From positions 8,129,501-8,193,500 of the forward strand of contig JAVTVX010000019.1 of NCBI GenBank assembly GCA_033439265.1: a stretch of DNA of 64,000 nucleotides, given 5' to 3'. Every line of letters starts with the position of its first letter. Positions within the stretch are counted from its first letter, which is position 1. Below are positions 1-64,000 of the stretch, piece by piece. The position numbers were made by a program, and so were the translations under genes. The stretch is from Dillenia suffruticosa (lineage: Eukaryota; Streptophyta; Magnoliopsida; Dilleniales; Dilleniaceae). Below the pieces are notes generated by a model that saw nothing but the letters and a program-made list of their open reading frames with translations, was not told the DNA's origin and did no database searches.

Positions 1-1481
1 AATAAAAAATAATAAATATATATTAATATTTTATTTTATTTAATTATATTTCAAATTTAACGACGAAATCCGGAATTCGTCGCAAAGTTAGCAACAAAAA
101 CCGAATTCGTCGTTATATTAATTTATTAAATAATAAAATATAAAATTATTAATGAATAAATATATATTTATATTTTATTTTATTTTATTATATTTTAAAT
201 TTAGCGACGAATTCCCAATTTGTCGCTGAATTCAGCGACGAATTCCGAATTAGTCGCTGAATTCAGCGACAAATTCCGAATTTGTTGCAAAATTAGCCAC
301 AAATTCAAATTTGTCGCTGAATTCGTCGGAAATTAGCGACAAAAACCTAATTCGTCGCTAAATTAATTTATTAAATAATAAAATATAAATTTATTAAATA
401 AAAAATATATATTTATATTTTATTTTATTTTATTATATTTCAAATTTAACGACGAATTTCGAATTTGTCGCAAAAATTGGCAACAAATTCAAATTTGTCG
501 CTGAATTCGTCGCAAGTTAGCGACAAAAACCGAATTCGTCGCTAAATTAATTTATTTAATAATAAAATATAAAATTATTAAATAAAAAATATATATTTAT
601 ATTTTATTTTATTTTATTATATTTCAAATTTAGCGACGAATTCCGAATTTGTCGCAAAAATTGGCAACAAATTCAAATTTGTCGCTGAATTCGTCGCAAA
701 TTAGCGACAAAAACCGAATTCGTCGCTAAATTAATTTATTAAATAATAAAATATTAAATTATTAAATAAAAAATATATTTTTATATTTTATTTTATTTTA
801 TTATATTTCAAATTTAGCGACGAATTCCGAATTTGTCGCAAAAATTGGCAACAAATTCAAATTTGTCGCTGAATTCGTCGCAAATTAGCGACAAAAACCG
901 AATTCGTCGCTAAATTAATTTATTTAATAATAAAATATAAAATTATTAAATAAAAAATATATTTTTATATTTTATTTTATTTTATTATATTTCAAATTTA
1001 GCGACGAATTCCGAATTTGTCGCTGAATTCAGCGACGAATTCCGAATTTGTCGCTAAATTAGCCACAAATTCAAATTTGTCGCTGAATTCGTCGGAAATT
1101 AGCGACAAAACGGAATTCGTCGCTAAATTAATTTATTAAATAATAAAATATAAAATTATTAAATAAAAAATATATTTTTATATTTTATTTTATTTTATTA
1201 TATTTCAAATTTAGCGACGAATTCCGAATTTGTCGCTGAATTCAGCGACGAATTCCGAATTTGTCGCAAAATTAGCCACAAATTCAAAATTTGTCGCTGA
1301 ATTCGTCGCAAATGAGCGACAAAAACCGAATTCGTTGGAAATTAGCGACGATTATTTTTTCGTTGGAAATTTCGTTGGAAATAGCGAGTAAACAAGTTTT
1401 CGTCGCTAAATTCGTCGCAAAATTGTAACAAAAAAAATTAGTCGCTAAATTTCGTCGCAAAAATGATGTTTTTTTGTAGTG
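1..1481. mobile_element. Right terminal region of a CACTA (En/Spm) element
   Basis: The stretch is filled with short inverted motifs of the type GCGACGAATT / AATTCGTCGC, the usual subterminal repeats bound by the CACTA TNPA-like protein. It stops at 1481 with TTTTTTTGTAGTG, the reverse complement of the CACTA terminus CACTACAAAAAAA. Sequence to the right (from 1482) is NPC1-unit DNA. The left end and any transposase lie outside the window, so the target duplication cannot be checked. Confidence 0.88.
61..1320. repeat. Higher-order tandem repeat of about 184 bp within CACTA subterminal DNA
   Basis: An AT-rich spacer (starting TTAATTTATTAAATAATA) alternates with a block of GCGAC-type inverted motifs. 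The spacer recurs near 117, 356, 543, 727, 908 and 1124. The common spacing is about 183-187 bases, with longer units where an extra AGCGACGAATTCCGAATT copy is present. No coding potential is seen; the short frame at 1284-1508 on the minus strand is repeat-derived. Confidence 0.8.
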
Positions 1482-2435
1482 AAATATTTTCACAAGTAAT
1501 GAATCCATAGAATTATGTCCTGGAAAAATATAGAAGATATATAAATTATGTTTTGCTAAATCAAATTTGCTTTCTCTTGCAATAATTTATTTATTTAGAA
1601 TTACATATTTTTTGGTGTTTATTGGAGGGGTATGAGGGAATGTTCCTAAAATTCTATTATAGAATATTAGGAATATAACATATTCTGGAGACAAGGAGGC
1701 GATATCCTATAGAAGGGGAGTGGAAACAAACTGTTAGAAAAAAAAAAGGGGGGGGCTAGAAAAATGTAAAATCATTAGAAAAGCATTCTAGATAAGAAGC
1801 ACTAAAACCTATCTGCTAATAAATCTGCACATAAAAAGGAGAGAAAAAAATAAGCACAAGGCTCAATATATGGGGAAAATAAAACTTTTTCTGATTTTCA
1901 CCAGGTCCATTATAAGTAATACATGCACAACCCCAAGGATATTGAAAAGAAAAAATAGGCTAACAAGCTGAGTCATATATCCAACTATGACCGAACGAAT
2001 CCAGGCTTTTCATTTATTGCGCTTGCTTGAGATCATGTATGTTAGGGATATGTGTCTCAATATCAGGCCTCCAAACAAGATCCACCTCTGTCCTCCATAG
2101 ACCAACTAAAACAAGGCCAGCATGATTTAAAAAGGAAAAAGCAATAACAATAATAATTCAAGTTCTTGTCCTCCTTTCCCTCAAAAGGTATATAATTTCA
2201 AAATAATATTTATTTATCTTTGGTATAATTATAAACTAATAACACTCAGATTTGGTTGAAACTCATCGGAATATACCAATGTCACAACTCACTACAATGC
2301 AAAAGTTATTCTACCAAACCCCACCCCCAAAAAAGAACCAAAACTAAAAAGGAAAAAAGAAAAGAAGAAAAATTAATAAGATCATCCGATGACGGAATCA
2401 TTTAGATATTTATATAAAACGTAGAATCAAAAGAT

Positions 2436-2627
2436 AATCAATAGATAGTTGGACTAGTGGGATAGTATTAAATTTTTTAATTAAGTTCTCGAGTTCGACT
2501 TGCGGTTTGAGTATAGAAAAAATTACGTTGGAAGAATAGTCCTCCTAAATGAGCAATTATAAGTCTCATAATTGATTAATTAGAATATTATTCTAAATAC
2601 CGATTAATATAATATTAAAAAAAAAAT
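2436..2627 (+). mobile_element. tRNA-derived SINE
   Basis: A 192-base insertion absent from the paralogous units B and D. It has a pol III A-box-like TGGACTAGTGG near 2449-2459, and a B-box-like GAGTTCGACT follows at the spacing expected of a tRNA head. It ends in an A-rich tail. It is flanked by a 13-base target duplication, AGAATCAAAAGAT at 2423-2435 and AGAACCAAAAGAT at 2628-2640 (one mismatch). The family name is unknown to me. Confidence 0.82.
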
Positions 2628-3080
2628 AGAACCAAAAGATTCACCTCACCTTGATATAGCAATCCAGAAATCCAAACTTGCTGTCACCAAGGTCTACACC
2701 ATTGTACACAATCAAATTTCATGCTAAGTATAGAACGATAGAAATAAAAAATAAAAATTTAAATTTAAAACTACAATAATTATACTGAACTTATCTATTT
2801 CATAAATTTCTTATAGTAACGACTAATCAATGCAGCCAGTAAGAAATACCTCTGAATGATTCTGGATGAGTAGAAACGTTTATGCATGGAAAGCAATCAA
2901 CTCTTTTATCCTCAGCCCTCACAAGATCAAGAACAATGTGGGCCATAAAAGGTGTGACTTGAAGAAAGAAGTCCGGGGAACGGCAAGTGTTGCATAGAAA
3001 AAAGAAAATGAAAAATTAAAACACATAATAAATCATAATGATAACAATATTAAGAGAGCCAAAACATCAACAATAATTAT

Positions 3081-3571
3081 TGTTGGTTATTGATGCCCAT
3101 TATGGGCATTTGGGTAATTAAGGAATGGGGTAACTCCCATCCTTAATTACCATTAACCAATATTTTGGTAACCCCCACCAATTAAGTGATATTGGTCTTT
3201 TTCTTCTGGGAGAGAAAACAATGGAGGAAACTCTCTTCTCCTACCTTGTGGGGTGGACAGCAGCCATGGGAGGAAACTATGATGGAGGCTAGGGTTTTGC
3301 ACAACATATTCTCTAGAGAGAGAAAATAGAAAGAGGGATGGAGATTTTCGCGTAGGAAAATCTCCCATCGTTAGACGATTCACCGGACACGAGGCTTGAG
3401 GCGTCGTGGATTTGAGGTGGTGGTTCGATTGCGTGATCACCATCCGACCGTGCGATCCGTTCGAGAGACATCGCGACACGGTGGATTTTGGAGACCGCCC
3501 AATAGAGGTATTTATCCCGTAAATTCCGATCTATTTAATTCTCGCTTCCACATGCGTGATTAAATCTAACA
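3081..3571 (+). mobile_element. Solo LTR of a copia-type element
   Basis: A 491-base insertion beginning TGTTGG and ending TCTAACA, flanked on both sides by ATTAT (3076-3080 and 3572-3576), a perfect 5-bp duplication. Units B (about 5690) and D (about 32500) show the uninterrupted site. Part of it (GATCACCATCC and GCGATCCGTTCGA) resembles the reverse complement of the LTRs at 6623 and 22688, so it is a distant relative of that copia family in opposite orientation. It contains no coding sequence; the frame at 3153-3479 is a chance ORF. Confidence 0.85.
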
Positions 3572-3899
3572 ATTATAATATAAATTTCATACCTACAACC
3601 TGCTGGCATGGGAATAAAGAATAAAACTTCCAACAGCTAAGGCCTAAACCTCAAATAGACTAGCAATTGTTATGGATGAGCCAACCTCCACAAGCACATA
3701 GCGTCTCTAAAGGCAACTCCAATGGTTGCACGGTACAAATATACATATGTTGTATAATCCAACCTGATACCACTGCGACCGAGTACTCGAAATGGGCTGC
3801 TAATCCAACCTTCAATCTTGGCGACTATCTCAGTAAGTCAATCTGACAAATCTCATCTCCATTTCTAGAATGCATTTTCAAATTTTGCTTTGTAATACT

Positions 3900-3930
3900 C
3901 TCTCCCTCTCTCTCTCTCTCTCTCTCTTTC
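3900..3930. repeat. (TC)n microsatellite
   Basis: A run of about 14 TC dinucleotides with one C interruption, at the right edge of unit A. No function is suggested. Confidence 0.9.
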
Positions 3931-3950
3931 TACACTATTCAGATTCTGAA

Positions 3951-4439
3951 TTTTATACCTAAGAAAAAAATTTCAAAAGTCCAGGGGGCCATGGCCCCCG
4001 AGACAGGACGTGGCTCCACCCCACTGCTTTGTTGTCTTAGAGAAGTCTCAGAAATATTACTTTTTTACCACATATAGTGTTGCCAGAAAATACACAATGC
4101 CATGAACTTCTCATTCAGTCCCTAAATGGTCCTGCGCATGAGACTTCAACCATTATGGGATTTAGGTTAGACAAAATGGCCTAAAATGGACTAATAAAGA
4201 GGTTTCCACTGTTATATGAACTTTTGCCTCTTGTAGCAATAGAGAGCAACATCCATATTGCGCCAAGGCCACCCTCACTAACAGCCTCTATAGAATGGAA
4301 GACCAGCAGCCCAGGAGGCTTCTTTTTTTACCTTAATCAAAGACAACTTGACTGGATCATTTATTTTTTCCACACAATTATTCTAGCATGCCCTGTATTC
4401 CTTATTATGCTTCATTCTGGTAAATGCGAACACTGCATC
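3951..4439. other. Spacer between NPC1 units A and B, nothing recognised
   Basis: AT-rich DNA. A 95-codon plus-strand frame starts at 4224, but it has no similarity I recognise and ends in unit-B DNA. The minus strand at 4330-4230 gives a short open stretch that I cannot assign to NPC1. Confidence 0.5.
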
Positions 4440-6168
4440 CACCTTAACTTCCAATCATCCTCAAATTTGCTGCTTTTCACGAGTAATGAGTCCATACGAT
4501 TAATTTCTTGAAAAAAAAAAGAAGATATGTAAATTATGTTATGCCAAATCAAATTTGATTTCTCTTGCATTAATTAATTTATTTAGAATTTACAAAAAAC
4601 ACTAAAACCTATCTTGCTAACAAATTTGTATATAAAAAGGAGAGGAAAAAATAAACACAAGGCTCAATACGTGGAGAAAACAAATTTTTTTATGATTTTC
4701 TCCGAGGGCATAAAGTAACATGCATAACCGTAAGGATATTGAAAAGAAAAAATAAGCTAACACAAGCTGAGTCATATATCCAACTATGACTCATTGAATC
4801 CATGCTTTTTATTTATTGTGCAATATTTGAGGTAGTGTACGTTGAGGGCAATATGTCTCAATATCAGGCAACTAAACCTATGCCCAACTCTAATATGATC
4901 CTTCTGTGGCCTCCATACTCCAACTGAAACATGGCTAGCATGACTTAAAAAGAGAAAAGAAAATGAACATAAAAAAAAGAAAATTTAAGTTTTTATCTTC
5001 CTTTTCCTCAAAGGTTGGTTGACACTCACTAGAATGTACCAATATCACAGCTAACTACAATTTAAAAGTTTTTCCTACAAACCCCCTCCCAAAAAAAAAA
5101 AAAAAATCTAAAGCAAAAAGGAAAAGAGAAGAAGAATAATGAATAAGATCAACAAGAATGACACGATCATGCAGACATTTATATAAAACATGAAACCAAA
5201 AGATTCTCCTCAGCTTCATATAGCAAGCCAGAAATCCAGGTTTGCTCTCACCAAGGCCTACACCACTGTGCACAATCAAACCTCATGCAAAGTGGCGAAC
5301 GATTAAAACAAAATTGAAATTTGTATTTAAAAATACAAGAATTATACTAAACTTATCTATTTCTTAAATTTCTCATTGTAATGACCGATCAATATAATAA
5401 TCAAGAAATGCCTCTAAAAGATTCACAATGAGGAACGATCAATGTAACAATCAAGAAATGCCTCTAAAAGATTCACAATGAGGAATGGAAACGTTTATGC
5501 ATGGAAAACAATCAACTCTTTTATCCCCAGCCCTCAGCAGATCAAAAGCAATAAGGGCGACAGAAGCTGTGATTAGAGTCTTGCATAGCACTAGAGTCTA
5601 GGAGAATAGCAAGTGTTGCATAGGAAAAAGCAAATGAAAAATTAAAGCAAATAATGAATCATAATAATAATACTAAGAGAGAGCAAGAATACAAACAACA
5701 ATCATAATATAAATTTCACACCTACGAACATTGAGAAAACACCACAAGCAGGCATAGAAATAAGGAATAAAACTTCCAATGGAGATAGACTCTAGTGTTA
5801 TGGATGAGCCTACCTCCACAAGCGCATGGCCTCTCTAAAGGCAACTCTAATGATTGCATAGCACAAGTATATACATGTCTATTCATGAATGGCTTTGAAC
5901 ATACACCCACATACCATTTTCTTGTGTTGCAAAGTATCTCTAATCCTACAACATCTTGCCTTGCTAAAATGTTCGGAATAAACCTTGTATTCAAGAATAT
6001 TTTAGACTTTAGAGAATTAAATTTAATTAAAATAATTAAATGAAAACTATTCAAATACGATATTAAGCTACAAGAGGAAGAAACTTAGCATTTGGTGTGG
6101 ATCCTGGTCATGAATTGAAATTTGGTCGAAAGCCTATAATCTTCAATATGAATCGTTGACAGCAATTC
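4440..6168 (-). pseudogene. NPC1-like: NPC1-like exon block, tandem unit B
   Basis: Second copy of the block. The minus strand at 5279-5200 reads GVGLGESKPGFLACYMK, which corresponds to the RPGLLARYMK-type segment of plant NPC1. 5880-5760 carries the ALELPLERP stretch preceding the SSD exon, with the frame broken afterwards. 5560-5490 carries the RAEDKRVDCFP-type segment in altered form. The left part (from about 4476) matches unit A from about 1497, and the right part (5900-6168) matches the end of unit C at 24060-24271. Multiple stops and shifts make it non-coding. Confidence 0.78.
5386..5485. repeat. 50-bp tandem duplication in unit B
   Basis: The segment starting CGATCAAT and containing GAAATGCCTCTAAAAG is present twice in succession (starts at 5387 and 5437). 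Units A and D have one copy, so this is a local duplication private to unit B. Confidence 0.85.
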
Positions 6169-6622
6169 TGATGGAGATGGAGGTAATTGTCAAATAAAGA
6201 TATATAGATAAAAATCCTAACTAAAAAAATATCCCGCGAGCAAATACAAATTTTTACCAATTAAATGATAGTAATTACCATAAGCCTATGAGAAAAATGC
6301 AATTTGGAAACAACCACACCAACAAAAGAGTTGTCCCAATTGGATACAAGCAAGAGTACAAAATAAACAATCTGCCACAGCAAAGTTTGGCAGAAAACTT
6401 TGAAATGTAATACGTTTCCAGGATGAAGGGTGCTCTTGAGATCTGCAGGAGAGAAAAAACTGCTATCAAATTTGAATTGGTTAAGAATAGGAAACAACAA
6501 AGTGACACTCTCAAAATAATTAGGTAGAAAACCTAGTAGGTAAGGCCAAATAAAACTGAGAACAGCCACACAAACAAATTCGAAACTAAGAACAGTCACA
6601 CAAACAAATTTGTAATAATATC
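6169..6622 (-). pseudogene. NPC1-like: NPC1-like exon block, unit C, left part (interrupted by copia)
   Basis: On the minus strand this reads, with shifts, YLLGFLPNYFESVTLLF followed by a Q-F-K-F-rich stretch. It aligns by eye with the YLQGYFNNVSEYLRVGPP region that follows the SSD in plant NPC1. It is paralogous to 31185-31590 in unit D. The unit is broken at 6622 by the copia element and resumes at 23215; the empty site in unit D (about 31580) shows continuous sequence there. Confidence 0.75.
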
Positions 6623-7147
6623 TGTTGGATTTATTAGACTACATGCGCATGCAAAAACGTATAAATTGAAATTTCAGAATTTATGGATAAATATATCGAT
6701 TATGAATTTCCAAAGAAATCAAATGATCTGCGAACTCCTTCGAACGGATCGCTCGATCAGGATAGTGATCACCAAATGAAACACCACCACTTTTCCATGG
6801 CACTTCAACCCAAAGTCCAATGACCCAAATAGCGGAAGGAATTTCCTACACGAAAATTCCTCAAACCCTCAATTATTCTCTCAAGTAAATTTCCATCTTT
6901 TTCATGACAATGTGCTCTCAAGACAAAATGCCCTCCATGGATTTACGTACACTCCCCTAAAGGAATGCCATTTTAGCATAATCAAGTGAAGGGGAGACTT
7001 CAAAAAAAGAGAGTCATGGATGTGGGGAGTTATTGGAGTAGTTGGTTTTTGGGGGGAGTTATGGGAGATAATTGGATTCTCCCAATAATGCCCATTCATG
7101 ATTTGAATATACCAAAAAATGCCCCAACATCGGCATAATTTTCAACA
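6623..7147 (-). repeat. Copia 3' LTR
   Basis: 525 bases starting TGTTGG and ending CAACA on the plus strand. Immediately to the right, the minus strand reads AAGTGAGAGA (about 7148-7157), the polypurine tract just before the 3' LTR. The short minus-strand frame at 6902-7099 is not a gene. Confidence 0.88.
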
Positions 7148-8324
7148 TCTCTCACTTGCACATGATGACATTTTACGTCCCTCATAATATCATAACTCAT
7201 ACGATCTATCACATCACTCTATTGGACTTTCATACAGGATTTGGTATAGTATGACCGGCGAGTATATATGCAAGCAAAGATTTCTCTATATACCTGTTAG
7301 GATGATTGAGAAACCATCGTTAGTATTAAAAGAACTCACTGTACACCAGACTCAATACAATTATATCAATCGAGTTACTTTTCTCATTGAAAGTGATTCT
7401 CAATCATTTGTTCGACTGTATATTAACTATTAGGTTTGAATTCCAATATGAATTAATATAATAGATCGACCGGTAAATACAACACCATGATATAATGTTG
7501 ATTGGTCTTTTTTTCATACTACTAATTTTCAATCTTATCTTAATTATTTTTCTAGACATATATATCGCCAAATCGAATCAACCATGGTTTCTTGGTGACA
7601 TACTAAAGTACCAATACTAAAATAAAATCTCAAAAGACAAACAAAAGTCGCAAGGGTACATGAGATCCAACCCACCCAATGGATCTCGGGTCTCACACAA
7701 TAAGAACAGGGATTAGAATCATACTATCATCTCAAATAATAACTCTCACTATCCCTTTGTCGTCTTATCATGCGTGGTATAAAACATGTATCATAGTATT
7801 ATTCTTCCATTTCTCAAAATGGTATATATCAGATTTTTCTAACACTATACAATTATAGATCTCAGTCTACATAAAATTTTATCCAGAGATTTCAAAGAGA
7901 GTATTTTAAAGATGATATCACTTAACGTAGGTGATATCTGAGATCTCAACCTGGCTTCTCACAGGCAACATGGATGTGGGTGTGTCTATGTCAGTCATGT
8001 CGTATATGAGATCATCCTGAATACATATCAAGACAACTTATGTTCTAGCAGAGCCACTCTCAAAGCCTCTTACGACTAAAAACCGTCTCATCTCCGCTTA
8101 CTCAGAGCTGGAGGTAGTCACTTGTGTGATAGAGTCGACTACGCCTGCGTGACATTTCTTTTATCATAACATGTTATATAATATATAACAATAAACAAAT
8201 GTAGGAAATAAACTTGTGATTGTATAATGCACATATATCATGTATATCAATAAGTATCAAAATTAGTATATAGTGAAAAATGTCAAATAATATGTAAACT
8301 TAATGATTTTATATATCTCACAAA
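7148..8324. other. Copia 3' non-coding internal region
   Basis: It begins at the polypurine tract next to the 3' LTR and ends where RNase H similarity starts. About 1.2 kb without a convincing frame on either strand is long for a copia 3' region. The 60-codon plus-strand frame at 7251 has no recognised similarity. Confidence 0.6.
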
Positions 8325-9600
8325 GGAATCTCTCACAATGGATTTGATAAAGTGATCAGCCACCATACTATAAAAAAAATATATTTAGACATCACTACAC
8401 CCTTTTCGGTAGTATCTCTCACAAAATGGTATCTAGTATCAATGTGTTTAGTTTTACCTTGATATTTAGAGTTTAAGTTATAGACAATGTCGACCTAATT
8501 ATCATTATAAATCATTATTGGCCTCCCACTTTCTACCACAATTCTTAAGTCATCCAGAAATCTCCAAAACCAAACACTCTCCTGAACCGCCATTGAGTAT
8601 GCCACAAGCTCAACCTCTATTATAGATAAATATACATAGATTTGTTTTTTACTCTTCTAAGATATGGTACCGTTTATTGAGTAAGATAATAATAACTGAT
8701 ATCGATTTGCGTCTATCCAGATCACCACCCTAATCGGCGTCTGAATACCCAATAAGACGCAAATCACCTCCTTCATAACGCAAAGAGAGATCTACAGTTC
8801 TCTTGAGATATTTCAGAATTCTTTTCAGTGCTCTTCAATGACTCTTTCCAGGATTCGATTGATATCTACTTATCAGATTGACTATAAAAAAATGTTTGGT
8901 TATGTATGCCTCATTGCATATATAAAACTGCCCATTGCGCTGGTATAAAAGATTCTATTCATCTTCTTAATTTCTTCTTAAGTAATGGGCACATATTAAG
9001 GATTAGGTCTTCGCCTTTAACGATAAGAGTATCTAATGGGTTGTAATCGCTCATCTCGAAATATTCAAGAATCTACCTTATGTAATACTGTTGTTAAAGA
9101 GTTAACATTCTTCTCGAGCGATACCTCTGGATCCTTACCCGAGAATGAACCAAGTCTTACCCATGTCTTTCAGATTAAAATTCGACAATAACCATATTTC
9201 AACGGTTATTATATACTCTCTGTTATTTCCATCTAATAGAATGTCACGAACATATAAGAATATGATCACAAAAGATTCATTAGAACGTTTTAGACAAACA
9301 CAATGATTATTCTCGATTATTATAAAACCATTAGATATCACCATATTGTGAAATTTTAGATACCACCATCTGGATGACTGTTTTAGGTTGTATGTTAACT
9401 TCCAAAGTTAACAGATTTTATTCACCTGACCTACTAGAATAAATCCAGAGGGTTGTTCTATATAGATCTCCTCATCTAAACTTTTATTATGGAAGGTGGT
9501 CTTTACGTCCATCTGATATAACTCTAAATCTATATTCACGATAATCACTAAAAAGTTAAACGGATCAAAGTAAATTGGATTACGACTTCCCGATAGTTCA
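8325..9600 (-). pseudogene. Copia reverse transcriptase and RNase H (RVT_2)
   Basis: From high to low coordinates the minus strand gives: the start of the RVT_2 domain near 9512-9450 (FHN, then LDEEIYIEQPSGF); a 69-codon open stretch 9344-9135 with CVCLKRSNESFV and YVRDILLDGNN; and the RNase H C-terminus near 8460-8390 (KTKHIDTRYHFVRDTTEKG). The catalytic YVDD box is YVRD (CGT at 9246-9248), so one metal-binding aspartate is lost. Several in-frame stops lie between the blocks. It would have copied element RNA into DNA in cytoplasmic particles; it is now inactive. Confidence 0.88.
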
Positions 9601-9939
9601 AATCCTTAATCTGTGTATAACCATGGTTGCCAGATGGACCTTATACCTTCCCATTGATTCGTTGGTCTTTCCTTGACCTTGAGAACCTTCTTGTTCTCAG
9701 TGGTTCTTCTACTCTCAATCAAATCAACTAGATCCTTGAGAATCTATTTGTTTCCAATAGCCTTTCTACCCTCAGGAAAATCAACTAGGTCTCAGACACT
9801 GTTGATTCTTATCGACTCATTCTCTTCATCTATAGCCTTCAATAAGTAGTTCTTCGCAAAAACCCTCGAGAGCCTCTAAAACTGTTTTAAATTTCTCATC
9901 GTCCTTAAGAGTCACAATAAGGGTCTCACTCTCAATCGG

Positions 9940-10400
9940 GAAGTGACGTTTAAGTACGCGTCCTTAATATTTTTACAAGGGGAGAACCTCTTTACCTCTA
10001 GATGGATTGCCCCCATTAGAACCAAAATCCATAATGGGTTCTTGTGTCCCACCGTTGGGCTTACCAAAGTCACTAAATTCATCTGTTTTATAGAAGGTAA
10101 AGTCCAGATGGATTTCACCTCTCGATGAATCGCTCTCATTAGGACAAAAATCTATAATGGATTCTTGTATCTAGCTGTAAGGCTCACTTGAGTTACTAGA
10201 CTCATCTATCTTATAGAAGGTAAAGTCCTGATTGATTTCACCTCTCGATGGATCACTCCCATTGGGATTAAGATCATTAATCGGATCTTTGGTCCCGCTA
10301 CTGGGCTCAACTGAGCTACTAAGCTCATCTATCGAATAGAAGGTTGAATCTTAATTAACTTGATCTCTTTTAGAGAAATCATCCTTAAAGGATGTGGTAT
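9940..10400 (-). repeat. 123-bp (41-codon) repeats in the copia integrase-RT linker
   Basis: ACCTCTAGATGGATTGC (9994), ACCTCTCGATGAATCGC (10117) and ACCTCTCGATGGATCAC (10240) recur at exactly 123 bases, with surrounding sequence also conserved (TAGAAGGT, GGTTCTTGT, CTCATCTAT). 123 is a multiple of three, so the repeats keep frame. They lie between the integrase and RT blocks, where copia polyproteins have a poorly conserved linker. Confidence 0.85.
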
Positions 10401-11212
10401 TACAAGACTCAATCTCAGTAACAGTACTGTTTGTATGCTCACCTAAGAACACATGCCCTTTGAAGTGTTCTAAAATTTTATTAAAGATACATTTCTTTTC
10501 TCATGGGCCTAACTTGCCGTGTAGATGCGAGAAATCATTATCATACACGGTGTAATCCCACAACCTCAAGTAGCTAAGGTTAGCTAACTCCCTCTCCAAA
10601 TCTCAAATGGGGAACTGACTGCGGATTTTGATAAGATATAGTTGAGAACGTAGATTGTAGTCAATAAAACATCTCTCCAATGAGAGATAGACAAATTGGT
10701 CTATACCATTATAGATCTCACCATCTCCAATAAAGTCTTATTTCTCCTCTCAGCTATTCCATTCTATTGAGAAATAACAAAAATAGTCAGTTGTCTCATA
10801 ATATTATTTTTGAAACAGAGCTTTTTGAATAGTTCTGACAAATACTCGTGCCTCTGATTGGTTCTAAAAGTTTTTACTCTCAAATCTAATTGATTTTAAA
10901 GCTCGTTAATAAACCTCCTGAAGTATTCCAATGTTTTAGATTTATTCGAGATCAGATAAATTTAATCAAAACTCATATAATCTTCTATAAACATAATAAA
11001 AATATATAGATCAGTTTCAGATTCTCATACTCATATGGTCACAGATATCAGAGTGGACCAATTATAATGGAGTCCTAGCTCTCATTGAATTATCAAATGG
11101 TTTTCTTGTAGTTTTACCGGCCAAGCAAAAACTCATATACGGGCAACTCGAATAGGATTAGAGGGTCCAACAAACCACTTGCTGATAATCGATTCATCTT
11201 CTCTTACCCTAT
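10401..11212 (-). pseudogene. Copia integrase core
   Basis: Minus-strand reading gives LVHSDICD near 11050, an FIEDYMSF stretch in place of the usual FxDDxSRF, TNQRHEYLS near 10850 in place of the RSDRGGEYLS-type catalytic stretch, and NGIAERRNKTLLEMV near 10760 (a very well-kept copia signature). Thus at least one catalytic aspartate is changed (D to N) and stops occur. The sequence left of the CACTA insertion at 11212 continues the GAG-pre-integrase reading frame found at 21675-21872. Confidence 0.87.
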
Positions 11213-12090
11213 CACAACAAAAAAAGACAAAATTTGCGACAAAATTTGGGATGAAATTGGAAGAAAAATTCGTCTCAAAACACATTTGCGACGACTTTTG
11301 CAACAAATATTTTTTTGTCGCTAATAAGTTGTCGTAAAATTTTGGGACGGAAAATTAAATATTCGTCGCAAAAATTTCCAACAAATATTTATATGTTGAG
11401 AAATTCGTCGCAAATTTGCAATGATATTTGCGACGAAAAATGTATTCGTCGCAAATTTGCCACAAATATAATATTCGTCGCAAATTCTGCCACGAAAGTA
11501 AATTCGTCGCAAACTTTGCGACGAATACATTTTTCGCTGCAAATTTTGCGACGAAAACATTTTTCGTCGGAAAATTTGCGACGAACAATTTTTCGTTGCA
11601 AATTTTGCGATGAACACATTTTTCGTCGCAAAATTTCTAACGAAAAAAATTTATTGCAAACTTTGCAACGAATAATTATTTGTTGCAAAATTCGTCGGAA
11701 AAGTTGTGACAAAAAATAGTCGTCGCAAAATTTAGCGACGAATATTATTTCGTCGCAACTTTTCCGACGAATACTATTTTCGTCGCAAAATATGTGACGA
11801 ATACTATTTTCGTCGCAAAATATGTGACGAATACTATTTTGTCGCAAAATTGCGACGAATCTTATTTCGTCCCAAATTTTTGCGACGAAACAATATTTGT
11901 TGCTAAATTTGCAACGAATTAGTTTTTTGTCGGAAATTACCAACGTAAAATAATTTGTCGCAAATTGGCGACGAATGTTTTTGTTGCAAAATTCGTCAGA
12001 AATTTAAATTTACAACACCATGGAACAAAATTTGTCACGAATAATATATGTTTTACAACGAATACAAATTTTATTATCATATTTGGACAA
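11213..12090. repeat. Left subterminal repeat array of the CACTA element
   Basis: Dozens of TTTTCGTCGCAAA / TTTGCGACGAA motifs in both orientations, spaced about 25-35 bases. They give overlapping spurious ORFs on both strands rich in the residues encoded by this motif. Such arrays are the known binding sites for TNPA-like proteins in En/Spm. Confidence 0.88.
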
Positions 12091-12349
12091 AATTTGCCTG
12101 CTCACCCAACCTCATCAACAATATTATCATCCAAATCGTTTTTAATATAAAATTTAAACAATCTATACTCATAATTATAACTACCTATTCAATAAGATCA
12201 AAAAATTAAAAATTTAACAAGCAATCATATTTATAATATCAAACCAAAAAACAAAATCAAAACTAAATATCGAATTATCAATAACCATACATTAAAAAAA
12301 AATCAATATAACAGTAACATAACAGTTCACAATTTCAAGTATGACCTTC

Positions 12350-14290
12350 ACCATCACCATCATCATCATCATCATCAAAGAAATCATCACCCTCATCACC
12401 ATCACCCTCATCACCATCGCAAGCATTATCAGGAGGAGAAATAGAAGGGGGAATCTGATTCGGAGCGGAGAATAACTGAAGATGCTACATGATTAACATT
12501 TGTTGCGTGCGGACCTCGTACAATTCTTGCGTGTGCTTTGCTTGAAGTTCACTGAATGCCTGATCTCTTTGCAGTAGCAAGTCCTTCCAATGGCTCACCT
12601 CTTCATTCAATTGATTTATTTGTGCTCTAACTGCTGGTGGTGTGGAAGAAGATGAACCGGCGTTTTTGTATGTTCTGCTCAAAGAACCTAGCCCAACTAC
12701 TCTACTCCCTTTTCGTTCACCAGTCACCTCAAGCCATGTATTCATGTTATCAACAGATGGCTCAGATCCGCCAGCATCATCACTAGCACTCGAACTTCTA
12801 CATGCTAGCTCGTCATATTTCTTCTACATTGTCATGAGAAAAATTAAAATAAATTTACAATAACATTATAATTCAAACACATAATCAAGGAAAATAAAAA
12901 ATTTTGTAACATAAATCATGACACCATATAGGATCTAAATTATGAACATTCATATTAACATTGAATAAGTTGAAATTTTAGGAAAAAAAATAAAAGAGAA
13001 TCTCTAGCAAGTAATTCATTAGAAATCAAAGAATCAAGTCAACAATAAAAATAAACTTGGGAGAGACTAACATAAAGAAATCATCTTCCTACATCGTTAT
13101 GATATGCTCAACATAAAATATTCATATCAACATTGAAAATGTACATAAAGTAATTGGAAAAATTGAAATTACAAACCTTAATTGCTCTAGCTCTCTCACA
13201 GCTCCAAGTCTTGTCTTTTTTCTGAAATGTGCATGTGAAAGTATCTATGAATGAAGGCTCGGTTCCCATTTCCTTTGCCTAAAATAAAAAAACACTATTA
13301 CAAATAATGATATACTTTAAATTAGATAAAAAAATTAATATTTGTACAAAATTACCAATCTATTTCTATGTTCACCGATAGTGATCGAGCCTCCCGCATA
13401 CGTCGCAGACGATTCCCCTGAATTATAAGCTCGATTTTTTTTATTTTACTCACTCCTTCGTTGACTCTCCTCCGATTCCCAAAAATTAAGAATCCTGCCC
13501 CAATTTTGCTTGGTGATGCAGTTGGCCTTTTTTGCATGTCTCTTTGCATGATTTAAAACGTGTCGAATGTGATCATCACATTTTTTCTTCCAAATCCTTC
13601 TTACTTCCAATTCTTCAGTCTCGTCCCAAGTGAATACTCGCTGCAATGGAAAGCAAGCAATAACTTATAAAGCTATTAACTTCATTTCATATATAAACTG
13701 ATTGGGATAACTTACCTTGAACTCGTTCCACCATAGTTCTTTTGTTTCATCCGAAATGCTTGTGTAAGACATCGAAGCCCCTCCCCAATGATTATTCACA
13801 ATTCTATTCAGCTCGTGAATAACATGTACAGAATTTGTAAATCTATCGTAAAGTTTCAAACAAACAATGTTAAATAAATATGATAGTTAAAAGAAGAAAT
13901 TATTTCATAAATAAAAGAAATAATACATCTATAAATTTAAAATTTAGTACTTACGAATCTCCATATGGGGCTATTATCTCTCGAATGTCTTCTCTATCGG
14001 CATACAATTGTTCCACCGAAGGGACTGCGGAAGGTACATTGCTAGCGATGTGTTGAGAATGTGAAGGGCCTGCAGCAGAAGGGGGAGGCGAAGGTACATT
14101 ACCGGTAAGGGAATGCGATTGCGAAGCTGCCGAAGCGGACCGAGATGGTGAAGAGCGTGAATTTCCATTCGAATTGCGTCTATGGCCGCCACGTCGAAAC
14201 TGTCAACCATAATACATTTTAAACAAAAAAATATAAATTGCATATTCATCATATACATAATTAAGAACATGAATAAACTTACCATATTTA
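12350..14290 (-). pseudogene. CACTA second gene (Transposase_24 / tnpA-like)
   Basis: Exon-like open blocks on the minus strand in order: 14285-13974 (proline/serine-rich leader); 13859-13690 (TNSVHVIHELNRIV and WWNEFK); 13646-13400 (FTWDETEELEVRRIWKKK, NCITKQNWGRILNFW); 13395-13200 (YAGGSITIGEHRNR and a block before ERARAIK); 12745-12485, a 60-70 residue coiled-coil-like stretch (INQLNEEVSHWKDLLLQRD); ending in a (CAT)n acidic tract near 12350-12420. The same blocks occur in the CACTA element at 27865-29975. The family is common in plant CACTA elements and probably binds subterminal repeats. Splice sites were not proved, so integrity is uncertain. Confidence 0.78.
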
Positions 14291-14552
14291 ATTTGATAAA
14301 TTAGTTCCGACGAAACAAGATACCAATATGTGAAGAAATTTTCTTGAATGACCTATACAAAAAAAAAGATAGTATATTAACAAATCCAATATATAAATTT
14401 AAGAATAAGACTGTAAATAAACAAGAAATTGAGTAAAGAAATTTACAAATTATACGTGTCGACTAACTTACCCACTTAAAAGAAATATATTATCATATAT
14501 CAAGATAAATATCCGATTTTTATTATATGAAGAGAACAAAATTTACCCGTCA

Positions 14553-17500
14553 TCAAAAATCAAAATCCTCATTGTCATCCTCATCGTCATCATGCGTCTC
14601 AAAATTAGACTCTTCAACATCATTTTCATCATCCTCTTCATCATCCTCATCAGAATCCTCATCCTCATCATTTGTCTCAAAATTAGATTCTTCATCATCT
14701 TCTTCATGAATTTCACTTGCATCCACATCTATCACTACTCCGCTAGGATCCATAACGTTGGAATATTATATTCCTCGGTCTGAACTGTATTGACAACTTG
14801 CTCTTGTTGATATGCTGTCTCTTCCCAATATTCTTCAATTTTTTTCCGTGCTTTCGTTTTAAAAACAACCCACCAATCAATTTTGTCACGTTTCAAACTA
14901 GGATATAAAGCATAAAATACTTGAATCGCTTGTTGTGACAACACAAATGGTTCATATCTTTTATACAATTTTTTATGATTTATTTCAACCAAATTAAACT
15001 GTGGATGCACTTTCATCCCTTTCACAGAGTCAAACCAGCGACACATAAATAAAACAACCCATAATGCTGGACCAGGGTATCTACCTCAACGATTTCATCC
15101 AACAAACCATAAAAATCATTTTGATCTCCACCATCATTGGATGACTGAACACAAACTCCACTATTCATTGTCGTTTTCCCCACTCCATATTCTTCAGTAT
15201 GAAATTTATACCCGTTTATAAAATAGGATGGCCAAGTTCGTACCATTGCTTTTGGACTCCATGACAGATGGATTAACAATTCTTGCTGAAGTTGAGCTTG
15301 ATTATCATGGACCTAAAGTTAAGTAAATATGTTAATATATTTTAACATAAATATTTAAATAATTGATAGTCTACTTACATATTTTTTGAACCATGGTGCA
15401 AATTCTTCATCGCAGTAACGATCAAACTCATGTCTCAAAAGTTGAGAATATACGTTTTGGAAAATTCTACCATCAAAGGAAATAAAATTTAACACACATA
15501 ATGTACGACATAAGAAATATATAAAATAAAAACTATACACTTACTCGAAAAATGGTGTCACTTCTGGACAGTTTAGTAAAATATATGTGTGGGCTGCCCG
15601 CCATTCTTGATCAGTTAAATATCTACGCTTACATGATCCACTTGGTCGACCAAGGTAGTTAAAAATTAAGAATGAATTCTTATTGGGATCAATAGAACCC
15701 TCATCATTTCTTCCCGCTCTCCGCCTCTTGCACTGAATGTGAGGCTCAAAATAATATGATGCAAACGTTGTTACTTCCTCCACAATATATGCATTGACAA
15801 TAGAGGCTTCAACACGTGTCTTATTTTTAACTTTCTTCTTCAAATGATATATGAATCTAATTGTAATAAAACAAAATGTTTTAGAAAATTATATGTAATG
15901 AAATTACAAAATTTATATGCCTTCATAACGAAGAAAAAAAGATGAAAAACTCACCTTTCAAATGGATACATCCATCTAAATTGGACAAGACCTCCAACTT
16001 TCGTCTCTATGGCAAGTGAACCAAAAGATATTCCCTGGAATCAAAAATGTCGGTGGAAAAATCCTTTCTAAATTACACAAAATGATTGGAATCTCTCTCT
16101 CTAACATCTCCATGTATGAATGTTTCAACACTGTAGAGCAAATATCATGAAGAAAAATGCTTAGCTCCGTAATGGCACCCCAAACAAAATTCGGTAAGAG
16201 TTCCTTAAAAGCAATAAGAATTAATCTTTCCATAAATATATGACAATCATGACTTTTCAAACCAATTAACTTACATTCCTTTAAATTGACACATCTTCCA
16301 AGATTTGAGACATAACCATCAGGAAATCTCAATGATTTCAACCATTCACAAACAAGCCGTCTCTGATCCTTACTCAATGTATAAACTGTCTTCGGTTTTG
16401 GTCCCCTACTACTTTCATCGACATCAAGAGTGGGTCGTTTACAAATGAGTCGTATATCTTTTCTTGCATTTAAGTTGTCTTTCTTTTCCCAGTGATATCC
16501 ATCACTGTATTTATCATATTATCAAAGACATTCTTCTCGAAATGCATTACATCGAGATTATGATGAACCAACTATGTCTTCCAATACGGTAAATCCCAAA
16601 ATAAACTTCGTTTAGTCCATTTATGCGAATGTCCATAGCCATATGTTGTACCATGTGGCTCTTCAATAACAGATGGAAAGTTAATGACTCTATACCAAAT
16701 TTATTCACCGGTTAATCTCAGTGGAGGATGTGTTCTTTCATTTCTATTTTTAGTGAATTATTCTTTATTTCTTCCGAATTTATAATTTAACGGTAAAAAT
16801 TGTCTATGACAATCAAAATAACTCGCTTTCTTCCCATGTTTCAATCTGAATGATTTTGATCTCTCCAAACAAATTGGACATCCTAAAATCCCTGTGGTAC
16901 TCCATCCTGATAACATACCATACGCTGGAAAATCATTAATGGTCCAAAGAAGAGCAGCCTTCATTACAAACATCTGATTAGTATGAACATCATATGTAGG
17001 AACACCTTCATCCCATAGTTGTTTCAACTCCGCAATCAATGGTTGCATGTAAACATCTACTAATTTCTTTGGATTTTGCGGGCCAGGCATAACCAATGTT
17101 AAAAACATATACGGTGTCTTCATACACATACCGAGTGAAAGATTATACGGAGTTAAGATAACTGGTCAACATGAATAATTTCTTCTTGATTTGCCAAATG
17201 GAGCAAATCCATCAGCACAGAGACCTAATCTAATATTTCGAGTCTCTCTCGCGAACTCAGGATATGTTCTATCAAAATATTTCCATGCTTCTGCATCTGA
17301 AGGATGACACATTAACCCCTCTTCTATTTCATGATTTGCATGCCAGGTCATGTGTTTAGCAGTGGTCTCAGATGCATAAAGTTTTTGTAACCTATGAGTT
17401 AAAGGCAAATAAAACATTTGTCTGTATGATTTACGCTGCTGATTACGACCCGACCTCCGAGAATTCTTATATCTACTTTGATTACAGAATTTACAAAAAT

Positions 17501-18320
17501 CTGCTTCTTTGTCATCTCCCCAACATAGCATACAAGTATCTCTGCAAACATCTATTCTCTGCACTGGAAGACCTAATTCTTTCACAAGCTTTTTCATACT
17601 ATAGAAGTCATTGGGCATAATATGATCACACGGCAATACTTCTCCAATAACTTGAACAAAATCATTAAAACAATTCTCAGACACATTATGCTCTGCCTTG
17701 ACATTCAACAATCTTGCGGTTAGAGATAGTTTAGTGTGCCTGTCACAACCAGCCCACAAAGGTTCATCTGCAGCTCTTAAGACTTCCTGAAATTGGAGAG
17801 ATGATTCATTTGACAGATTTTCATGAACACCTACTAGTTCTACCTCCTCCAATGGTGATGCATAACTAGTATACCCATGTTCAAATGTTGGAGCAAAACT
17901 AGAATTTCCAGCACTTGGATCGGGAACAAAATTCGGACCCACTGCATCAATTACCATCCTCTAATACGGATTCAATTGTTCATAATAACTCCGATCCCCA
18001 CTAACTGAGAATTGTCTATTTCGTCCAAACTCTTCATCAGAAATGAATGGTTCACCATGGCATGTCCAATTATAGTAATTCGGGGTAAAACCAACTTTAC
18101 AAAGATGTTCCCTAACTTTATCACACTCCAAAAATTTACCATTCCGACACCTTCTACACGGACACCTTAGCTTATTCTCATCCATAAAATCAACTTGAGT
18201 ACAAGCAAAATGTAAAAATTGCTCCAACCCAAAAATAAATTCATCAGTTAAACCCCGACGATCAGATAAGTTCTTCTTATACATCCAACTTCTTTCGTTA
18301 TGTATTTTCCCTGTCTCCAA
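14553..18320 (-). pseudogene. tnp2: CACTA TNP2 transposase (Transposase_21), decayed
   Basis: Domains on the minus strand: Transpos_assoc N-terminus 18320-17961 (ERSWMYK, then CPCRRCRNGKF, ending EQLNPY); TNP2 core 17957-16500 (LGLCADGFAPFG, PYMFLTLVMPGPQNPKK, GWSTTGILGCPIC, HHNLDVMHFEKNVFDN); DUF4218 16377-15541 (LKSHDCHIFMERL, then LERIFPPTF); DUF4216 15279-14735 (NDFYGLLDEIVEVD); acidic tail 14753-14553. Stops break it between the 18320 and 17957 blocks (TAG after NPY), near 17163 (TGA after YSC) and in 16758-16500 (two or more). The order and length fit a full-size plant CACTA transposase, so the lesions look recent. Confidence 0.9.
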
Positions 18321-18949
18321 ATTTAAATTTTTTTAAATATTAACAAGAATTCAAACAAGAACTACAAACAAAACTACTACATCATCATAAGTAATATCAT
18401 CAATATTTCAAACTAAATTCATATAATAATAAATAATAACGTTAATTGTACAAAACTGAAATTATCATAAATACAAAGATTAATTTCACAAAAATTAAAT
18501 ATAATAATAAATAATATTATAAACTTAATTAATATAAAACAAATTAACTAAATTATTACAATAACATTAAATATTATCAAAAAATTAAATAAATTATCAA
18601 ATATTAAACATTTAACAACATTGATTATTTAACAAATCGATATAAGATTTAATATAAACTACTGAGTATTGTTAATCTAATAATTCTCATAATCATTTAT
18701 CACATAAAATGTACTATAAAATACATTTAACATCATTACAGTACATAATAAAATAATTTTCACCACCAATTAATAACTCACCGATAGAGTCCGATATCAA
18801 CACCAGTAACAGCTTCTAATCCAAATAGTCGAGAACCGCAAAACCTAACACATAAAAAAGATTTATAAATAACTAATAAGATAGTTAAAACAATATTATA
18901 AAAATATCTTTTAAATAACATTTCTCAAAAATTTTAAAAATAAAAATCA
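18321..18949. other. AT-rich leader or intron upstream of the CACTA transposase
   Basis: About 630 bases, very AT-rich, without open frames or repeats. It lies between the transposase start (minus strand) and the GC-rich island, where En/Spm elements have the 5' leader and first intron. Confidence 0.5.
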
Positions 18950-19620
18950 AATACATTCCTTTTTGTACTGGACCAGTCCCAATGGACTTGGCCGGGCCCA
19001 TTGGGCTTGGCACATCAATGGCCCAGTCCAATGGGCCACGATGGGCAGCGCAGGGGCCATCGTGGCCCATCGCGCAGCAGGGATGCAAAGGGGTTGTGCG
19101 GCACCTTCCCGCGTCGGGGCCGCACAGCCACTGCTGCCCCTTCGCGCGGCGGAGGTGCAAAGGGGACAGCGGCCCCTTCCCGCGGAGGACGCGCAAAGGG
19201 CCCAGCTGCCCCTTCGCACGTCTGGGCCTCGAAGGGGCTGCAGGCCCTTCGTGCAGCAGGGCCACGCAGCCCTGCTTTGCAGCAGGGCCGTGCAGCCCCT
19301 GTTGCCCATTATTGCGGCGGAGGCGCAAAGGGGACAGCGGCCCCTTTGCGCCTCTGGGCACGCGAAGGGGCGACGGCCCCATTGGGCGTCTGGGCAGCGA
19401 AGGGGCGACGGCCCCTTGGCACACCTGGGCAGCGCAGGGGAGGCGGCGCCTTCGCGCACCTCGGCCGCACATGGATCTGCCATCAAAATCTCAGATCCGA
19501 CGACTGGCAGTCCGATCTGCTTTCTGCAACTCAGACCCAGCGGCTGGCCGCCGGATCTGCCGTCTACGGCCAAGAGAGAAAAAGAGAGAGAGAGATTACC
19601 TAACACTATCGTAGATCCGG
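18950..19620 (-). promoter_or_regulatory. GC-rich island upstream of the CACTA transposase
   Basis: About 650 bases of very GC-rich, CpG-rich DNA in an AT-rich element. It is built from short imperfect repeats such as GGCCCATTGGGC, CAAAGGGGACAGCGGCCCC and AAGGGGCGACGGCCCC. It gives overlapping frames in most registers (up to 300 codons on plus), an artefact of base composition. Position and composition recall the GC-rich upstream and downstream control regions of maize Spm, whose methylation governs element activity. That role is inferred here. Confidence 0.6.
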
Positions 19621-19682
19621 CATCCCTTCCGCCATCCTTTCGCAGTACCCCTTCGCGACTGCTCTTCACAAACGAGATGAAC

Positions 19683-19737
19683 CCAAGAGAGAGAGAGAGA
19701 GAGACAGAGAGAGAGAGAGAGATAGAGAGAGAGAGCG
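19683..19737. repeat. (GA)n microsatellite
   Basis: Interrupted GA dinucleotide run, with single C and T interruptions, next to the GC-rich island. Confidence 0.9.
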
Positions 19738-19779
19738 TCAAAGCAAGGTGTGAAAATATCTTCACTTTTGCTTCAAAAA

Positions 19780-20660
19780 TAAATTTGTCCCAAAATTCGT
19801 CCCTGAATAAGGGACGAATTGTTTTTTCGTCCCTGATTCAGGGACAATATCTTTTTCGTCCCTGATTCAGGGACGAATTTCTTTTTCGTCCCTGATTCAG
19901 GGACCAAAATTTTCTTCTGATTCATTGACAAAATGTTTTTTCGACCGTAATTTAGCGACAAAATCGTTTTTTGAGGATGATGGAACAAGGTACAACAAAA
20001 ATTATCTCGCTTGATATCACAACTCAATTTTATGTTTGATTTTATCAATGATCAATTATCGACGGAATCATTTTAAATATATTTTATTTGTTTAATTAGT
20101 TTAAAACAAAATTATACTAATAACAAATTCAAAACGGAATGAAAATATCGAACTTGTTTATAGATTTTTAATTTTTTCGACGAGTTATTTCCTTACTCAC
20201 TAACCCTTCAATTATGTTACGAAAATATAAATTTCAAATTTTAATAGTATTTTTAAAAATTTTACTAAATAAACAAATTCAAAATTGAATTTAAGTTTAG
20301 TAGAGGAAATTAATGATACACTATAATGTTCCTCCCGAAGATAGACTTCAGTAGTCCACTGATTTTCCCGGAAACCATTCCCTTATATTTTGAATTTTGC
20401 TTCAAACACCTTTTTGTCCCAAAATTCGTCCCGGATTCTGGGATGAAAAACCTTTTCGTCCCTAAATCGGGGATGAAATTTATTTTTCGTCCCAGAATCA
20501 GGGACGAAATTTTTTTTTCGTCCTTGAATCTGGGACGAAATATTTTTTTGTCGCTAAAATTTACGACGAAAGAATGATTTTATCGCTAAATTTTCGATAA
20601 ATATATGTTTTCGTAGCAATTTGTAGTAAATTTAACGATAAATAATTTTTTTCTTTACAA
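19780..20660. repeat. GGGAC-type palindromic repeats of the CACTA element
   Basis: Between 19795 and 19985 the unit CGTCCCTGATTCAGGGACGA occurs about four times, each a near-perfect palindrome, spaced about 35 bases. A second cluster at 20405-20640 has variants (CGTCCCAGAATCAGGGACGA), then drifts to GCGAC-type motifs. AT-rich DNA separates the clusters. Confidence 0.85.
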
Positions 20661-21124
20661 TTTACAACGATTTTGTAACAATACTTATGGTTTCTGATAA
20701 TTAAACTCTTTAAATACACTAAAATAGAAACTAAATCGATAAATTATTAACAATATTGGCGTATTATGATATAATTATAAAAAAATATTCAATGTATTTA
20801 TTATTATTTAACAAGTATTTCTACTTTAACTCTTCATTTACTTAATCGAATATTTAAAAAAATTTATAAAATAAAGTTATCAGTGTTATAAATGGAAAAT
20901 TAAACAGATAATGAATAAAAAATGAATATACTAATAATAATTTTTTGCAACAAATTAAAAGATACTATATTATTATTCTTTTATATAAATAGACAATGAA
21001 TGAAAGATTTTATTTAATATTTTTTGAATATTTTAAGATTGTTATACGCTCTAAGTGTATCAAATCATTTTTTATATTAGAAAATGTTTATCATACTAGA
21101 AAATGTATCTAATTACTGAAAAAT

Positions 21125-21671
21125 AAATTTTAACGACGAAATTTGTCATAAATGTTATATTTCCCACTCATTTGCAACAAAATTAGCAACAAATAATCGA
21201 ATTTGTTGCGACGAATATAAATATTCATCGCTAATTTTGTAACGAATTTAGAAATTCGTCGCAAATTTAGGGACAAAATCATTTTCGTCCCAAATTTAGG
21301 GATGAATTGAAAAGTTCGTCCCAATAATTTAGGGACGAATTTCATATTCGTCCCTAATTTTGGGACGAATTTTGAAATTCGTGGTAAAATTTGCGACGAA
21401 TTTTTAAATTCGTCGCAAATGTAGCAACGAAATATTTTTTCGTCGCAAATTTGCAACGAATTGTGTTTCAAATAATTTTCGTCACAAATTTGCGACGAAT
21501 TTTGTAACGAAAATGTTTTTAGTTGCTAAATTTGTGACGAAAATATTTTTGTTGCTAAAATTATGGCTAATTGGTGACGATAACATTTTTTGTTGCTAAA
21601 TTTGTTGCAGATTTACGACGAATATTTTTCGTTGCTAAATTTCGTCGCTAAATTCCGTTTTTTTTGTAGTG
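21125..21671. repeat. Right subterminal repeat array and terminus of the CACTA element
   Basis: Mixed GCGAC- and GGGAC-type motifs (AATTCGTCGCAAATTT, TTAGGGACGAATTT) at about 30-base spacing, ending at the terminus GTTTTTTTTGTAGTG (21657-21671). The TSD TAT follows. The stretch 20661-21124 between arrays is plain AT-rich DNA. Confidence 0.88.
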
Positions 21672-21674
21672 TAT

Positions 21675-22640
21675 GTGTCCAAGTCTACTATGCCACTGAT
21701 TTATATCACAATCAACACAATCAAATGTAGAAACAATAGAAGAATAACAAGAAATACCATTAAAAAAAACAATATCCAGTGTATACAGTTCATCATAGAT
21801 AGAACCAAAACAATCGAAAAAATTGTCATAACTAATACAAACATAAGAGTTTCCAAAAAAAAGGCAAATCATATCCTTGGCAATCCAAACAAAGTACTAA
21901 AATTAAGTTCCGTCAAATATTCGGAGTGCAAATAACGTCATTTAAATATAGAGTCTGTCCACATTGCAACTCAAACTTGCAAGTGTCATTCCTTCTACTG
22001 ACGATGACCAATGCTCCATTCCTTATGTGAATCCTCCTGGCATGAGGACTCACTAGCGAAACTCTACGCATGTGCTCCTATCTTCAGCTAGGTGGTTGGT
22101 GATTCTTGAGTTTACAATCCACAAATGATGGAAATTAGTAAACTATACGATAGATAAGTTAAAACTCAAACCACGTAAAGAAGAAGGACATTCTTTCCAC
22201 TCGTTACACTCACGAGCGAAATGACCAAATTTATCTCAGACGTAGTAGTTCACATTGGTCTTATCAAATTCCTTCTTCCTGTGTTTTTGTATCTTGTTGT
22301 CAGTTTTCTAGGATGGTTTTTTATTGCTTGGATCTCGAGTCTCCTTCACATACTTATGCTATTTGTTTGGTACCAAGGGAGTCCTTACTCGACTCCACTA
22401 CATAAACATGACCCGAATGTGGCCTACTCGTCTCCAAGTGCTCCTCTTTGAGCTCATAATGGCTACTTACATCATTGAAAGTACAAATACTCTCGTCATG
22501 GTGAGATATATTTTCATGATCTCCCACAAATCAAGTAAAAGACTGGATCACACCCAGTACTTGAACCTCATCCAAAATGAGCTTGCTCTTATTCCTTGAT
22601 TGGTGATCATACTCGATATTTGCATCAAATGTTACATTAT
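21675..22640 (-). pseudogene. Copia gag and GAG-pre-integrase domain
   Basis: On the minus strand, 21872-21675 is open and ends WHSRLGH (W codon at 21695), the GAG-pre-integrase signature. The next codon is the TAT target duplication of the CACTA element, and the frame resumes left of 11213. Upstream, near 22250-22195, a CCHC zinc knuckle is recognisable (KFGHFARECNEW), but the first cysteines are altered and a stop is present. Gag sequence to 22640 is otherwise too decayed to define a start. Confidence 0.85.
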
Positions 22641-22687
22641 TGTATAATCAACCATTTCTTATATGTTATAAACTTATAAATTAGCTA

Positions 22688-23214
22688 TGTTAGATTTATT
22701 AGACTACATGCACATGCAAAAACGTATAAATTGAAATTTCAGAATTTATGAATAAATACCTCGATCGTAGGTTTCCAAAATATCAACCGATCTGGGAACT
22801 CTTTCGGATAGATCGCTCGGTTGGGATGGTGATCACCAAATGAACCACCACCACTTTTCCACGGCTTCTCAATCCAAAGTCCAGTAACCCAAATGGCGGA
22901 TAGAATTTTCCTATACGAAAATTTCTCAAACCCTTAATTGTTCTCTCTAGTAAATTTCCATCTTTTTGATGGCAATGTACTCTCAAGACAAAATGCCCTC
23001 CATGGATTCCCGTATACTCCCATAAAGGAATGCCATTTTAGCATAATCAAGTGAAGGGGAGACTTCAAAAAAAGGGAGAGTCATGGATGTGGAGAGTTAT
23101 TGGATGAGTTGGTTTTTGGGGGGGAGTTATGGGAGATAATTGGATTCTCCCAATAATGCCCCTTCATGTTCGAATATACCAAAAAATGCCCCAACATGGG
23201 CATAATTTCTAATA
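22688..23214 (-). repeat. Copia 5' LTR
   Basis: 527 bases, begins TGTTAGATTTATTAG, matches 6623-7147 along its length with scattered substitutions and small gaps. The right terminus has decayed (TAATA where the other LTR has CAACA). No convincing initiator-tRNA primer site is visible immediately left of 22688, consistent with an old copy. Confidence 0.88.
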
Positions 23215-24271
23215 GTATCATTCATAATTAACCATGAAAAATTGATTGAAAAAAATCTGAATTGCTGAAAGAGCATAAATTGTTTGTGTTATTTGATTTT
23301 GGACTGTTAAGGTAGTGCAATATTAGCATCAACAAGGGGGAAAATGATCAAACTGCAATGAGAACTTCTATATTGCAATTGAAAATGAAATCATCCATTA
23401 AGTGAAAGTTAAATGTGTTTGGTGTTTCTACAAACCACAAATGGGCAAATACAAAGAGCCATGGAAATCCTCCACTTGCTTTAGAAACTCATGACCAGAA
23501 GATTCAACTTCGAACTGATTTAGCCATACTGTTCTCATTTAACAATTTCAACCAAACCAGATAACTAATGCTATACCAGAAAGGGCAAAGGAGCACTTCT
23601 TTGTAGCTTCTTTTGGACAAAATACAAGGAGGTGTTTGCATTTGGTATAGAGAGAAAGAGGGGATTGCATTACTATGGGAAAAAAGTATCCATGAAGAGG
23701 TTGAAAGATCCTCTTGTAGATGGGGGAAGATTTTTACAACAAAAAATAATTAAAAAAACACTAAATAAGTAAATAAGTATAGATTTCCATGCTTCTACGT
23801 ATTCCAATTCTTTCAAAATGCCATATTGAAAGCCCTAGAGAATCATATTAGTGGGTTTCAAAAGATCCTACTTTACCTTTCCACCCATATCCACCAAATT
23901 ACTAAGCTTACAAGCTCTAGATGCAGCTCATCCCAAGCTCTATTTAAACAGCTCCATAGGGGCATAGCCTCTCTAAAGGCAACTCTAATGGTTACACATT
24001 ACAAGTATACACATCTATTCATGAATGCCTTTTCAAGTACACCCATATGCAATTTTCTTGTGTTGCAAAGTGTCTCTAATTCTGAAACATCTTGACTTGT
24101 TAAAATATTATTAATTTTAGAGAATTAAATTTATTTAAAATAATTAAATGAAAATTATTCAAATTCAATATTAAACTACAGCATGAAGAAAGTTAGCTTT
24201 TGGTGTGGGTTCTCGTCAAAAACTGAAATTCGGTCGTAAGCTGATAATTTTCAATATTGATCATTGATAGC
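23215..24271 (-). pseudogene. NPC1-like: NPC1-like exon block, unit C, right part
   Basis: Continues unit C after the copia element. 23215-23370 matches unit D at 31575-31720, and 23960-24271 matches unit B at 5830-6168 (GCCTCTCTAAAGGCAACTC at about 23967). The middle 23440-23940 has no close match in the other units and holds no recognised gene. Coding content is limited to a remnant of the exon before the SSD near 24000. Cut at 24271 by the next CACTA element. Confidence 0.68.
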
Positions 24272-24284
24272 CACTACAAAAAAA

Positions 24285-25800
24285 CACGGTTTTAACGACC
24301 GAATTTAGCGACAAATACTATTCGTCGCAAAATTCCAACGAAATTAGCGACAAAACATATATTTGTCGCAAATTTTTAACAAATTCTACAACAAAAAAAT
24401 ATTTGTCGCTAAAATAGTCACAAATAAATATTTGTCACAAAATTCATGAGAGATTAGTCACGAACAATAATTTGTTGGAAATTCGTCTCTAATTAGCGAC
24501 AAAAAAAACATTCGTCACTAAATCTGCAACAAAAAAGAAAGTTCGTCACTAATTTAGCGACAAAACATAATTTGGTCGCTAAATTTATGACCAAAAATTA
24601 ATTCGACGCTAAATCAGCAACAATATATTTTTGTCGCAAAATTTGTCGCTAATTTGCAACAAAAAATTTTTTTCGTTGCTAAATTTGCAACAAAAATTAG
24701 AATTCGTTACTAATAGTGCGACAAAAAAAAAATGATCGGCATATTTGTCACTAAATAGCAACAAATACATTTTTCGTTGCAAAATTTTTAAATGTTGTTG
24801 CTAAATTTGTTGCTGATTGGCCATAAACAAGTTATTTGTAACTAAATTTGTCACTAATTTATTTAATTCTCTTATTACTATTGTGAATCAATTCCTGCTT
24901 CACATACTTATGTAACTTTTTCAAGTTGTCCCAATTTTAACATTTTTAAAGTAATGAAATTGATTTTCGATACATAATGAATGAGTATTATCTTGTCATA
25001 ATCACTTTTCATAATAATAATACTTATTTATTTGTTATTTTATATAAAAATTATAATTAAGTACTATTGTTTGCGGTAGTAAATTTTATTGATATAAATA
25101 AATGAATTTAATAATGACCGACATTGAAGGTATTATACATTTATGAAGATGTAAAAAATGTTAAGTATAATTAACAAGATAAAAATATTTTTGTCTATAA
25201 TTTTGTTGTTTAATGTTATTAATTTAGTAATTAATAATTTGCATCTTATTTAGCAGTTTATTAGAGGAGTTTAAAATGTTTTAGTTAAATTCGTGAAAAA
25301 ATTTAAATGTTCGTCGTAAACATTATTGTAGATTTGCAACAAATATAATTTTTTATCGCTGAAATACTGACAAACAAAATTTATCGTCACTAATTTTGCG
25401 ATCAAAAAAATAATTTGTCTTAAATTAGCAACGAATATTTTTTTTGTCGCTGATCTTAGTGACAAATTTAAATTTGTAGCTAAAGTAGCGACAAACATTT
25501 TTATTGGTTGCTAACATCAGTGACAAAATATTGTTCATCGCTAAAATTTGCAATCAATAATCCTGTTCATCGCTAAAATTTGTGACAAGAAATGAGTTTG
25601 TCGCAAAAATTGACTACAGAAAATGAGTTCGGGGCGAAATCAGTGACGAACAACGTGTTCGTCGCGGAATCAACGACGAACTCATGCTTCGTCATGGAAA
25701 TTAGTGATGAACTCGTTGTTTGTCGTTGAACCTCGCTGAGGCCCATAGGGGGAGGATCCTCCCCCTGGCCCGATTCGGTGGTAGTTGCCATCGGACCGAT
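24285..25800. repeat. Left subterminal repeats of the deleted CACTA element
   Basis: Inverted GCGAC/GTCGC motifs at 24300-24860 and 25290-25730, with AT-rich DNA between. The array ends in a small GC-rich stretch (25600-25800, with GGGGGAGGATCCTCCCCC, a perfect palindrome, at about 25748-25765) at the place where the other element has its GC-rich island. Confidence 0.82.
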
Positions 25801-26520
25801 TTTTTTTTATTTTAATTATATAATTAATTTTTTATTATAAATTATAAATTATATATATAATTATATATATTATTTATTATAATATATTATATATTATAAT
25901 TTTAATAATGTTATAACATTATATATTATAATTTGAACATCTAATTTGAACATATATAAATTTATATATTATATATATTATAGAGTATTATATATTATAA
26001 TTTAAACATTATAACATAATTATAATTATATAATTTTATATAATGTTCTATCATATATATTTAATAATATATAATATATATAATGCAGAATTTTAAATGG
26101 ATAATGTTTTATATATATTTAACAATTTATAATATATATAATGCTATATATAGTTAATATATATGGTTAATGTTATATAACATATAGTTAATATATATAG
26201 TTAACAATATATAATATATATAATTAATGTTCTATATATTATTATATGTAATGTTATATATTTTTATTTTAACAATATATATTATGTATAATGTTCTATT
26301 ATATATATTAAATAGTTATAATTATAAAAAACAAATTATATAATGCAGAATTTTATGTTGTATTAAATATTTTTTCTAGCATTAACATTATAATTATATA
26401 TTTTATTTTAATTAATGTCAAATATTTTATTATATATTTTAACATTAGATTAATTATAAATAACATTAAAGGTTTTGTATTGTAGATGTATTTACTTTGA
26501 CTGGACCTATTGTTTAAGTA
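25801..26520. repeat. Very AT-rich tract rich in TATA-type palindromes
   Basis: About 700 bases almost wholly of A and T, built of variants of TATAATATATAATGTT and TATATATTTAACAATATA. No coding content; it occupies the leader or intron position upstream of the transposase. Confidence 0.8.
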
Positions 26521-26910
26521 GAGGGGAGAAAAATAAATATTGAAGCGATTGAGGTATATATTTTTTTATCGCATTTATTCTTTTTTTTATCCCTTGTTCC
26601 TAGTGTGTATGTATGTATGTTGTATTTTCATAAATTGTAATAGTTATAAATTATTTTTACATTATTTTGTGACTCAATGTAAAAAAAATTATATTTATTT
26701 TTTATTATTTTGCATAAATAGTATGTGTTAATAATTTCTATTAACGTTTTTATATTTGTTAAATTATCTTAATATATGTTAATATTTTTTAAATATTTTG
26801 TTATTAGATGTTAATTATTTTTTATTAATGTTTTTTTTTTATCAATATCATCTACATTTTGTTAATACTTTTCTTTATTAATATTTTATAAATTTTATTT
26901 TTGTAAGCAG

Positions 26911-27650
26911 CGACAATGCAAAATGAAAGAGATTGGATGTATAATAAGAATTTACCTGATCATCGTGATTTAACTTATGAGTTTATTTATGGGGTGAAAT
27001 AATTTTTGAATTTCGTTACTAGTAAGGTTGAGTTTATGGATGGAAATAAGTTAAAGTGTTGGTGTAGAAAGTGTGGCAATGGTAAATTTCATGTATATGA
27101 TAAAATTAAGAAATATCTTTGTAAACCGTTTATATCTGATGAAAAGTATGTGCGAAATATGTATTTTTCAGTTAGAATAGATCACAATTATTATGATCAG
27201 TTAAATCCATATCAGTAGATGATATTTGATGCAGCGGATCAAAATTTTGTACCCCAATCAAACTATGCAAGTTCTAGTTTTGCACCAACAAATGAAGATG
27301 TACATACAAGTTCAAGTGCATTATGCATCATATCCTAGTTTGAAAATTGATTGGTGAGCTGTTTGTAAAACAAAAGTATGAAAAAAAATTGAGAAACGTT
27401 GGGAAGACATAGCATATCAACAAGAGAAAGTTGCCAACACATTTCAGACTGAGGAATATATTATTCCAACATTACGAGATCCACGTGAAGTAGTGATAGA
27501 TATAAATCAAACTAAAATTCATGAGGTTAGCCATGAAGAATCTAATTTTGAGACAGATGATGAAGATGAGAATGAAAATGAGGATGAATTTGATATTGAA
27601 GAATTTGATAATGAGGATGATGATGATAATGATGACTTTGTTTTTTGATC
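26911..27650 (+). pseudogene. tnp2: Remnant TNP2 transposase, ends only
   Basis: 26917-27225 encodes the Transpos_assoc N-terminus (ERDWMYNKNLPDHRDLTYE, a stop at 26998-27000 in the context GVK-stop-FLNF, then CRKCGNGKF and DQLNPYQ followed by TAG). Directly after about 27320 the reading jumps to the C-terminal DUF4216 region (KIEKRWEDIAYQQEKV, then TEEYIIPTLRDP) and the acidic tail ending near 27648. Compared with 14553-18320 about 2.5 kb of coding sequence is missing (core TNP2, DUF4218, most of DUF4216), a typical internal deletion. No transposase activity is possible. Confidence 0.88.
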
Positions 27651-27864
27651 GTTAGTAAGTGTTGTTTTTTTAAGATTTATTATAATTGTCTAACACTAGA
27701 TTAAATTTTATTTAATTGTTTGAATGTGAAAATATATTTAAATTTGTATATTTCGTTTCTCAATTTGAATGTTATATTTAGTGTCTCATATTTCATTTTC
27801 GAAATATTATTTGCTAATACGCTATATTTTTTTTGAATAGATCATTTCAGATGATAATTTAAAT

Positions 27865-29975
27865 ATGGTATATTTCTTCATATACTTTATTATATTTTTT
27901 ATAAACATGCAATTTTCATTGCTTGCAAGACCAAACTCTTGTGACAGTATCGACGTGGAGGGTATAGACGATCTTCTAATACAAGTCCAAACTCTTCAGC
28001 GTCACCTCAGTTTCAGCTGCACCTTCCCATGCCCGTTCGCTTTCTACTGATGCACCTTCATCATCTCTTTCAGTTGCACCTTCGGTTGTACCTTCAATAC
28101 AAGATTCACACGTTTAGGGGGAAGATACGCGAGAGGTGATATCCCCTTGCAAAGATTCGTAAGTAGTAAATTTTGAAATATTATCACAATAGTTTTTTTA
28201 TTTATATAGCTGATGAGTTTATTTAACTATTTTTTTTACTAACTATTTTTTGTTTCTAATTTTATGATAAATTCACAAATTCTGTGTGTGTTATTCATGA
28301 GTTGAATAAAATCATCAACAGCCATTCGGGAGGGGCATTGATATCTTACACAAGTACTCCAAATGATATCAAAGAGTTATGGTGGAGAGAATTCAAGGTA
28401 AATTAGGCCTCTAAGTTTAAATATAAAAATATGTATATAATTTAAATATAACTAATTGTATTTTTATTTATTGCAGCGAAAGTTCACTTGGGATGAGACC
28501 GAGGAGCTTGAAATAAGAAAAATTTTTAAGAAAAAATACAGTCATCACATCCGAGGTATACTAAATTATGCAAAGACTAACCGAAGTAAACCAAACTGTA
28601 TCACCGAAAATAATTGGCTTAGGATTTTAAACTTCTGGGATTCCGATGAGAGCTGACGGAGGAGTGAGCAGAATAAAAAAAATCGATCTTATAATTCTGG
28701 GGAATCATCTGCTACTTATACGGGAAGCTCAATCAATATTGATGAGTATAGAAATAAAATGGTAATTTGGTTAAATTACTATTTTTTTTAAATTTAATTC
28801 ATTTATTTTTTCATTCTTTTATTATATCTAACAGTGTTTTTTTTTAGGCCAAGGAAATGGGATTCCAGCCATCATTTATAGAGACTTTCGTAAGAACTTT
28901 CTAGAAAAAAGACATGACCTGGAGTGGGGAGAGAATTAGAGCGGTTATGGTATGTAATTTCAAAATTTTTAATTATTTTATAGACACTCTGCAACAAATA
29001 TTTTAGCATATTATGCTGAATCTATCATAACAAAGTTAGATAATGAATTTATTAAATTTATCTATTCCAAAATTTGTTTCACTATTTAAATTGATTTTTC
29101 ATTTCTAATTTATACATTTTTATCTGATCATTATTAATTAAAATTTGGGAATACATAATATCAATTTTGTTATGTCATTTTCGAATGGTTGGTTTATTAT
29201 GTTACATACTAGCATAATTTTTTCCTTTATTTGATCTGTTATAGTTTTAAACTCCTAATAGTAGTTGAATTTTAATTTCAATTAGAGCACTCCTCATTAT
29301 CTAAGTATCATTCTAATGGATAAAGCAACTAAATACATAAATAGAAGTATATTTAATTTCAATTCCATAAGTCTATTAAATTTGTAATATTTGATTCACA
29401 TATTAATTTTTGTATCTTATTGTTACTGTCAATAGCTTAATGAGAAATACAATTTTGTATTTTGATTTTCTTTGTTGGATATTTTATTACATTGTTAAAC
29501 TATTAATTGATACTTTTATTTCTTTTATTGGATATTTTATTATATTATTATTTTAATTTTCTTCTAATTTCTCTTATGACAATACAAAAAAAATATGATC
29601 AGTTTGTACTGAAAAATTCCAGTGATAGTGATGATATTGCTATGTCTGAGCCATCTATTAATAATATGGTTTTATGGCTCAAGGCTACTGGTGGAGCAAA
29701 GCAGGGAAGAGTATTTGGGATGGGCTCGTTGAGTAGGACTTGCAGAATTAGTGGTCAATATTTTTTGGGCTCGTTGAGTAGGACTTACAGAATCAGTGGT
29801 CAATATTTTTTAACTCAGACACCAGTAAGAATAGAATTAATGCAAATGAACTAAGAGCTGAGCCACTTGAAGGCACAGTTAGCACAAAAAGACAATGAAC
29901 TTCAAGCCATACATGCAGAACTCAGGCGAAGAGACAATGAATTTGAAGGGTTTCCGCACAATAGAGACTTATAAT
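27865..29975 (+). pseudogene. CACTA second gene (Transposase_24 / tnpA-like)
   Basis: Blocks in order: 27907-28050 (serine/proline leader); 28265-28399 (TNSVCVIHELNKII, WWREFK); 28477-28760 (KFTWDETEELEIRKIFKKK, NCITENNWLRILNFW, one TGA, then SSINIDEYRNKM); 28849-28955 (EMGFQPSFIETFVRTF); 29569-29975 (WLKATGGAKQGRVFGMGSLS, then a coiled-coil-like AQLAQKDNELQ). Introns end at recognisable AG sites, e.g. before 28477. The order equals the gene at 12350-14290. Two in-frame stops are seen, so it is probably defective. Confidence 0.78.
29722..29811 (+). repeat. 45-bp in-frame tandem duplication
   Basis: The segment beginning GGGCTCGTTGAGTAGGACTT occurs twice with period 45 (29722 and 29767), three substitutions or fewer. 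It duplicates 15 codons around the GSLSRT motif, which is single in the related gene at 12485-12745. Confidence 0.9.
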
Positions 29976-30059
29976 GCAGTATCTTCAGTTAGTCTCCGCT
30001 TCAAATCTGATTCCCCCTTTTCAATCTCCTCTAAATGATGGTAATGGTTATGACATATT

Positions 30060-30152
30060 TGGTGATGATGAGGGTGATGATGGCGGTGACGGTGACGGTG
30101 ACGGTGACGGTGACGGTGACGGTGACGGTGATAGTGATGGTGATGGTGATAA
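30060..30152 (+). repeat. GGTGAC hexanucleotide minisatellite
   Basis: About eight perfect GGTGAC copies (30081-30130), flanked by GATGAT/GGTGAT variants. On plus it encodes an acidic G-D run equivalent to the (CAT)n tract near 12350-12420. In the minus strand it is a histidine-rich frame, which I take as a shadow. Confidence 0.88.
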
Positions 30153-30479
30153 TATTTCTTGAGACAGTTTTTTATTATTTCACGCTTACATTTAAATATG
30201 GTTGTTATTATTATTTGATTCATACTGTTAGATATTTGATATTCTGTTACTTATTTATTACTGTTTATTATTATTTCATGACGATGGTAGTGTTTTTTCA
30301 ATTATTATTTGATTGATACTAGTAGATGGTTAGTTGTTTGGATGAGTAGAAACTGGATAAATTTCATATTATTGACTGTTAGATGATACCCTGGATGGTT
30401 TGTTGATGATGATGTTGGATGTTTACTTCATAAATTGGTTGGCTGAGTAGAGAGGAATATGATATATAGGGAAAATTGG

Positions 30480-31181
30480 TGCAAAAAAAAACAATCCAAA
30501 TTTTTTTGTTGCAATTTTTCTAGATTCGTCGTAAAATTCGTCGCTAATTCTGATATTCGTCGCAAAATTTGTTGCTAAATTTTTCACACTTCGTCGCAAT
30601 ATTAGTCACTAAATTCATCGCCGAATTTGTCGCAAATTAATGATAAATTATACGACAAATAAATATTCGTCGCACTTATGCGATGAAAACAATTTGTCGC
30701 AAATTTCCGACGAAATTATTTTTCATCGCAAAATTTGTTGCAAAAATTAGTGACAAAAAATTTTTTGTTAAAGATTTGCAACAAAAAAATTCGTCGCCAA
30801 TTTTGCGACAAATAATTATTCGTCTCCAATTTGTGATAGATAATATTCGTCGCAAAATTGGACGCAACATTGCAACAAAAAAATTTTTGATGCTAATTTT
30901 TCCGACAAATTTTGCGAGAAATAGATGTGCAACAGATATTTTTCAACGCAAAATGTGTCGGAAATTTACAACAAAAAATTTTTTATTGTTAAATTTTGTG
31001 ACGAAATTAGCGACAAAATAATATATATCGTTAATTTTGCGACAAATATGATATTTTTTGTCGCAAATATTTGCGACGAGTTATTTTTTGTCGAAAAATT
31101 CGTCACAAATTTATTTAGCGGCTAATTTTTCTCAAATTTTTGTTGCAAAATTTGTCACAAAAATATTATTTTTTTGTAGTG
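30480..31181. repeat. Right subterminal repeats of the deleted CACTA element
   Basis: Dense TTCGTCGCAAAATT / GCGACGAAAT motifs from about 30520 to the terminus at 31181. ORFs on both strands here are repeat-derived. Confidence 0.86.
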
Positions 31182-31184
31182 AGC

Positions 31185-32830
31185 TATTATGATGGAAATG
31201 TAAGTAATTGTCAAATAATGATAAATAGATAGAAATCCTAAATAAAATAAATATCCTACTAGAAAATACGAATTTTGACCGATTAAATCATAGTAATTAC
31301 CATAGGCCTACGAGCAAAATGCAATACGGAAACAACCACCGCTCCAACAAAATAGAGTTATCCCAATTTGATACAAGCAAGAGCACAAAATAATCAATCT
31401 GTCACAGTAAAGTTTGGTAGCCAACTTTGCAATTGAGATCTCCAGAAGAGAAATGACTCCTATCAAATTTGAATTGGTTAAGAATAAGAAACAACAAAGT
31501 GACACTCTCAAAATAATTAGATAGAAAACCGAGTAGGTAAGGCCAATCAGAAATTGAAAACAGCCATGCAAACAAATTCGTAATAGAATCATTCATCGTT
31601 AACCGTGAAAAATTTCTCTGACTCGGAAAAAAAGCCTGAACTGTTGAAGTAGCATAAATGGTTTGTATTATTTGATTTTGGGCGGTGGTAGATTGGTGTC
31701 AGCATCAAGGAAGGGAAAAGCTTCAACAGGAACTTGTATCCTGCAGCTGAAAATGACACCATCCATTAAGTAAAATGTGGAATGACACCATCCATATAGG
31801 TTTTCCCCCAAAAGTAAATAATTTCAAAGTAACATTTATTTATCATTGCTATAATTATAGACTACTAACATCCAAATTTGGTTGAAATTCATTGGAATAT
31901 AACAATATCATAGCTCAATACAATGCAAAAGTTAATCCCCCAACCCCCAAGAAAAAAAAACGAAAGCAAGAAAGGAAAAGAGAAAAAAAGAAAAATGAAT
32001 AAGATCAATAAGAAGGATAGAATCATTCAGACATTTATATAAAACATAAAACCAAAAGATTCCCCCACTTTCATATAGCAAACCAGAAACCCAAGATTGC
32101 TCTCACCAAGGCCTACACCATTGTACACAATCAAATTTCAGGCAAAGTAGTGAAGGAAGGAAATAAAAGAAAATTTTGAATTTAAAACTATAATAATTAT
32201 ACTGAACTTATCTATTTCATAAATTCCTCATAATAATAACCAATCAATGCAATAATTAAAAAATACTTCTGAAAGATTCTAGATGAGAAGGGAAAACATT
32301 TATGCATGGAAAGCAATAAACTCTTTTATCCTCAACCCTCAGAAGATAAAAAACAATGAGAGCCACTAAAGGTGTGACTTGGAGAAAGAAGTCCATAAGA
32401 ACAGCAAGTGTTGTATAGGAAAATGCAAATGAAAAATTGAAGAACGTAATGAATCATACTGATAATAATACCATGAGACCAAAAATACCAATAACAATTG
32501 TAATAAAAATTTCACAATTGCAAACATTGAGAAGACACCACATGCTGGCATCAGAATAAGGAATAAAACTTCCAATAGCGAAGGCCAAAACGCCAGATAG
32601 ACTAGCTAGTGTTATGGATGAGCCAACCTCCACAAGCGCATAGCCTCACAAAAGGCAATTCTAATGCTTGCATGGTACAAGTACACATGTTGTCTATTCC
32701 AACCTTATACCCAAAGAAAAAAGTATTGCATATCAGAATATCACTTTTTTTTTTTTGAAGCTTAATTGCTAAAGTACAAAGAATGAATTGCATATAATAT
32801 GTAAGGAGGAATTAAATTCCACCGGGAGAA
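31185..32830 (-). pseudogene. NPC1-like: NPC1-like exon block, unit D (best preserved SSD exon)
   Basis: The clearest copy. On the minus strand, 32740-32610 reads VGIDNMC, then ALELPFVRL; after a frameshift 32625-32550 reads VEVGSSITLASLSG, then VLAFAIGSFIP; 32570-32520 continues as MPACGVFSMFA. 32395-32295 gives DFFLQVTPLVALIVFYLL, then EDKRVYCFPCIN. 32150-32075 gives GVGLGESNLGFLVCYMK, and 31590-31440 gives YLLGFLSNYFESVTLLF. These are the sterol-sensing domain and following segments of plant NPC1, a late endosomal/vacuolar membrane sterol transporter. At least two frameshifts disrupt the SSD exon. Confidence 0.9.
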
Positions 32831-33970
32831 ACAACACACCTCTTTTTAGGTGACAAAGAGCACTTGTTGATTTACGATGAATTTTGCTATAAATGAAAGA
32901 AAAACATGTGAACATTAAGACTAGTAAATGTATAATGAGTCTTATATAATTAGTTCAAACAAATGTTTAAATTACTAATTTTATTACTTTATTTTTATTC
33001 TGAGTGTCTTTTCCCAATATTTATGTGCCAAATTTGCAAAAAATAAAGCATTTGTCTGGACTTGCCATCAAATTTTAGTTTCAATTCATTATGTAGCAAA
33101 CAAAAAAGAAAGACATCACAAAGATTGTTCACGATAAATAGTAATTATTGAGATATAAATGGCCCAATTGAATCACATCTCTAAAAATGTCTTCATAAAT
33201 AGTGAATTGCAATATCTAATTTGAGGCAAAGAAACAGAATTTGTAGTTTGAAGGATAAAAGAGCAACACCAAGTGATTGAAAATTTTCACAGGTTCATTC
33301 AAACAACTTAGATATAGACAAATCATATGAAAGTTGATTTAATCAAATTAAAATAAACAATCACCTTGTGATGTCTTTATTCTTCAAAATTCAGTGTAGT
33401 CCAAAAAAAACTACTCAGTAGAGAATTTCTTAAGGCAATAACAATACTTTTGTTGTTGACTCCTGTTTGGACAATTCAATCCACGTTTCTCTTGATTAAC
33501 ATTCTCTCCCAAGTGTCTCGGTCTTTTCTTTACATTGTCAGTGCTACTACTTGTAGGGTAAGTTACAAATAGGCATCAATGGCACTTGTAAAAAGTAATC
33601 TAGTATCGTTTCAATTGACACACTGCAATTGTACTCATGAATCTAAACTTGTCTTATGCAGCACTTAATGTATCTAAGACCACAATTGATATATTATACT
33701 TAAACCACAGGCACAATCTAAAATATATAAAAAAAAAAAAAGATAATTATCGGATATGCCAGAGAAGCACAAATTAGAGACAAATATTTTTTATGGAAGA
33801 GTCATGGATAATCATATGAAAAAATTGTACTTATAATAGTGACCTTCACATCAAATCATAATCCCAAGAAGTTGCCTATACACCATTGGATTTCCACAAA
33901 CATGTTGTTTAATACGTAAAAAGCAGCCTTCAAGATAGCTACATCTAAAATCTCTTATAGTTACGGATAG
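32831..33970. other. Intron-like DNA of the NPC1 locus, nothing recognised
   Basis: AT-rich sequence between the SSD exon (unit D) and the preceding exon at 34.0 kb. No open frame, repeat or transposon end is seen. Confidence 0.5.
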
Positions 33971-33994
33971 AAAACTTCAAAAGTAGATAGAGAA

Positions 33995-34137
33995 GTGGTA
34001 CTTACAGCCAACACAAGAAATGGAAGGATTTCCATTATGATTACTGTAGATTTTGCTCAATGGCACCAAAAATTCCAACTAATCAAAGGACAGATAGGAT
34101 CACAAGTGCAACTCCCCAATGACCTAGCAAAAACAAA
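33995..34137 (-). pseudogene. NPC1-like: NPC1-like exon (first SSD segments)
   Basis: The minus strand reads GVALVILSVL, a TGA, LVGIFGAI, then after a one-base shift IIMEILPFLVLA, followed by GTAAGT as a splice donor at about 34008-34003. Plant NPC1 has GVVLVMLSVLGSVGFFSAI then VKSTLIIMEVIPFLVLAVG at this place, directly upstream of GVDNMC, which is the start of the exon in unit D. So exon order and phase are right, but one stop and one frameshift are present. Confidence 0.88.
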
Positions 34138-35756
34138 ATCTAGAAAACCAAACATTTAAAATTATTAACAAAGCAGAATTTGTTTCAATTCCATGATTAT
34201 ACAACCAAAATGTATCACAACAATCACATTTCTCATAAATTTCACCGGGGAATGCTAACACACATTGCAATACTAGGGATTCTAATCTTAAAATTTATCA
34301 AATATTTTTTAGAGTTTTACTATATATTCAGCATTGTCACATATATAATCTAATGTTTTATGATTTTAGATTCACATACTCATTTTTTATTTTATTTAAT
34401 TTGTATTTCTTTAGAGTTACAATTTGTAAATAAAAGTGTAGAATCAAATTATTGAATATGAAATGTTGAAATTCTGATAGATGTTGAGATCCATATCTTT
34501 ATTCTTTACACGTTTTGTTTTCTTGATTGTTGAGTTTTACAATTGTTAAATTAAATCTTAGTTTCATGCACTAATTGACATAGTCTAATATTTTTCTTTT
34601 TTTTTTCTTTCACATATTAATTTTTTAGTTACTTATCAAATTTTTTACAATTCTTTTCTTTTTAGGATGCTAAGATTAAAGATCCTATGATTCAAAAGAG
34701 ACTACTCATGCTCATGTTATTTTTATACTTTTTCTTTTGTTTTAAGGAATAATTTCAACATCAACTTCCTTGCATCAAATAAATATATTATTGCATTCAT
34801 TTGAATTCTAGAGGAAAATGATGGTCCTTCATATTTAACGTTATTGCTTCAACATGGTGCACTCATTGGAAGTTTCAAATGTCCGAAAAGAGGAAAAAGC
34901 ATAGCTTGGTTATACATCTCACTAAAATAGACAATTAATCATCTTTACTTGCTGCGCGACTTATCAATGTTTGCAAGCCTAAAAGACCTTGGCAAATATG
35001 GAAATGTTTTAGTTTCAAACTTGATAAATCATTAATATCCTCTCATTCAATAAAAAATAAATATGAAAGGGACAAATGCAGGTAACTAATTATACCTGGG
35101 ATGAAATGTAGAAAGAAGATAAACGAGATGCATTGCTCAAAGTAAGAGATATGTAAGCAAACATCACAAGATAGCTTACCTGAAAAGGTTAAACATTTTC
35201 AAGTTAATATATATATGTATGTATGATTAGAAAGGGAGCCATATCTGTCTTTAAATAACAAAATTTCTCAAACATACATCTTAAGAAATAAGTAATCATT
35301 TTAATGGGATACCCTGATAACACAATTGGTTGACAAGGAGTGAAAAGTCAAAATTTTAACACAATTAATGTAGAGTACTTCAACAAAATAGTAAAATAAT
35401 AGCAAACTTCTTATTTTTTAAATGACTTACTACCTAAATTAACTCTTAATAGGATTTTCATAATTAATATGAGCACAATTCAGCATGATAAGTGAATGGA
35501 GTGACGAGCAAGAGAGTTAAAATCATGTACACTAGTCAATTTGCCCAAAGATTACAATAATAATAGTCGTCATGTAGTTTGGATTAAAAAAAAGCAAAAA
35601 AAAAAAGAAAAAAAAAGATCTTTTGAATTAGTATCAAGAAATTTAGAGATTTAATCCGAGGTGCATTAAAGACAGGGTTGGATTTATCAATAAGGGGGAG
35701 AGAGCCACCCCCACCTTGTAGCTCAATTAACCTTTGGAACAGATGAAGGATAAGGA
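34138..35756. other. Intron-like DNA of the NPC1 locus, nothing recognised
   Basis: About 1.6 kb of AT-rich DNA without frames, tandem repeats or transposon termini, lying between two NPC1-like exons. Confidence 0.5.
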
Positions 35757-35880
35757 TTACAATAATAATAAACCCACCAACATGGTTATGGTATCTGGAG
35801 TACTTTCACTTTTTAATTTTTCTTCAATTGAGCTCCCTGATGAAAAAGCAAAGGTCAAATTTCTGGATTGACTATAGATA
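35757..35880 (-). pseudogene. NPC1-like: NPC1-like exon (luminal loop to membrane segment)
   Basis: The minus strand reads QSRNLTFAFSSGSSIEEKLK then SESTPDTITMLVGLLLL. It corresponds to the QSRNLTLSFSSESSVEEELK region just before the first SSD helices. The open frame runs further right to 36014, but that part shows no NPC1 similarity and is probably intron. Confidence 0.88.
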
Positions 35881-36769
35881 GATGCTCCTCCTATCACGGA
35901 AAAAAAAGTAAATTTATTTAAATGGCAGAACCTATATGTTGAACCAATACTACAAAAAGAAATTTGATGGTAGATGAGTATAACCAAACTCACACAATCT
36001 AGTAGACTGCTCATTGGAAAAGACTAATGAAATCAAAGGTTAAAGCATATTATTTTAGCGACAGATATTTGTTCTCTCAAAGACAATTAAAATATCAAAG
36101 TTATATGCAAGATCCCCCCAATGTTGTCACCAAACTTATGCAAGACACTGTGATGTTCTGACTAAAGGTAATGCAACCAAAAAAATTAAAGGTAATGCAG
36201 GATTCACCGAGTCCAAATAACATGTGAGTGCATAGTAATAGAATTTTGGCCCATGACCAAATGTTTCAAAAAGGATAATAAGCAACTCCCGAGTCTGTGC
36301 TTCTAACCATATTCATGGAGAGAAAAAAGATGTCTACATAATAGAAATCATCCATTGGACAGACAGCGTCACAGTCATGTCACAACAATAATGGTTGTAT
36401 GACACTTGCAAACAGGGGTTGAAAGTCTAATTTGGGACTCAACTATCAAAACCAATTGGGAAAAAAAAAATTGCTAGAATTTACTCCTCCATCCTTATAT
36501 ACCGAGTGTTCAGGCGAAAAAAAATCATTCCCTTCCAAGCATCAAAAGGGGATGAAACCATCACCAAAGGGGTGCAATTGAAAGTTTAGAAACAAAACAC
36601 AATAAAGAAAATACAAAAGAAGTATGAATATAAACGAGAAAAATGAACGGTGTCCACCATCTTGAAGCAAAGAAGAGTCTGTCAAGGTACATAATATTTC
36701 AAAAGCATAATTGCATTACACAAGCTAAATAATAACCGAAAGCACAAGTAACAAAGAAAAAATCATTAC

Positions 36770-37180
36770 TAGTTGAATCTTTACTAATTAAATGAATGTC
36801 TTCTCCCATTACACAAACTTTAGAGCTTCAACATTTTCGTTATCAACCACATTGTTTACCGGATAAGTTACTATAAATGCAAAAGCCTGATTCTGAGACA
36901 TCCGTGGAGTAACCAAACACCGTGATTTAAATTTCCATCAGGTAAAGGAAAGAAGTATCTTGGAATAATTATTTCTAGAGAAACCTCCTAATGTAGTGCT
37001 CAGATCAAGGGAGGCTTTGAAAGCATTCATATAGTCCTCAGCACAAGTATAATGCTGAAAGAAGCATGCATAAACTAACGTATTTATTGAAGAATGAGAA
37101 TGCTATTTTGCTTGGAATACTGCTACAAAGATGGATGCAATGTTGTCTGCAAACTCATGAGTTCTTAAGCTATTTCTTTC
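36770..37180 (-). pseudogene. NPC1-like: NPC1-like exons (luminal domain)
   Basis: Two exon remnants. 37100-36955 reads ACFFQHYTCAEDYMNAFKA then SLDLSTTLGGFSRNNYSK. After an 80-odd base intron ending in CAG, 36875-36790 reads AFAFIVTYPVNNVVDNENVE, a TAA-caused break, then WEKTFI. Plant NPC1 has YCFQHYTSAE, LDPSTALGGFSGNNYS and ASAFIVTYPVNN in the same order. The context is the second luminal domain; breaks mark it as a pseudogene. Confidence 0.9.
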
Positions 37181-37321
37181 AGAACAAGTATAATGCTGAA
37201 AGAAGCATGCATAAACTAACGTGGTTATTGAAGAATGAGAATGCTATTTTACTTGGAGTACTGCTACAAAGATGGATGCAATGTTGTCTGCAAACTCATG
37301 AGTTCTTAAACTATTTCTTAT
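37040..37321. repeat. 141-bp tandem duplication of an NPC1 exon end
   Basis: Two adjacent copies (37040-37180, 37181-37321) differ at a handful of positions. Each holds GCTGAAAGAAGCATGCATAA and GTTGTCTGCAAACTCATGAG. The unit covers the 5' part of the exon with the FFQHYT motif plus upstream DNA. The 85-codon plus-strand frame at 37066 is a shadow of this duplication. Confidence 0.93.
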
Positions 37322-37949
37322 AATCTTATTGAAATAACACACAACATAATTGAAAAAATCAACAATAAGCCTACTACTCCTAAAAACCTATATATCACAA
37401 AGCAAACCATATGTCCGAGTTGGCATGAGAACAAACGCATTATAGCTTCTTCCTTTTTTGACTCATTTTTTGAGGGTGCGACCCTACATCGACCGTTCCC
37501 AAAGTGATATGATTATTCCTCGGATATTGATTCACATTTGTAAGTCATGAATTTTAAATACTTGACCTGATTTTTAAACCACATTAAAGTTCCTCACCAA
37601 AAATTTAAAAAATCATATACTACTATTGCTATACTAAATAAAGAGTTCACGATAATATCTATATTATTCAAATATTGAATCATTTATGCAAGTTAAAAAT
37701 AATTGTCTTAATTTTTTCAAAAATACATGGCCAATGCATTTAAATGACTTAAGAAACAACAATTCAATCTATCCGGTAAGAATGGAGTACAATACACTCA
37801 TTTCTCTTCTTCTCTTTAGCACTTGTCATAATACCCACAATCACTTTTTTGGTTAACCTATCATTTTATATGTGAATCCTATATCAATCAACATTTTTTT
37901 TATCATTTATGCAATATTTTGAAATTGATGATTTGCACAAACTTGTGAA

Positions 37950-37995
<46 letters not shown>

Positions 37996-38741
37996 CATTT
38001 TATGGTTACCTAACATGTTATATCTGAATACTATTCCCCTGTTTTGAATAAATCTTTTTATTTCCAATAAAAAAAATGGTAGCATCATTAAAATGAACAA
38101 GTAAACTTCTAACCAATATTGATATAAGTTAAATAGCAACATTTATAGCATAACTGCTCCCTTTTCTTGCTCAAGTGTCTTTTTTATTCTTATCTTTTAA
38201 ATTTCCTATAACTAATCATATTTTTCTAGAAGAGTTGATTAAAAATAAAATTAATGTATAATATTATATAAATTACAACATTAAAGATCCAAAAATAAAA
38301 TATTATTTAAATTATTCTTAGAATATGGAAAGTGAAAGGAATACTGAAGTGGTACTACTTTTGTTAACTTAAAACTTGCAAAGTGAAAAAGGTTACAGAG
38401 CAATATAGCCCAAAAACTACTATAGAATTCCTAAAAAAAGAAAATGTAATAGAAGTTAAAAAAGTACTTCAAAAAATAAAATTGGTTCGAAAGTGTAGTG
38501 GAATATAGGTCGGGTATCGTAATGTATTGCATATAGTAGATAAAAGCTTAATTTAGAATATGGATAAGATGAAGATGCATGGGAAATATCTTCATTTAGA
38601 TACCTATGGATGGTATTGTAAGTTTCTGACAACAATGATCCCCTGAGATTGTAGTCCTCGATGTTTTAACCAAACTTCAAAATTTCTATCTATCTAATAC
38701 CAGGAATTAATCTTGATCCAATCTTTGGTTATAAAAGATTC
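37322..38741. other. Unassigned AT-rich DNA with a (TA)n microsatellite
   Basis: No gene recognised. A (TA)n run of about 18 units lies at 37957-37992. A minus-strand frame at 37903-38142 includes it and is not coding. Confidence 0.6.
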
Positions 38742-40203
38742 TGTCAAACAACCAATAATAAAATACCTCCTTCACTAAGATAAGTCTAAGATAACAGGGA
38801 ATGACAGATTTATCTCTTTCAAAAAAAATAAAAATATGTGAGATTTGAAACATTATCTAAATCAAACAAAAATAAATAAATCAATGAAAATTAAGTAAAA
38901 TAAAATAACTAAATAATGTCGATTAAAAGAGAGAATGTCAATGAGAGTAAAATCTAACCAAAGAAATTATTTCCATTTTGATATATTTGATTGATTATCA
39001 ATACAAAAATCACTTGATATTATATGAATAAATTGGTTATAGTCGTTAAATATCACGAAACGACCAATCTCTTTTTTTTCGATAATTAAGATATTATCGT
39101 TAATTATTTCTCTAATCGAAAGACAACCCAAAAAACTCTCGTTGGATTTAATGATCTTACAGCATCAAGATTTAGAGAGATCCAATTCTAATTAGTAAAT
39201 TCTAACATGAATTTATTTAAATTAGATTATCTAATCTCTTGAGATGAATTTTATCGCTTGTAAGACCATAAAATTATGTCAATTACCACTCTATTAAAAA
39301 CAAATAAACTTTGCTATTTTTAAATGGTTGGAAACTATTCTACGATTATTAAATATAATACTCTATTTAACAATTCTAAAATAATCATAAACATTCAGTA
39401 TAGAGATTAAATAAATACCTACATATATCAAGCAAATAAAATTATTTAGATTTCACAATTATCATTCATTAAGATTTCAATAATTTTTTTTACTAAAAAA
39501 GAAATTAAAATGAAATCATAATAAAAGAAAACTCACAATAAATTTTTATTGCTTTCAAGGAATAAAGAATAACAAGCCAAATAATTCTTTCCCGACTGTA
39601 GCCTTGTGTGCTTTCCTGGATGCTCACTTTTCACCTTATTATGTGCCCTTCTCAAGTCCAAAAGGCAAGGAAAAAGTTCCTCTTAGAGTTGCTAGCTGCG
39701 GCCACTTACGGGCTACACACCCAAAGTACCTCCAAAAGTTCTTAAATAATACGTAACACTCCTATATATATAAAAGTGTAACTTTAGAAGACTACTAAAT
39801 AAAATAAAAATAGAATAAAAAGTAAAGTTCCTAAAGATAATAGTCTAAAAGATTTACATTTTTAAAAATTCTTTTTTTTAAATGGAATAAAACTTTTCAA
39901 AATTTTCGATATTCTAATTCTATTCAAATTTCCTCTTAAATATGCAATTGGAAACGAAAATTTTTATTACAGTAAATCTTGCATTGCCTCTTGAGATCTA
40001 TATGCCCACATGCTAATGAAAGAGTATTGTTATCCAATTTTTCGTACTTTGCAAAATTGCTCCAATTTAGCTTATTTTTCTTCATTTTTTATAATAAATC
40101 TCATTCTAAATCAAATATTATAAAATATAAATATTAGTGTAATATTTATTCAAAAATAATACAAAAATCAATCGTAAATATTGCATTCATTTAAGCTCTA
40201 TCA
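38742..40203 (-). repeat. 3' LTR of the gag-only retrotransposon
   Basis: 1462 bases matching 47958-49435; shared landmarks include CTTGTGTGCTTTCCTGGATG (about 39604 and 48840) and GATATTATATGAATAAATTG. The ends are TGTC and ATCA. Confidence 0.88.
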
Positions 40204-40534
40204 AATTCTCTCATACCTAGATGATGCTTGTCCTCAAGTATCCCTAACTAAAATAAAATTAAAATTAATCAACCTATTTTTTTTTCCAAGTTTCAAAGTC
40301 AACAATTACTATAAGAGTCAAACCGAAAACACAATCAAAACAATAAGTATTTCACAGCAATCCGTACTAAAACAACCACTATATATCCCAACAGTCTCTT
40401 ATAAAATCCAAACAACAAGATTTGACAATTCTCTCCAAGGGGTCACTCTAATGCACTCAAAAGGGTGAATATATATATCTCTCAAATCAACAATATGGAA
40501 TGACACCACCATATGTTTGCAAATAGACTGGAAA

Positions 40535-40825
40535 CCGGGCCGGTTTGGGCCCGAAAACCGGCCCGGCTGGCCCGGGTCAAGCCCGAAACCGGAACCGGCC
40601 CAAGGCTACAGTAAACCGGCCCGGCCCGGAACCGTTTCCTGTAGCGGGCCGGGCCGGTTCAAAGAAAAATTGAACAGGGAACCGGCCCGGTTTGGAAAAT
40701 CGGCCCGGACCGGAACGGCACGGACCCGGCCCGGGCCCAGAACCGGCACGGAACCGGACCTGAACCGGTTGGAACCGCCGGTTTAGGCCCGGAACCGGCC
40801 CGGCCCGGCCCGGCCGGTTCCGGTT
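40535..40825. repeat. Left GC-rich subterminal array of the hAT element
   Basis: Repeated CCGGCCCGG / AACCGGAACCGG motifs in both orientations, about 290 bases. They resemble the short clustered motifs bound by the N-terminal zinc finger of plant hAT transposases such as Ac (AAACGG), but the motif is different. Frames of 85-101 codons on both strands are artefacts. Confidence 0.85.
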
Positions 40826-40937
40826 CAAATTTCCCTCTTTTTTTTGAATTTTGAAATTTTTTTCCAATTTTACCCCTCCCAACAGCTATAAAACGCTACT
40901 TTTGAGGTTATTTTGGTCCATAGGGTCAAAAAAATTT

Positions 40938-40950
40938 CCTATAAATACCT
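40938..40950 (+). promoter_or_regulatory. TATA box of the hAT transposase gene
   Basis: CTATAAATACC lies about 750 bases before the ATG and just after the GC-rich end. It is followed by a pyrimidine-rich leader, as in plant pol II promoters. Transcription start not shown. Confidence 0.55.
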
Positions 40951-40969
40951 TATACCCCACAAAATCTCC

Positions 40970-41465
40970 ACAACAAAATCTCTCTTTCTCTCTCACATCT
41001 ACATTCTCTCAATATTACTACATTCTCTCATTATTATTTCCTTTGTATTACCATTTTTTATATAATTTCCATCATTTTCTACACTATTATCTACACCATT
41101 TCCATCAATTTTTACACCATTTCATTACCTTATACACCATTTTCATTTTTCTCCATTATCTACATTTTCACAATTATTTACATTTCTACCAATTTTTATA
41201 CCATTTCTATTCTCTTATACCACATTACCTACACCATTTTTTTTTACCATTTCCATTAAATTCTACACCATTTCCATCAAAATTTACACCATTTCATCAC
41301 CTTATACACCATTTTCATTTTCTCCATTATTTATATTTCCACCAATTTCTACACCATTTCTATTCTCTTATACCACATTACCTACACCAATTTTTTTACC
41401 ATTTCCATTAAATTCTACACCATTTCCATCAAAATTTACACCATTTCATCACCTTATACCCCATT
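40970..41465 (+). repeat. Pyrimidine-rich repeated leader of the hAT gene
   Basis: T/C/A-only DNA made of variants of CACCATTTCCATCAA and CCACATTACCTACACCA. A larger segment of about 140 bases (from TTTACCATTTCCATTAAATT) is repeated near 41243 and 41396. The 186-codon frame across it (40851-41411) is low-complexity and not a gene. Confidence 0.75.
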
Positions 41466-41699
41466 ATCTACATTAATCAAGATTTGAAAAGATTTCAAGG
41501 TTGGGAGCTCATTCAAGATTTTGCGAAAAACAACTGCGGTATTCGTCAAATCGATATATTTAAATTTTTTGCATATTTATTTTTTTGCATTTGCATTACA
41601 TTTGTATTATCTTTTTAAAAAATTTAATTTTAAATTTCCTTTAAAAAATTTTATCGTATATATTATTTTAAAAATTTTAATCTTAATTTTTTTTTTAAA

Positions 41700-43664
41700 A
41701 TGGCCGGAACACACTCTTCACAATCTTCTCAACAATCTCCTCTTCCTCCATTTTTTGAAATTCCCGATCATATAGATATTGAAACTTTTTTGGAAGAAAC
41801 CGAACCTAGTAACACTGAATCTAACACAACACAAACTAAAAAAAATGATTTTAATATATGGACATTTTTTGAAAGAAAAAATGATGAACAAAAAGCAATT
41901 TGTAAAATTTGTCATCAAAAATATAAATTTTTAAAAGGTTGGGGGGTAGGCACACTTAAGAGACACTTAATTAATCATCATCCAGATAAATTACCACAAA
42001 CAAAACAAACACAAATTTCTACGGGGGGAGGTAATATAATTGGTACATTTAAATATAATTCGGATAAAGAAAAAATTGGACAAATAGAATGGCTAGCAAG
42101 AAAAGAATTACCACTTAGTATAGTTGCATGTCCTGTATTTGAAGAATATGTCCAAAAATATTTACAACCCGGTTATAAAAAATGTAGTAAAAAATCCGGT
42201 AGGAGGAGATCATTAGATAGATATCAGGAATTAAAAAATGGTATACTTACAGAATTTATGACTAGTCAATGTAAATTTTCATTAACTTCGGATAGTTGGA
42301 AAAGTGAGCATAAAAAAGAATATTATATTATAGTAACATATCATTGGATAAATAATTCATGGTCTTTACAAAAAAGAATTTTAGCTTTTCAACGTTGGGA
42401 ATTTCCACATTCTGGTGCACATATAGCTAGAATAATTTCAAATGTTGTTTATGATTATGGAATAAGTGATAGAATTTTTTCTATTTCTTTTGATAATGCT
42501 TCGGCTAATACTACTGTGGTTAATAGTTTAAAAAATTCTTTAAAAACAATTTTAAATGGAGCTTTTTTTCATGTTAGATGTGCATGTCATATAATTAATT
42601 TATGTATTAAGGATGGTTTAGCTATGGGAGAACTATTTTTACAACCTATTCGCGATTTAATTCATCAAATAAGAAATTCTGCTGTAAAAACTCAAGAAAT
42701 AAGACAATTATGTATGTTACATAACAAAAAATATAAAAAATTAAAAATGGAATGTGACACTAGGTGGAATTCAACATATGACATGTTACAAGGTGTTCTT
42801 CCTTTTCAAAATATTTTAATTGAATTTGCAAATTCAAATTACGAATATAGTTTTATTGATAATACCGCTTTTGAATTTGCGTCTACACTTACAAAATTAT
42901 TGGAAATTTTTTATTTATGTACAAAATTATTTTCTGGATATTATTATCCAACTACTCATTTAATGCTACCAAATCTTTGTAAAATTATTTATGTATTTAA
43001 TCAATTTGAAAATGAAGAAAGATTTGGTGAAATTTTTCTTTCAATGAAAACAAAATTTTTAAAATATTATGAAGAAATTCCAATTTTATATTTAGTTGTA
43101 AGTGCATTAGATTCACGTGTTAAGGTTGAAGGTGCTGAAATGTTAATAGATTGTTTTGCACAAACTTTTCCATCTGAAATGTCTATTAACCCACATTTTT
43201 TAAAACAACAAACATCTCATACTTTACAATCAATATTTGAATTATATGAAAAGGAAATTAATAATTTAAATACTAATAATATAGCTAGTAGTAGTAGTAA
43301 TAGTATTCAATCATCTTCATTTTCATTTAATCCCTTACACATGTTAGGAAAAAAACAAAGAACTTCTTCATCATCATTTAATGAATTACTTTTATATAAA
43401 CAAACACCTAAATTAAAAGGTTTTGATGATATAGATTTATATGATATATTAGGTTGGTGGAAAAATAATGCATCATATTATCCAATTTTGGCTCAAGTGG
43501 CTAAAGATGTACTAACCCCTCCGGTATCTACAGTACCATCCGAAAGTGCTTTTAGTGCAGGTGGTCGAGTGTTAACTGAAAAACGTACAAATTTAGCGGA
43601 CGACACTTTAGAAGCTTTAATATGCATTAAAGATTGGAAGGATGCAGAAAAAAGAATGCAATGA
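41700..43664 (+). CDS. hAT-family transposase
   Basis: 654 residues, full length for plant hAT transposases; cut-and-paste transposase acting in the nucleus on the element ends. BED zinc finger at residues 68-94 (C68, C71, H89, H94). RNase H-like core with D198 (TSDSWKS) and D265 (SFDNASAN) as the probable catalytic aspartates, and a CACH motif at 294-297. DUF4413-like segment about 390-490. Catalytic glutamate E615 (VPSESAFSAGG) within the C-terminal hAT dimerisation domain (about 570-650). The ATG at 41700 is preceded by an A/T-rich leader and is the first in frame. After the TGA, 18 more in-frame codons (mostly D and E, to a TAA near 43721) look like the acidic tail found in relatives, so the stop may be a late nonsense change that removes only the tail. 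Confidence 0.93.
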   Translation: MAGTHSSQSSQQSPLPPFFEIPDHIDIETFLEETEPSNTESNTTQTKKNDFNIWTFFERKNDEQKAICKICHQKYKFLKGWGVGTLKRHLINHHPDKLPQTKQTQISTGGGNIIGTFKYNSDKEKIGQIEWLARKELPLSIVACPVFEEYVQKYLQPGYKKCSKKSGRRRSLDRYQELKNGILTEFMTSQCKFSLTSDSWKSEHKKEYYIIVTYHWINNSWSLQKRILAFQRWEFPHSGAHIARIISNVVYDYGISDRIFSISFDNASANTTVVNSLKNSLKTILNGAFFHVRCACHIINLCIKDGLAMGELFLQPIRDLIHQIRNSAVKTQEIRQLCMLHNKKYKKLKMECDTRWNSTYDMLQGVLPFQNILIEFANSNYEYSFIDNTAFEFASTLTKLLEIFYLCTKLFSGYYYPTTHLMLPNLCKIIYVFNQFENEERFGEIFLSMKTKFLKYYEEIPILYLVVSALDSRVKVEGAEMLIDCFAQTFPSEMSINPHFLKQQTSHTLQSIFELYEKEINNLNTNNIASSSSNSIQSSSFSFNPLHMLGKKQRTSSSSFNELLLYKQTPKLKGFDDIDLYDILGWWKNNASYYPILAQVAKDVLTPPVSTVPSESAFSAGGRVLTEKRTNLADDTLEALICIKDWKDAEKRMQ

Positions 43665-44060
43665 ATTATCAAAGTCTCGGAAGATGATGAACAAGAAGTT
43701 GAAGAAGAAGAAGAAGAATAATAATAATAATAATATTAATATTTTCCTTTTGTTTACAAGTCATTTTAAATAGAAAAAAAATCAAAGTGATGTAATTATC
43801 AAAATAATGTAAAAAAAATAGTGGATTTAAAAATCCAAGTGATGAGCTTGGTAGTGGACGTACACCGAATTCGGTGGAACCACTCTAAAAATCTTGTGTC
43901 TCTAATTTTTAATTACAAGTGAATTATCAAAAGTTAATTAAAAAAAAACAAAGTTAAAAAAATTGGAGTTATAAAATTAAAATGAAATTAAAAAATATAG
44001 TTAGAAAAAAAATTTAGAAAAACGCAATAGAAAGAGAAAAAAAAAAAAAAAAAAAAAAAC
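43665..44060. other. 3' untranslated part of the hAT element
   Basis: AT-rich DNA after the transposase stop, with a poly-A-like run at 44037-44059, then the right GC-rich array. No other gene. Confidence 0.6.
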
Positions 44061-44235
44061 CGAACCGGGCCCGGCCCGACCAGGAACCGCCGGTTCCGGT
44101 TCAGCGGGCCGGGCCGGTTCCAGAAGGAAAAAAATGGGAACCGGCCCGGCACGGCCCGGTCTGGCCTAGGAACCACTGCCGGCCAGGCCCGCGGTTCCTT
44201 GAACCGTCCTTGAACCGGCCCGGGCCCGGCCGGGT
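44060..44235. repeat. Right GC-rich subterminal array of the hAT element
   Basis: CCGGGCCCGGCCCG and GAACCGGCCCGGG-type motifs, the counterpart of the left array. Frames on minus (43988-44298) are compositional. Confidence 0.85.
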
Positions 44236-44253
44236 TACTTCACTATTTGCAAA

Positions 44254-46204
44254 TATATCAAATCTCCACAACTTAAAAATTGGAATTTCATGCATCAATC
44301 TAAAGGTTTTTTATTTGGTTGTAACGGAGGTTGGGTAAAGGGTAGGATAAAGTGATATTTAAGGGTTAAAAATATATCAAAGGTAATATATAATCAATAT
44401 ACACAATTTTCATAATATTGATCGATTTTTGCCTAAAACAAATAACAAACAAAATTTGACTTATTGTTATTCAAATGTATAGCCAATAGCAAACAATATA
44501 CAAGAACGTCAATTGATTTTTCTAATCCCCATAACTGAAGTGTAAATAAATAAATTTTCAATCAAAATGTAACACTTTTCTTTCTCATTCACTTTTTTTT
44601 TCTTTTTCTCATCATTTTTCTTTTTTTTTTCTCTTGCTTTTTTTTTTTAACATATATCATTTCCATGAAAATATCAACATCAAAATTCCAATCATCATCT
44701 TCCTATTGAGACGAATATAAAACTAAAATTATGCAATTAATCGTATGTATCTTTGGTATAAGGGTTTGAAACGAAGGTTAAAATAAAGGTTTGTTGTTAT
44801 TTTGAGAGGGTTATAAAGAAGAAAAATGGGTAAAAGACTCAAATTGGTTAACTAAGGGTTTATGAAATCAGGGTAGGGATTTTAAGAAAGCCAAAATTGA
44901 GGTAAAACTTAATTGCCTTTGTCATTTCAATGCATGAAATTCTAAAATGTGGTCTCGAAATGCATAACAATGCAAATTCTAGAATGTACAATCCAAGTGT
45001 GATAATCACTCTTAAAAAACATAATCTCAAGTACAAAGAATGAATTTGCTCGTTTTAGGCTCAAAATCTCACTTTTAAATGGGATTTGTGTCAAATCTTT
45101 GCATGCTAATCATTCAAAGAAAACTATTAAAAACATGAGTAGTCATTTCAAGTATAAAAGCCATTGATTCAAGTTATTTTTCATATATCTCCAGTCAATC
45201 AAATAACATACATCAACTAAGAAAATTCATAATTTTTTTTTTTTGAAGAAACAAAATATAAACTAATGTAGTAAAGAAAACAAATATAGTGTGAAAAATA
45301 AAAAAAGAAAACATCTAATATCCTCCACACCTAAATCATACAACCGCAATGTATACCCAATGTATACTCAAGTTGAGAGATAAAAATAAAATAAAATAAA
45401 TAAAATGAATAAATAAAATAAAAAATGTATAAAATCAATCAAACAAAATAAAAGAAAAAGAATAAAGAAATAAAAGAGAAAAGTAAGAATAATACTCTCC
45501 AATGTGGAGTGTAGAATGGAGGAGCAATTCCAACGAATTCAAAGAAAGAGCTATGACGTGGGCACGCCATAATCATTAAACATTTCACTCCATTCTTGAG
45601 GCTTCAAGGTGGAGAGAGAAACCCTAAAAAAATGAAAAACAATGTGAGAAATTAAGTTCAATTGTTTCTCTCTATTTTTATTTAATTTTTTTTTTATTTT
45701 TTTGGGCCAGAAATGAATTTGGCTTAAGGCGTGGCCACACCTTAAATAAGAAGCACATTTGGTCTCTCTCTCTCTCTTTTTTTTTTAACAGAAGTGAAGT
45801 GTGTTTAGGATATGGACACTTCTTAAATGAAGAGTACTTCTGCCCAACCGTGAACTCCTTATTTTATTTTATTTTTTTTTCAGAAATGAACTTAGTTTAG
45901 GGCGTGGGCATGCCCTAAACAAGGAGCAAAGCTGTCCCTGTGACCCTATGTGCAGAAATGAAAGTTTGTTATGGCGTGGGCACGCCCTAACATGAGTCCA
46001 CTTCTGTTTTTTTTTTTTAAAACCTAAATTAAGGATTAAGTCTAAATCAAGTCAACATAAATGAAAATAAATAAACATAAATAAAAATAAAAATAAAGAA
46101 ACCGTAAAGAAAATATTGGGTTGCCTCCCAAGAAGCGCCTTTGTTTCGTGTCTTTGGCTCGATATGATCTCCTCGCTTCAATCTCGTTCAAATATCGGTC
46201 CAAT
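44254..46204. other. Non-coding interior of the gag-only retrotransposon
   Basis: AT-rich DNA with no pol domain on either strand. Four imperfect hairpins of one kind occur: near 45557 (GTGGGCACGCC), 45728 (GGCGTGGCCACACC), 45899 (TTTAGGGCGTGGGCATGCCC, continuing TAAA) and 45972 (ATGGCGTGGGCACGCCCTAA). They sit in a degenerate repeat that also includes CAGAAATGAA. Confidence 0.7.
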
Positions 46205-47808
46205 CTATTTTGACTTCAACTTGCCTAGTATAAATTTCAATCTTGAAATGAAATAAATGAGTTTTTGGCATACCATAAATTGCTTTCGATGTGAGAGTTT
46301 ATGTTGAAAAAATTTGTCCCACTTTGCAAAATCATTTATCAAATTCTCTTTAAACATAAAATCCAATTCATTTTGCACAAAGGTATCTTGTATAATGAAG
46401 TCCATCTCTTTCTCGTCATTTTGTTTCCGAGAATGTGACAACCTACAAGAAAAAGGAGGAAGAACAATCAGTACTAAATCCGAATTATTTGGTTCCTCAC
46501 TTACCTTGTTCGGTGTGGCATCAAGAGATGTTGTCTCCCTTTTGTTTTCCTCTTCCTCGTGTGCCTTTTTAGATAAAGAATTCTGAACTTCTTTTTCACT
46601 TTTGAATAGTATCACACTTGCATTCTCCTTTGGGTTAATCTCCACTTGAGATGACAATTTTTCATTATTTTTCTTCATTCGACTCACGGTCGTTGCCAAT
46701 TGCGACACTTGATTTTCCAAGTTTTGGATGCTGGTTCTTGTCTCTAGCTGAAATTTTTGAATGCTGTTAGCCAAACTTTTAACAATTTTTTCTACAAACG
46801 TACCTTGATTCAAAGAAGGTTGCTAAGATTGAAATTGTGGTTGGCATTGTGGTTGTTGTGGGAACTCTTGTTGTCAATTTCCATAACTAAAGTTTGGTTA
46901 ATCCCACCATTCTTGGTTGTAGATGTTCGAATATGGATCATACTTCCATTGTGGTTGTCCCAGAAATCCCCCTACTGCATTGATTTGTTCGTTTGAATCT
47001 TGTCGAAGGGTAGAACACAAATCCGTGGGATGACCAAAATCAAAACAAACTCGACATGCCTTGACCTATTGTATTTGTCCTACAATAAAATTACGCATAA
47101 GAGAAGTTAGTTCTTTCAATTCTTGACCAATAGAAAAATCACTTATTTCGTTGATTCTCTTTGGAACTTCTTGCCTTATTCCAAATTGTTAGGCATTGGC
47201 TACCATGTTTGAGATCAAATTTCTCACTTCATTGGGTGCCTTGTTCATTAATGCTCCTCCACTTGCAGCATCGATTATGTTCCGTTCCTTTGGGGATAGA
47301 CTTTCATAGAAAAATTGGATTAACAACTGTTCTGGAATCTAATATTGAGGACAACTAGTACATAGTTGTTCAAATCTTTCCCAATATTCATATAAGGTTT
47401 TCCCGTTATACTGTCTTATTCCACAAATTTCCTTTCTAATAGTAGTTGCACGGGAAGTTGGAAAATTTTTTTCTAAAAACATCCTCTCCAAGTCAGGCCA
47501 AATAGTAATAGAACCAAAAAGCAAATACAAGAGCCAATCATTCGCCCTATCTACCAAAGAAAAATGAAAAACAACAAGTTTAAGTTGTTTTTTGATTATC
47601 CCCTGTGGTCTCATAGTGGAACAAGCAATGTGGAGCTCCTTAAGGTGTTTGTGACGATTCTCTCCTGCAAGACCATGAAATTTAGGCAATAAATGAATTA
47701 GTTTAGATTTTAATTGAAATGGGGTTGTAATATTAAAAAAATTGATGCAAAAAGGTTGTGATTAAATTCAGGGATTGCCAACTCCCTTAAAGTCCGTTGG
47801 GCTGCCAT
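46205..47808 (-). pseudogene. gag: Gag of the gag-only LTR retrotransposon
   Basis: Nucleocapsid-type structural protein gene. From the right: probable start ATG at 47808-47806 (MAAQRTLRELAIPEF); after a frameshift, the retrotrans_gag domain 47689-47339 (FHGLAGENRHKHLKEL, RKEICGIRQYNGKTLYEYWE); a CCHC zinc knuckle near 47060-47015 (CRVCFDFGHPTDLC, spacing 2-4-4); then a 202-codon open stretch 46813-46205 with a coiled-coil-like part (LENQVSQLATTVSRM) and SQVEINPKENAS, a phrase typical of this gag group. Frameshifts and stops separate the blocks, so it is not translated whole. Confidence 0.88.
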
Positions 47809-47930
47809 ATCCTCATGGTTGATGTCCTTCTCTTTTAATCCCTTGACAACTTTCAGTAAATTCCCTACAAAGGGTTAGTTTTGAAAATAAAGAAAAAAAA
47901 TTTAAAAGAAATAAATCACTTAACACCGTT

Positions 47931-47947
47931 TCTCGGCAACGGTGCCA
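47931..47947 (-). promoter_or_regulatory. Primer-binding site
   Basis: The minus strand reads TGGCACCGTTGCCGAGA, which corresponds to the TGGCGCCGTTGCCGGGGA-type site used by Athila/Ogre-like plant gypsy elements. It lies next to the right (5') LTR and fixes the orientation of the element. Confidence 0.85.
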
Positions 47948-47957
47948 AAATTTGGTG

Positions 47958-49435
47958 TGTCGTCAAACAACAAAAAATAAAATACCTACTTTATTAAGAG
48001 GAGTCTAGAGTGAGTAGCGTCGAATCCACAGGGAACGACGGATTTATCTCTTTCAAGGAAAACGAAAATATGTGGGGTTTGAAATATTATCTAAGTGTAA
48101 CAAAAATAAATTAATCAATAAAAATTAACTAAAATAAAAAAACTAAATAATGTCAATTAAAAGAGAGAATGTCAATAAGTATAAAATCTACCCAAACGAG
48201 TTATTTCTACCTTGATGTATTTGATTGATCATCGATGCAAAAATCACTTGATATTATATGAATAAATTGGTTATAGCCGTTAAGTACCACGAAACAACCA
48301 ATCTTTCATTACTTTTTTGGTAATTAAGATACCATCGTTAATTATTTCCCTAATCGAAAGATAACTCAAGAGACTTTCGTTGGATTTAATGTTCTGACAA
48401 CATTAAGATCTAGAAAAACTCAATTCTAATCAATAAATTCCAATCTGGATTTATTTAAATTAGATTAACTAATCTCTTGATATAAATCTTACCGCTTGTG
48501 AGACCATAAAACTATGTTAATTACCACTCTATTAAAAACACATAAATTTTACTATTTTTAAATGGTTGTAAACTATTTTAGGGTTATTAAATAGCGCTCT
48601 ATTTAATAATTCTAAAATAATCATAAACATTCAGTATAGAGATTAAATAAATACCCATATATATCAAGCAAATAATATCATTTAGATCTCACAATTATCA
48701 TTAATCAAGATTTCAATAATTTTTTGACTAGAAATGAAATTAGAATGAACTCATAATAAAAGAAAACTCACAATAAATTTTTATTGCTTCCAAGGAATAA
48801 AGAATGACAAGCCAAAGAATCCTTTCCCGGCTACATCCTTGTGTGCTTTCCTGGATGCTCACTTTTCACCTTATTATGTGCCCTCCTCAAGTCCAAAAGG
48901 CAGGAAAAAGTTCCTCCTAGAGCTGCCAGCTACAACCCCTTACGGGCTATACACCCAAAGTGCCTCCAAAAGTCCTTAAACAATATGTAACACTCTTATA
49001 TATATATAGGAGTGTAACCTTAGAAAACTACTAAATAAAATAAAAAGTAAACTTCCTAAAGATAATATTTTAAGATATTTATATATTTAAAAATTCCTTT
49101 TCCAAAATATTAGAAATGAAATAAAATTTTTCAAAATTTTCAATATTTCAATTCCATTCCAATTTTCTTTTAAATGTGCAATTGGAAAATGAAATTTTTA
49201 CTACAGTAAATATTGCATTGCCTTTTGAGATCCATATGTCCATGTGTTAATGAAAGAGTATTGCTATCCAATTTTTCATACTTTATAAAATTGCTTCAAT
49301 TTAGTTTATTTTTCTTCTTTTTCCATAAAAGTCTCCTCCTAAATCAAATGTTACAAAACATAAATATTAATATAATATTTATTTAAAAATAACGTAAAAT
49401 CAATCATAAATATTACACTCATTTAATCTCTATCA
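47958..49435 (-). repeat. 5' LTR of the gag-only retrotransposon
   Basis: 1478 bases collinear with 38742-40203. It starts TGTCGTCAAACAAC on plus; the exact first base is uncertain by two because TGTGTC is ambiguous. Confidence 0.88.
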
Positions 49436-50270
49436 CCTGATCACAAGTCTTTAAACTCAACCACCTTGTATCTAACACAGACCACATCTATGATCTACAT
49501 GCATTTCCATATTACTTTGAACAAGACTTACCACTCTTTCTAGAATCTCAATCAATGTGGCATCCAACTCCAAGAGATTATCTTGTCAATATTGCAAACT
49601 AAGCTAATATGCCAAAATTTAGAAGCTCTATCTTTAGGACTGATGGGCAAGAAGCTCTAAACAAGCTCTATGCTACTAAGTCCACCTCAACACTTTGAAT
49701 ATCTTTCATTAGAACCTTTGAACTAGCTTGGGGATCTTCCTTCTAAAAGCCATCCAGATTCTAACTTCAGGACCCCCTAGTTGCATGCCTTTGGATTTTC
49801 TCATTTTTTTAAAAAATTTTTCCCAATCACTCTTCTATGTCATCACTACTTTCATCAAAAGTCGTGACAAGCATTATCCACATGATTGCTTTTAGATTAT
49901 TACTTTTGACATAGATCCAAGTTCTTCCAATGCATTGATGCACCATAGTGTTTAAGATGGTAGAAGCAATCCAATCACCTGTTCCATTTTACTGGTTAAT
50001 AGGATACAAGATGTTACCCACAGGAGTGCTATAAAATTTATTCTGTTCAAGGTAAGACCTAAGTTCTTCTATTTTAATCTTCAGGGTTCATCTCTGTAAA
50101 ACATCATAGACTACTACATCAAAGGCTCATATCATATGCCAATAAACTTCATTAAATGCTCATTTCAGTGTGTTCTTTTTTTTTTATGAATATCATCTGA
50201 ATATTTTTCATATCCACGATGCAACAAAAGGAAAATAAAGATAAACAAAAGGAAAGATAAAGTACCCCAA
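49436..50270. other. Host DNA left of the DER exon, nothing recognised
   Basis: No frame of note, no transposon ends. It may be intron or 3' sequence of the GTPase gene (minus strand), but no further exon of that gene could be read. Confidence 0.45.
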
Positions 50271-50386
50271 GGCATTATGCCTTTACATGGAGATTCACAC
50301 TTGTTGACTGCAAGAATGACACATTTTTCTGAATAGCTCTTATGCAGCCAGTCTACTACTTCTTCATCAGCTGTTGTTAAACTCGC
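50271..50386 (-). CDS. DER-like: Exon of a plastid EngA/DER-type GTPase
   Basis: The minus strand reads ASLTTADEEVVDWLHKSYS then EKCVILAVNKCESPCKGIM, without a stop. It matches the first GTPase domain of plant double-Era-like GTPases (EngA/Der), which act in chloroplast ribosome assembly; AVNKCES is the G4 (NKxD-like) region. The exon begins right after CTTTACAG at 50394-50387, a good acceptor. The downstream limit is less sure; the usual next residues (QASEFWSLGF) are not found, so a donor lies near 50271. The other exons are outside or too diverged to recognise. Only this exon supports the call. Confidence 0.75.
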
Positions 50387-51025
50387 CTGTAAAGATAACT
50401 TCCATATTAGTTGTGGGAGTAGAAAGTTTGCAAAATCATGAAACTTTTATAGAACATTCTCTTTTTCCTTTTCAGGCTTGATAGTTCACAGCAATAGAAA
50501 TATGCTTGCCAAGAGTTAGAAGTTTCTCATTCATTTTGATCAGGAAAGGTTAAATTACAGAAGAAGAAATCATATTACACCAGGCTCCATTTGGTAGAGC
50601 AAATTCATGACAGAAGATAAGTTAGTGATTTAAAAGAACGTGCTACTAGAAACCATAGCTAAAAGAAAAACCAGAAAGTTCAGCTTATTAGTTGATCGAA
50701 GCAATTGTACAAAGAGGAAAGGAATTTATTGAACCTCTTTTTTGGCTCCTTACGCTGAGGTACAAGAATAAAATTAGCCATTCTTACAAGTTCTAACTAT
50801 GACTGCCAAAATGTGCTCAAATCTTAAGGTATTGCTGTAAAAAAATGCCGAAACATAGGACTCTGATCCAACTTTCATCTCCACTATCTGTCTATATGAG
50901 AATGTCATTGGAAAATGACTTTTGACATGGGTATCACAAACTATGTAAGTTGTGTCAAATAAGAACTATTAACAAGGGTAGAATGTTGATAATTGTAGTA
51001 CAAACACATGAGAAATTGGAAGGGA
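50387..51025. other. Intron-like DNA right of the DER exon, nothing recognised
   Basis: It would be the upstream intron of the GTPase gene on the minus strand. No other exon, repeat or transposon end up to the possible CACTA terminus at 51026. Confidence 0.45.
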
Positions 51026-51246
51026 CACTATAACGGAAATGGCTTATGGAGACGGAGGAAAACTATGAGGAAAATGTGATAAATCCGTTGATAAAGTCTT
51101 CTCTAACGGATAAAGGTTTAGTTGGCTAAAAATGGGTCAAGATAGAACTATCCCGACACTTGTGATGACCGTTGGAGCATGTTCAACATCCAGACGGTTA
51201 GAAAAGTGACTGTAAAAATCAACGTTATATCATCAGTTGTAAAGAA

Positions 51247-53990
51247 TGTAACACCGAAAAAAAAAAAGAGAGAGGAGGTGCTGCGTTTTGGAGTGAAACC
51301 CAACACTCTCCCCCCAAATTGAATTAGGGCTTTAAGCCCTAATTCTCTCTCTCATCCCATATCTCTCTCTCTCTCTTTCTCTCTCTCTCTTTCTCTCTTT
51401 CTCTTCTTCTCCACCGTGGTCTCTCCCTTCCACCACCCACCGCCGCTGCTCCTCCCTCCTCGCTCGAGCGCTCTAGCCTGCAGTGCCTCCTTCCTCACGC
51501 GAGCGCGCCATTGCGCTGAACCTTCTGTACGAGCGCTCCACAGCGCGAGCGCGCGCCTGCTCAGGAGCACGCCTGTGCACGACCACATGCTTGCGCACGA
51601 CCGCGCTCCTGTCCACAGCGCGTGACCCCAACGTGACCCCAGCACGACCCCAGCACGACCCCAGTACGACCCCTGCACGAGCGCGAGCGCGAGCGCGCTC
51701 CAGCGCGAGCATAAAGCGCTTCAGCGCGTGACTCACTGCGTGAGAGCGCTCCAGCACGCAATCCACTCGCGAGCGCAATCTAGCTCGAGAGCGCGAGCCC
51801 TATCCCGTGAGAGCCCACCAGGCCGCGAAGCCCACTGCTGACTCGTGAAGCCCACTGCGGCTAGCAAGCCGGGCTGCGAGCCCACGAGCCCACCAACGGG
51901 CCAGCCCACTAGCCACCGGCCCGTGAGCCCACGACGACCCGCGAGCCTGCAACCAGCTTTCCCCTTCGAGAGCTCACCTACATTTTCACTGTAGGTAATG
52001 ACTATGATTTGGTTGAAGTTCTAGGGTTTGGTGTTAGAAATTTAGTGTTGTTAATATCGTTCAAATTTAAAAATATTACAGATTTTAGACCAATTCGACA
52101 GGCGAACGACAGCTAGATCTGAAACCCGAGGAACTCTAGGTGAGAGAAATGCACTCACTTCAAAATTTGAATAAATTTTATTGATTTTAGATTGAATTTA
52201 AAATCAGAAGTTATATATCTATGTGGAAATGTGTTAAATTTGAGAAAATTAGAGAAAATAAGAAATATTAGAAATTTGATCATTGGTGAGCCAAATGATT
52301 CAAAATTTGATGAAACGAGAATTTAGAAATGATTGTATAAATTAAGATTAAATTAAATTGGAAAGAAAAATTGAAAATCCCTTATTAGGGTTTTATTTGA
52401 TATAAAATTTGATGATTGATTAGGTTTGTCTTTTGGAGATTCGAGAAATCTATTGGATTGAATTGAAAAATAGAGAGTGACCACCCTCCCTAAATAGGTG
52501 AGTGGGACCCTAATCTCTTGCATAAAATAATAAAACGTGTTTTCTGTCGTGTTTTTGATAAAATATGCTTTTAATATACATTGATTCGACGTATGATATT
52601 AAATCTCAAATCTGTTTACGATGACTATGCATCCATGGTTTGAAATGAAACAAAAATTGTGTCATTACTTGAAAATTGATAGTTTCCTTTTCTACCGTTG
52701 TATTGATATGCTGTTTTGAAATGATTTGATGAAATGTATTAGCACGCAAATTTGAAATGCTTTGATGAACTATGTGGGTTGGATGCCCACTAGTTATGCG
52801 ATGATATGATTTTACTTGTGGGACGTTATGCCCTTGTAATACTATGATGATGACATTGATGATTCCGTAGCTACGAAGGGCGTTTGTAGAGGCACGAGTT
52901 GGCCGGATACGCTTCTGCAGGAGGTATCTGCAAACGTCATTGATTCTAAGGGCTATAGGCGCGGCCGGTTGAACCCACGTAGGGGGAAGACGTGTGTGAC
53001 GCCACCATCTAGCACCGGGTGGGGTCCTATACACGATGATGAGCTAGTCCCAGTGAACTCATTGCCAATGTCGGGATAGAGAGCAATTTTAAAATCTATG
53101 CATAATAAAACCCCCGATACGCCTGTTTTTGGTCATGGTTGACCTTTGCCAGGATTATTTTTGGCTTGCTGTACTATTATTTGATTTTTAAATGGATGCA
53201 TACATGATTGCTATCATGTGATTGATTTAATGATTTCAAATTGCTAAACATATCATATTTTGCTACGAAATGTAAATTTTTGTTTCAAATGATATTATTT
53301 GACACTCTAATGGTTCACCTACACTATTTATGCTTGATATTTTCTCCCTCACTCACTGGGTATCTTCTCATGATACTCACCCCTCCTTCCCTCCTTAGAC
53401 AGGATTATTGTTGTACTGGAGCGACGCTTCAGATCTTAGGAATTTTGGTGGATTTGGGTGATTCACGACGGTGAGATTTAAGTTTAAACTTGAAAGATGA
53501 ATTCCGTAATTTATTTTCGACCCTGCGAGATTTTGATATTGAGATCCGTAGTTGTCATGTACTTATTTTGGGATGAGTGTATAATTTATATATATTTAGT
53601 TGTGAAACTTTCATATTTCGTTTGTATTGAGGTGATTGTACGTATTTGAATGTTATTTGGGAAAATTATTATAAATAAGATACAATTTAGGTCCGCTCGG
53701 TGTGGCGACTGCTCATATTCTAGTTGGGCATGACAGTAGAGGTCTGTGACTAGGATTGTTGGTAATTTACATAGTTTGACATTGTTCTGGATGTCTACTA
53801 TGGTTGGTAGGTTGTTGTGAGGTCGGGATGACTATTTTATTTAATTTACAGGATGATTTAATTTAAACAGATTTATTTGTATATGGGAGACCTCCGATTT
53901 ATGGGGAGATTTTGTCTGATTTTCTGTAAAAATACAGTCGACATTCAGAGCAACGGGTTGCTACTCACGAACCCGGTTTGGGGCGTGACA
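51247..53990 (+). mobile_element. Ty3-gypsy solo LTR (2.7 kb)
   Basis: Starts TGTAACACCG and ends GGGGCGTGACA, imperfect inverted ends as in many plant gypsy LTRs. Flanks are AAGAA (51242-51246) and AAGGA (53991-53995), one mismatch. The left flank ATCATCAGTTGTAAAG continues the array motif ATCATCGGTCGTAAAG on the right, showing insertion into those repeats. There is no gag or pol. It includes a (CT)n run at 51360-51400, a CpG-rich tract of AGCGCGAGCGCG-type repeats (51470-51960) and low-complexity T/A DNA. Strand is by analogy with TGTAAC-start LTRs. Confidence 0.8.
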
Positions 53991-54870
53991 AAGGAGTAGT
54001 AAGAGTTACTACATTTATCATCGGTCGTAAAGGAGTAGTAATAGTTACTACATTTATCATCACTTTTATAAAGGATAATAAGAGTTACTATATTTATCGT
54101 CACTTTTGTAAAGGGGTTAGTAAGAGTTACTACATTTATTATCGGTTGTAAAAGGTTAGGAAAAATTACAATTTTTACGTCACATTATAAAGGGTTAGAA
54201 AAAATTACTACTTTTTTCATCAATTTAAGGGTTAATAAAAATTTTTACCTTTATCATAACTCAATGACTCAATATAACCGTTAGAATTGGTTTAACTATT
54301 TATTGTCGCCAATGAAATAATAGTATATTAGGAAATATTATAACTTTTATCATCAATAAATAGAAATATTAATAAATATTACTATAATACCATCGGATCT
54401 TAGAACATAAGAAATGTGAATTCTTTATTGTCACACGTTTACTGTTGGGTTAGTAAATATTACTTTCTTTATTGTCGTTTACAGAAATATTAGGTTAGTA
54501 AATATTACTACCTTTATTGTTGCTTATTGGGTTAGTAAATATTACTACTTTTATTGTCATTGTCGCTTACAGAGTCATTGGTCAGTAAATGTTACTACTT
54601 TATTATCGTTTACAGAATTATGGGTCAGTAAATATTACTACGTTTGATATCGGTTATAGAAATAATTTGTTAGTAAATGTTAGTACATTTATTGTCGTTG
54701 AATAGTACATATTATTATTTTTTACAGAATTGTTGTTGGTGAGTAAATTTTACTAGCTGAATATATGTTGTTTGTTATTTAATATTGGTAACCAAATGTT
54801 ACTACTCTTTTGGGTCAGTTATTACAATATCAGTGAATGTTAGGATATGTCAATACAAATAATACAAAGA
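53991..54870. repeat. TTACTAC-type tandem array
   Basis: Variants of GTTAGTAAATATTACTAC and TTTATCATCGGTCGTAAAGG repeat at about 50-60 base spacing for 880 bases, interrupted only by drift. No coding content. Confidence 0.8.
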
Positions 54871-55352
54871 GTTAGGAAAAATTATAAGTACCGTGTCTTA
54901 GGAAATGAAGTATCTTTTATATCATCATAAAATATACATGATAATGTTACAAATAAAAAAAGAAAAAGATGATAATGTTACAGACATATTATAAGAGAAA
55001 GAAAAAGATTATAACTTTTGGTTAGTATATATTTTCATATCTTCTAAAATAAAATGTTCATGCCAAAAATGTTGACTTGGAGCGCCCAAAATATTCCAGC
55101 GTCCGTGGCATCCGGTTCCAGGATCCAGCGTGATATGTGGTATCATTCTATAGCAATGAAATTAATATAATTATAAAGTATATTATAAAAACTTGTACAT
55201 TTAAATATTACCTTTCGGGATGAACTGAGGAGGTGGTGATGATGATGATGATGGTTGGTTTTGATATGCACTCCTAGTATCTTGTATCGGAGGAATCTAA
55301 CAATACAAATATAAATAATGTGAATTATTGTTTAGAAATAAAAGTAGTTAGA
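54871..55352 (-). other. Possible downstream exon of the CACTA-like second gene
   Basis: AT-rich DNA with one open patch on the minus strand at 55300-55205 (a serine/proline stretch with (CAT)n coding, AYQNQPSSSSSS, then PPPQFIPKG) and another near 55145-55085 (ISRWILEPDATDAGIFWA). I do not recognise the protein; the patches may continue the frame at 55595-55353. Confidence 0.4.
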
Positions 55353-55595
55353 TTATGATAAGAAGTAAAGAAATGATATTTGTAACTCAACACTAACAAT
55401 AAGTCTCGCTTCATTAACGAAGTTTAACAATTCATTTCGTTGTCCACTTCCGACATGCATAACAACATGCATAAGAACATTGCTCACCAGAATAGTAAGA
55501 TTTTGATTTTGTTCCATTAATCGTTCCATCATAACCGTCATATGTTTATCCCATATTTTTTGTTGAAAATTTTTAGTTGAAAATATTTGATTCAA
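55353..55595 (-). pseudogene. Short unrecognised frame of the CACTA-like element
   Basis: 80 codons, start ATG at 55595, containing MVM- and QNQNLTILVSNVLMHVVMHV, a helical stretch like the C-terminal parts of CACTA second-gene products. It is preceded on the minus strand by the duplicated leader cassette, which argues it is the first coding exon of a transcript. Function unknown. Confidence 0.45.
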
Positions 55596-55950
55596 TTAAA
55601 TTTTGTTTGAATTAGAAATTTTGAGAGATGTGAGAGAGAAGAGTTTTTGAAGGAAATGAGAAATTTCGATATTTGTGGAGTGAAGAAAGATTTGTGGTAT
55701 ATATATTTTGTTTAGCGCCAAATAAATTTTGGTTTGTAATATATATAATTTGTTTAACGCGAAATATACCCGCCATTTTACACCATTTTTCACATTTTAG
55801 TTTTTAAATTTTTTGCTATTTACCTCTCCTTTTAGTTTAAGTAATTTTTTGAATTTTTTGCTATTTACCTTTCTTTTTAGTTTGTTTTGACTTTTACCTA
55901 TATGACTCCGTGAAGTAGTAGTAAACATTACTACCATATTACTAGATTTC
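55596..55950 (-). promoter_or_regulatory. Promoter/leader cassette, copy 1
   Basis: The minus strand shows an ATATATATACCACAAA TATA-like box (about 55705-55690), then a pyrimidine-rich leader (CTTCTCTCTCACATCTCTC) just before the frame at 55595. The same about 350-base cassette recurs at 59030-59370. The 65-codon frame inside it is not a gene. Confidence 0.55.
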
Positions 55951-55952
55951 GA

Positions 55953-56335
55953 GTGAATGCTTGCGCGGTACAACCGCTAGTAGAGCCGCCCCGGCAAAAG
56001 CGCGCGGAAATGTCTGGACGGCACAACCGCTGGCTGAGCCGCCTGCACGCAAATGCCATCGCGGCACAACCTGCGGCTCAACTGGGTAGCGTAATTTAAA
56101 ATAATAATTGTATTATTTTAAATAACAAAACATGTATCTTATTATATGAAATCTTTAAATTATATTAGAAATTGTTATACGAAATAATACTAGGCGAATG
56201 CTTGCGCGACACAACCGTCGGTAGAGCAACCCAGGCAAAAGCGCGCGGAAATGCCTGGACGACCCAACCGCTGGCTAAGTCGCCACGCGCAAATGTCATC
56301 ACGGCACAACCTGCAGCTCAACCGGGTAGTGTAAT
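55953..56335. repeat. Two GC-rich islands of about 140 bp, period 241
   Basis: GAATGCTTGCGCG starts at 55955 and 56196; both copies go on with AAAAGCGCGCGGAAATG, AACCGCTGGCT and GCGGCACAACCTGCGGCTCA (or variants), then drop abruptly into AT-rich DNA. Sharp compositional steps and conservation between copies make this a repeat rather than drift. Confidence 0.85.
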
Positions 56336-56934
56336 TTAAATTAATAATCATATTTGATATTAGTAATAGAACATGATTATTAAAATTAGCAAGTAGTATT
56401 ATTTAGTAATATTAATAACGATAAGTAATTAAGTTATATGGAATAATAATATTAAATTATAGTAATATAATGTTAATCAAATAATTTTGATAATCATAAT
56501 TATAATAAATTTATAAATTTATATTATGAAACAATATAATTTATAATTTATAAATTTATATTATGAAACAATATAATTTATAGTTATATTATATTGGGCA
56601 AACAACATATTTATGTTTCACACGCTTGTATTATACCGCCATTCATATTCAAATATTTCAAGCGAAGTCACGGGAAATGTTGAAAATCTATACGCACGTT
56701 TTTTTCCCTCCTTTACAAATTTGTTGGGAGACTTGAATTTTTAATGGGGTTTTTAAAATTTTTACCATATCGTTATAGTTTGGAATTGAATGGTTATAGT
56801 AAATACTCTTAGAGTGGTGTTTCATATGTGTTATTTTATTGTTACGTGTGTAATTTTTAACATTACATATTTTCATTAGTATTATTTTCCCTATTTATAT
56901 AAATTTCAGTTTTAAAAAATAGTTGTTACCATAT
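56336..56934. other. AT-rich DNA between GC islands and the 210-bp array
   Basis: Contains a 48-bp direct duplication near 56505-56585 (ATAATTTATAAATTTATATT). The 62-codon minus-strand frame at 56876 has no similarity that I know. Confidence 0.6.
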
Positions 56935-58270
56935 TTGTTACTATTTGTTATCATTTTTACAAAGAAAAAGTAGTAATTCTTACCACTTGTTACCACGTGA
57001 CCCGCTTGTTTAATTGTTACGATATTCTATTATACAAAATTTATATAATTATTGTTTTACCACTTGTTACATTTACATTGGACTAACATCACTTGTTACC
57101 ACTTATTATCACTGTTACTACAATAAAAATCATTGTTATCAGAATTAAAGTAATTGTTATCATTTGTTTGAAGAGTAAGTAGTAATTGTTATCACTTGTT
57201 ACCACGCGACCCGCTTGTTACCAATTGTTACCATTGTTACGATATTATATTATACAAAATTTATATAATTATTGTCTTACCACTTATTACATTGAACCAA
57301 GATCACTTGTTACCACAATAAAAATCATTGTTATCAGAATTAAAGTAATTGTTACCGTTTGTTATCATTTATATGAAGAGAAAGTAGTAATTGTTACCAC
57401 TTGTTACCACGCGACCCGCTTGTTACCGATTGTTACCATTGTTACGATATTTTATTATACAAAATTTATATCATTATTGTCTTACCACTTGTTACATTGG
57501 ATAAAGATCATTTATTACCACTTATTATCATTGTTACCATAAAAAATCATTGTTAATAGAATTAAAGTAATTATTATCATTTGTTACCATTTGTACAAAA
57601 AGGAAGTAGTAATTGTTACCACTTATTACCAATTATTACTATTGTTACGATATTCTATTATACAAAATTTATATAATTATTGTCTTACCACTTGTTATAT
57701 TAGACCAATATCATTTGTTACCACTTATTATCATTGTTACCATAATAAAATTATTATTATTGGAATTAAACTAATTGTTATCATTTGTACGAAGAGAAAG
57801 TAGTAATTGTTACCACTTTTACCACGCGACTTATTTGTTACCAATTGTTACCATTGTTACGATATTCTATTATACAAAATTTATATAATTATTATCTTAT
57901 CACTTATTACATTGGACCAAAATCACTTGTTACTATTTATTATCATTATTACCACAAAAAAATCATTGTTACTAGAATTAAAGTAATTGTTACCATTTGT
58001 ATGAAGAAAAAGTAGTAATTCTTATTACTTGTTACCACCAACCCGCTTGTTATCAATTATTACCATTGTTACGATATTATATTATACAATATTTATATAA
58101 TTATTGTCTTACTACTTGTTATATTGAACTAAAATCACATGTTACTACTTATTATCATTGTTACAACAATAAAAATTATTATTACTGGAATTAAAGTAAT
58201 TGTTAACATTTATACGAAGAGAAAATAGTAATTCTTATCACTTGTTATCATTTATTCTTTGTTAGTTATC
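56935..58270. repeat. Seven-copy tandem array of about 210 bp
   Basis: TAGTAATT(G/C)TTA recurs at 56971, 57180, 57385, 57607, 57801, 58013 and 58226 (spacing 194-222). Each unit holds the same run of landmarks: CCACGCGACCCGCTTGTTAC, ACGATATT, TTATACAAAATTTATATAAT, GTCTTACCACTTGTTACATT and ATAAAAATCATTGTTA. Within a unit the 9-mer TTGTTACCA recurs many times. Frames of 60-118 codons on plus are artefacts of the array. Confidence 0.92.
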
Positions 58271-58593
58271 ACTTGTTACCGTGTGCATACAGAGTAAAAT
58301 TTATCATTTTAATTTTTATTATATTATAATAAAAGTACACGTAGAGTTTATATTTATTATTTGTTATAGATCACTTTTTATTAAGGATATTGATAGAGAA
58401 TAATAGTAAATCTTACCGTTTGTTAGCATTTGTAAGAAGAGGAATTAGTTATTATTACTAGTTTTTACCACTTTTTGCCATACCACGTCATAATAAAGAT
58501 GAAAAATGAAAATAGAGTGATTAAAAATAAAAAAATACAAAAGATAAGAAGATAAATATGTATAGGAAATTACATTTCATACGTATATGCATC

Positions 58594-58975
58594 TCATCCT
58601 ACTCTATCAACACATTCATCATCATTCATTTCTGTTGATACATTTCCTTCATCTTTATCTACATTAGTCCGAACCCACACTTGAGTTAAGGGGTTACTTT
58701 CCAAATTCATATGCTGATTGATCAATGCATCATCCATGTCAAATTCATCTTTAACTTTCACATGTTTTACAACAAACCATCTTTTATGTCTTTCGTCAGC
58801 TACATAAAATATAGTCTTTGCTTGGGATGCCAAGACATAAGGTTCATCCAACAAATCAACACCCGTATGATTGAGATAGGAGAAATTTACAAGTGTTAAA
58901 CCAAATTCGTCATTCTTACATCTCCGCTGTAGATCAACCCAATCACACCGAAATAAAACAAAAGGGAATGAGATT
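58594..58975 (-). pseudogene. tnp2: CACTA transposase C-terminal domain (DUF4216) fragment
   Basis: The minus strand reads PFVLFRCDWVDLQRRCKNDE then FGLTLVNFS (to about 58880), a small break, then LLDEPYVLASQAKTIFYVAD and RWFVVKHVK. This is DUF4216, the C-terminal domain of plant CACTA TNP2 transposases. It is followed by an acidic end and a stop at 58594. The TNP2 core and DUF4218 are missing. It directly follows a second copy of the leader cassette, so it may be expressed as a separate small transcript. Confidence 0.87.
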
Positions 58976-59029
58976 TTGTTTGAATTAGAAATTTGATATG
59001 ATTATATTATTTAAAATAATAATATTAAT

Positions 59030-59370
59030 TATATTATCCGATGGGAATGAGATTTTGTTTGACTTAGAAATTTCGAGAGATTTGAGAGAAAAGAGTTTTT
59101 AAAGGGAATAAAAAGTTTAGATATTTTCGAAAGAGGGAGGGTTTATAGTATATATATTTTGTTTACCGTCAAACAAAATTTTCAAAATTCGCCATTTTTC
59201 CCTTTTTTTTACACTTTTAGTTTTTGAAATTTTGACTATTATATGCTTTTTACCCTTTTTATCATTGTTTTTGTTTTACAATTAATAGAAAATTTTTATC
59301 TCTATTACTATATAATTACGTCAAGTACTAGTGAATATCACTATTATATTATTGTTAGTATATTTCTTAT
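59030..59370 (-). promoter_or_regulatory. Promoter/leader cassette, copy 2
   Basis: Direct repeat of 55590-55950 (GATTTTGTTTGA, TTAGAAATTT, GAGAGAAAAGAGTTTTT, TATATATATTTTGTTTA). It lies upstream (minus strand) of the DUF4216 fragment, in the same relation that copy 1 has to the frame at 55595. Confidence 0.55.
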
Positions 59371-59499
59371 TTTATTATTATTACTATATTGTCACATAAT
59401 TTTAATTACATAATTTTATATTTAGATAATTTGATATGATTATATTATTTAAAATAATAATATTAATTATATCATCATGTGGGTTACGCGGGGTTCACA

Positions 59500-59710
59500 A
59501 CACGGGCAGTGTGCCTGTACAGTATAGCCGCATGGCCCCTGCAGCATAGCCGCGCATGCATCTCTCTTGCTTGCGTAGTACTGCCGTGCGGGCCCCCGCG
59601 GTATAGCCGCGCAGGCATGAGCACGCATCCTCTCTGGCTTGCGTGGTACTACCGTGTGGGCCCTTGTGGTATAGCCGTATAGGCATGAGCACGCATACTC
59701 TCTTGCTTGA
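59500..59710. repeat. Three GC-rich 68-bp repeats
   Basis: CTTGCGTAGTACTGCCGTGC at 59570 and CTTGCGTGGTACTACCGTGT at 59638 start two clear copies (period 68) that share GGTATAGCCG and AGGCATGAGCACGCAT. A third, degenerate copy precedes them. The tract is GC-rich within AT-rich DNA. Confidence 0.85.
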
Positions 59711-60130
59711 GCGGAAGTACTTGTTATTACTAGTTCTTATCATTTGTTACCATGCCACCCACTTGTTACCATTTGTTACCATATTATATTATACAAATTT
59801 TATACAATTATTTACTTACCACTTGTTACATTGGACCAATCCATGTTACCATTTATTCTTTGTTAACTATCACTTGTAGATAAAGAATAAAAGTTACCAT
59901 ATTATTTATTATTAAATTATAATAAAAGTACACATAGAGTTTATATTTGTTTTTTGTTATAAATCATTTGTTATCGTATTTTACTATTATTACCATGTTA
60001 CAATATAAATAAAGAATAAAAGTAATTCTTACCATTTGTTACTATTTGTAGGAAGAGGAAGTAGTTGTTATTATTTTTTCTCATCGCTTGTTACCATATT
60101 ACATCACAATACATAATACGAAGAAGAAAA
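59711..60130. repeat. Degenerate single copies of the 210-bp array unit
   Basis: Repeats the TTGTTACCA motifs, ATTATACAAATTTTATACAATT and ACCACTTGTTACATTGGACC, as in 56935-58270, then fades near 60130. Confidence 0.78.
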
Positions 60131-60290
60131 ATGAAAATAGAGTGATTAAAAATATAAAAATATATCCATCTCTTATCCATTGCAAAAATAAAGCAAAGAA
60201 ATAAGTGAAATATAAGAAAAGTGAAGTAAATGAAATAAAGAGAGAATGATAGAAGAAGAAAGATTAATTAATAGAGAATATTTTCTTAAT

Positions 60291-61429
60291 GGTGGCAAAA
60301 TCTAAATATTCAACAAAACCAATATGTAATAGTATTAGCACCAAACTTTTGGCGCCTCTTTATTTAGCGCAAAGAAATGGTGCCAAATACGAAAGAGGAG
60401 GAGGAAGTGGGAGGAAGCACTACAAAAAATGTGCCATTTACCAGCGGTCCCTTTATCATGGTCGAGACAACCGCTCATCTCATACAAATCGACAAAGGAC
60501 GACTCGTCTCCATACAAATCAACGAAGATTTTTCTCTCTTCAGCCCATCTCACAGGTTCATCCTCTCTCCCTATCTCTTCTCTTCTCCACCTTTCTTTTG
60601 ATCTTTTCTCACATGCGAAGCATTGATCTAATGGTTTCTTCGTCGATTTAGATCTTATTGTGTTTTCTCCTCTTCAATATGTTCTCTGATTATATTCTGT
60701 TGCATATTTTTTCTCTGTCATGTTCGTGACTGTGATTGATCTCAACGGAACAATTTTTTCTTTGTTTTTTGATTGTCCGTTCAGCTTTTTTCATTGGCCT
60801 CTACAGACACACTCTTTCTCCCAACTTGCGAGTCAACGTTTAGGGCCTTTCAAAGGTCAAATCTGCTTCCCCTTTTCTTTTTCTTACATTCACATTTGTT
60901 ATAAATAAAACACCATTTTCGTCTATATTTTAGCTGCATCATTCATTTCTTTTATGATTAACTAATCAGTGATCATTTCTTTTATGACTAACTACATTTT
61001 TTTTTGTTTTTGTTTGCGGGGGAGGATTAAGACAAAAATTTGGAATTCTATACGTGGGGTTAAGTCTCTAATATTTAAAGAGAAAATATGATTTCTATCT
61101 CAGTCTCTATGCAGTAATTGATGCATGATTTAAAGTGAAAATTATCATAGTAATATTTACTGAAAAGGTTCTGGGTTGTCTCATTTATGGTTGTTAATCA
61201 ATAACACTTCCATCATATAATGAGCCGTCAACTGCGCATATATTTTCATTTTTTGTTATTTTGTTTGGTGCTATTTATGGAGGAATTATAGAATGATGTT
61301 TCATTTAACATGAGAAGTATTGCAATATAACTCCTTATGCACTCTTTCTTATACCAAATCTTGAGTTAGTTGCCAATTTCAAGCAATGTAACAACTTTGG
61401 TTGTGCAATAAACTGTTCCAGGCATTTAC
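60291..61429. other. Region before the AOR exon, with an orphan CACTA-like end
   Basis: At 60419 CACTACAAAAAATGTGCC, then an inverted AGCGGT / ACCGCT pair, looks like the left end of yet another CACTA family; no right end follows. The rest is T/C-rich DNA and intron-like sequence that ends with CTGTTCCAG at 61423, a good splice acceptor for the AOR exon. Short frames at 60289-60908 show no known similarity. Confidence 0.5.
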
Positions 61430-61802
61430 ACTACAAAAAAAACAGCGTTTTAGCCACAAATTTAGTGACGAAAATTTTAAAAAAATTCGTTGCTAAAAAC
61501 ATTAGTGACGAAAAATTTTTCATCGTTAATAACACGTCGCAAAAATTTAGTGACGAAAATTAAAAATCCGTCGCTAAATTTAGCGATGAAAATCTGGAAT
61601 CCATCGCTAAATTTAGCGACAAATAAGTTTTCGTCGCTAAAATTCGTCACAAAATTTAGCGACAAAAAATTATTCGTCGCTAAATTTAGCAACAGATAAT
61701 TTTTGTCGCTAAAATCCGTCGCTAATTTAGTAGATAACAAACCCGTCAAAAAATTATCTATCGTTGAATTAGCGATAGATTCCAAATCCGTCGCTGATTC
61801 CA

Positions 61803-62060
61803 TATGCCCTGCCCCTAAGCCGGCAGATCCACGTGCCCACCCGCCCCAGCACCAACCTGCCCAACCTGCCCGCCCTGCAACCCTACAACCCTGCAACCCT
61901 GCCCGCCCAAGCCAGCACCCAACCTGCCCACCCTGCAACCCTGCCCGCCCAAGCCAACACCCCACATGACCGCCCGCCCGCCCTGCAACCTGCCCGCCCG
62001 AGCCAGCATCAACTCATAATTGCTGGAAAATGCCGCGCCTTCTGCCTGCCTCCACCGTGG
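61803..62060. repeat. C-rich tandem repeat in the CACTA element (left GC tract)
   Basis: CTGCCCGCCCAAGCCA-type units of 42-49 bases (cores at 61901, 61943 and 61992) with CCCTGCAACC spacers. ORFs on both strands across it are compositional. Confidence 0.85.
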
Positions 62061-62107
62061 TTCGAACTCCGAACTCCTGCACACACGCAACCTGTAAACC
62101 ACCGAGC
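62043..62107 (-). other. tRNA-like head, left copy
   Basis: The minus strand has TGGCTCGGTGG (A-box-like) and, 42 bases on, GTTCGAACC (B-box-like), the spacing found in tRNAs and SINE heads. No acceptor-stem pairing or clean anticodon arm is apparent, so it is not called a tRNA gene. Confidence 0.45.
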
Positions 62108-62109
62108 CA

Positions 62110-62670
62110 ACGATATTATTGTGATATAAAGTTTTTTTTTTATTCTTTATTATCTTTTTTTCACATTTTTCTAATAATAATAAAAAAATATATAATAACA
62201 ATTTAAAATAATAAATATAAAAACTTTTTTTTAGACCACCAACCTAAAATAATATTTAATTAAAACTAATAAATATGATAATTTTTAATAAAATAAAAAA
62301 TAATAAAATACTAATTTAAAATAAAATACTAAATTAATTAAAAAATATATTAATATTATATTTTGATTTCTTCTTTTTTCTTTTATTTTATTATTTTATT
62401 ATTTTATTATTATTTTTCATTTTTATTTTATGTTTTTAATCCATAATTTAAAAATGTATCTCAAAATTATAAAATTATAATTATCAATAAATTATAATAT
62501 ATTAATAATTTAAAAAATCTATATATTTAATCACAAAATATTTTTATTCAAATTTCAATAAAATTATTATATATAAGAAATGAAAATAAAAGAAAAAAAA
62601 AACCAAAAGAAAAAAAAAAGAATAGGAAACAAAAAGGTGGAAGAAAGAAAACAAAAATATCAATCACATA
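62110..62670. other. Very AT-rich centre of the CACTA element
   Basis: Almost only A and T, runs of AAATAATAAA type; no gene or tandem unit. Confidence 0.6.
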
Positions 62671-62687
62671 ATACTAGCACCAAGTGA

Positions 62688-62745
62688 TGGTGCAATGGTG
62701 ATCTGCTCAAATCCGAAATCTAAGGTCCAAGTTTTGAATCCCTCC
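62688..62745 (+). other. tRNA-like head, right copy
   Basis: TGGTGCAATGG and, about 43 bases on, GTTTTGAATCCC keep the A-box to B-box distance, on the strand opposite to the left copy. Like that copy it is followed by a GC-rich tract. Confidence 0.4.
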
Positions 62746-62775
62746 ACCTGCATTGTTTTTTTGAATTAAAATAAA

Positions 62776-62930
62776 GGGTGCCCAGGCACGGACGCCCGCA
62801 CACCTGCAGGCGCCTAGGCAAGCACGCCCAGGCAGGCACCCGCGAGCGCCGAGACAGGCGCGCGCAGGGTGCGGGCGCCCAGGCAGGCAGACGCTCGTGC
62901 GTGCATGCGCCGGCGCCCGCGCAGACATTA
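62776..62930. repeat. GC-rich tract, right copy
   Basis: GCCCAGGCAGGCA and GCGCCCAGGCAG-type repeats, about 150 bases, flanked by AT-rich DNA on both sides. Confidence 0.75.
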
Positions 62931-63817
62931 ATATTTAATTAAAAATTTTATATTATTGAATAAAATAATACAAATAAAATAAAATTACCAATACAATAAT
63001 AAAAAATATTAAATCAAACAAAAAAAGTAAAAAAATAATAAATTAATTAATATATATATATATATATATATTTTTTAAATAAAATAAAATATATGATTTT
63101 TTTAAGAATTAAATAACATTATTCTTAATAAAATAAAATGTAAATTAAAATATTATAAAATAATAATAATATGATTTGTTAATATAAATTAGTAAAATAA
63201 AATTAAAATAGAATAAAATTATAATTAAAAGAATATAAAATTCAGTGACGGATTTGGAATCCGTTGCTAAAATTATTAAAATAAAATAAAAATAAAATAA
63301 ATTCAGCGACGGATTTTAATCCATCGCTAAATTATCGGATCTACGGATTGGGATTTTCATCTAGCGACGAAAAATAAATCCGTCACTAAATTAATTTTTA
63401 ACTTAAATATTACATATTAATAAAAGAAAAATAAAAATAAAAAAAATAAAATTCTATTTAAAAAAGATTAAATTTTGCGACGAATTTTAAATTTGTGGCA
63501 AAATTTTGTCATATTTAGCGATAAAATTTGCAACAAAAAATTTTTTGTCCCCAATTATCGACGAATTTAGCGACGAAAATTTTTTCGTCACTAATTAGCG
63601 ACGAATTTAGCCACGAAAATTTTTTCATCATTAATTAGCGACGAATTTTGCTACGAATAATGTATCCGTCGCTAATTTAGCCACGACTTCCTTTTTGTTG
63701 CAAATTTTGTAGCAAATTAGCGACGAAAAAGTTTTTCGTCACTAAATCTGTCGCAAAATAGCGACGAATTTTTTCCGTCGCGAAAATCCGTGGCTAAAAC
63801 CGTGTTTTTTTGTAGTG

Positions 63818-64000
63818 TTATGTTGCTGGTGTGGTGGTAAAGGTGGGTAGCCAAGTGAAGGAACTAAAGGTTGGTAATAAATTCTACAATGATATCAGTG
63901 AGAAAGTATTGAAATATTCCAGGCAATTTGGCTCCTTAACTGAGTACGCAGTTGTTGAGGAGAAATAGTTGGCACTTAAACCAAAAAGCTTGGACTTTGA
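63818..64000 (+). pseudogene. AOR-like: Exon of NADPH-dependent enone reductase (AOR / quinone oxidoreductase-like)
   Basis: From 63822 the plus strand reads VAGVVVKVGSQVKELKVGN then SEKVLKYSRQFGSLTEYAVV, matching the catalytic GroES-like domain of plant 2-methylene-furan-3-one reductases / chloroplast AOR, medium-chain dehydrogenase/reductases that detoxify reactive enones with NADPH. TAG at 63966-63968 interrupts EEK-LALKPK where relatives have a leucine (TTG to TAG). The exon start is at 61424 after CTGTTCCAG, but the CACTA element separates its first bases from the rest. Both lesions argue for a dead allele or paralogue. It continues beyond the window. Confidence 0.85.

What the first reader, a model, noticed from the sequence alone, without database searches (positions are those of the whole stretch)
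1482..37321. Tandem amplification of an NPC1 exon block
Four minus-strand copies of the same NPC1 sterol-sensing-domain exon block lie in a row (units A to D), while earlier exons of the gene (34.0-37.3 kb) occur once. All copies have frameshifts or stops. Partial, repeated exon blocks are unusual: either a gene expanded internally by unequal crossing-over and then died, or the array sits beside a working NPC1 gene. It may yield antisense or small RNAs against the functional NPC1.
Basis: partly seen in the sequence, partly recalled or inferred. Interest (0 to 1): 0.72.

Follow-up and report, generated by a model that had tools for sequence, protein, structure and literature searches.

The report
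Dead NPC1 fragment, amplified after death
A broken piece of a plant cholesterol-transporter-like gene (NPC1) appears to have been copied several times in a row after it had already stopped working, and transposons later cut the row apart; it is a well-resolved but ordinary piece of plant genome decay.

Summary
The window lies in a 596-Mb genome (C19:8129501-8193500). On its minus strand is an intron-bearing NPC1 pseudogene. It matches the middle of a gene on contig C20 whose exons look open (C20:652050-660457). Exons before the sterol-sensing block occur once (37968-32704). A three-exon block then recurs as units D, C, B and A; C keeps only about 60 bp of the first exon.

The interpretation changes. 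(1) A Copia retrotransposon (6623-23217) cuts unit C, and a CACTA transposon (24272-31181, TSD AGC) separates D from C; a sister copy on C16 lacks both insertions. (2) The same array exists on C16:8.31-8.41 Mb. (3) All six near-complete units (A, B, D and three on C16) share three first-exon indels (-10, -8, +7 bp) absent from C20 and C17, so the block was out of frame before amplification. (4) Exon and intron diverge alike between D and its C16 partner (K 0.136, 0.138).

Amplification preceded the C16/C19 split. No working NPC1 gene was found within 114 kb. The 12 NPC1 DNA pieces there share one strand; small RNAs were not tested. This is a tandemly amplified duplicated pseudogene: low interest.

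The parts
32704..37968 (-). Single-copy middle part of the NPC1 pseudogene. Exon remains at about 37096-36945, 36914-36737, 35870-35760, 35179-35087 and 34130-33988, with stops and frameshifts in some of them.
   Evidence: DNA match to C20 652050 to about 657363; frameshift-tolerant protein alignment.
31433..32703 (-). Unit D: block exons E1 (from 32703, acceptor AG kept), E2 and E3 to 31809, then a jump over C20 658292-660018, then 31783-31433 with the next exon (NNTNHLC).
   Evidence: with its upstream intron 86.9% to C16:8369919-8371305.
31182..31432 (-). First half of the ~510-bp filler joining unit D to unit C (split by the CACTA element).
   Evidence: 85% to 6393-6161; C16 lacks the CACTA at this site.
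24272..31181 (.). CACTA (En/Spm) transposon between D and C; termini CACTACAAAAAAA...TTTTTTTGTAGTG, target-site duplication AGC/AGC.
   Evidence: about 68% to the nested CACTA at 13.0-14.9 and 17.9-18.3 kb, inverted.
23954..24271 (-). Second half of the filler, then the first ~60 bp of E1 of unit C (24014-23952).
   Evidence: 77% to 6163-5814; the remnant has the same spacing as A, B and D at the -10 and -8 bp deletions.
23211..23953 (-). Downstream part of unit C (= C20 659506-660259), ending at the Copia insertion.
   Evidence: 72.8% to C20, 83.4% to C16:8334391-8335137.
6623..23217 (-). Copia LTR retrotransposon (LTRs 6623-7149 and 22688-23217, 89.5% identical, K 0.114), TSD ATATC/GTATC, with a nested CACTA element whose right end is at 21671 (left end not found).
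   Evidence: LTRs and flanks; RVT_2 and Transposase_21 hits, gag_pre-integrs just below its cut-off.
6398..6581 (-). 3' end of unit C beyond the Copia element (= C20 660272-660456, where the match breaks off inside an exon).
   Evidence: 83.2% to C20.
5885..6397 (-). Second filler (513 bp) joining the end of unit C to a point about 5 bp inside E1 of unit B.
   Evidence: 5 of 5 genome hits, the query itself included, lie in the C19 and C16 arrays.
4474..5884 (-). Unit B: E1 without its acceptor, E2, E3 and the following introns (5857-4617 = C20 657414-658680).
3772..4473 (-). 702-bp stretch between units B and A, origin unknown.
   Evidence: Only its self match among the loci fetched.
1482..3771 (-). 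Unit A: E1 with acceptor AG, E2, E3 and introns (3769-1702 = C20 657364-658841), with two inserted repeats (3081-3567 and 2436-2614).
   Evidence: grouped with D and C16u1 at 100% support.
1..1481 (.). End of a third CACTA element (GTAGTG at 1481) with subterminal tandem repeats; truncates unit A.

Best explanation
An intron-bearing (unprocessed) copy of the C20/C17-type NPC1 gene lost its reading frame. Later, a segment from about 5 bp inside E1 to the middle of an exon near C20 position 660457 was duplicated in tandem through a ~510-bp filler junction. The filler-to-E1 junction is the same in four units (C and B here, u2 and u3 on C16), so it most likely arose once. Further copies followed, most simply by unequal crossing-over (inferred). 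The whole locus was then duplicated onto a second chromosome (C16/C19), most likely in a genome or large segmental duplication (inferred). Since then it has decayed without clear constraint and been split by Copia and CACTA insertions. It most likely does nothing now (inferred; no expression data).
For: Intron-level collinearity with the C20 gene over 37968-31809. Indels of -10, -8 and +7 bp in E1 shared by A, B, D and C16 u1, u2, u3 (6 of 6 near-complete units), absent from C20 and C17; the remnant in unit C has the same spacing at the two deletions that it covers. The tree separates the six units from C20/C17 (100), pairs D with C16u1 (99), then adds A (100). Units with the native exon start (A, D, C16u1) separate from units that start at the filler junction (B, C16u2, C16u3, 73), so duplication preceded the C16/C19 split. 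D vs C16u1: exon K 0.136, intron K 0.138; C20 vs C17: 0.086 and 0.176. By codon position (1, 2, 3), E1 differences between the two unit groups are 0.118, 0.207, 0.206, against 0.030, 0.030, 0.167 for C20/C17. Copia and CACTA insertions are absent from the C16 sites. The upstream part also lies collinearly on C16, in pieces up to 8408317.
Against: Gene conversion between units could have spread the lesions after duplication; E1 divergence between the groups (0.176) is not unusually low, but ancient conversion cannot be excluded. Exon/intron K ratios between the groups are 0.66 to 0.96 rather than 1, and E2 shows a slight third-position excess between them (positions 1, 2, 3: 0.156, 0.172, 0.199); introns carry more alignment noise. 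Intron K of the array to C17 (0.24-0.27) overlaps the K between unit groups (0.22-0.27), so K alone does not separate the gene duplication from the tandem duplication. By the stop-codon measure the C16 pieces fetched (220 residues) show no in-core stop; indels are not counted there. The filler's origin is unknown. Unit A has no clear C16 partner in the pieces fetched. That C16/C19 are homeologous chromosomes was not tested with neighbouring genes.
Confidence: 0.9

Rival explanations
1. One reading: a working NPC1 gene expanded internally by unequal crossing-over of an exon block and then died.
For: Tandem direct copies within one gene context; exon/intron K ratios between unit groups are below 1 (0.66-0.96).
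Against: All six near-complete units share the same three E1 indels that C20 and C17 lack, and exons diverge like introns between D and C16u1.
Confidence: 0.03
2. A live array was formed first, and the lesions were homogenised among units by gene conversion.
For: Tandem repeats do convert (general knowledge); exon/intron K ratios between groups are under 1.
Against: E1 divergence between groups (0.176) equals E2 (0.176) and lies within the range of the introns (0.145-0.237); no third- over second-position excess in E1.
Confidence: 0.04
3. Transposon capture: NPC1 exons were picked up and multiplied by CACTA elements (Pack-type transduplication).
For: CACTA ends abut units A, C and the filler after D.
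Against: The units lie outside the CACTA and Copia termini; the element between D and C has its own AGC duplication; C16 lacks it at that site. The array continues the single-copy gene in order.
Confidence: 0.02
4. The array is a functional source of small RNAs or antisense transcripts against the C20 or C17 NPC1 gene.
For: 12 perfect runs of 21-43 nt with the C20 gene region, one of 43 nt inside E2 (C20:657744-657786), and 18 with C17. Pseudogene-derived siRNAs are a known phenomenon (PMC5187791, passages seen).
Against: All 12 NPC1 pieces at E <= 1e-6 are on one strand, so no hairpin; no clear constraint; no expression data available here.
Confidence: 0.03

Closest known systems
Duplicated (unprocessed) pseudogene of plant NPC1
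   Same: Keeps introns, carries frameshifts and stops, and open-looking paralogs exist on C20 and C21.
   Different: A three-exon block was tandemly amplified after the loss of frame.
The C16:8.31-8.41 Mb array in the same genome
   Same: Same kind of units, same filler junctions, same E1 lesions, same upstream part.
   Different: Less deleted in units 1 and 2, contains extra nested partial duplications (C20 658521 back to 657996), and lacks the Copia and CACTA insertions at the sites tested. Only 23 kb of it was fetched by place.
C17:518416-536929 NPC1 copy
   Same: Also carries stop codons in NPC1 exons.
   Different: Nearly full length, no block amplification seen, no E1 indels.

Membership tests
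Duplicated (unprocessed) pseudogene | Introns of the parent retained | tested here: met
   Collinear with C20 introns and exons, 71-83% over 12 blocks.
Duplicated (unprocessed) pseudogene | Disabling lesions in the coding frame | tested here: met
   Shared -10, -8, +7 bp indels in E1; in-core stops at probe residues 666 and 738 in the window.
Duplicated (unprocessed) pseudogene | A functional paralog exists | tested here: inconclusive
Processed pseudogene | Introns absent | tested here: not met
   Introns between E1, E2 and E3 present in all six near-complete units.
Functional NPC1 transporter | Open frame from the N-terminal domain to the last transmembrane helices | tested here: not met
   253 of 1279 probe residues in the window, range 519-801; no convincing N- or C-terminal exon in 114 kb of C19 (one 15-aa plus-strand match at C19:8127919-8127963, E 2.3, not judged).
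Pack-type CACTA gene capture | Host exons lie inside the element's termini | tested here: not met
   Units lie outside 24272-31181; C16 lacks the insertion.
Small-RNA-producing pseudogene | Inverted copies or overlapping antisense transcript | tested here: inconclusive
   No inverted NPC1 copies, 0 of 12 pieces on the plus strand at E <= 1e-6; transcripts cannot be tested here.

The most novel reading that the evidence does not exclude
The array, kept on both the C16 and C19 copies since they split, is transcribed and supplies small RNAs or decoy RNA that tunes the C20-type NPC1 gene through the retained 21-43-nt identities, so that amplification of an already dead block was selected for RNA dosage.
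Probability: 0.03. Interest if true: 0.6.

Novelty: new member of a known kind. Interest (0 to 1): 0.17.

Why it matters
Its value is mainly methodological. The shared lesions and the C16 sister array put the events in order: loss of frame, tandem amplification, chromosome-level duplication, transposon insertion. The locus shows that repeated exon blocks in a dead gene need not mean that a live gene expanded. It also warns against annotating these exons as NPC1 genes.

Tried and rejected
Rfam search of the whole window: no family at gathering score. The 6623-7141 / 22688-23208 repeat was first taken as part of the NPC1 unit and rejected when LTR-type ends, a 5-bp duplication with one mismatch and Copia domains showed it to be LTRs. 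A possible exon copy at 33592-33044 (score 67 against plus-strand controls of 39-52) was not pursued: the C20 alignment makes that stretch intron. An attempt to test neighbouring-gene synteny with window 52374-53991 failed because it is a transposon (45 matches from 40 scored of 6900 candidates). A guess at the species from genome size (kiwifruit; paper listing only) was dropped, since contig numbers and sizes did not settle it. Two plus-strand matches were set aside: a 15-aa NPC1-like match just left of the window (C19:8127919-8127963; E 0.64, 2.3) and a 50-bp match of a TC-rich repeat at 51379-51428 (E 5e-5; below the cut-off). Literature searches: (10 of 76 papers listed; 9 of 9 listed; 3 of 3 listed), all listings and abstract starts only, plus passages of PMC5187791. 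None listed reports a tandem NPC1 exon-block pseudogene; this is a limited search of one open-access library.
Full report
Where it is. The window is C19:8129501-8193500 of a held 596-Mb assembly of 37 contigs. The gene content is that of a plant (inferred); the species was not established.

What the observation shows. Self-comparison gives collinear direct repeats among 1.5-6.6 kb, 23.2-24.3 kb and 31.2-32.7 kb. Of 10 translated pieces, 3 hit Pfam Patched or Sterol-sensing, the latter just below its cut-off. A hand-joined 86-aa piece found Patched structures rather than NPC1 ones. I checked that recalled probe two ways. A 216-aa part of it finds solved NPC1 structures at E 1e-57, and genes on C20, C17 and C21 of the same genome match it along its length. 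The window in turn matches the C20 gene at DNA level. NPC1 is therefore secure.

The parent. The C20 locus (exon matches 646955-665749, plus strand) covers 1132 of 1279 probe residues with no stop in the core of any exon-like match. C21 covers 1150, also without in-core stops. C17 covers 1084, with one in-core stop and further stops visible in its exon matches. The window aligns with C20 through introns as well as exons: 37968-31809 corresponds to C20 652050-658292 in four collinear pieces, 72-77% identical. It is thus an unprocessed copy, and only of the middle of the gene. No convincing N- or C-terminal exon was found in 114 kb of C19 around it. The one candidate is a 15-aa plus-strand match just left of the window (E 2.3), which I did not judge.

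The units in parental coordinates. D: native intron, E1-E3 to C20 658292, a jump to 660018, then to 660418. C: about 60 bp of E1, a jump to 659506, then to 660259 and, beyond the Copia element, 660272-660456. B: 657414 to 658680. A: 657364 to 658841. Between D and C, and between C and B, lies a filler of about 510 bp that is not matched in the parent. A genome search with it found 5 matches, all in these two arrays. In C and B the homology to E1 begins about 5 bp inside the exon and the splice acceptor is gone. A and D keep the native start with AG; C16u1 keeps the native start but reads AC.

Transposons. The units are separated by transposons. A Copia element (6623-23217) has LTRs 89.5% identical (K 0.114) and flanks ATATC/GTATC. 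A CACTA element is nested in it (right end 21671; left end not found). A second CACTA lies at 24272-31181 with AGC on both sides. A third CACTA ends at 1481. The joined flanks of the Copia and of the second CACTA align across the site with C16 sequence that lacks the element; at the CACTA site C16 has an extra 30-bp repeat, and both alignments have small indels.

The sister array. A genome search with the 834-bp D block gave 12 matches: five on C19 (the query included), four on C16:8313874-8370826 (three near-full, one partial), one each on C17 and C20, and a 49-bp match on C29. C16 carries the same filler twice. Its upstream single-copy part lies collinearly in pieces up to 8408317. D with its upstream intron matches C16 unit 1 at 86.9% over 1.4 kb. 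Of this locus I fetched 23 kb by place.

Order of events. Ten sequences were aligned: eight near-complete blocks and two C16 partial blocks that do not reach E1. A, B, D, C16u1, C16u2 and C16u3 all share a 10-bp deletion, an 8-bp deletion and a 7-bp insertion in E1; C20 and C17 have none of these. The net change is -11 bp, so the frame was lost before the first duplication. The tree of the eight near-complete blocks separates the six units from C20/C17 (100), pairs D with C16u1 (99), adds A (100), and places B, C16u2 and C16u3 together with weak support (73; 65 within). This grouping agrees with the junction type. Both groups have members on C16 and C19, so the first duplication preceded the C16/C19 split. 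Intron K values are: array against C20 0.26-0.32; array against C17 0.24-0.27; between unit groups 0.22-0.27; C20 against C17 0.176; D against C16u1 0.138; Copia LTRs 0.114. The overlap of the C17 and between-group values means that K alone does not separate the gene duplication from the tandem duplication; the shared lesions and the tree do.

Constraint. D against C16u1 shows exon K 0.136 and intron K 0.138. The C20/C17 pair shows 0.086 and 0.176. By codon position (1, 2, 3), E1 differences between the unit groups are 0.118, 0.207, 0.206, against 0.030, 0.030, 0.167 for C20/C17. For E2, read in the frame shown, they are 0.156, 0.172, 0.199 between groups and 0.149, 0, 0.104 for C20/C17. The array evolves much as unconstrained DNA. 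Against this, exon/intron ratios between groups range from 0.66 to 0.96, so a weak early constraint, or alignment noise in the introns, cannot be excluded. E1 is not less divergent between groups (0.176) than E2 (0.176), which speaks against recent conversion spreading the lesions.

Mechanism. Shown: the filler-to-E1 junction is the same in four units, and the other side of the filler follows an exon break near C20 660418-660457. Inferred: an initial non-homologous joining with filler, then unequal crossing-over between the repeats, then a genome or segmental duplication. Not explained: the source of the filler, the different B-to-A junction (702 bp, no match among the fetched loci), and the lack of a clear C16 partner for A.

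Small-RNA idea. All 12 NPC1 pieces in 114 kb of C19 at E <= 1e-6 are on one strand, so no hairpin is evident. Perfect matches of 21-43 nt to the C20 gene exist (12 runs; 18 to C17; none to C21). Without expression data this stays possible but unsupported.

Verdict. A tandemly amplified duplicated pseudogene with its events put in order; ordinary in kind.

Noticed in passing
41634-43664 (+): An uninterrupted 676-codon frame with hAT dimerisation (E 3e-23), RNase-H-like and BED zinc-finger domains: an intact-looking hAT transposase gene lying between the two direct repeats 38743-40203 and 47962-49435.
   Followed up: partly
38743-49435: Direct repeats of about 1.45 kb (87% identical, K 0.147) flank a gag-bearing stretch (Retrotrans_gag at 47339-47761, minus): probably an LTR retrotransposon with a nested hAT element; its exact ends and target-site duplication were not settled.
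   Followed up: partly
61429-63817: A short CACTA element with CACTACAAAAAAA...TTTTTTTGTAGTG ends and a TTA/TTA duplication, probably non-autonomous.
   Followed up: partly
1-1335: Tandem array of a ~184/213-bp unit with CACTA-type subterminal motifs.
   Followed up: no
37038-37319: A 141-bp tandem duplication, 95.7% identical, at the first NPC1 exon remnant, much less diverged than the exon-block units.
   Followed up: no
3081-3567: A ~487-bp repeat inserted in unit A, 97% and 94% identical to copies at C19:8116919-8117409 and 8110514-8110990 (about 16 and 22 kb to the left), with copies at 85-87% over 263 bp beside C16 units 1 and 2: a short, apparently recently active element.
   Followed up: partly
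56914-58537: Tandem array of a ~212-bp unit, about six copies.
   Followed up: no
C17:518416-536929 (L017, L011, L018): The C17 partner of the C20 NPC1 gene also shows stops in exons, so of the C17/C20 pair only C20 looks open.
   Followed up: partly
L012:8419-8463 (C19:8127919-8127963, +): A 15-aa match to the C-terminal NPC1 motif SGITLTKL on the opposite strand, 1.5 kb left of the window (E 0.64, 2.3): chance, or a stray inverted exon remnant.
   Followed up: no
C11:14707255-14707412: Two short matches (98 and 43 bp, 84% and 93%) to the single-copy NPC1 part of the window on another contig.
   Followed up: no
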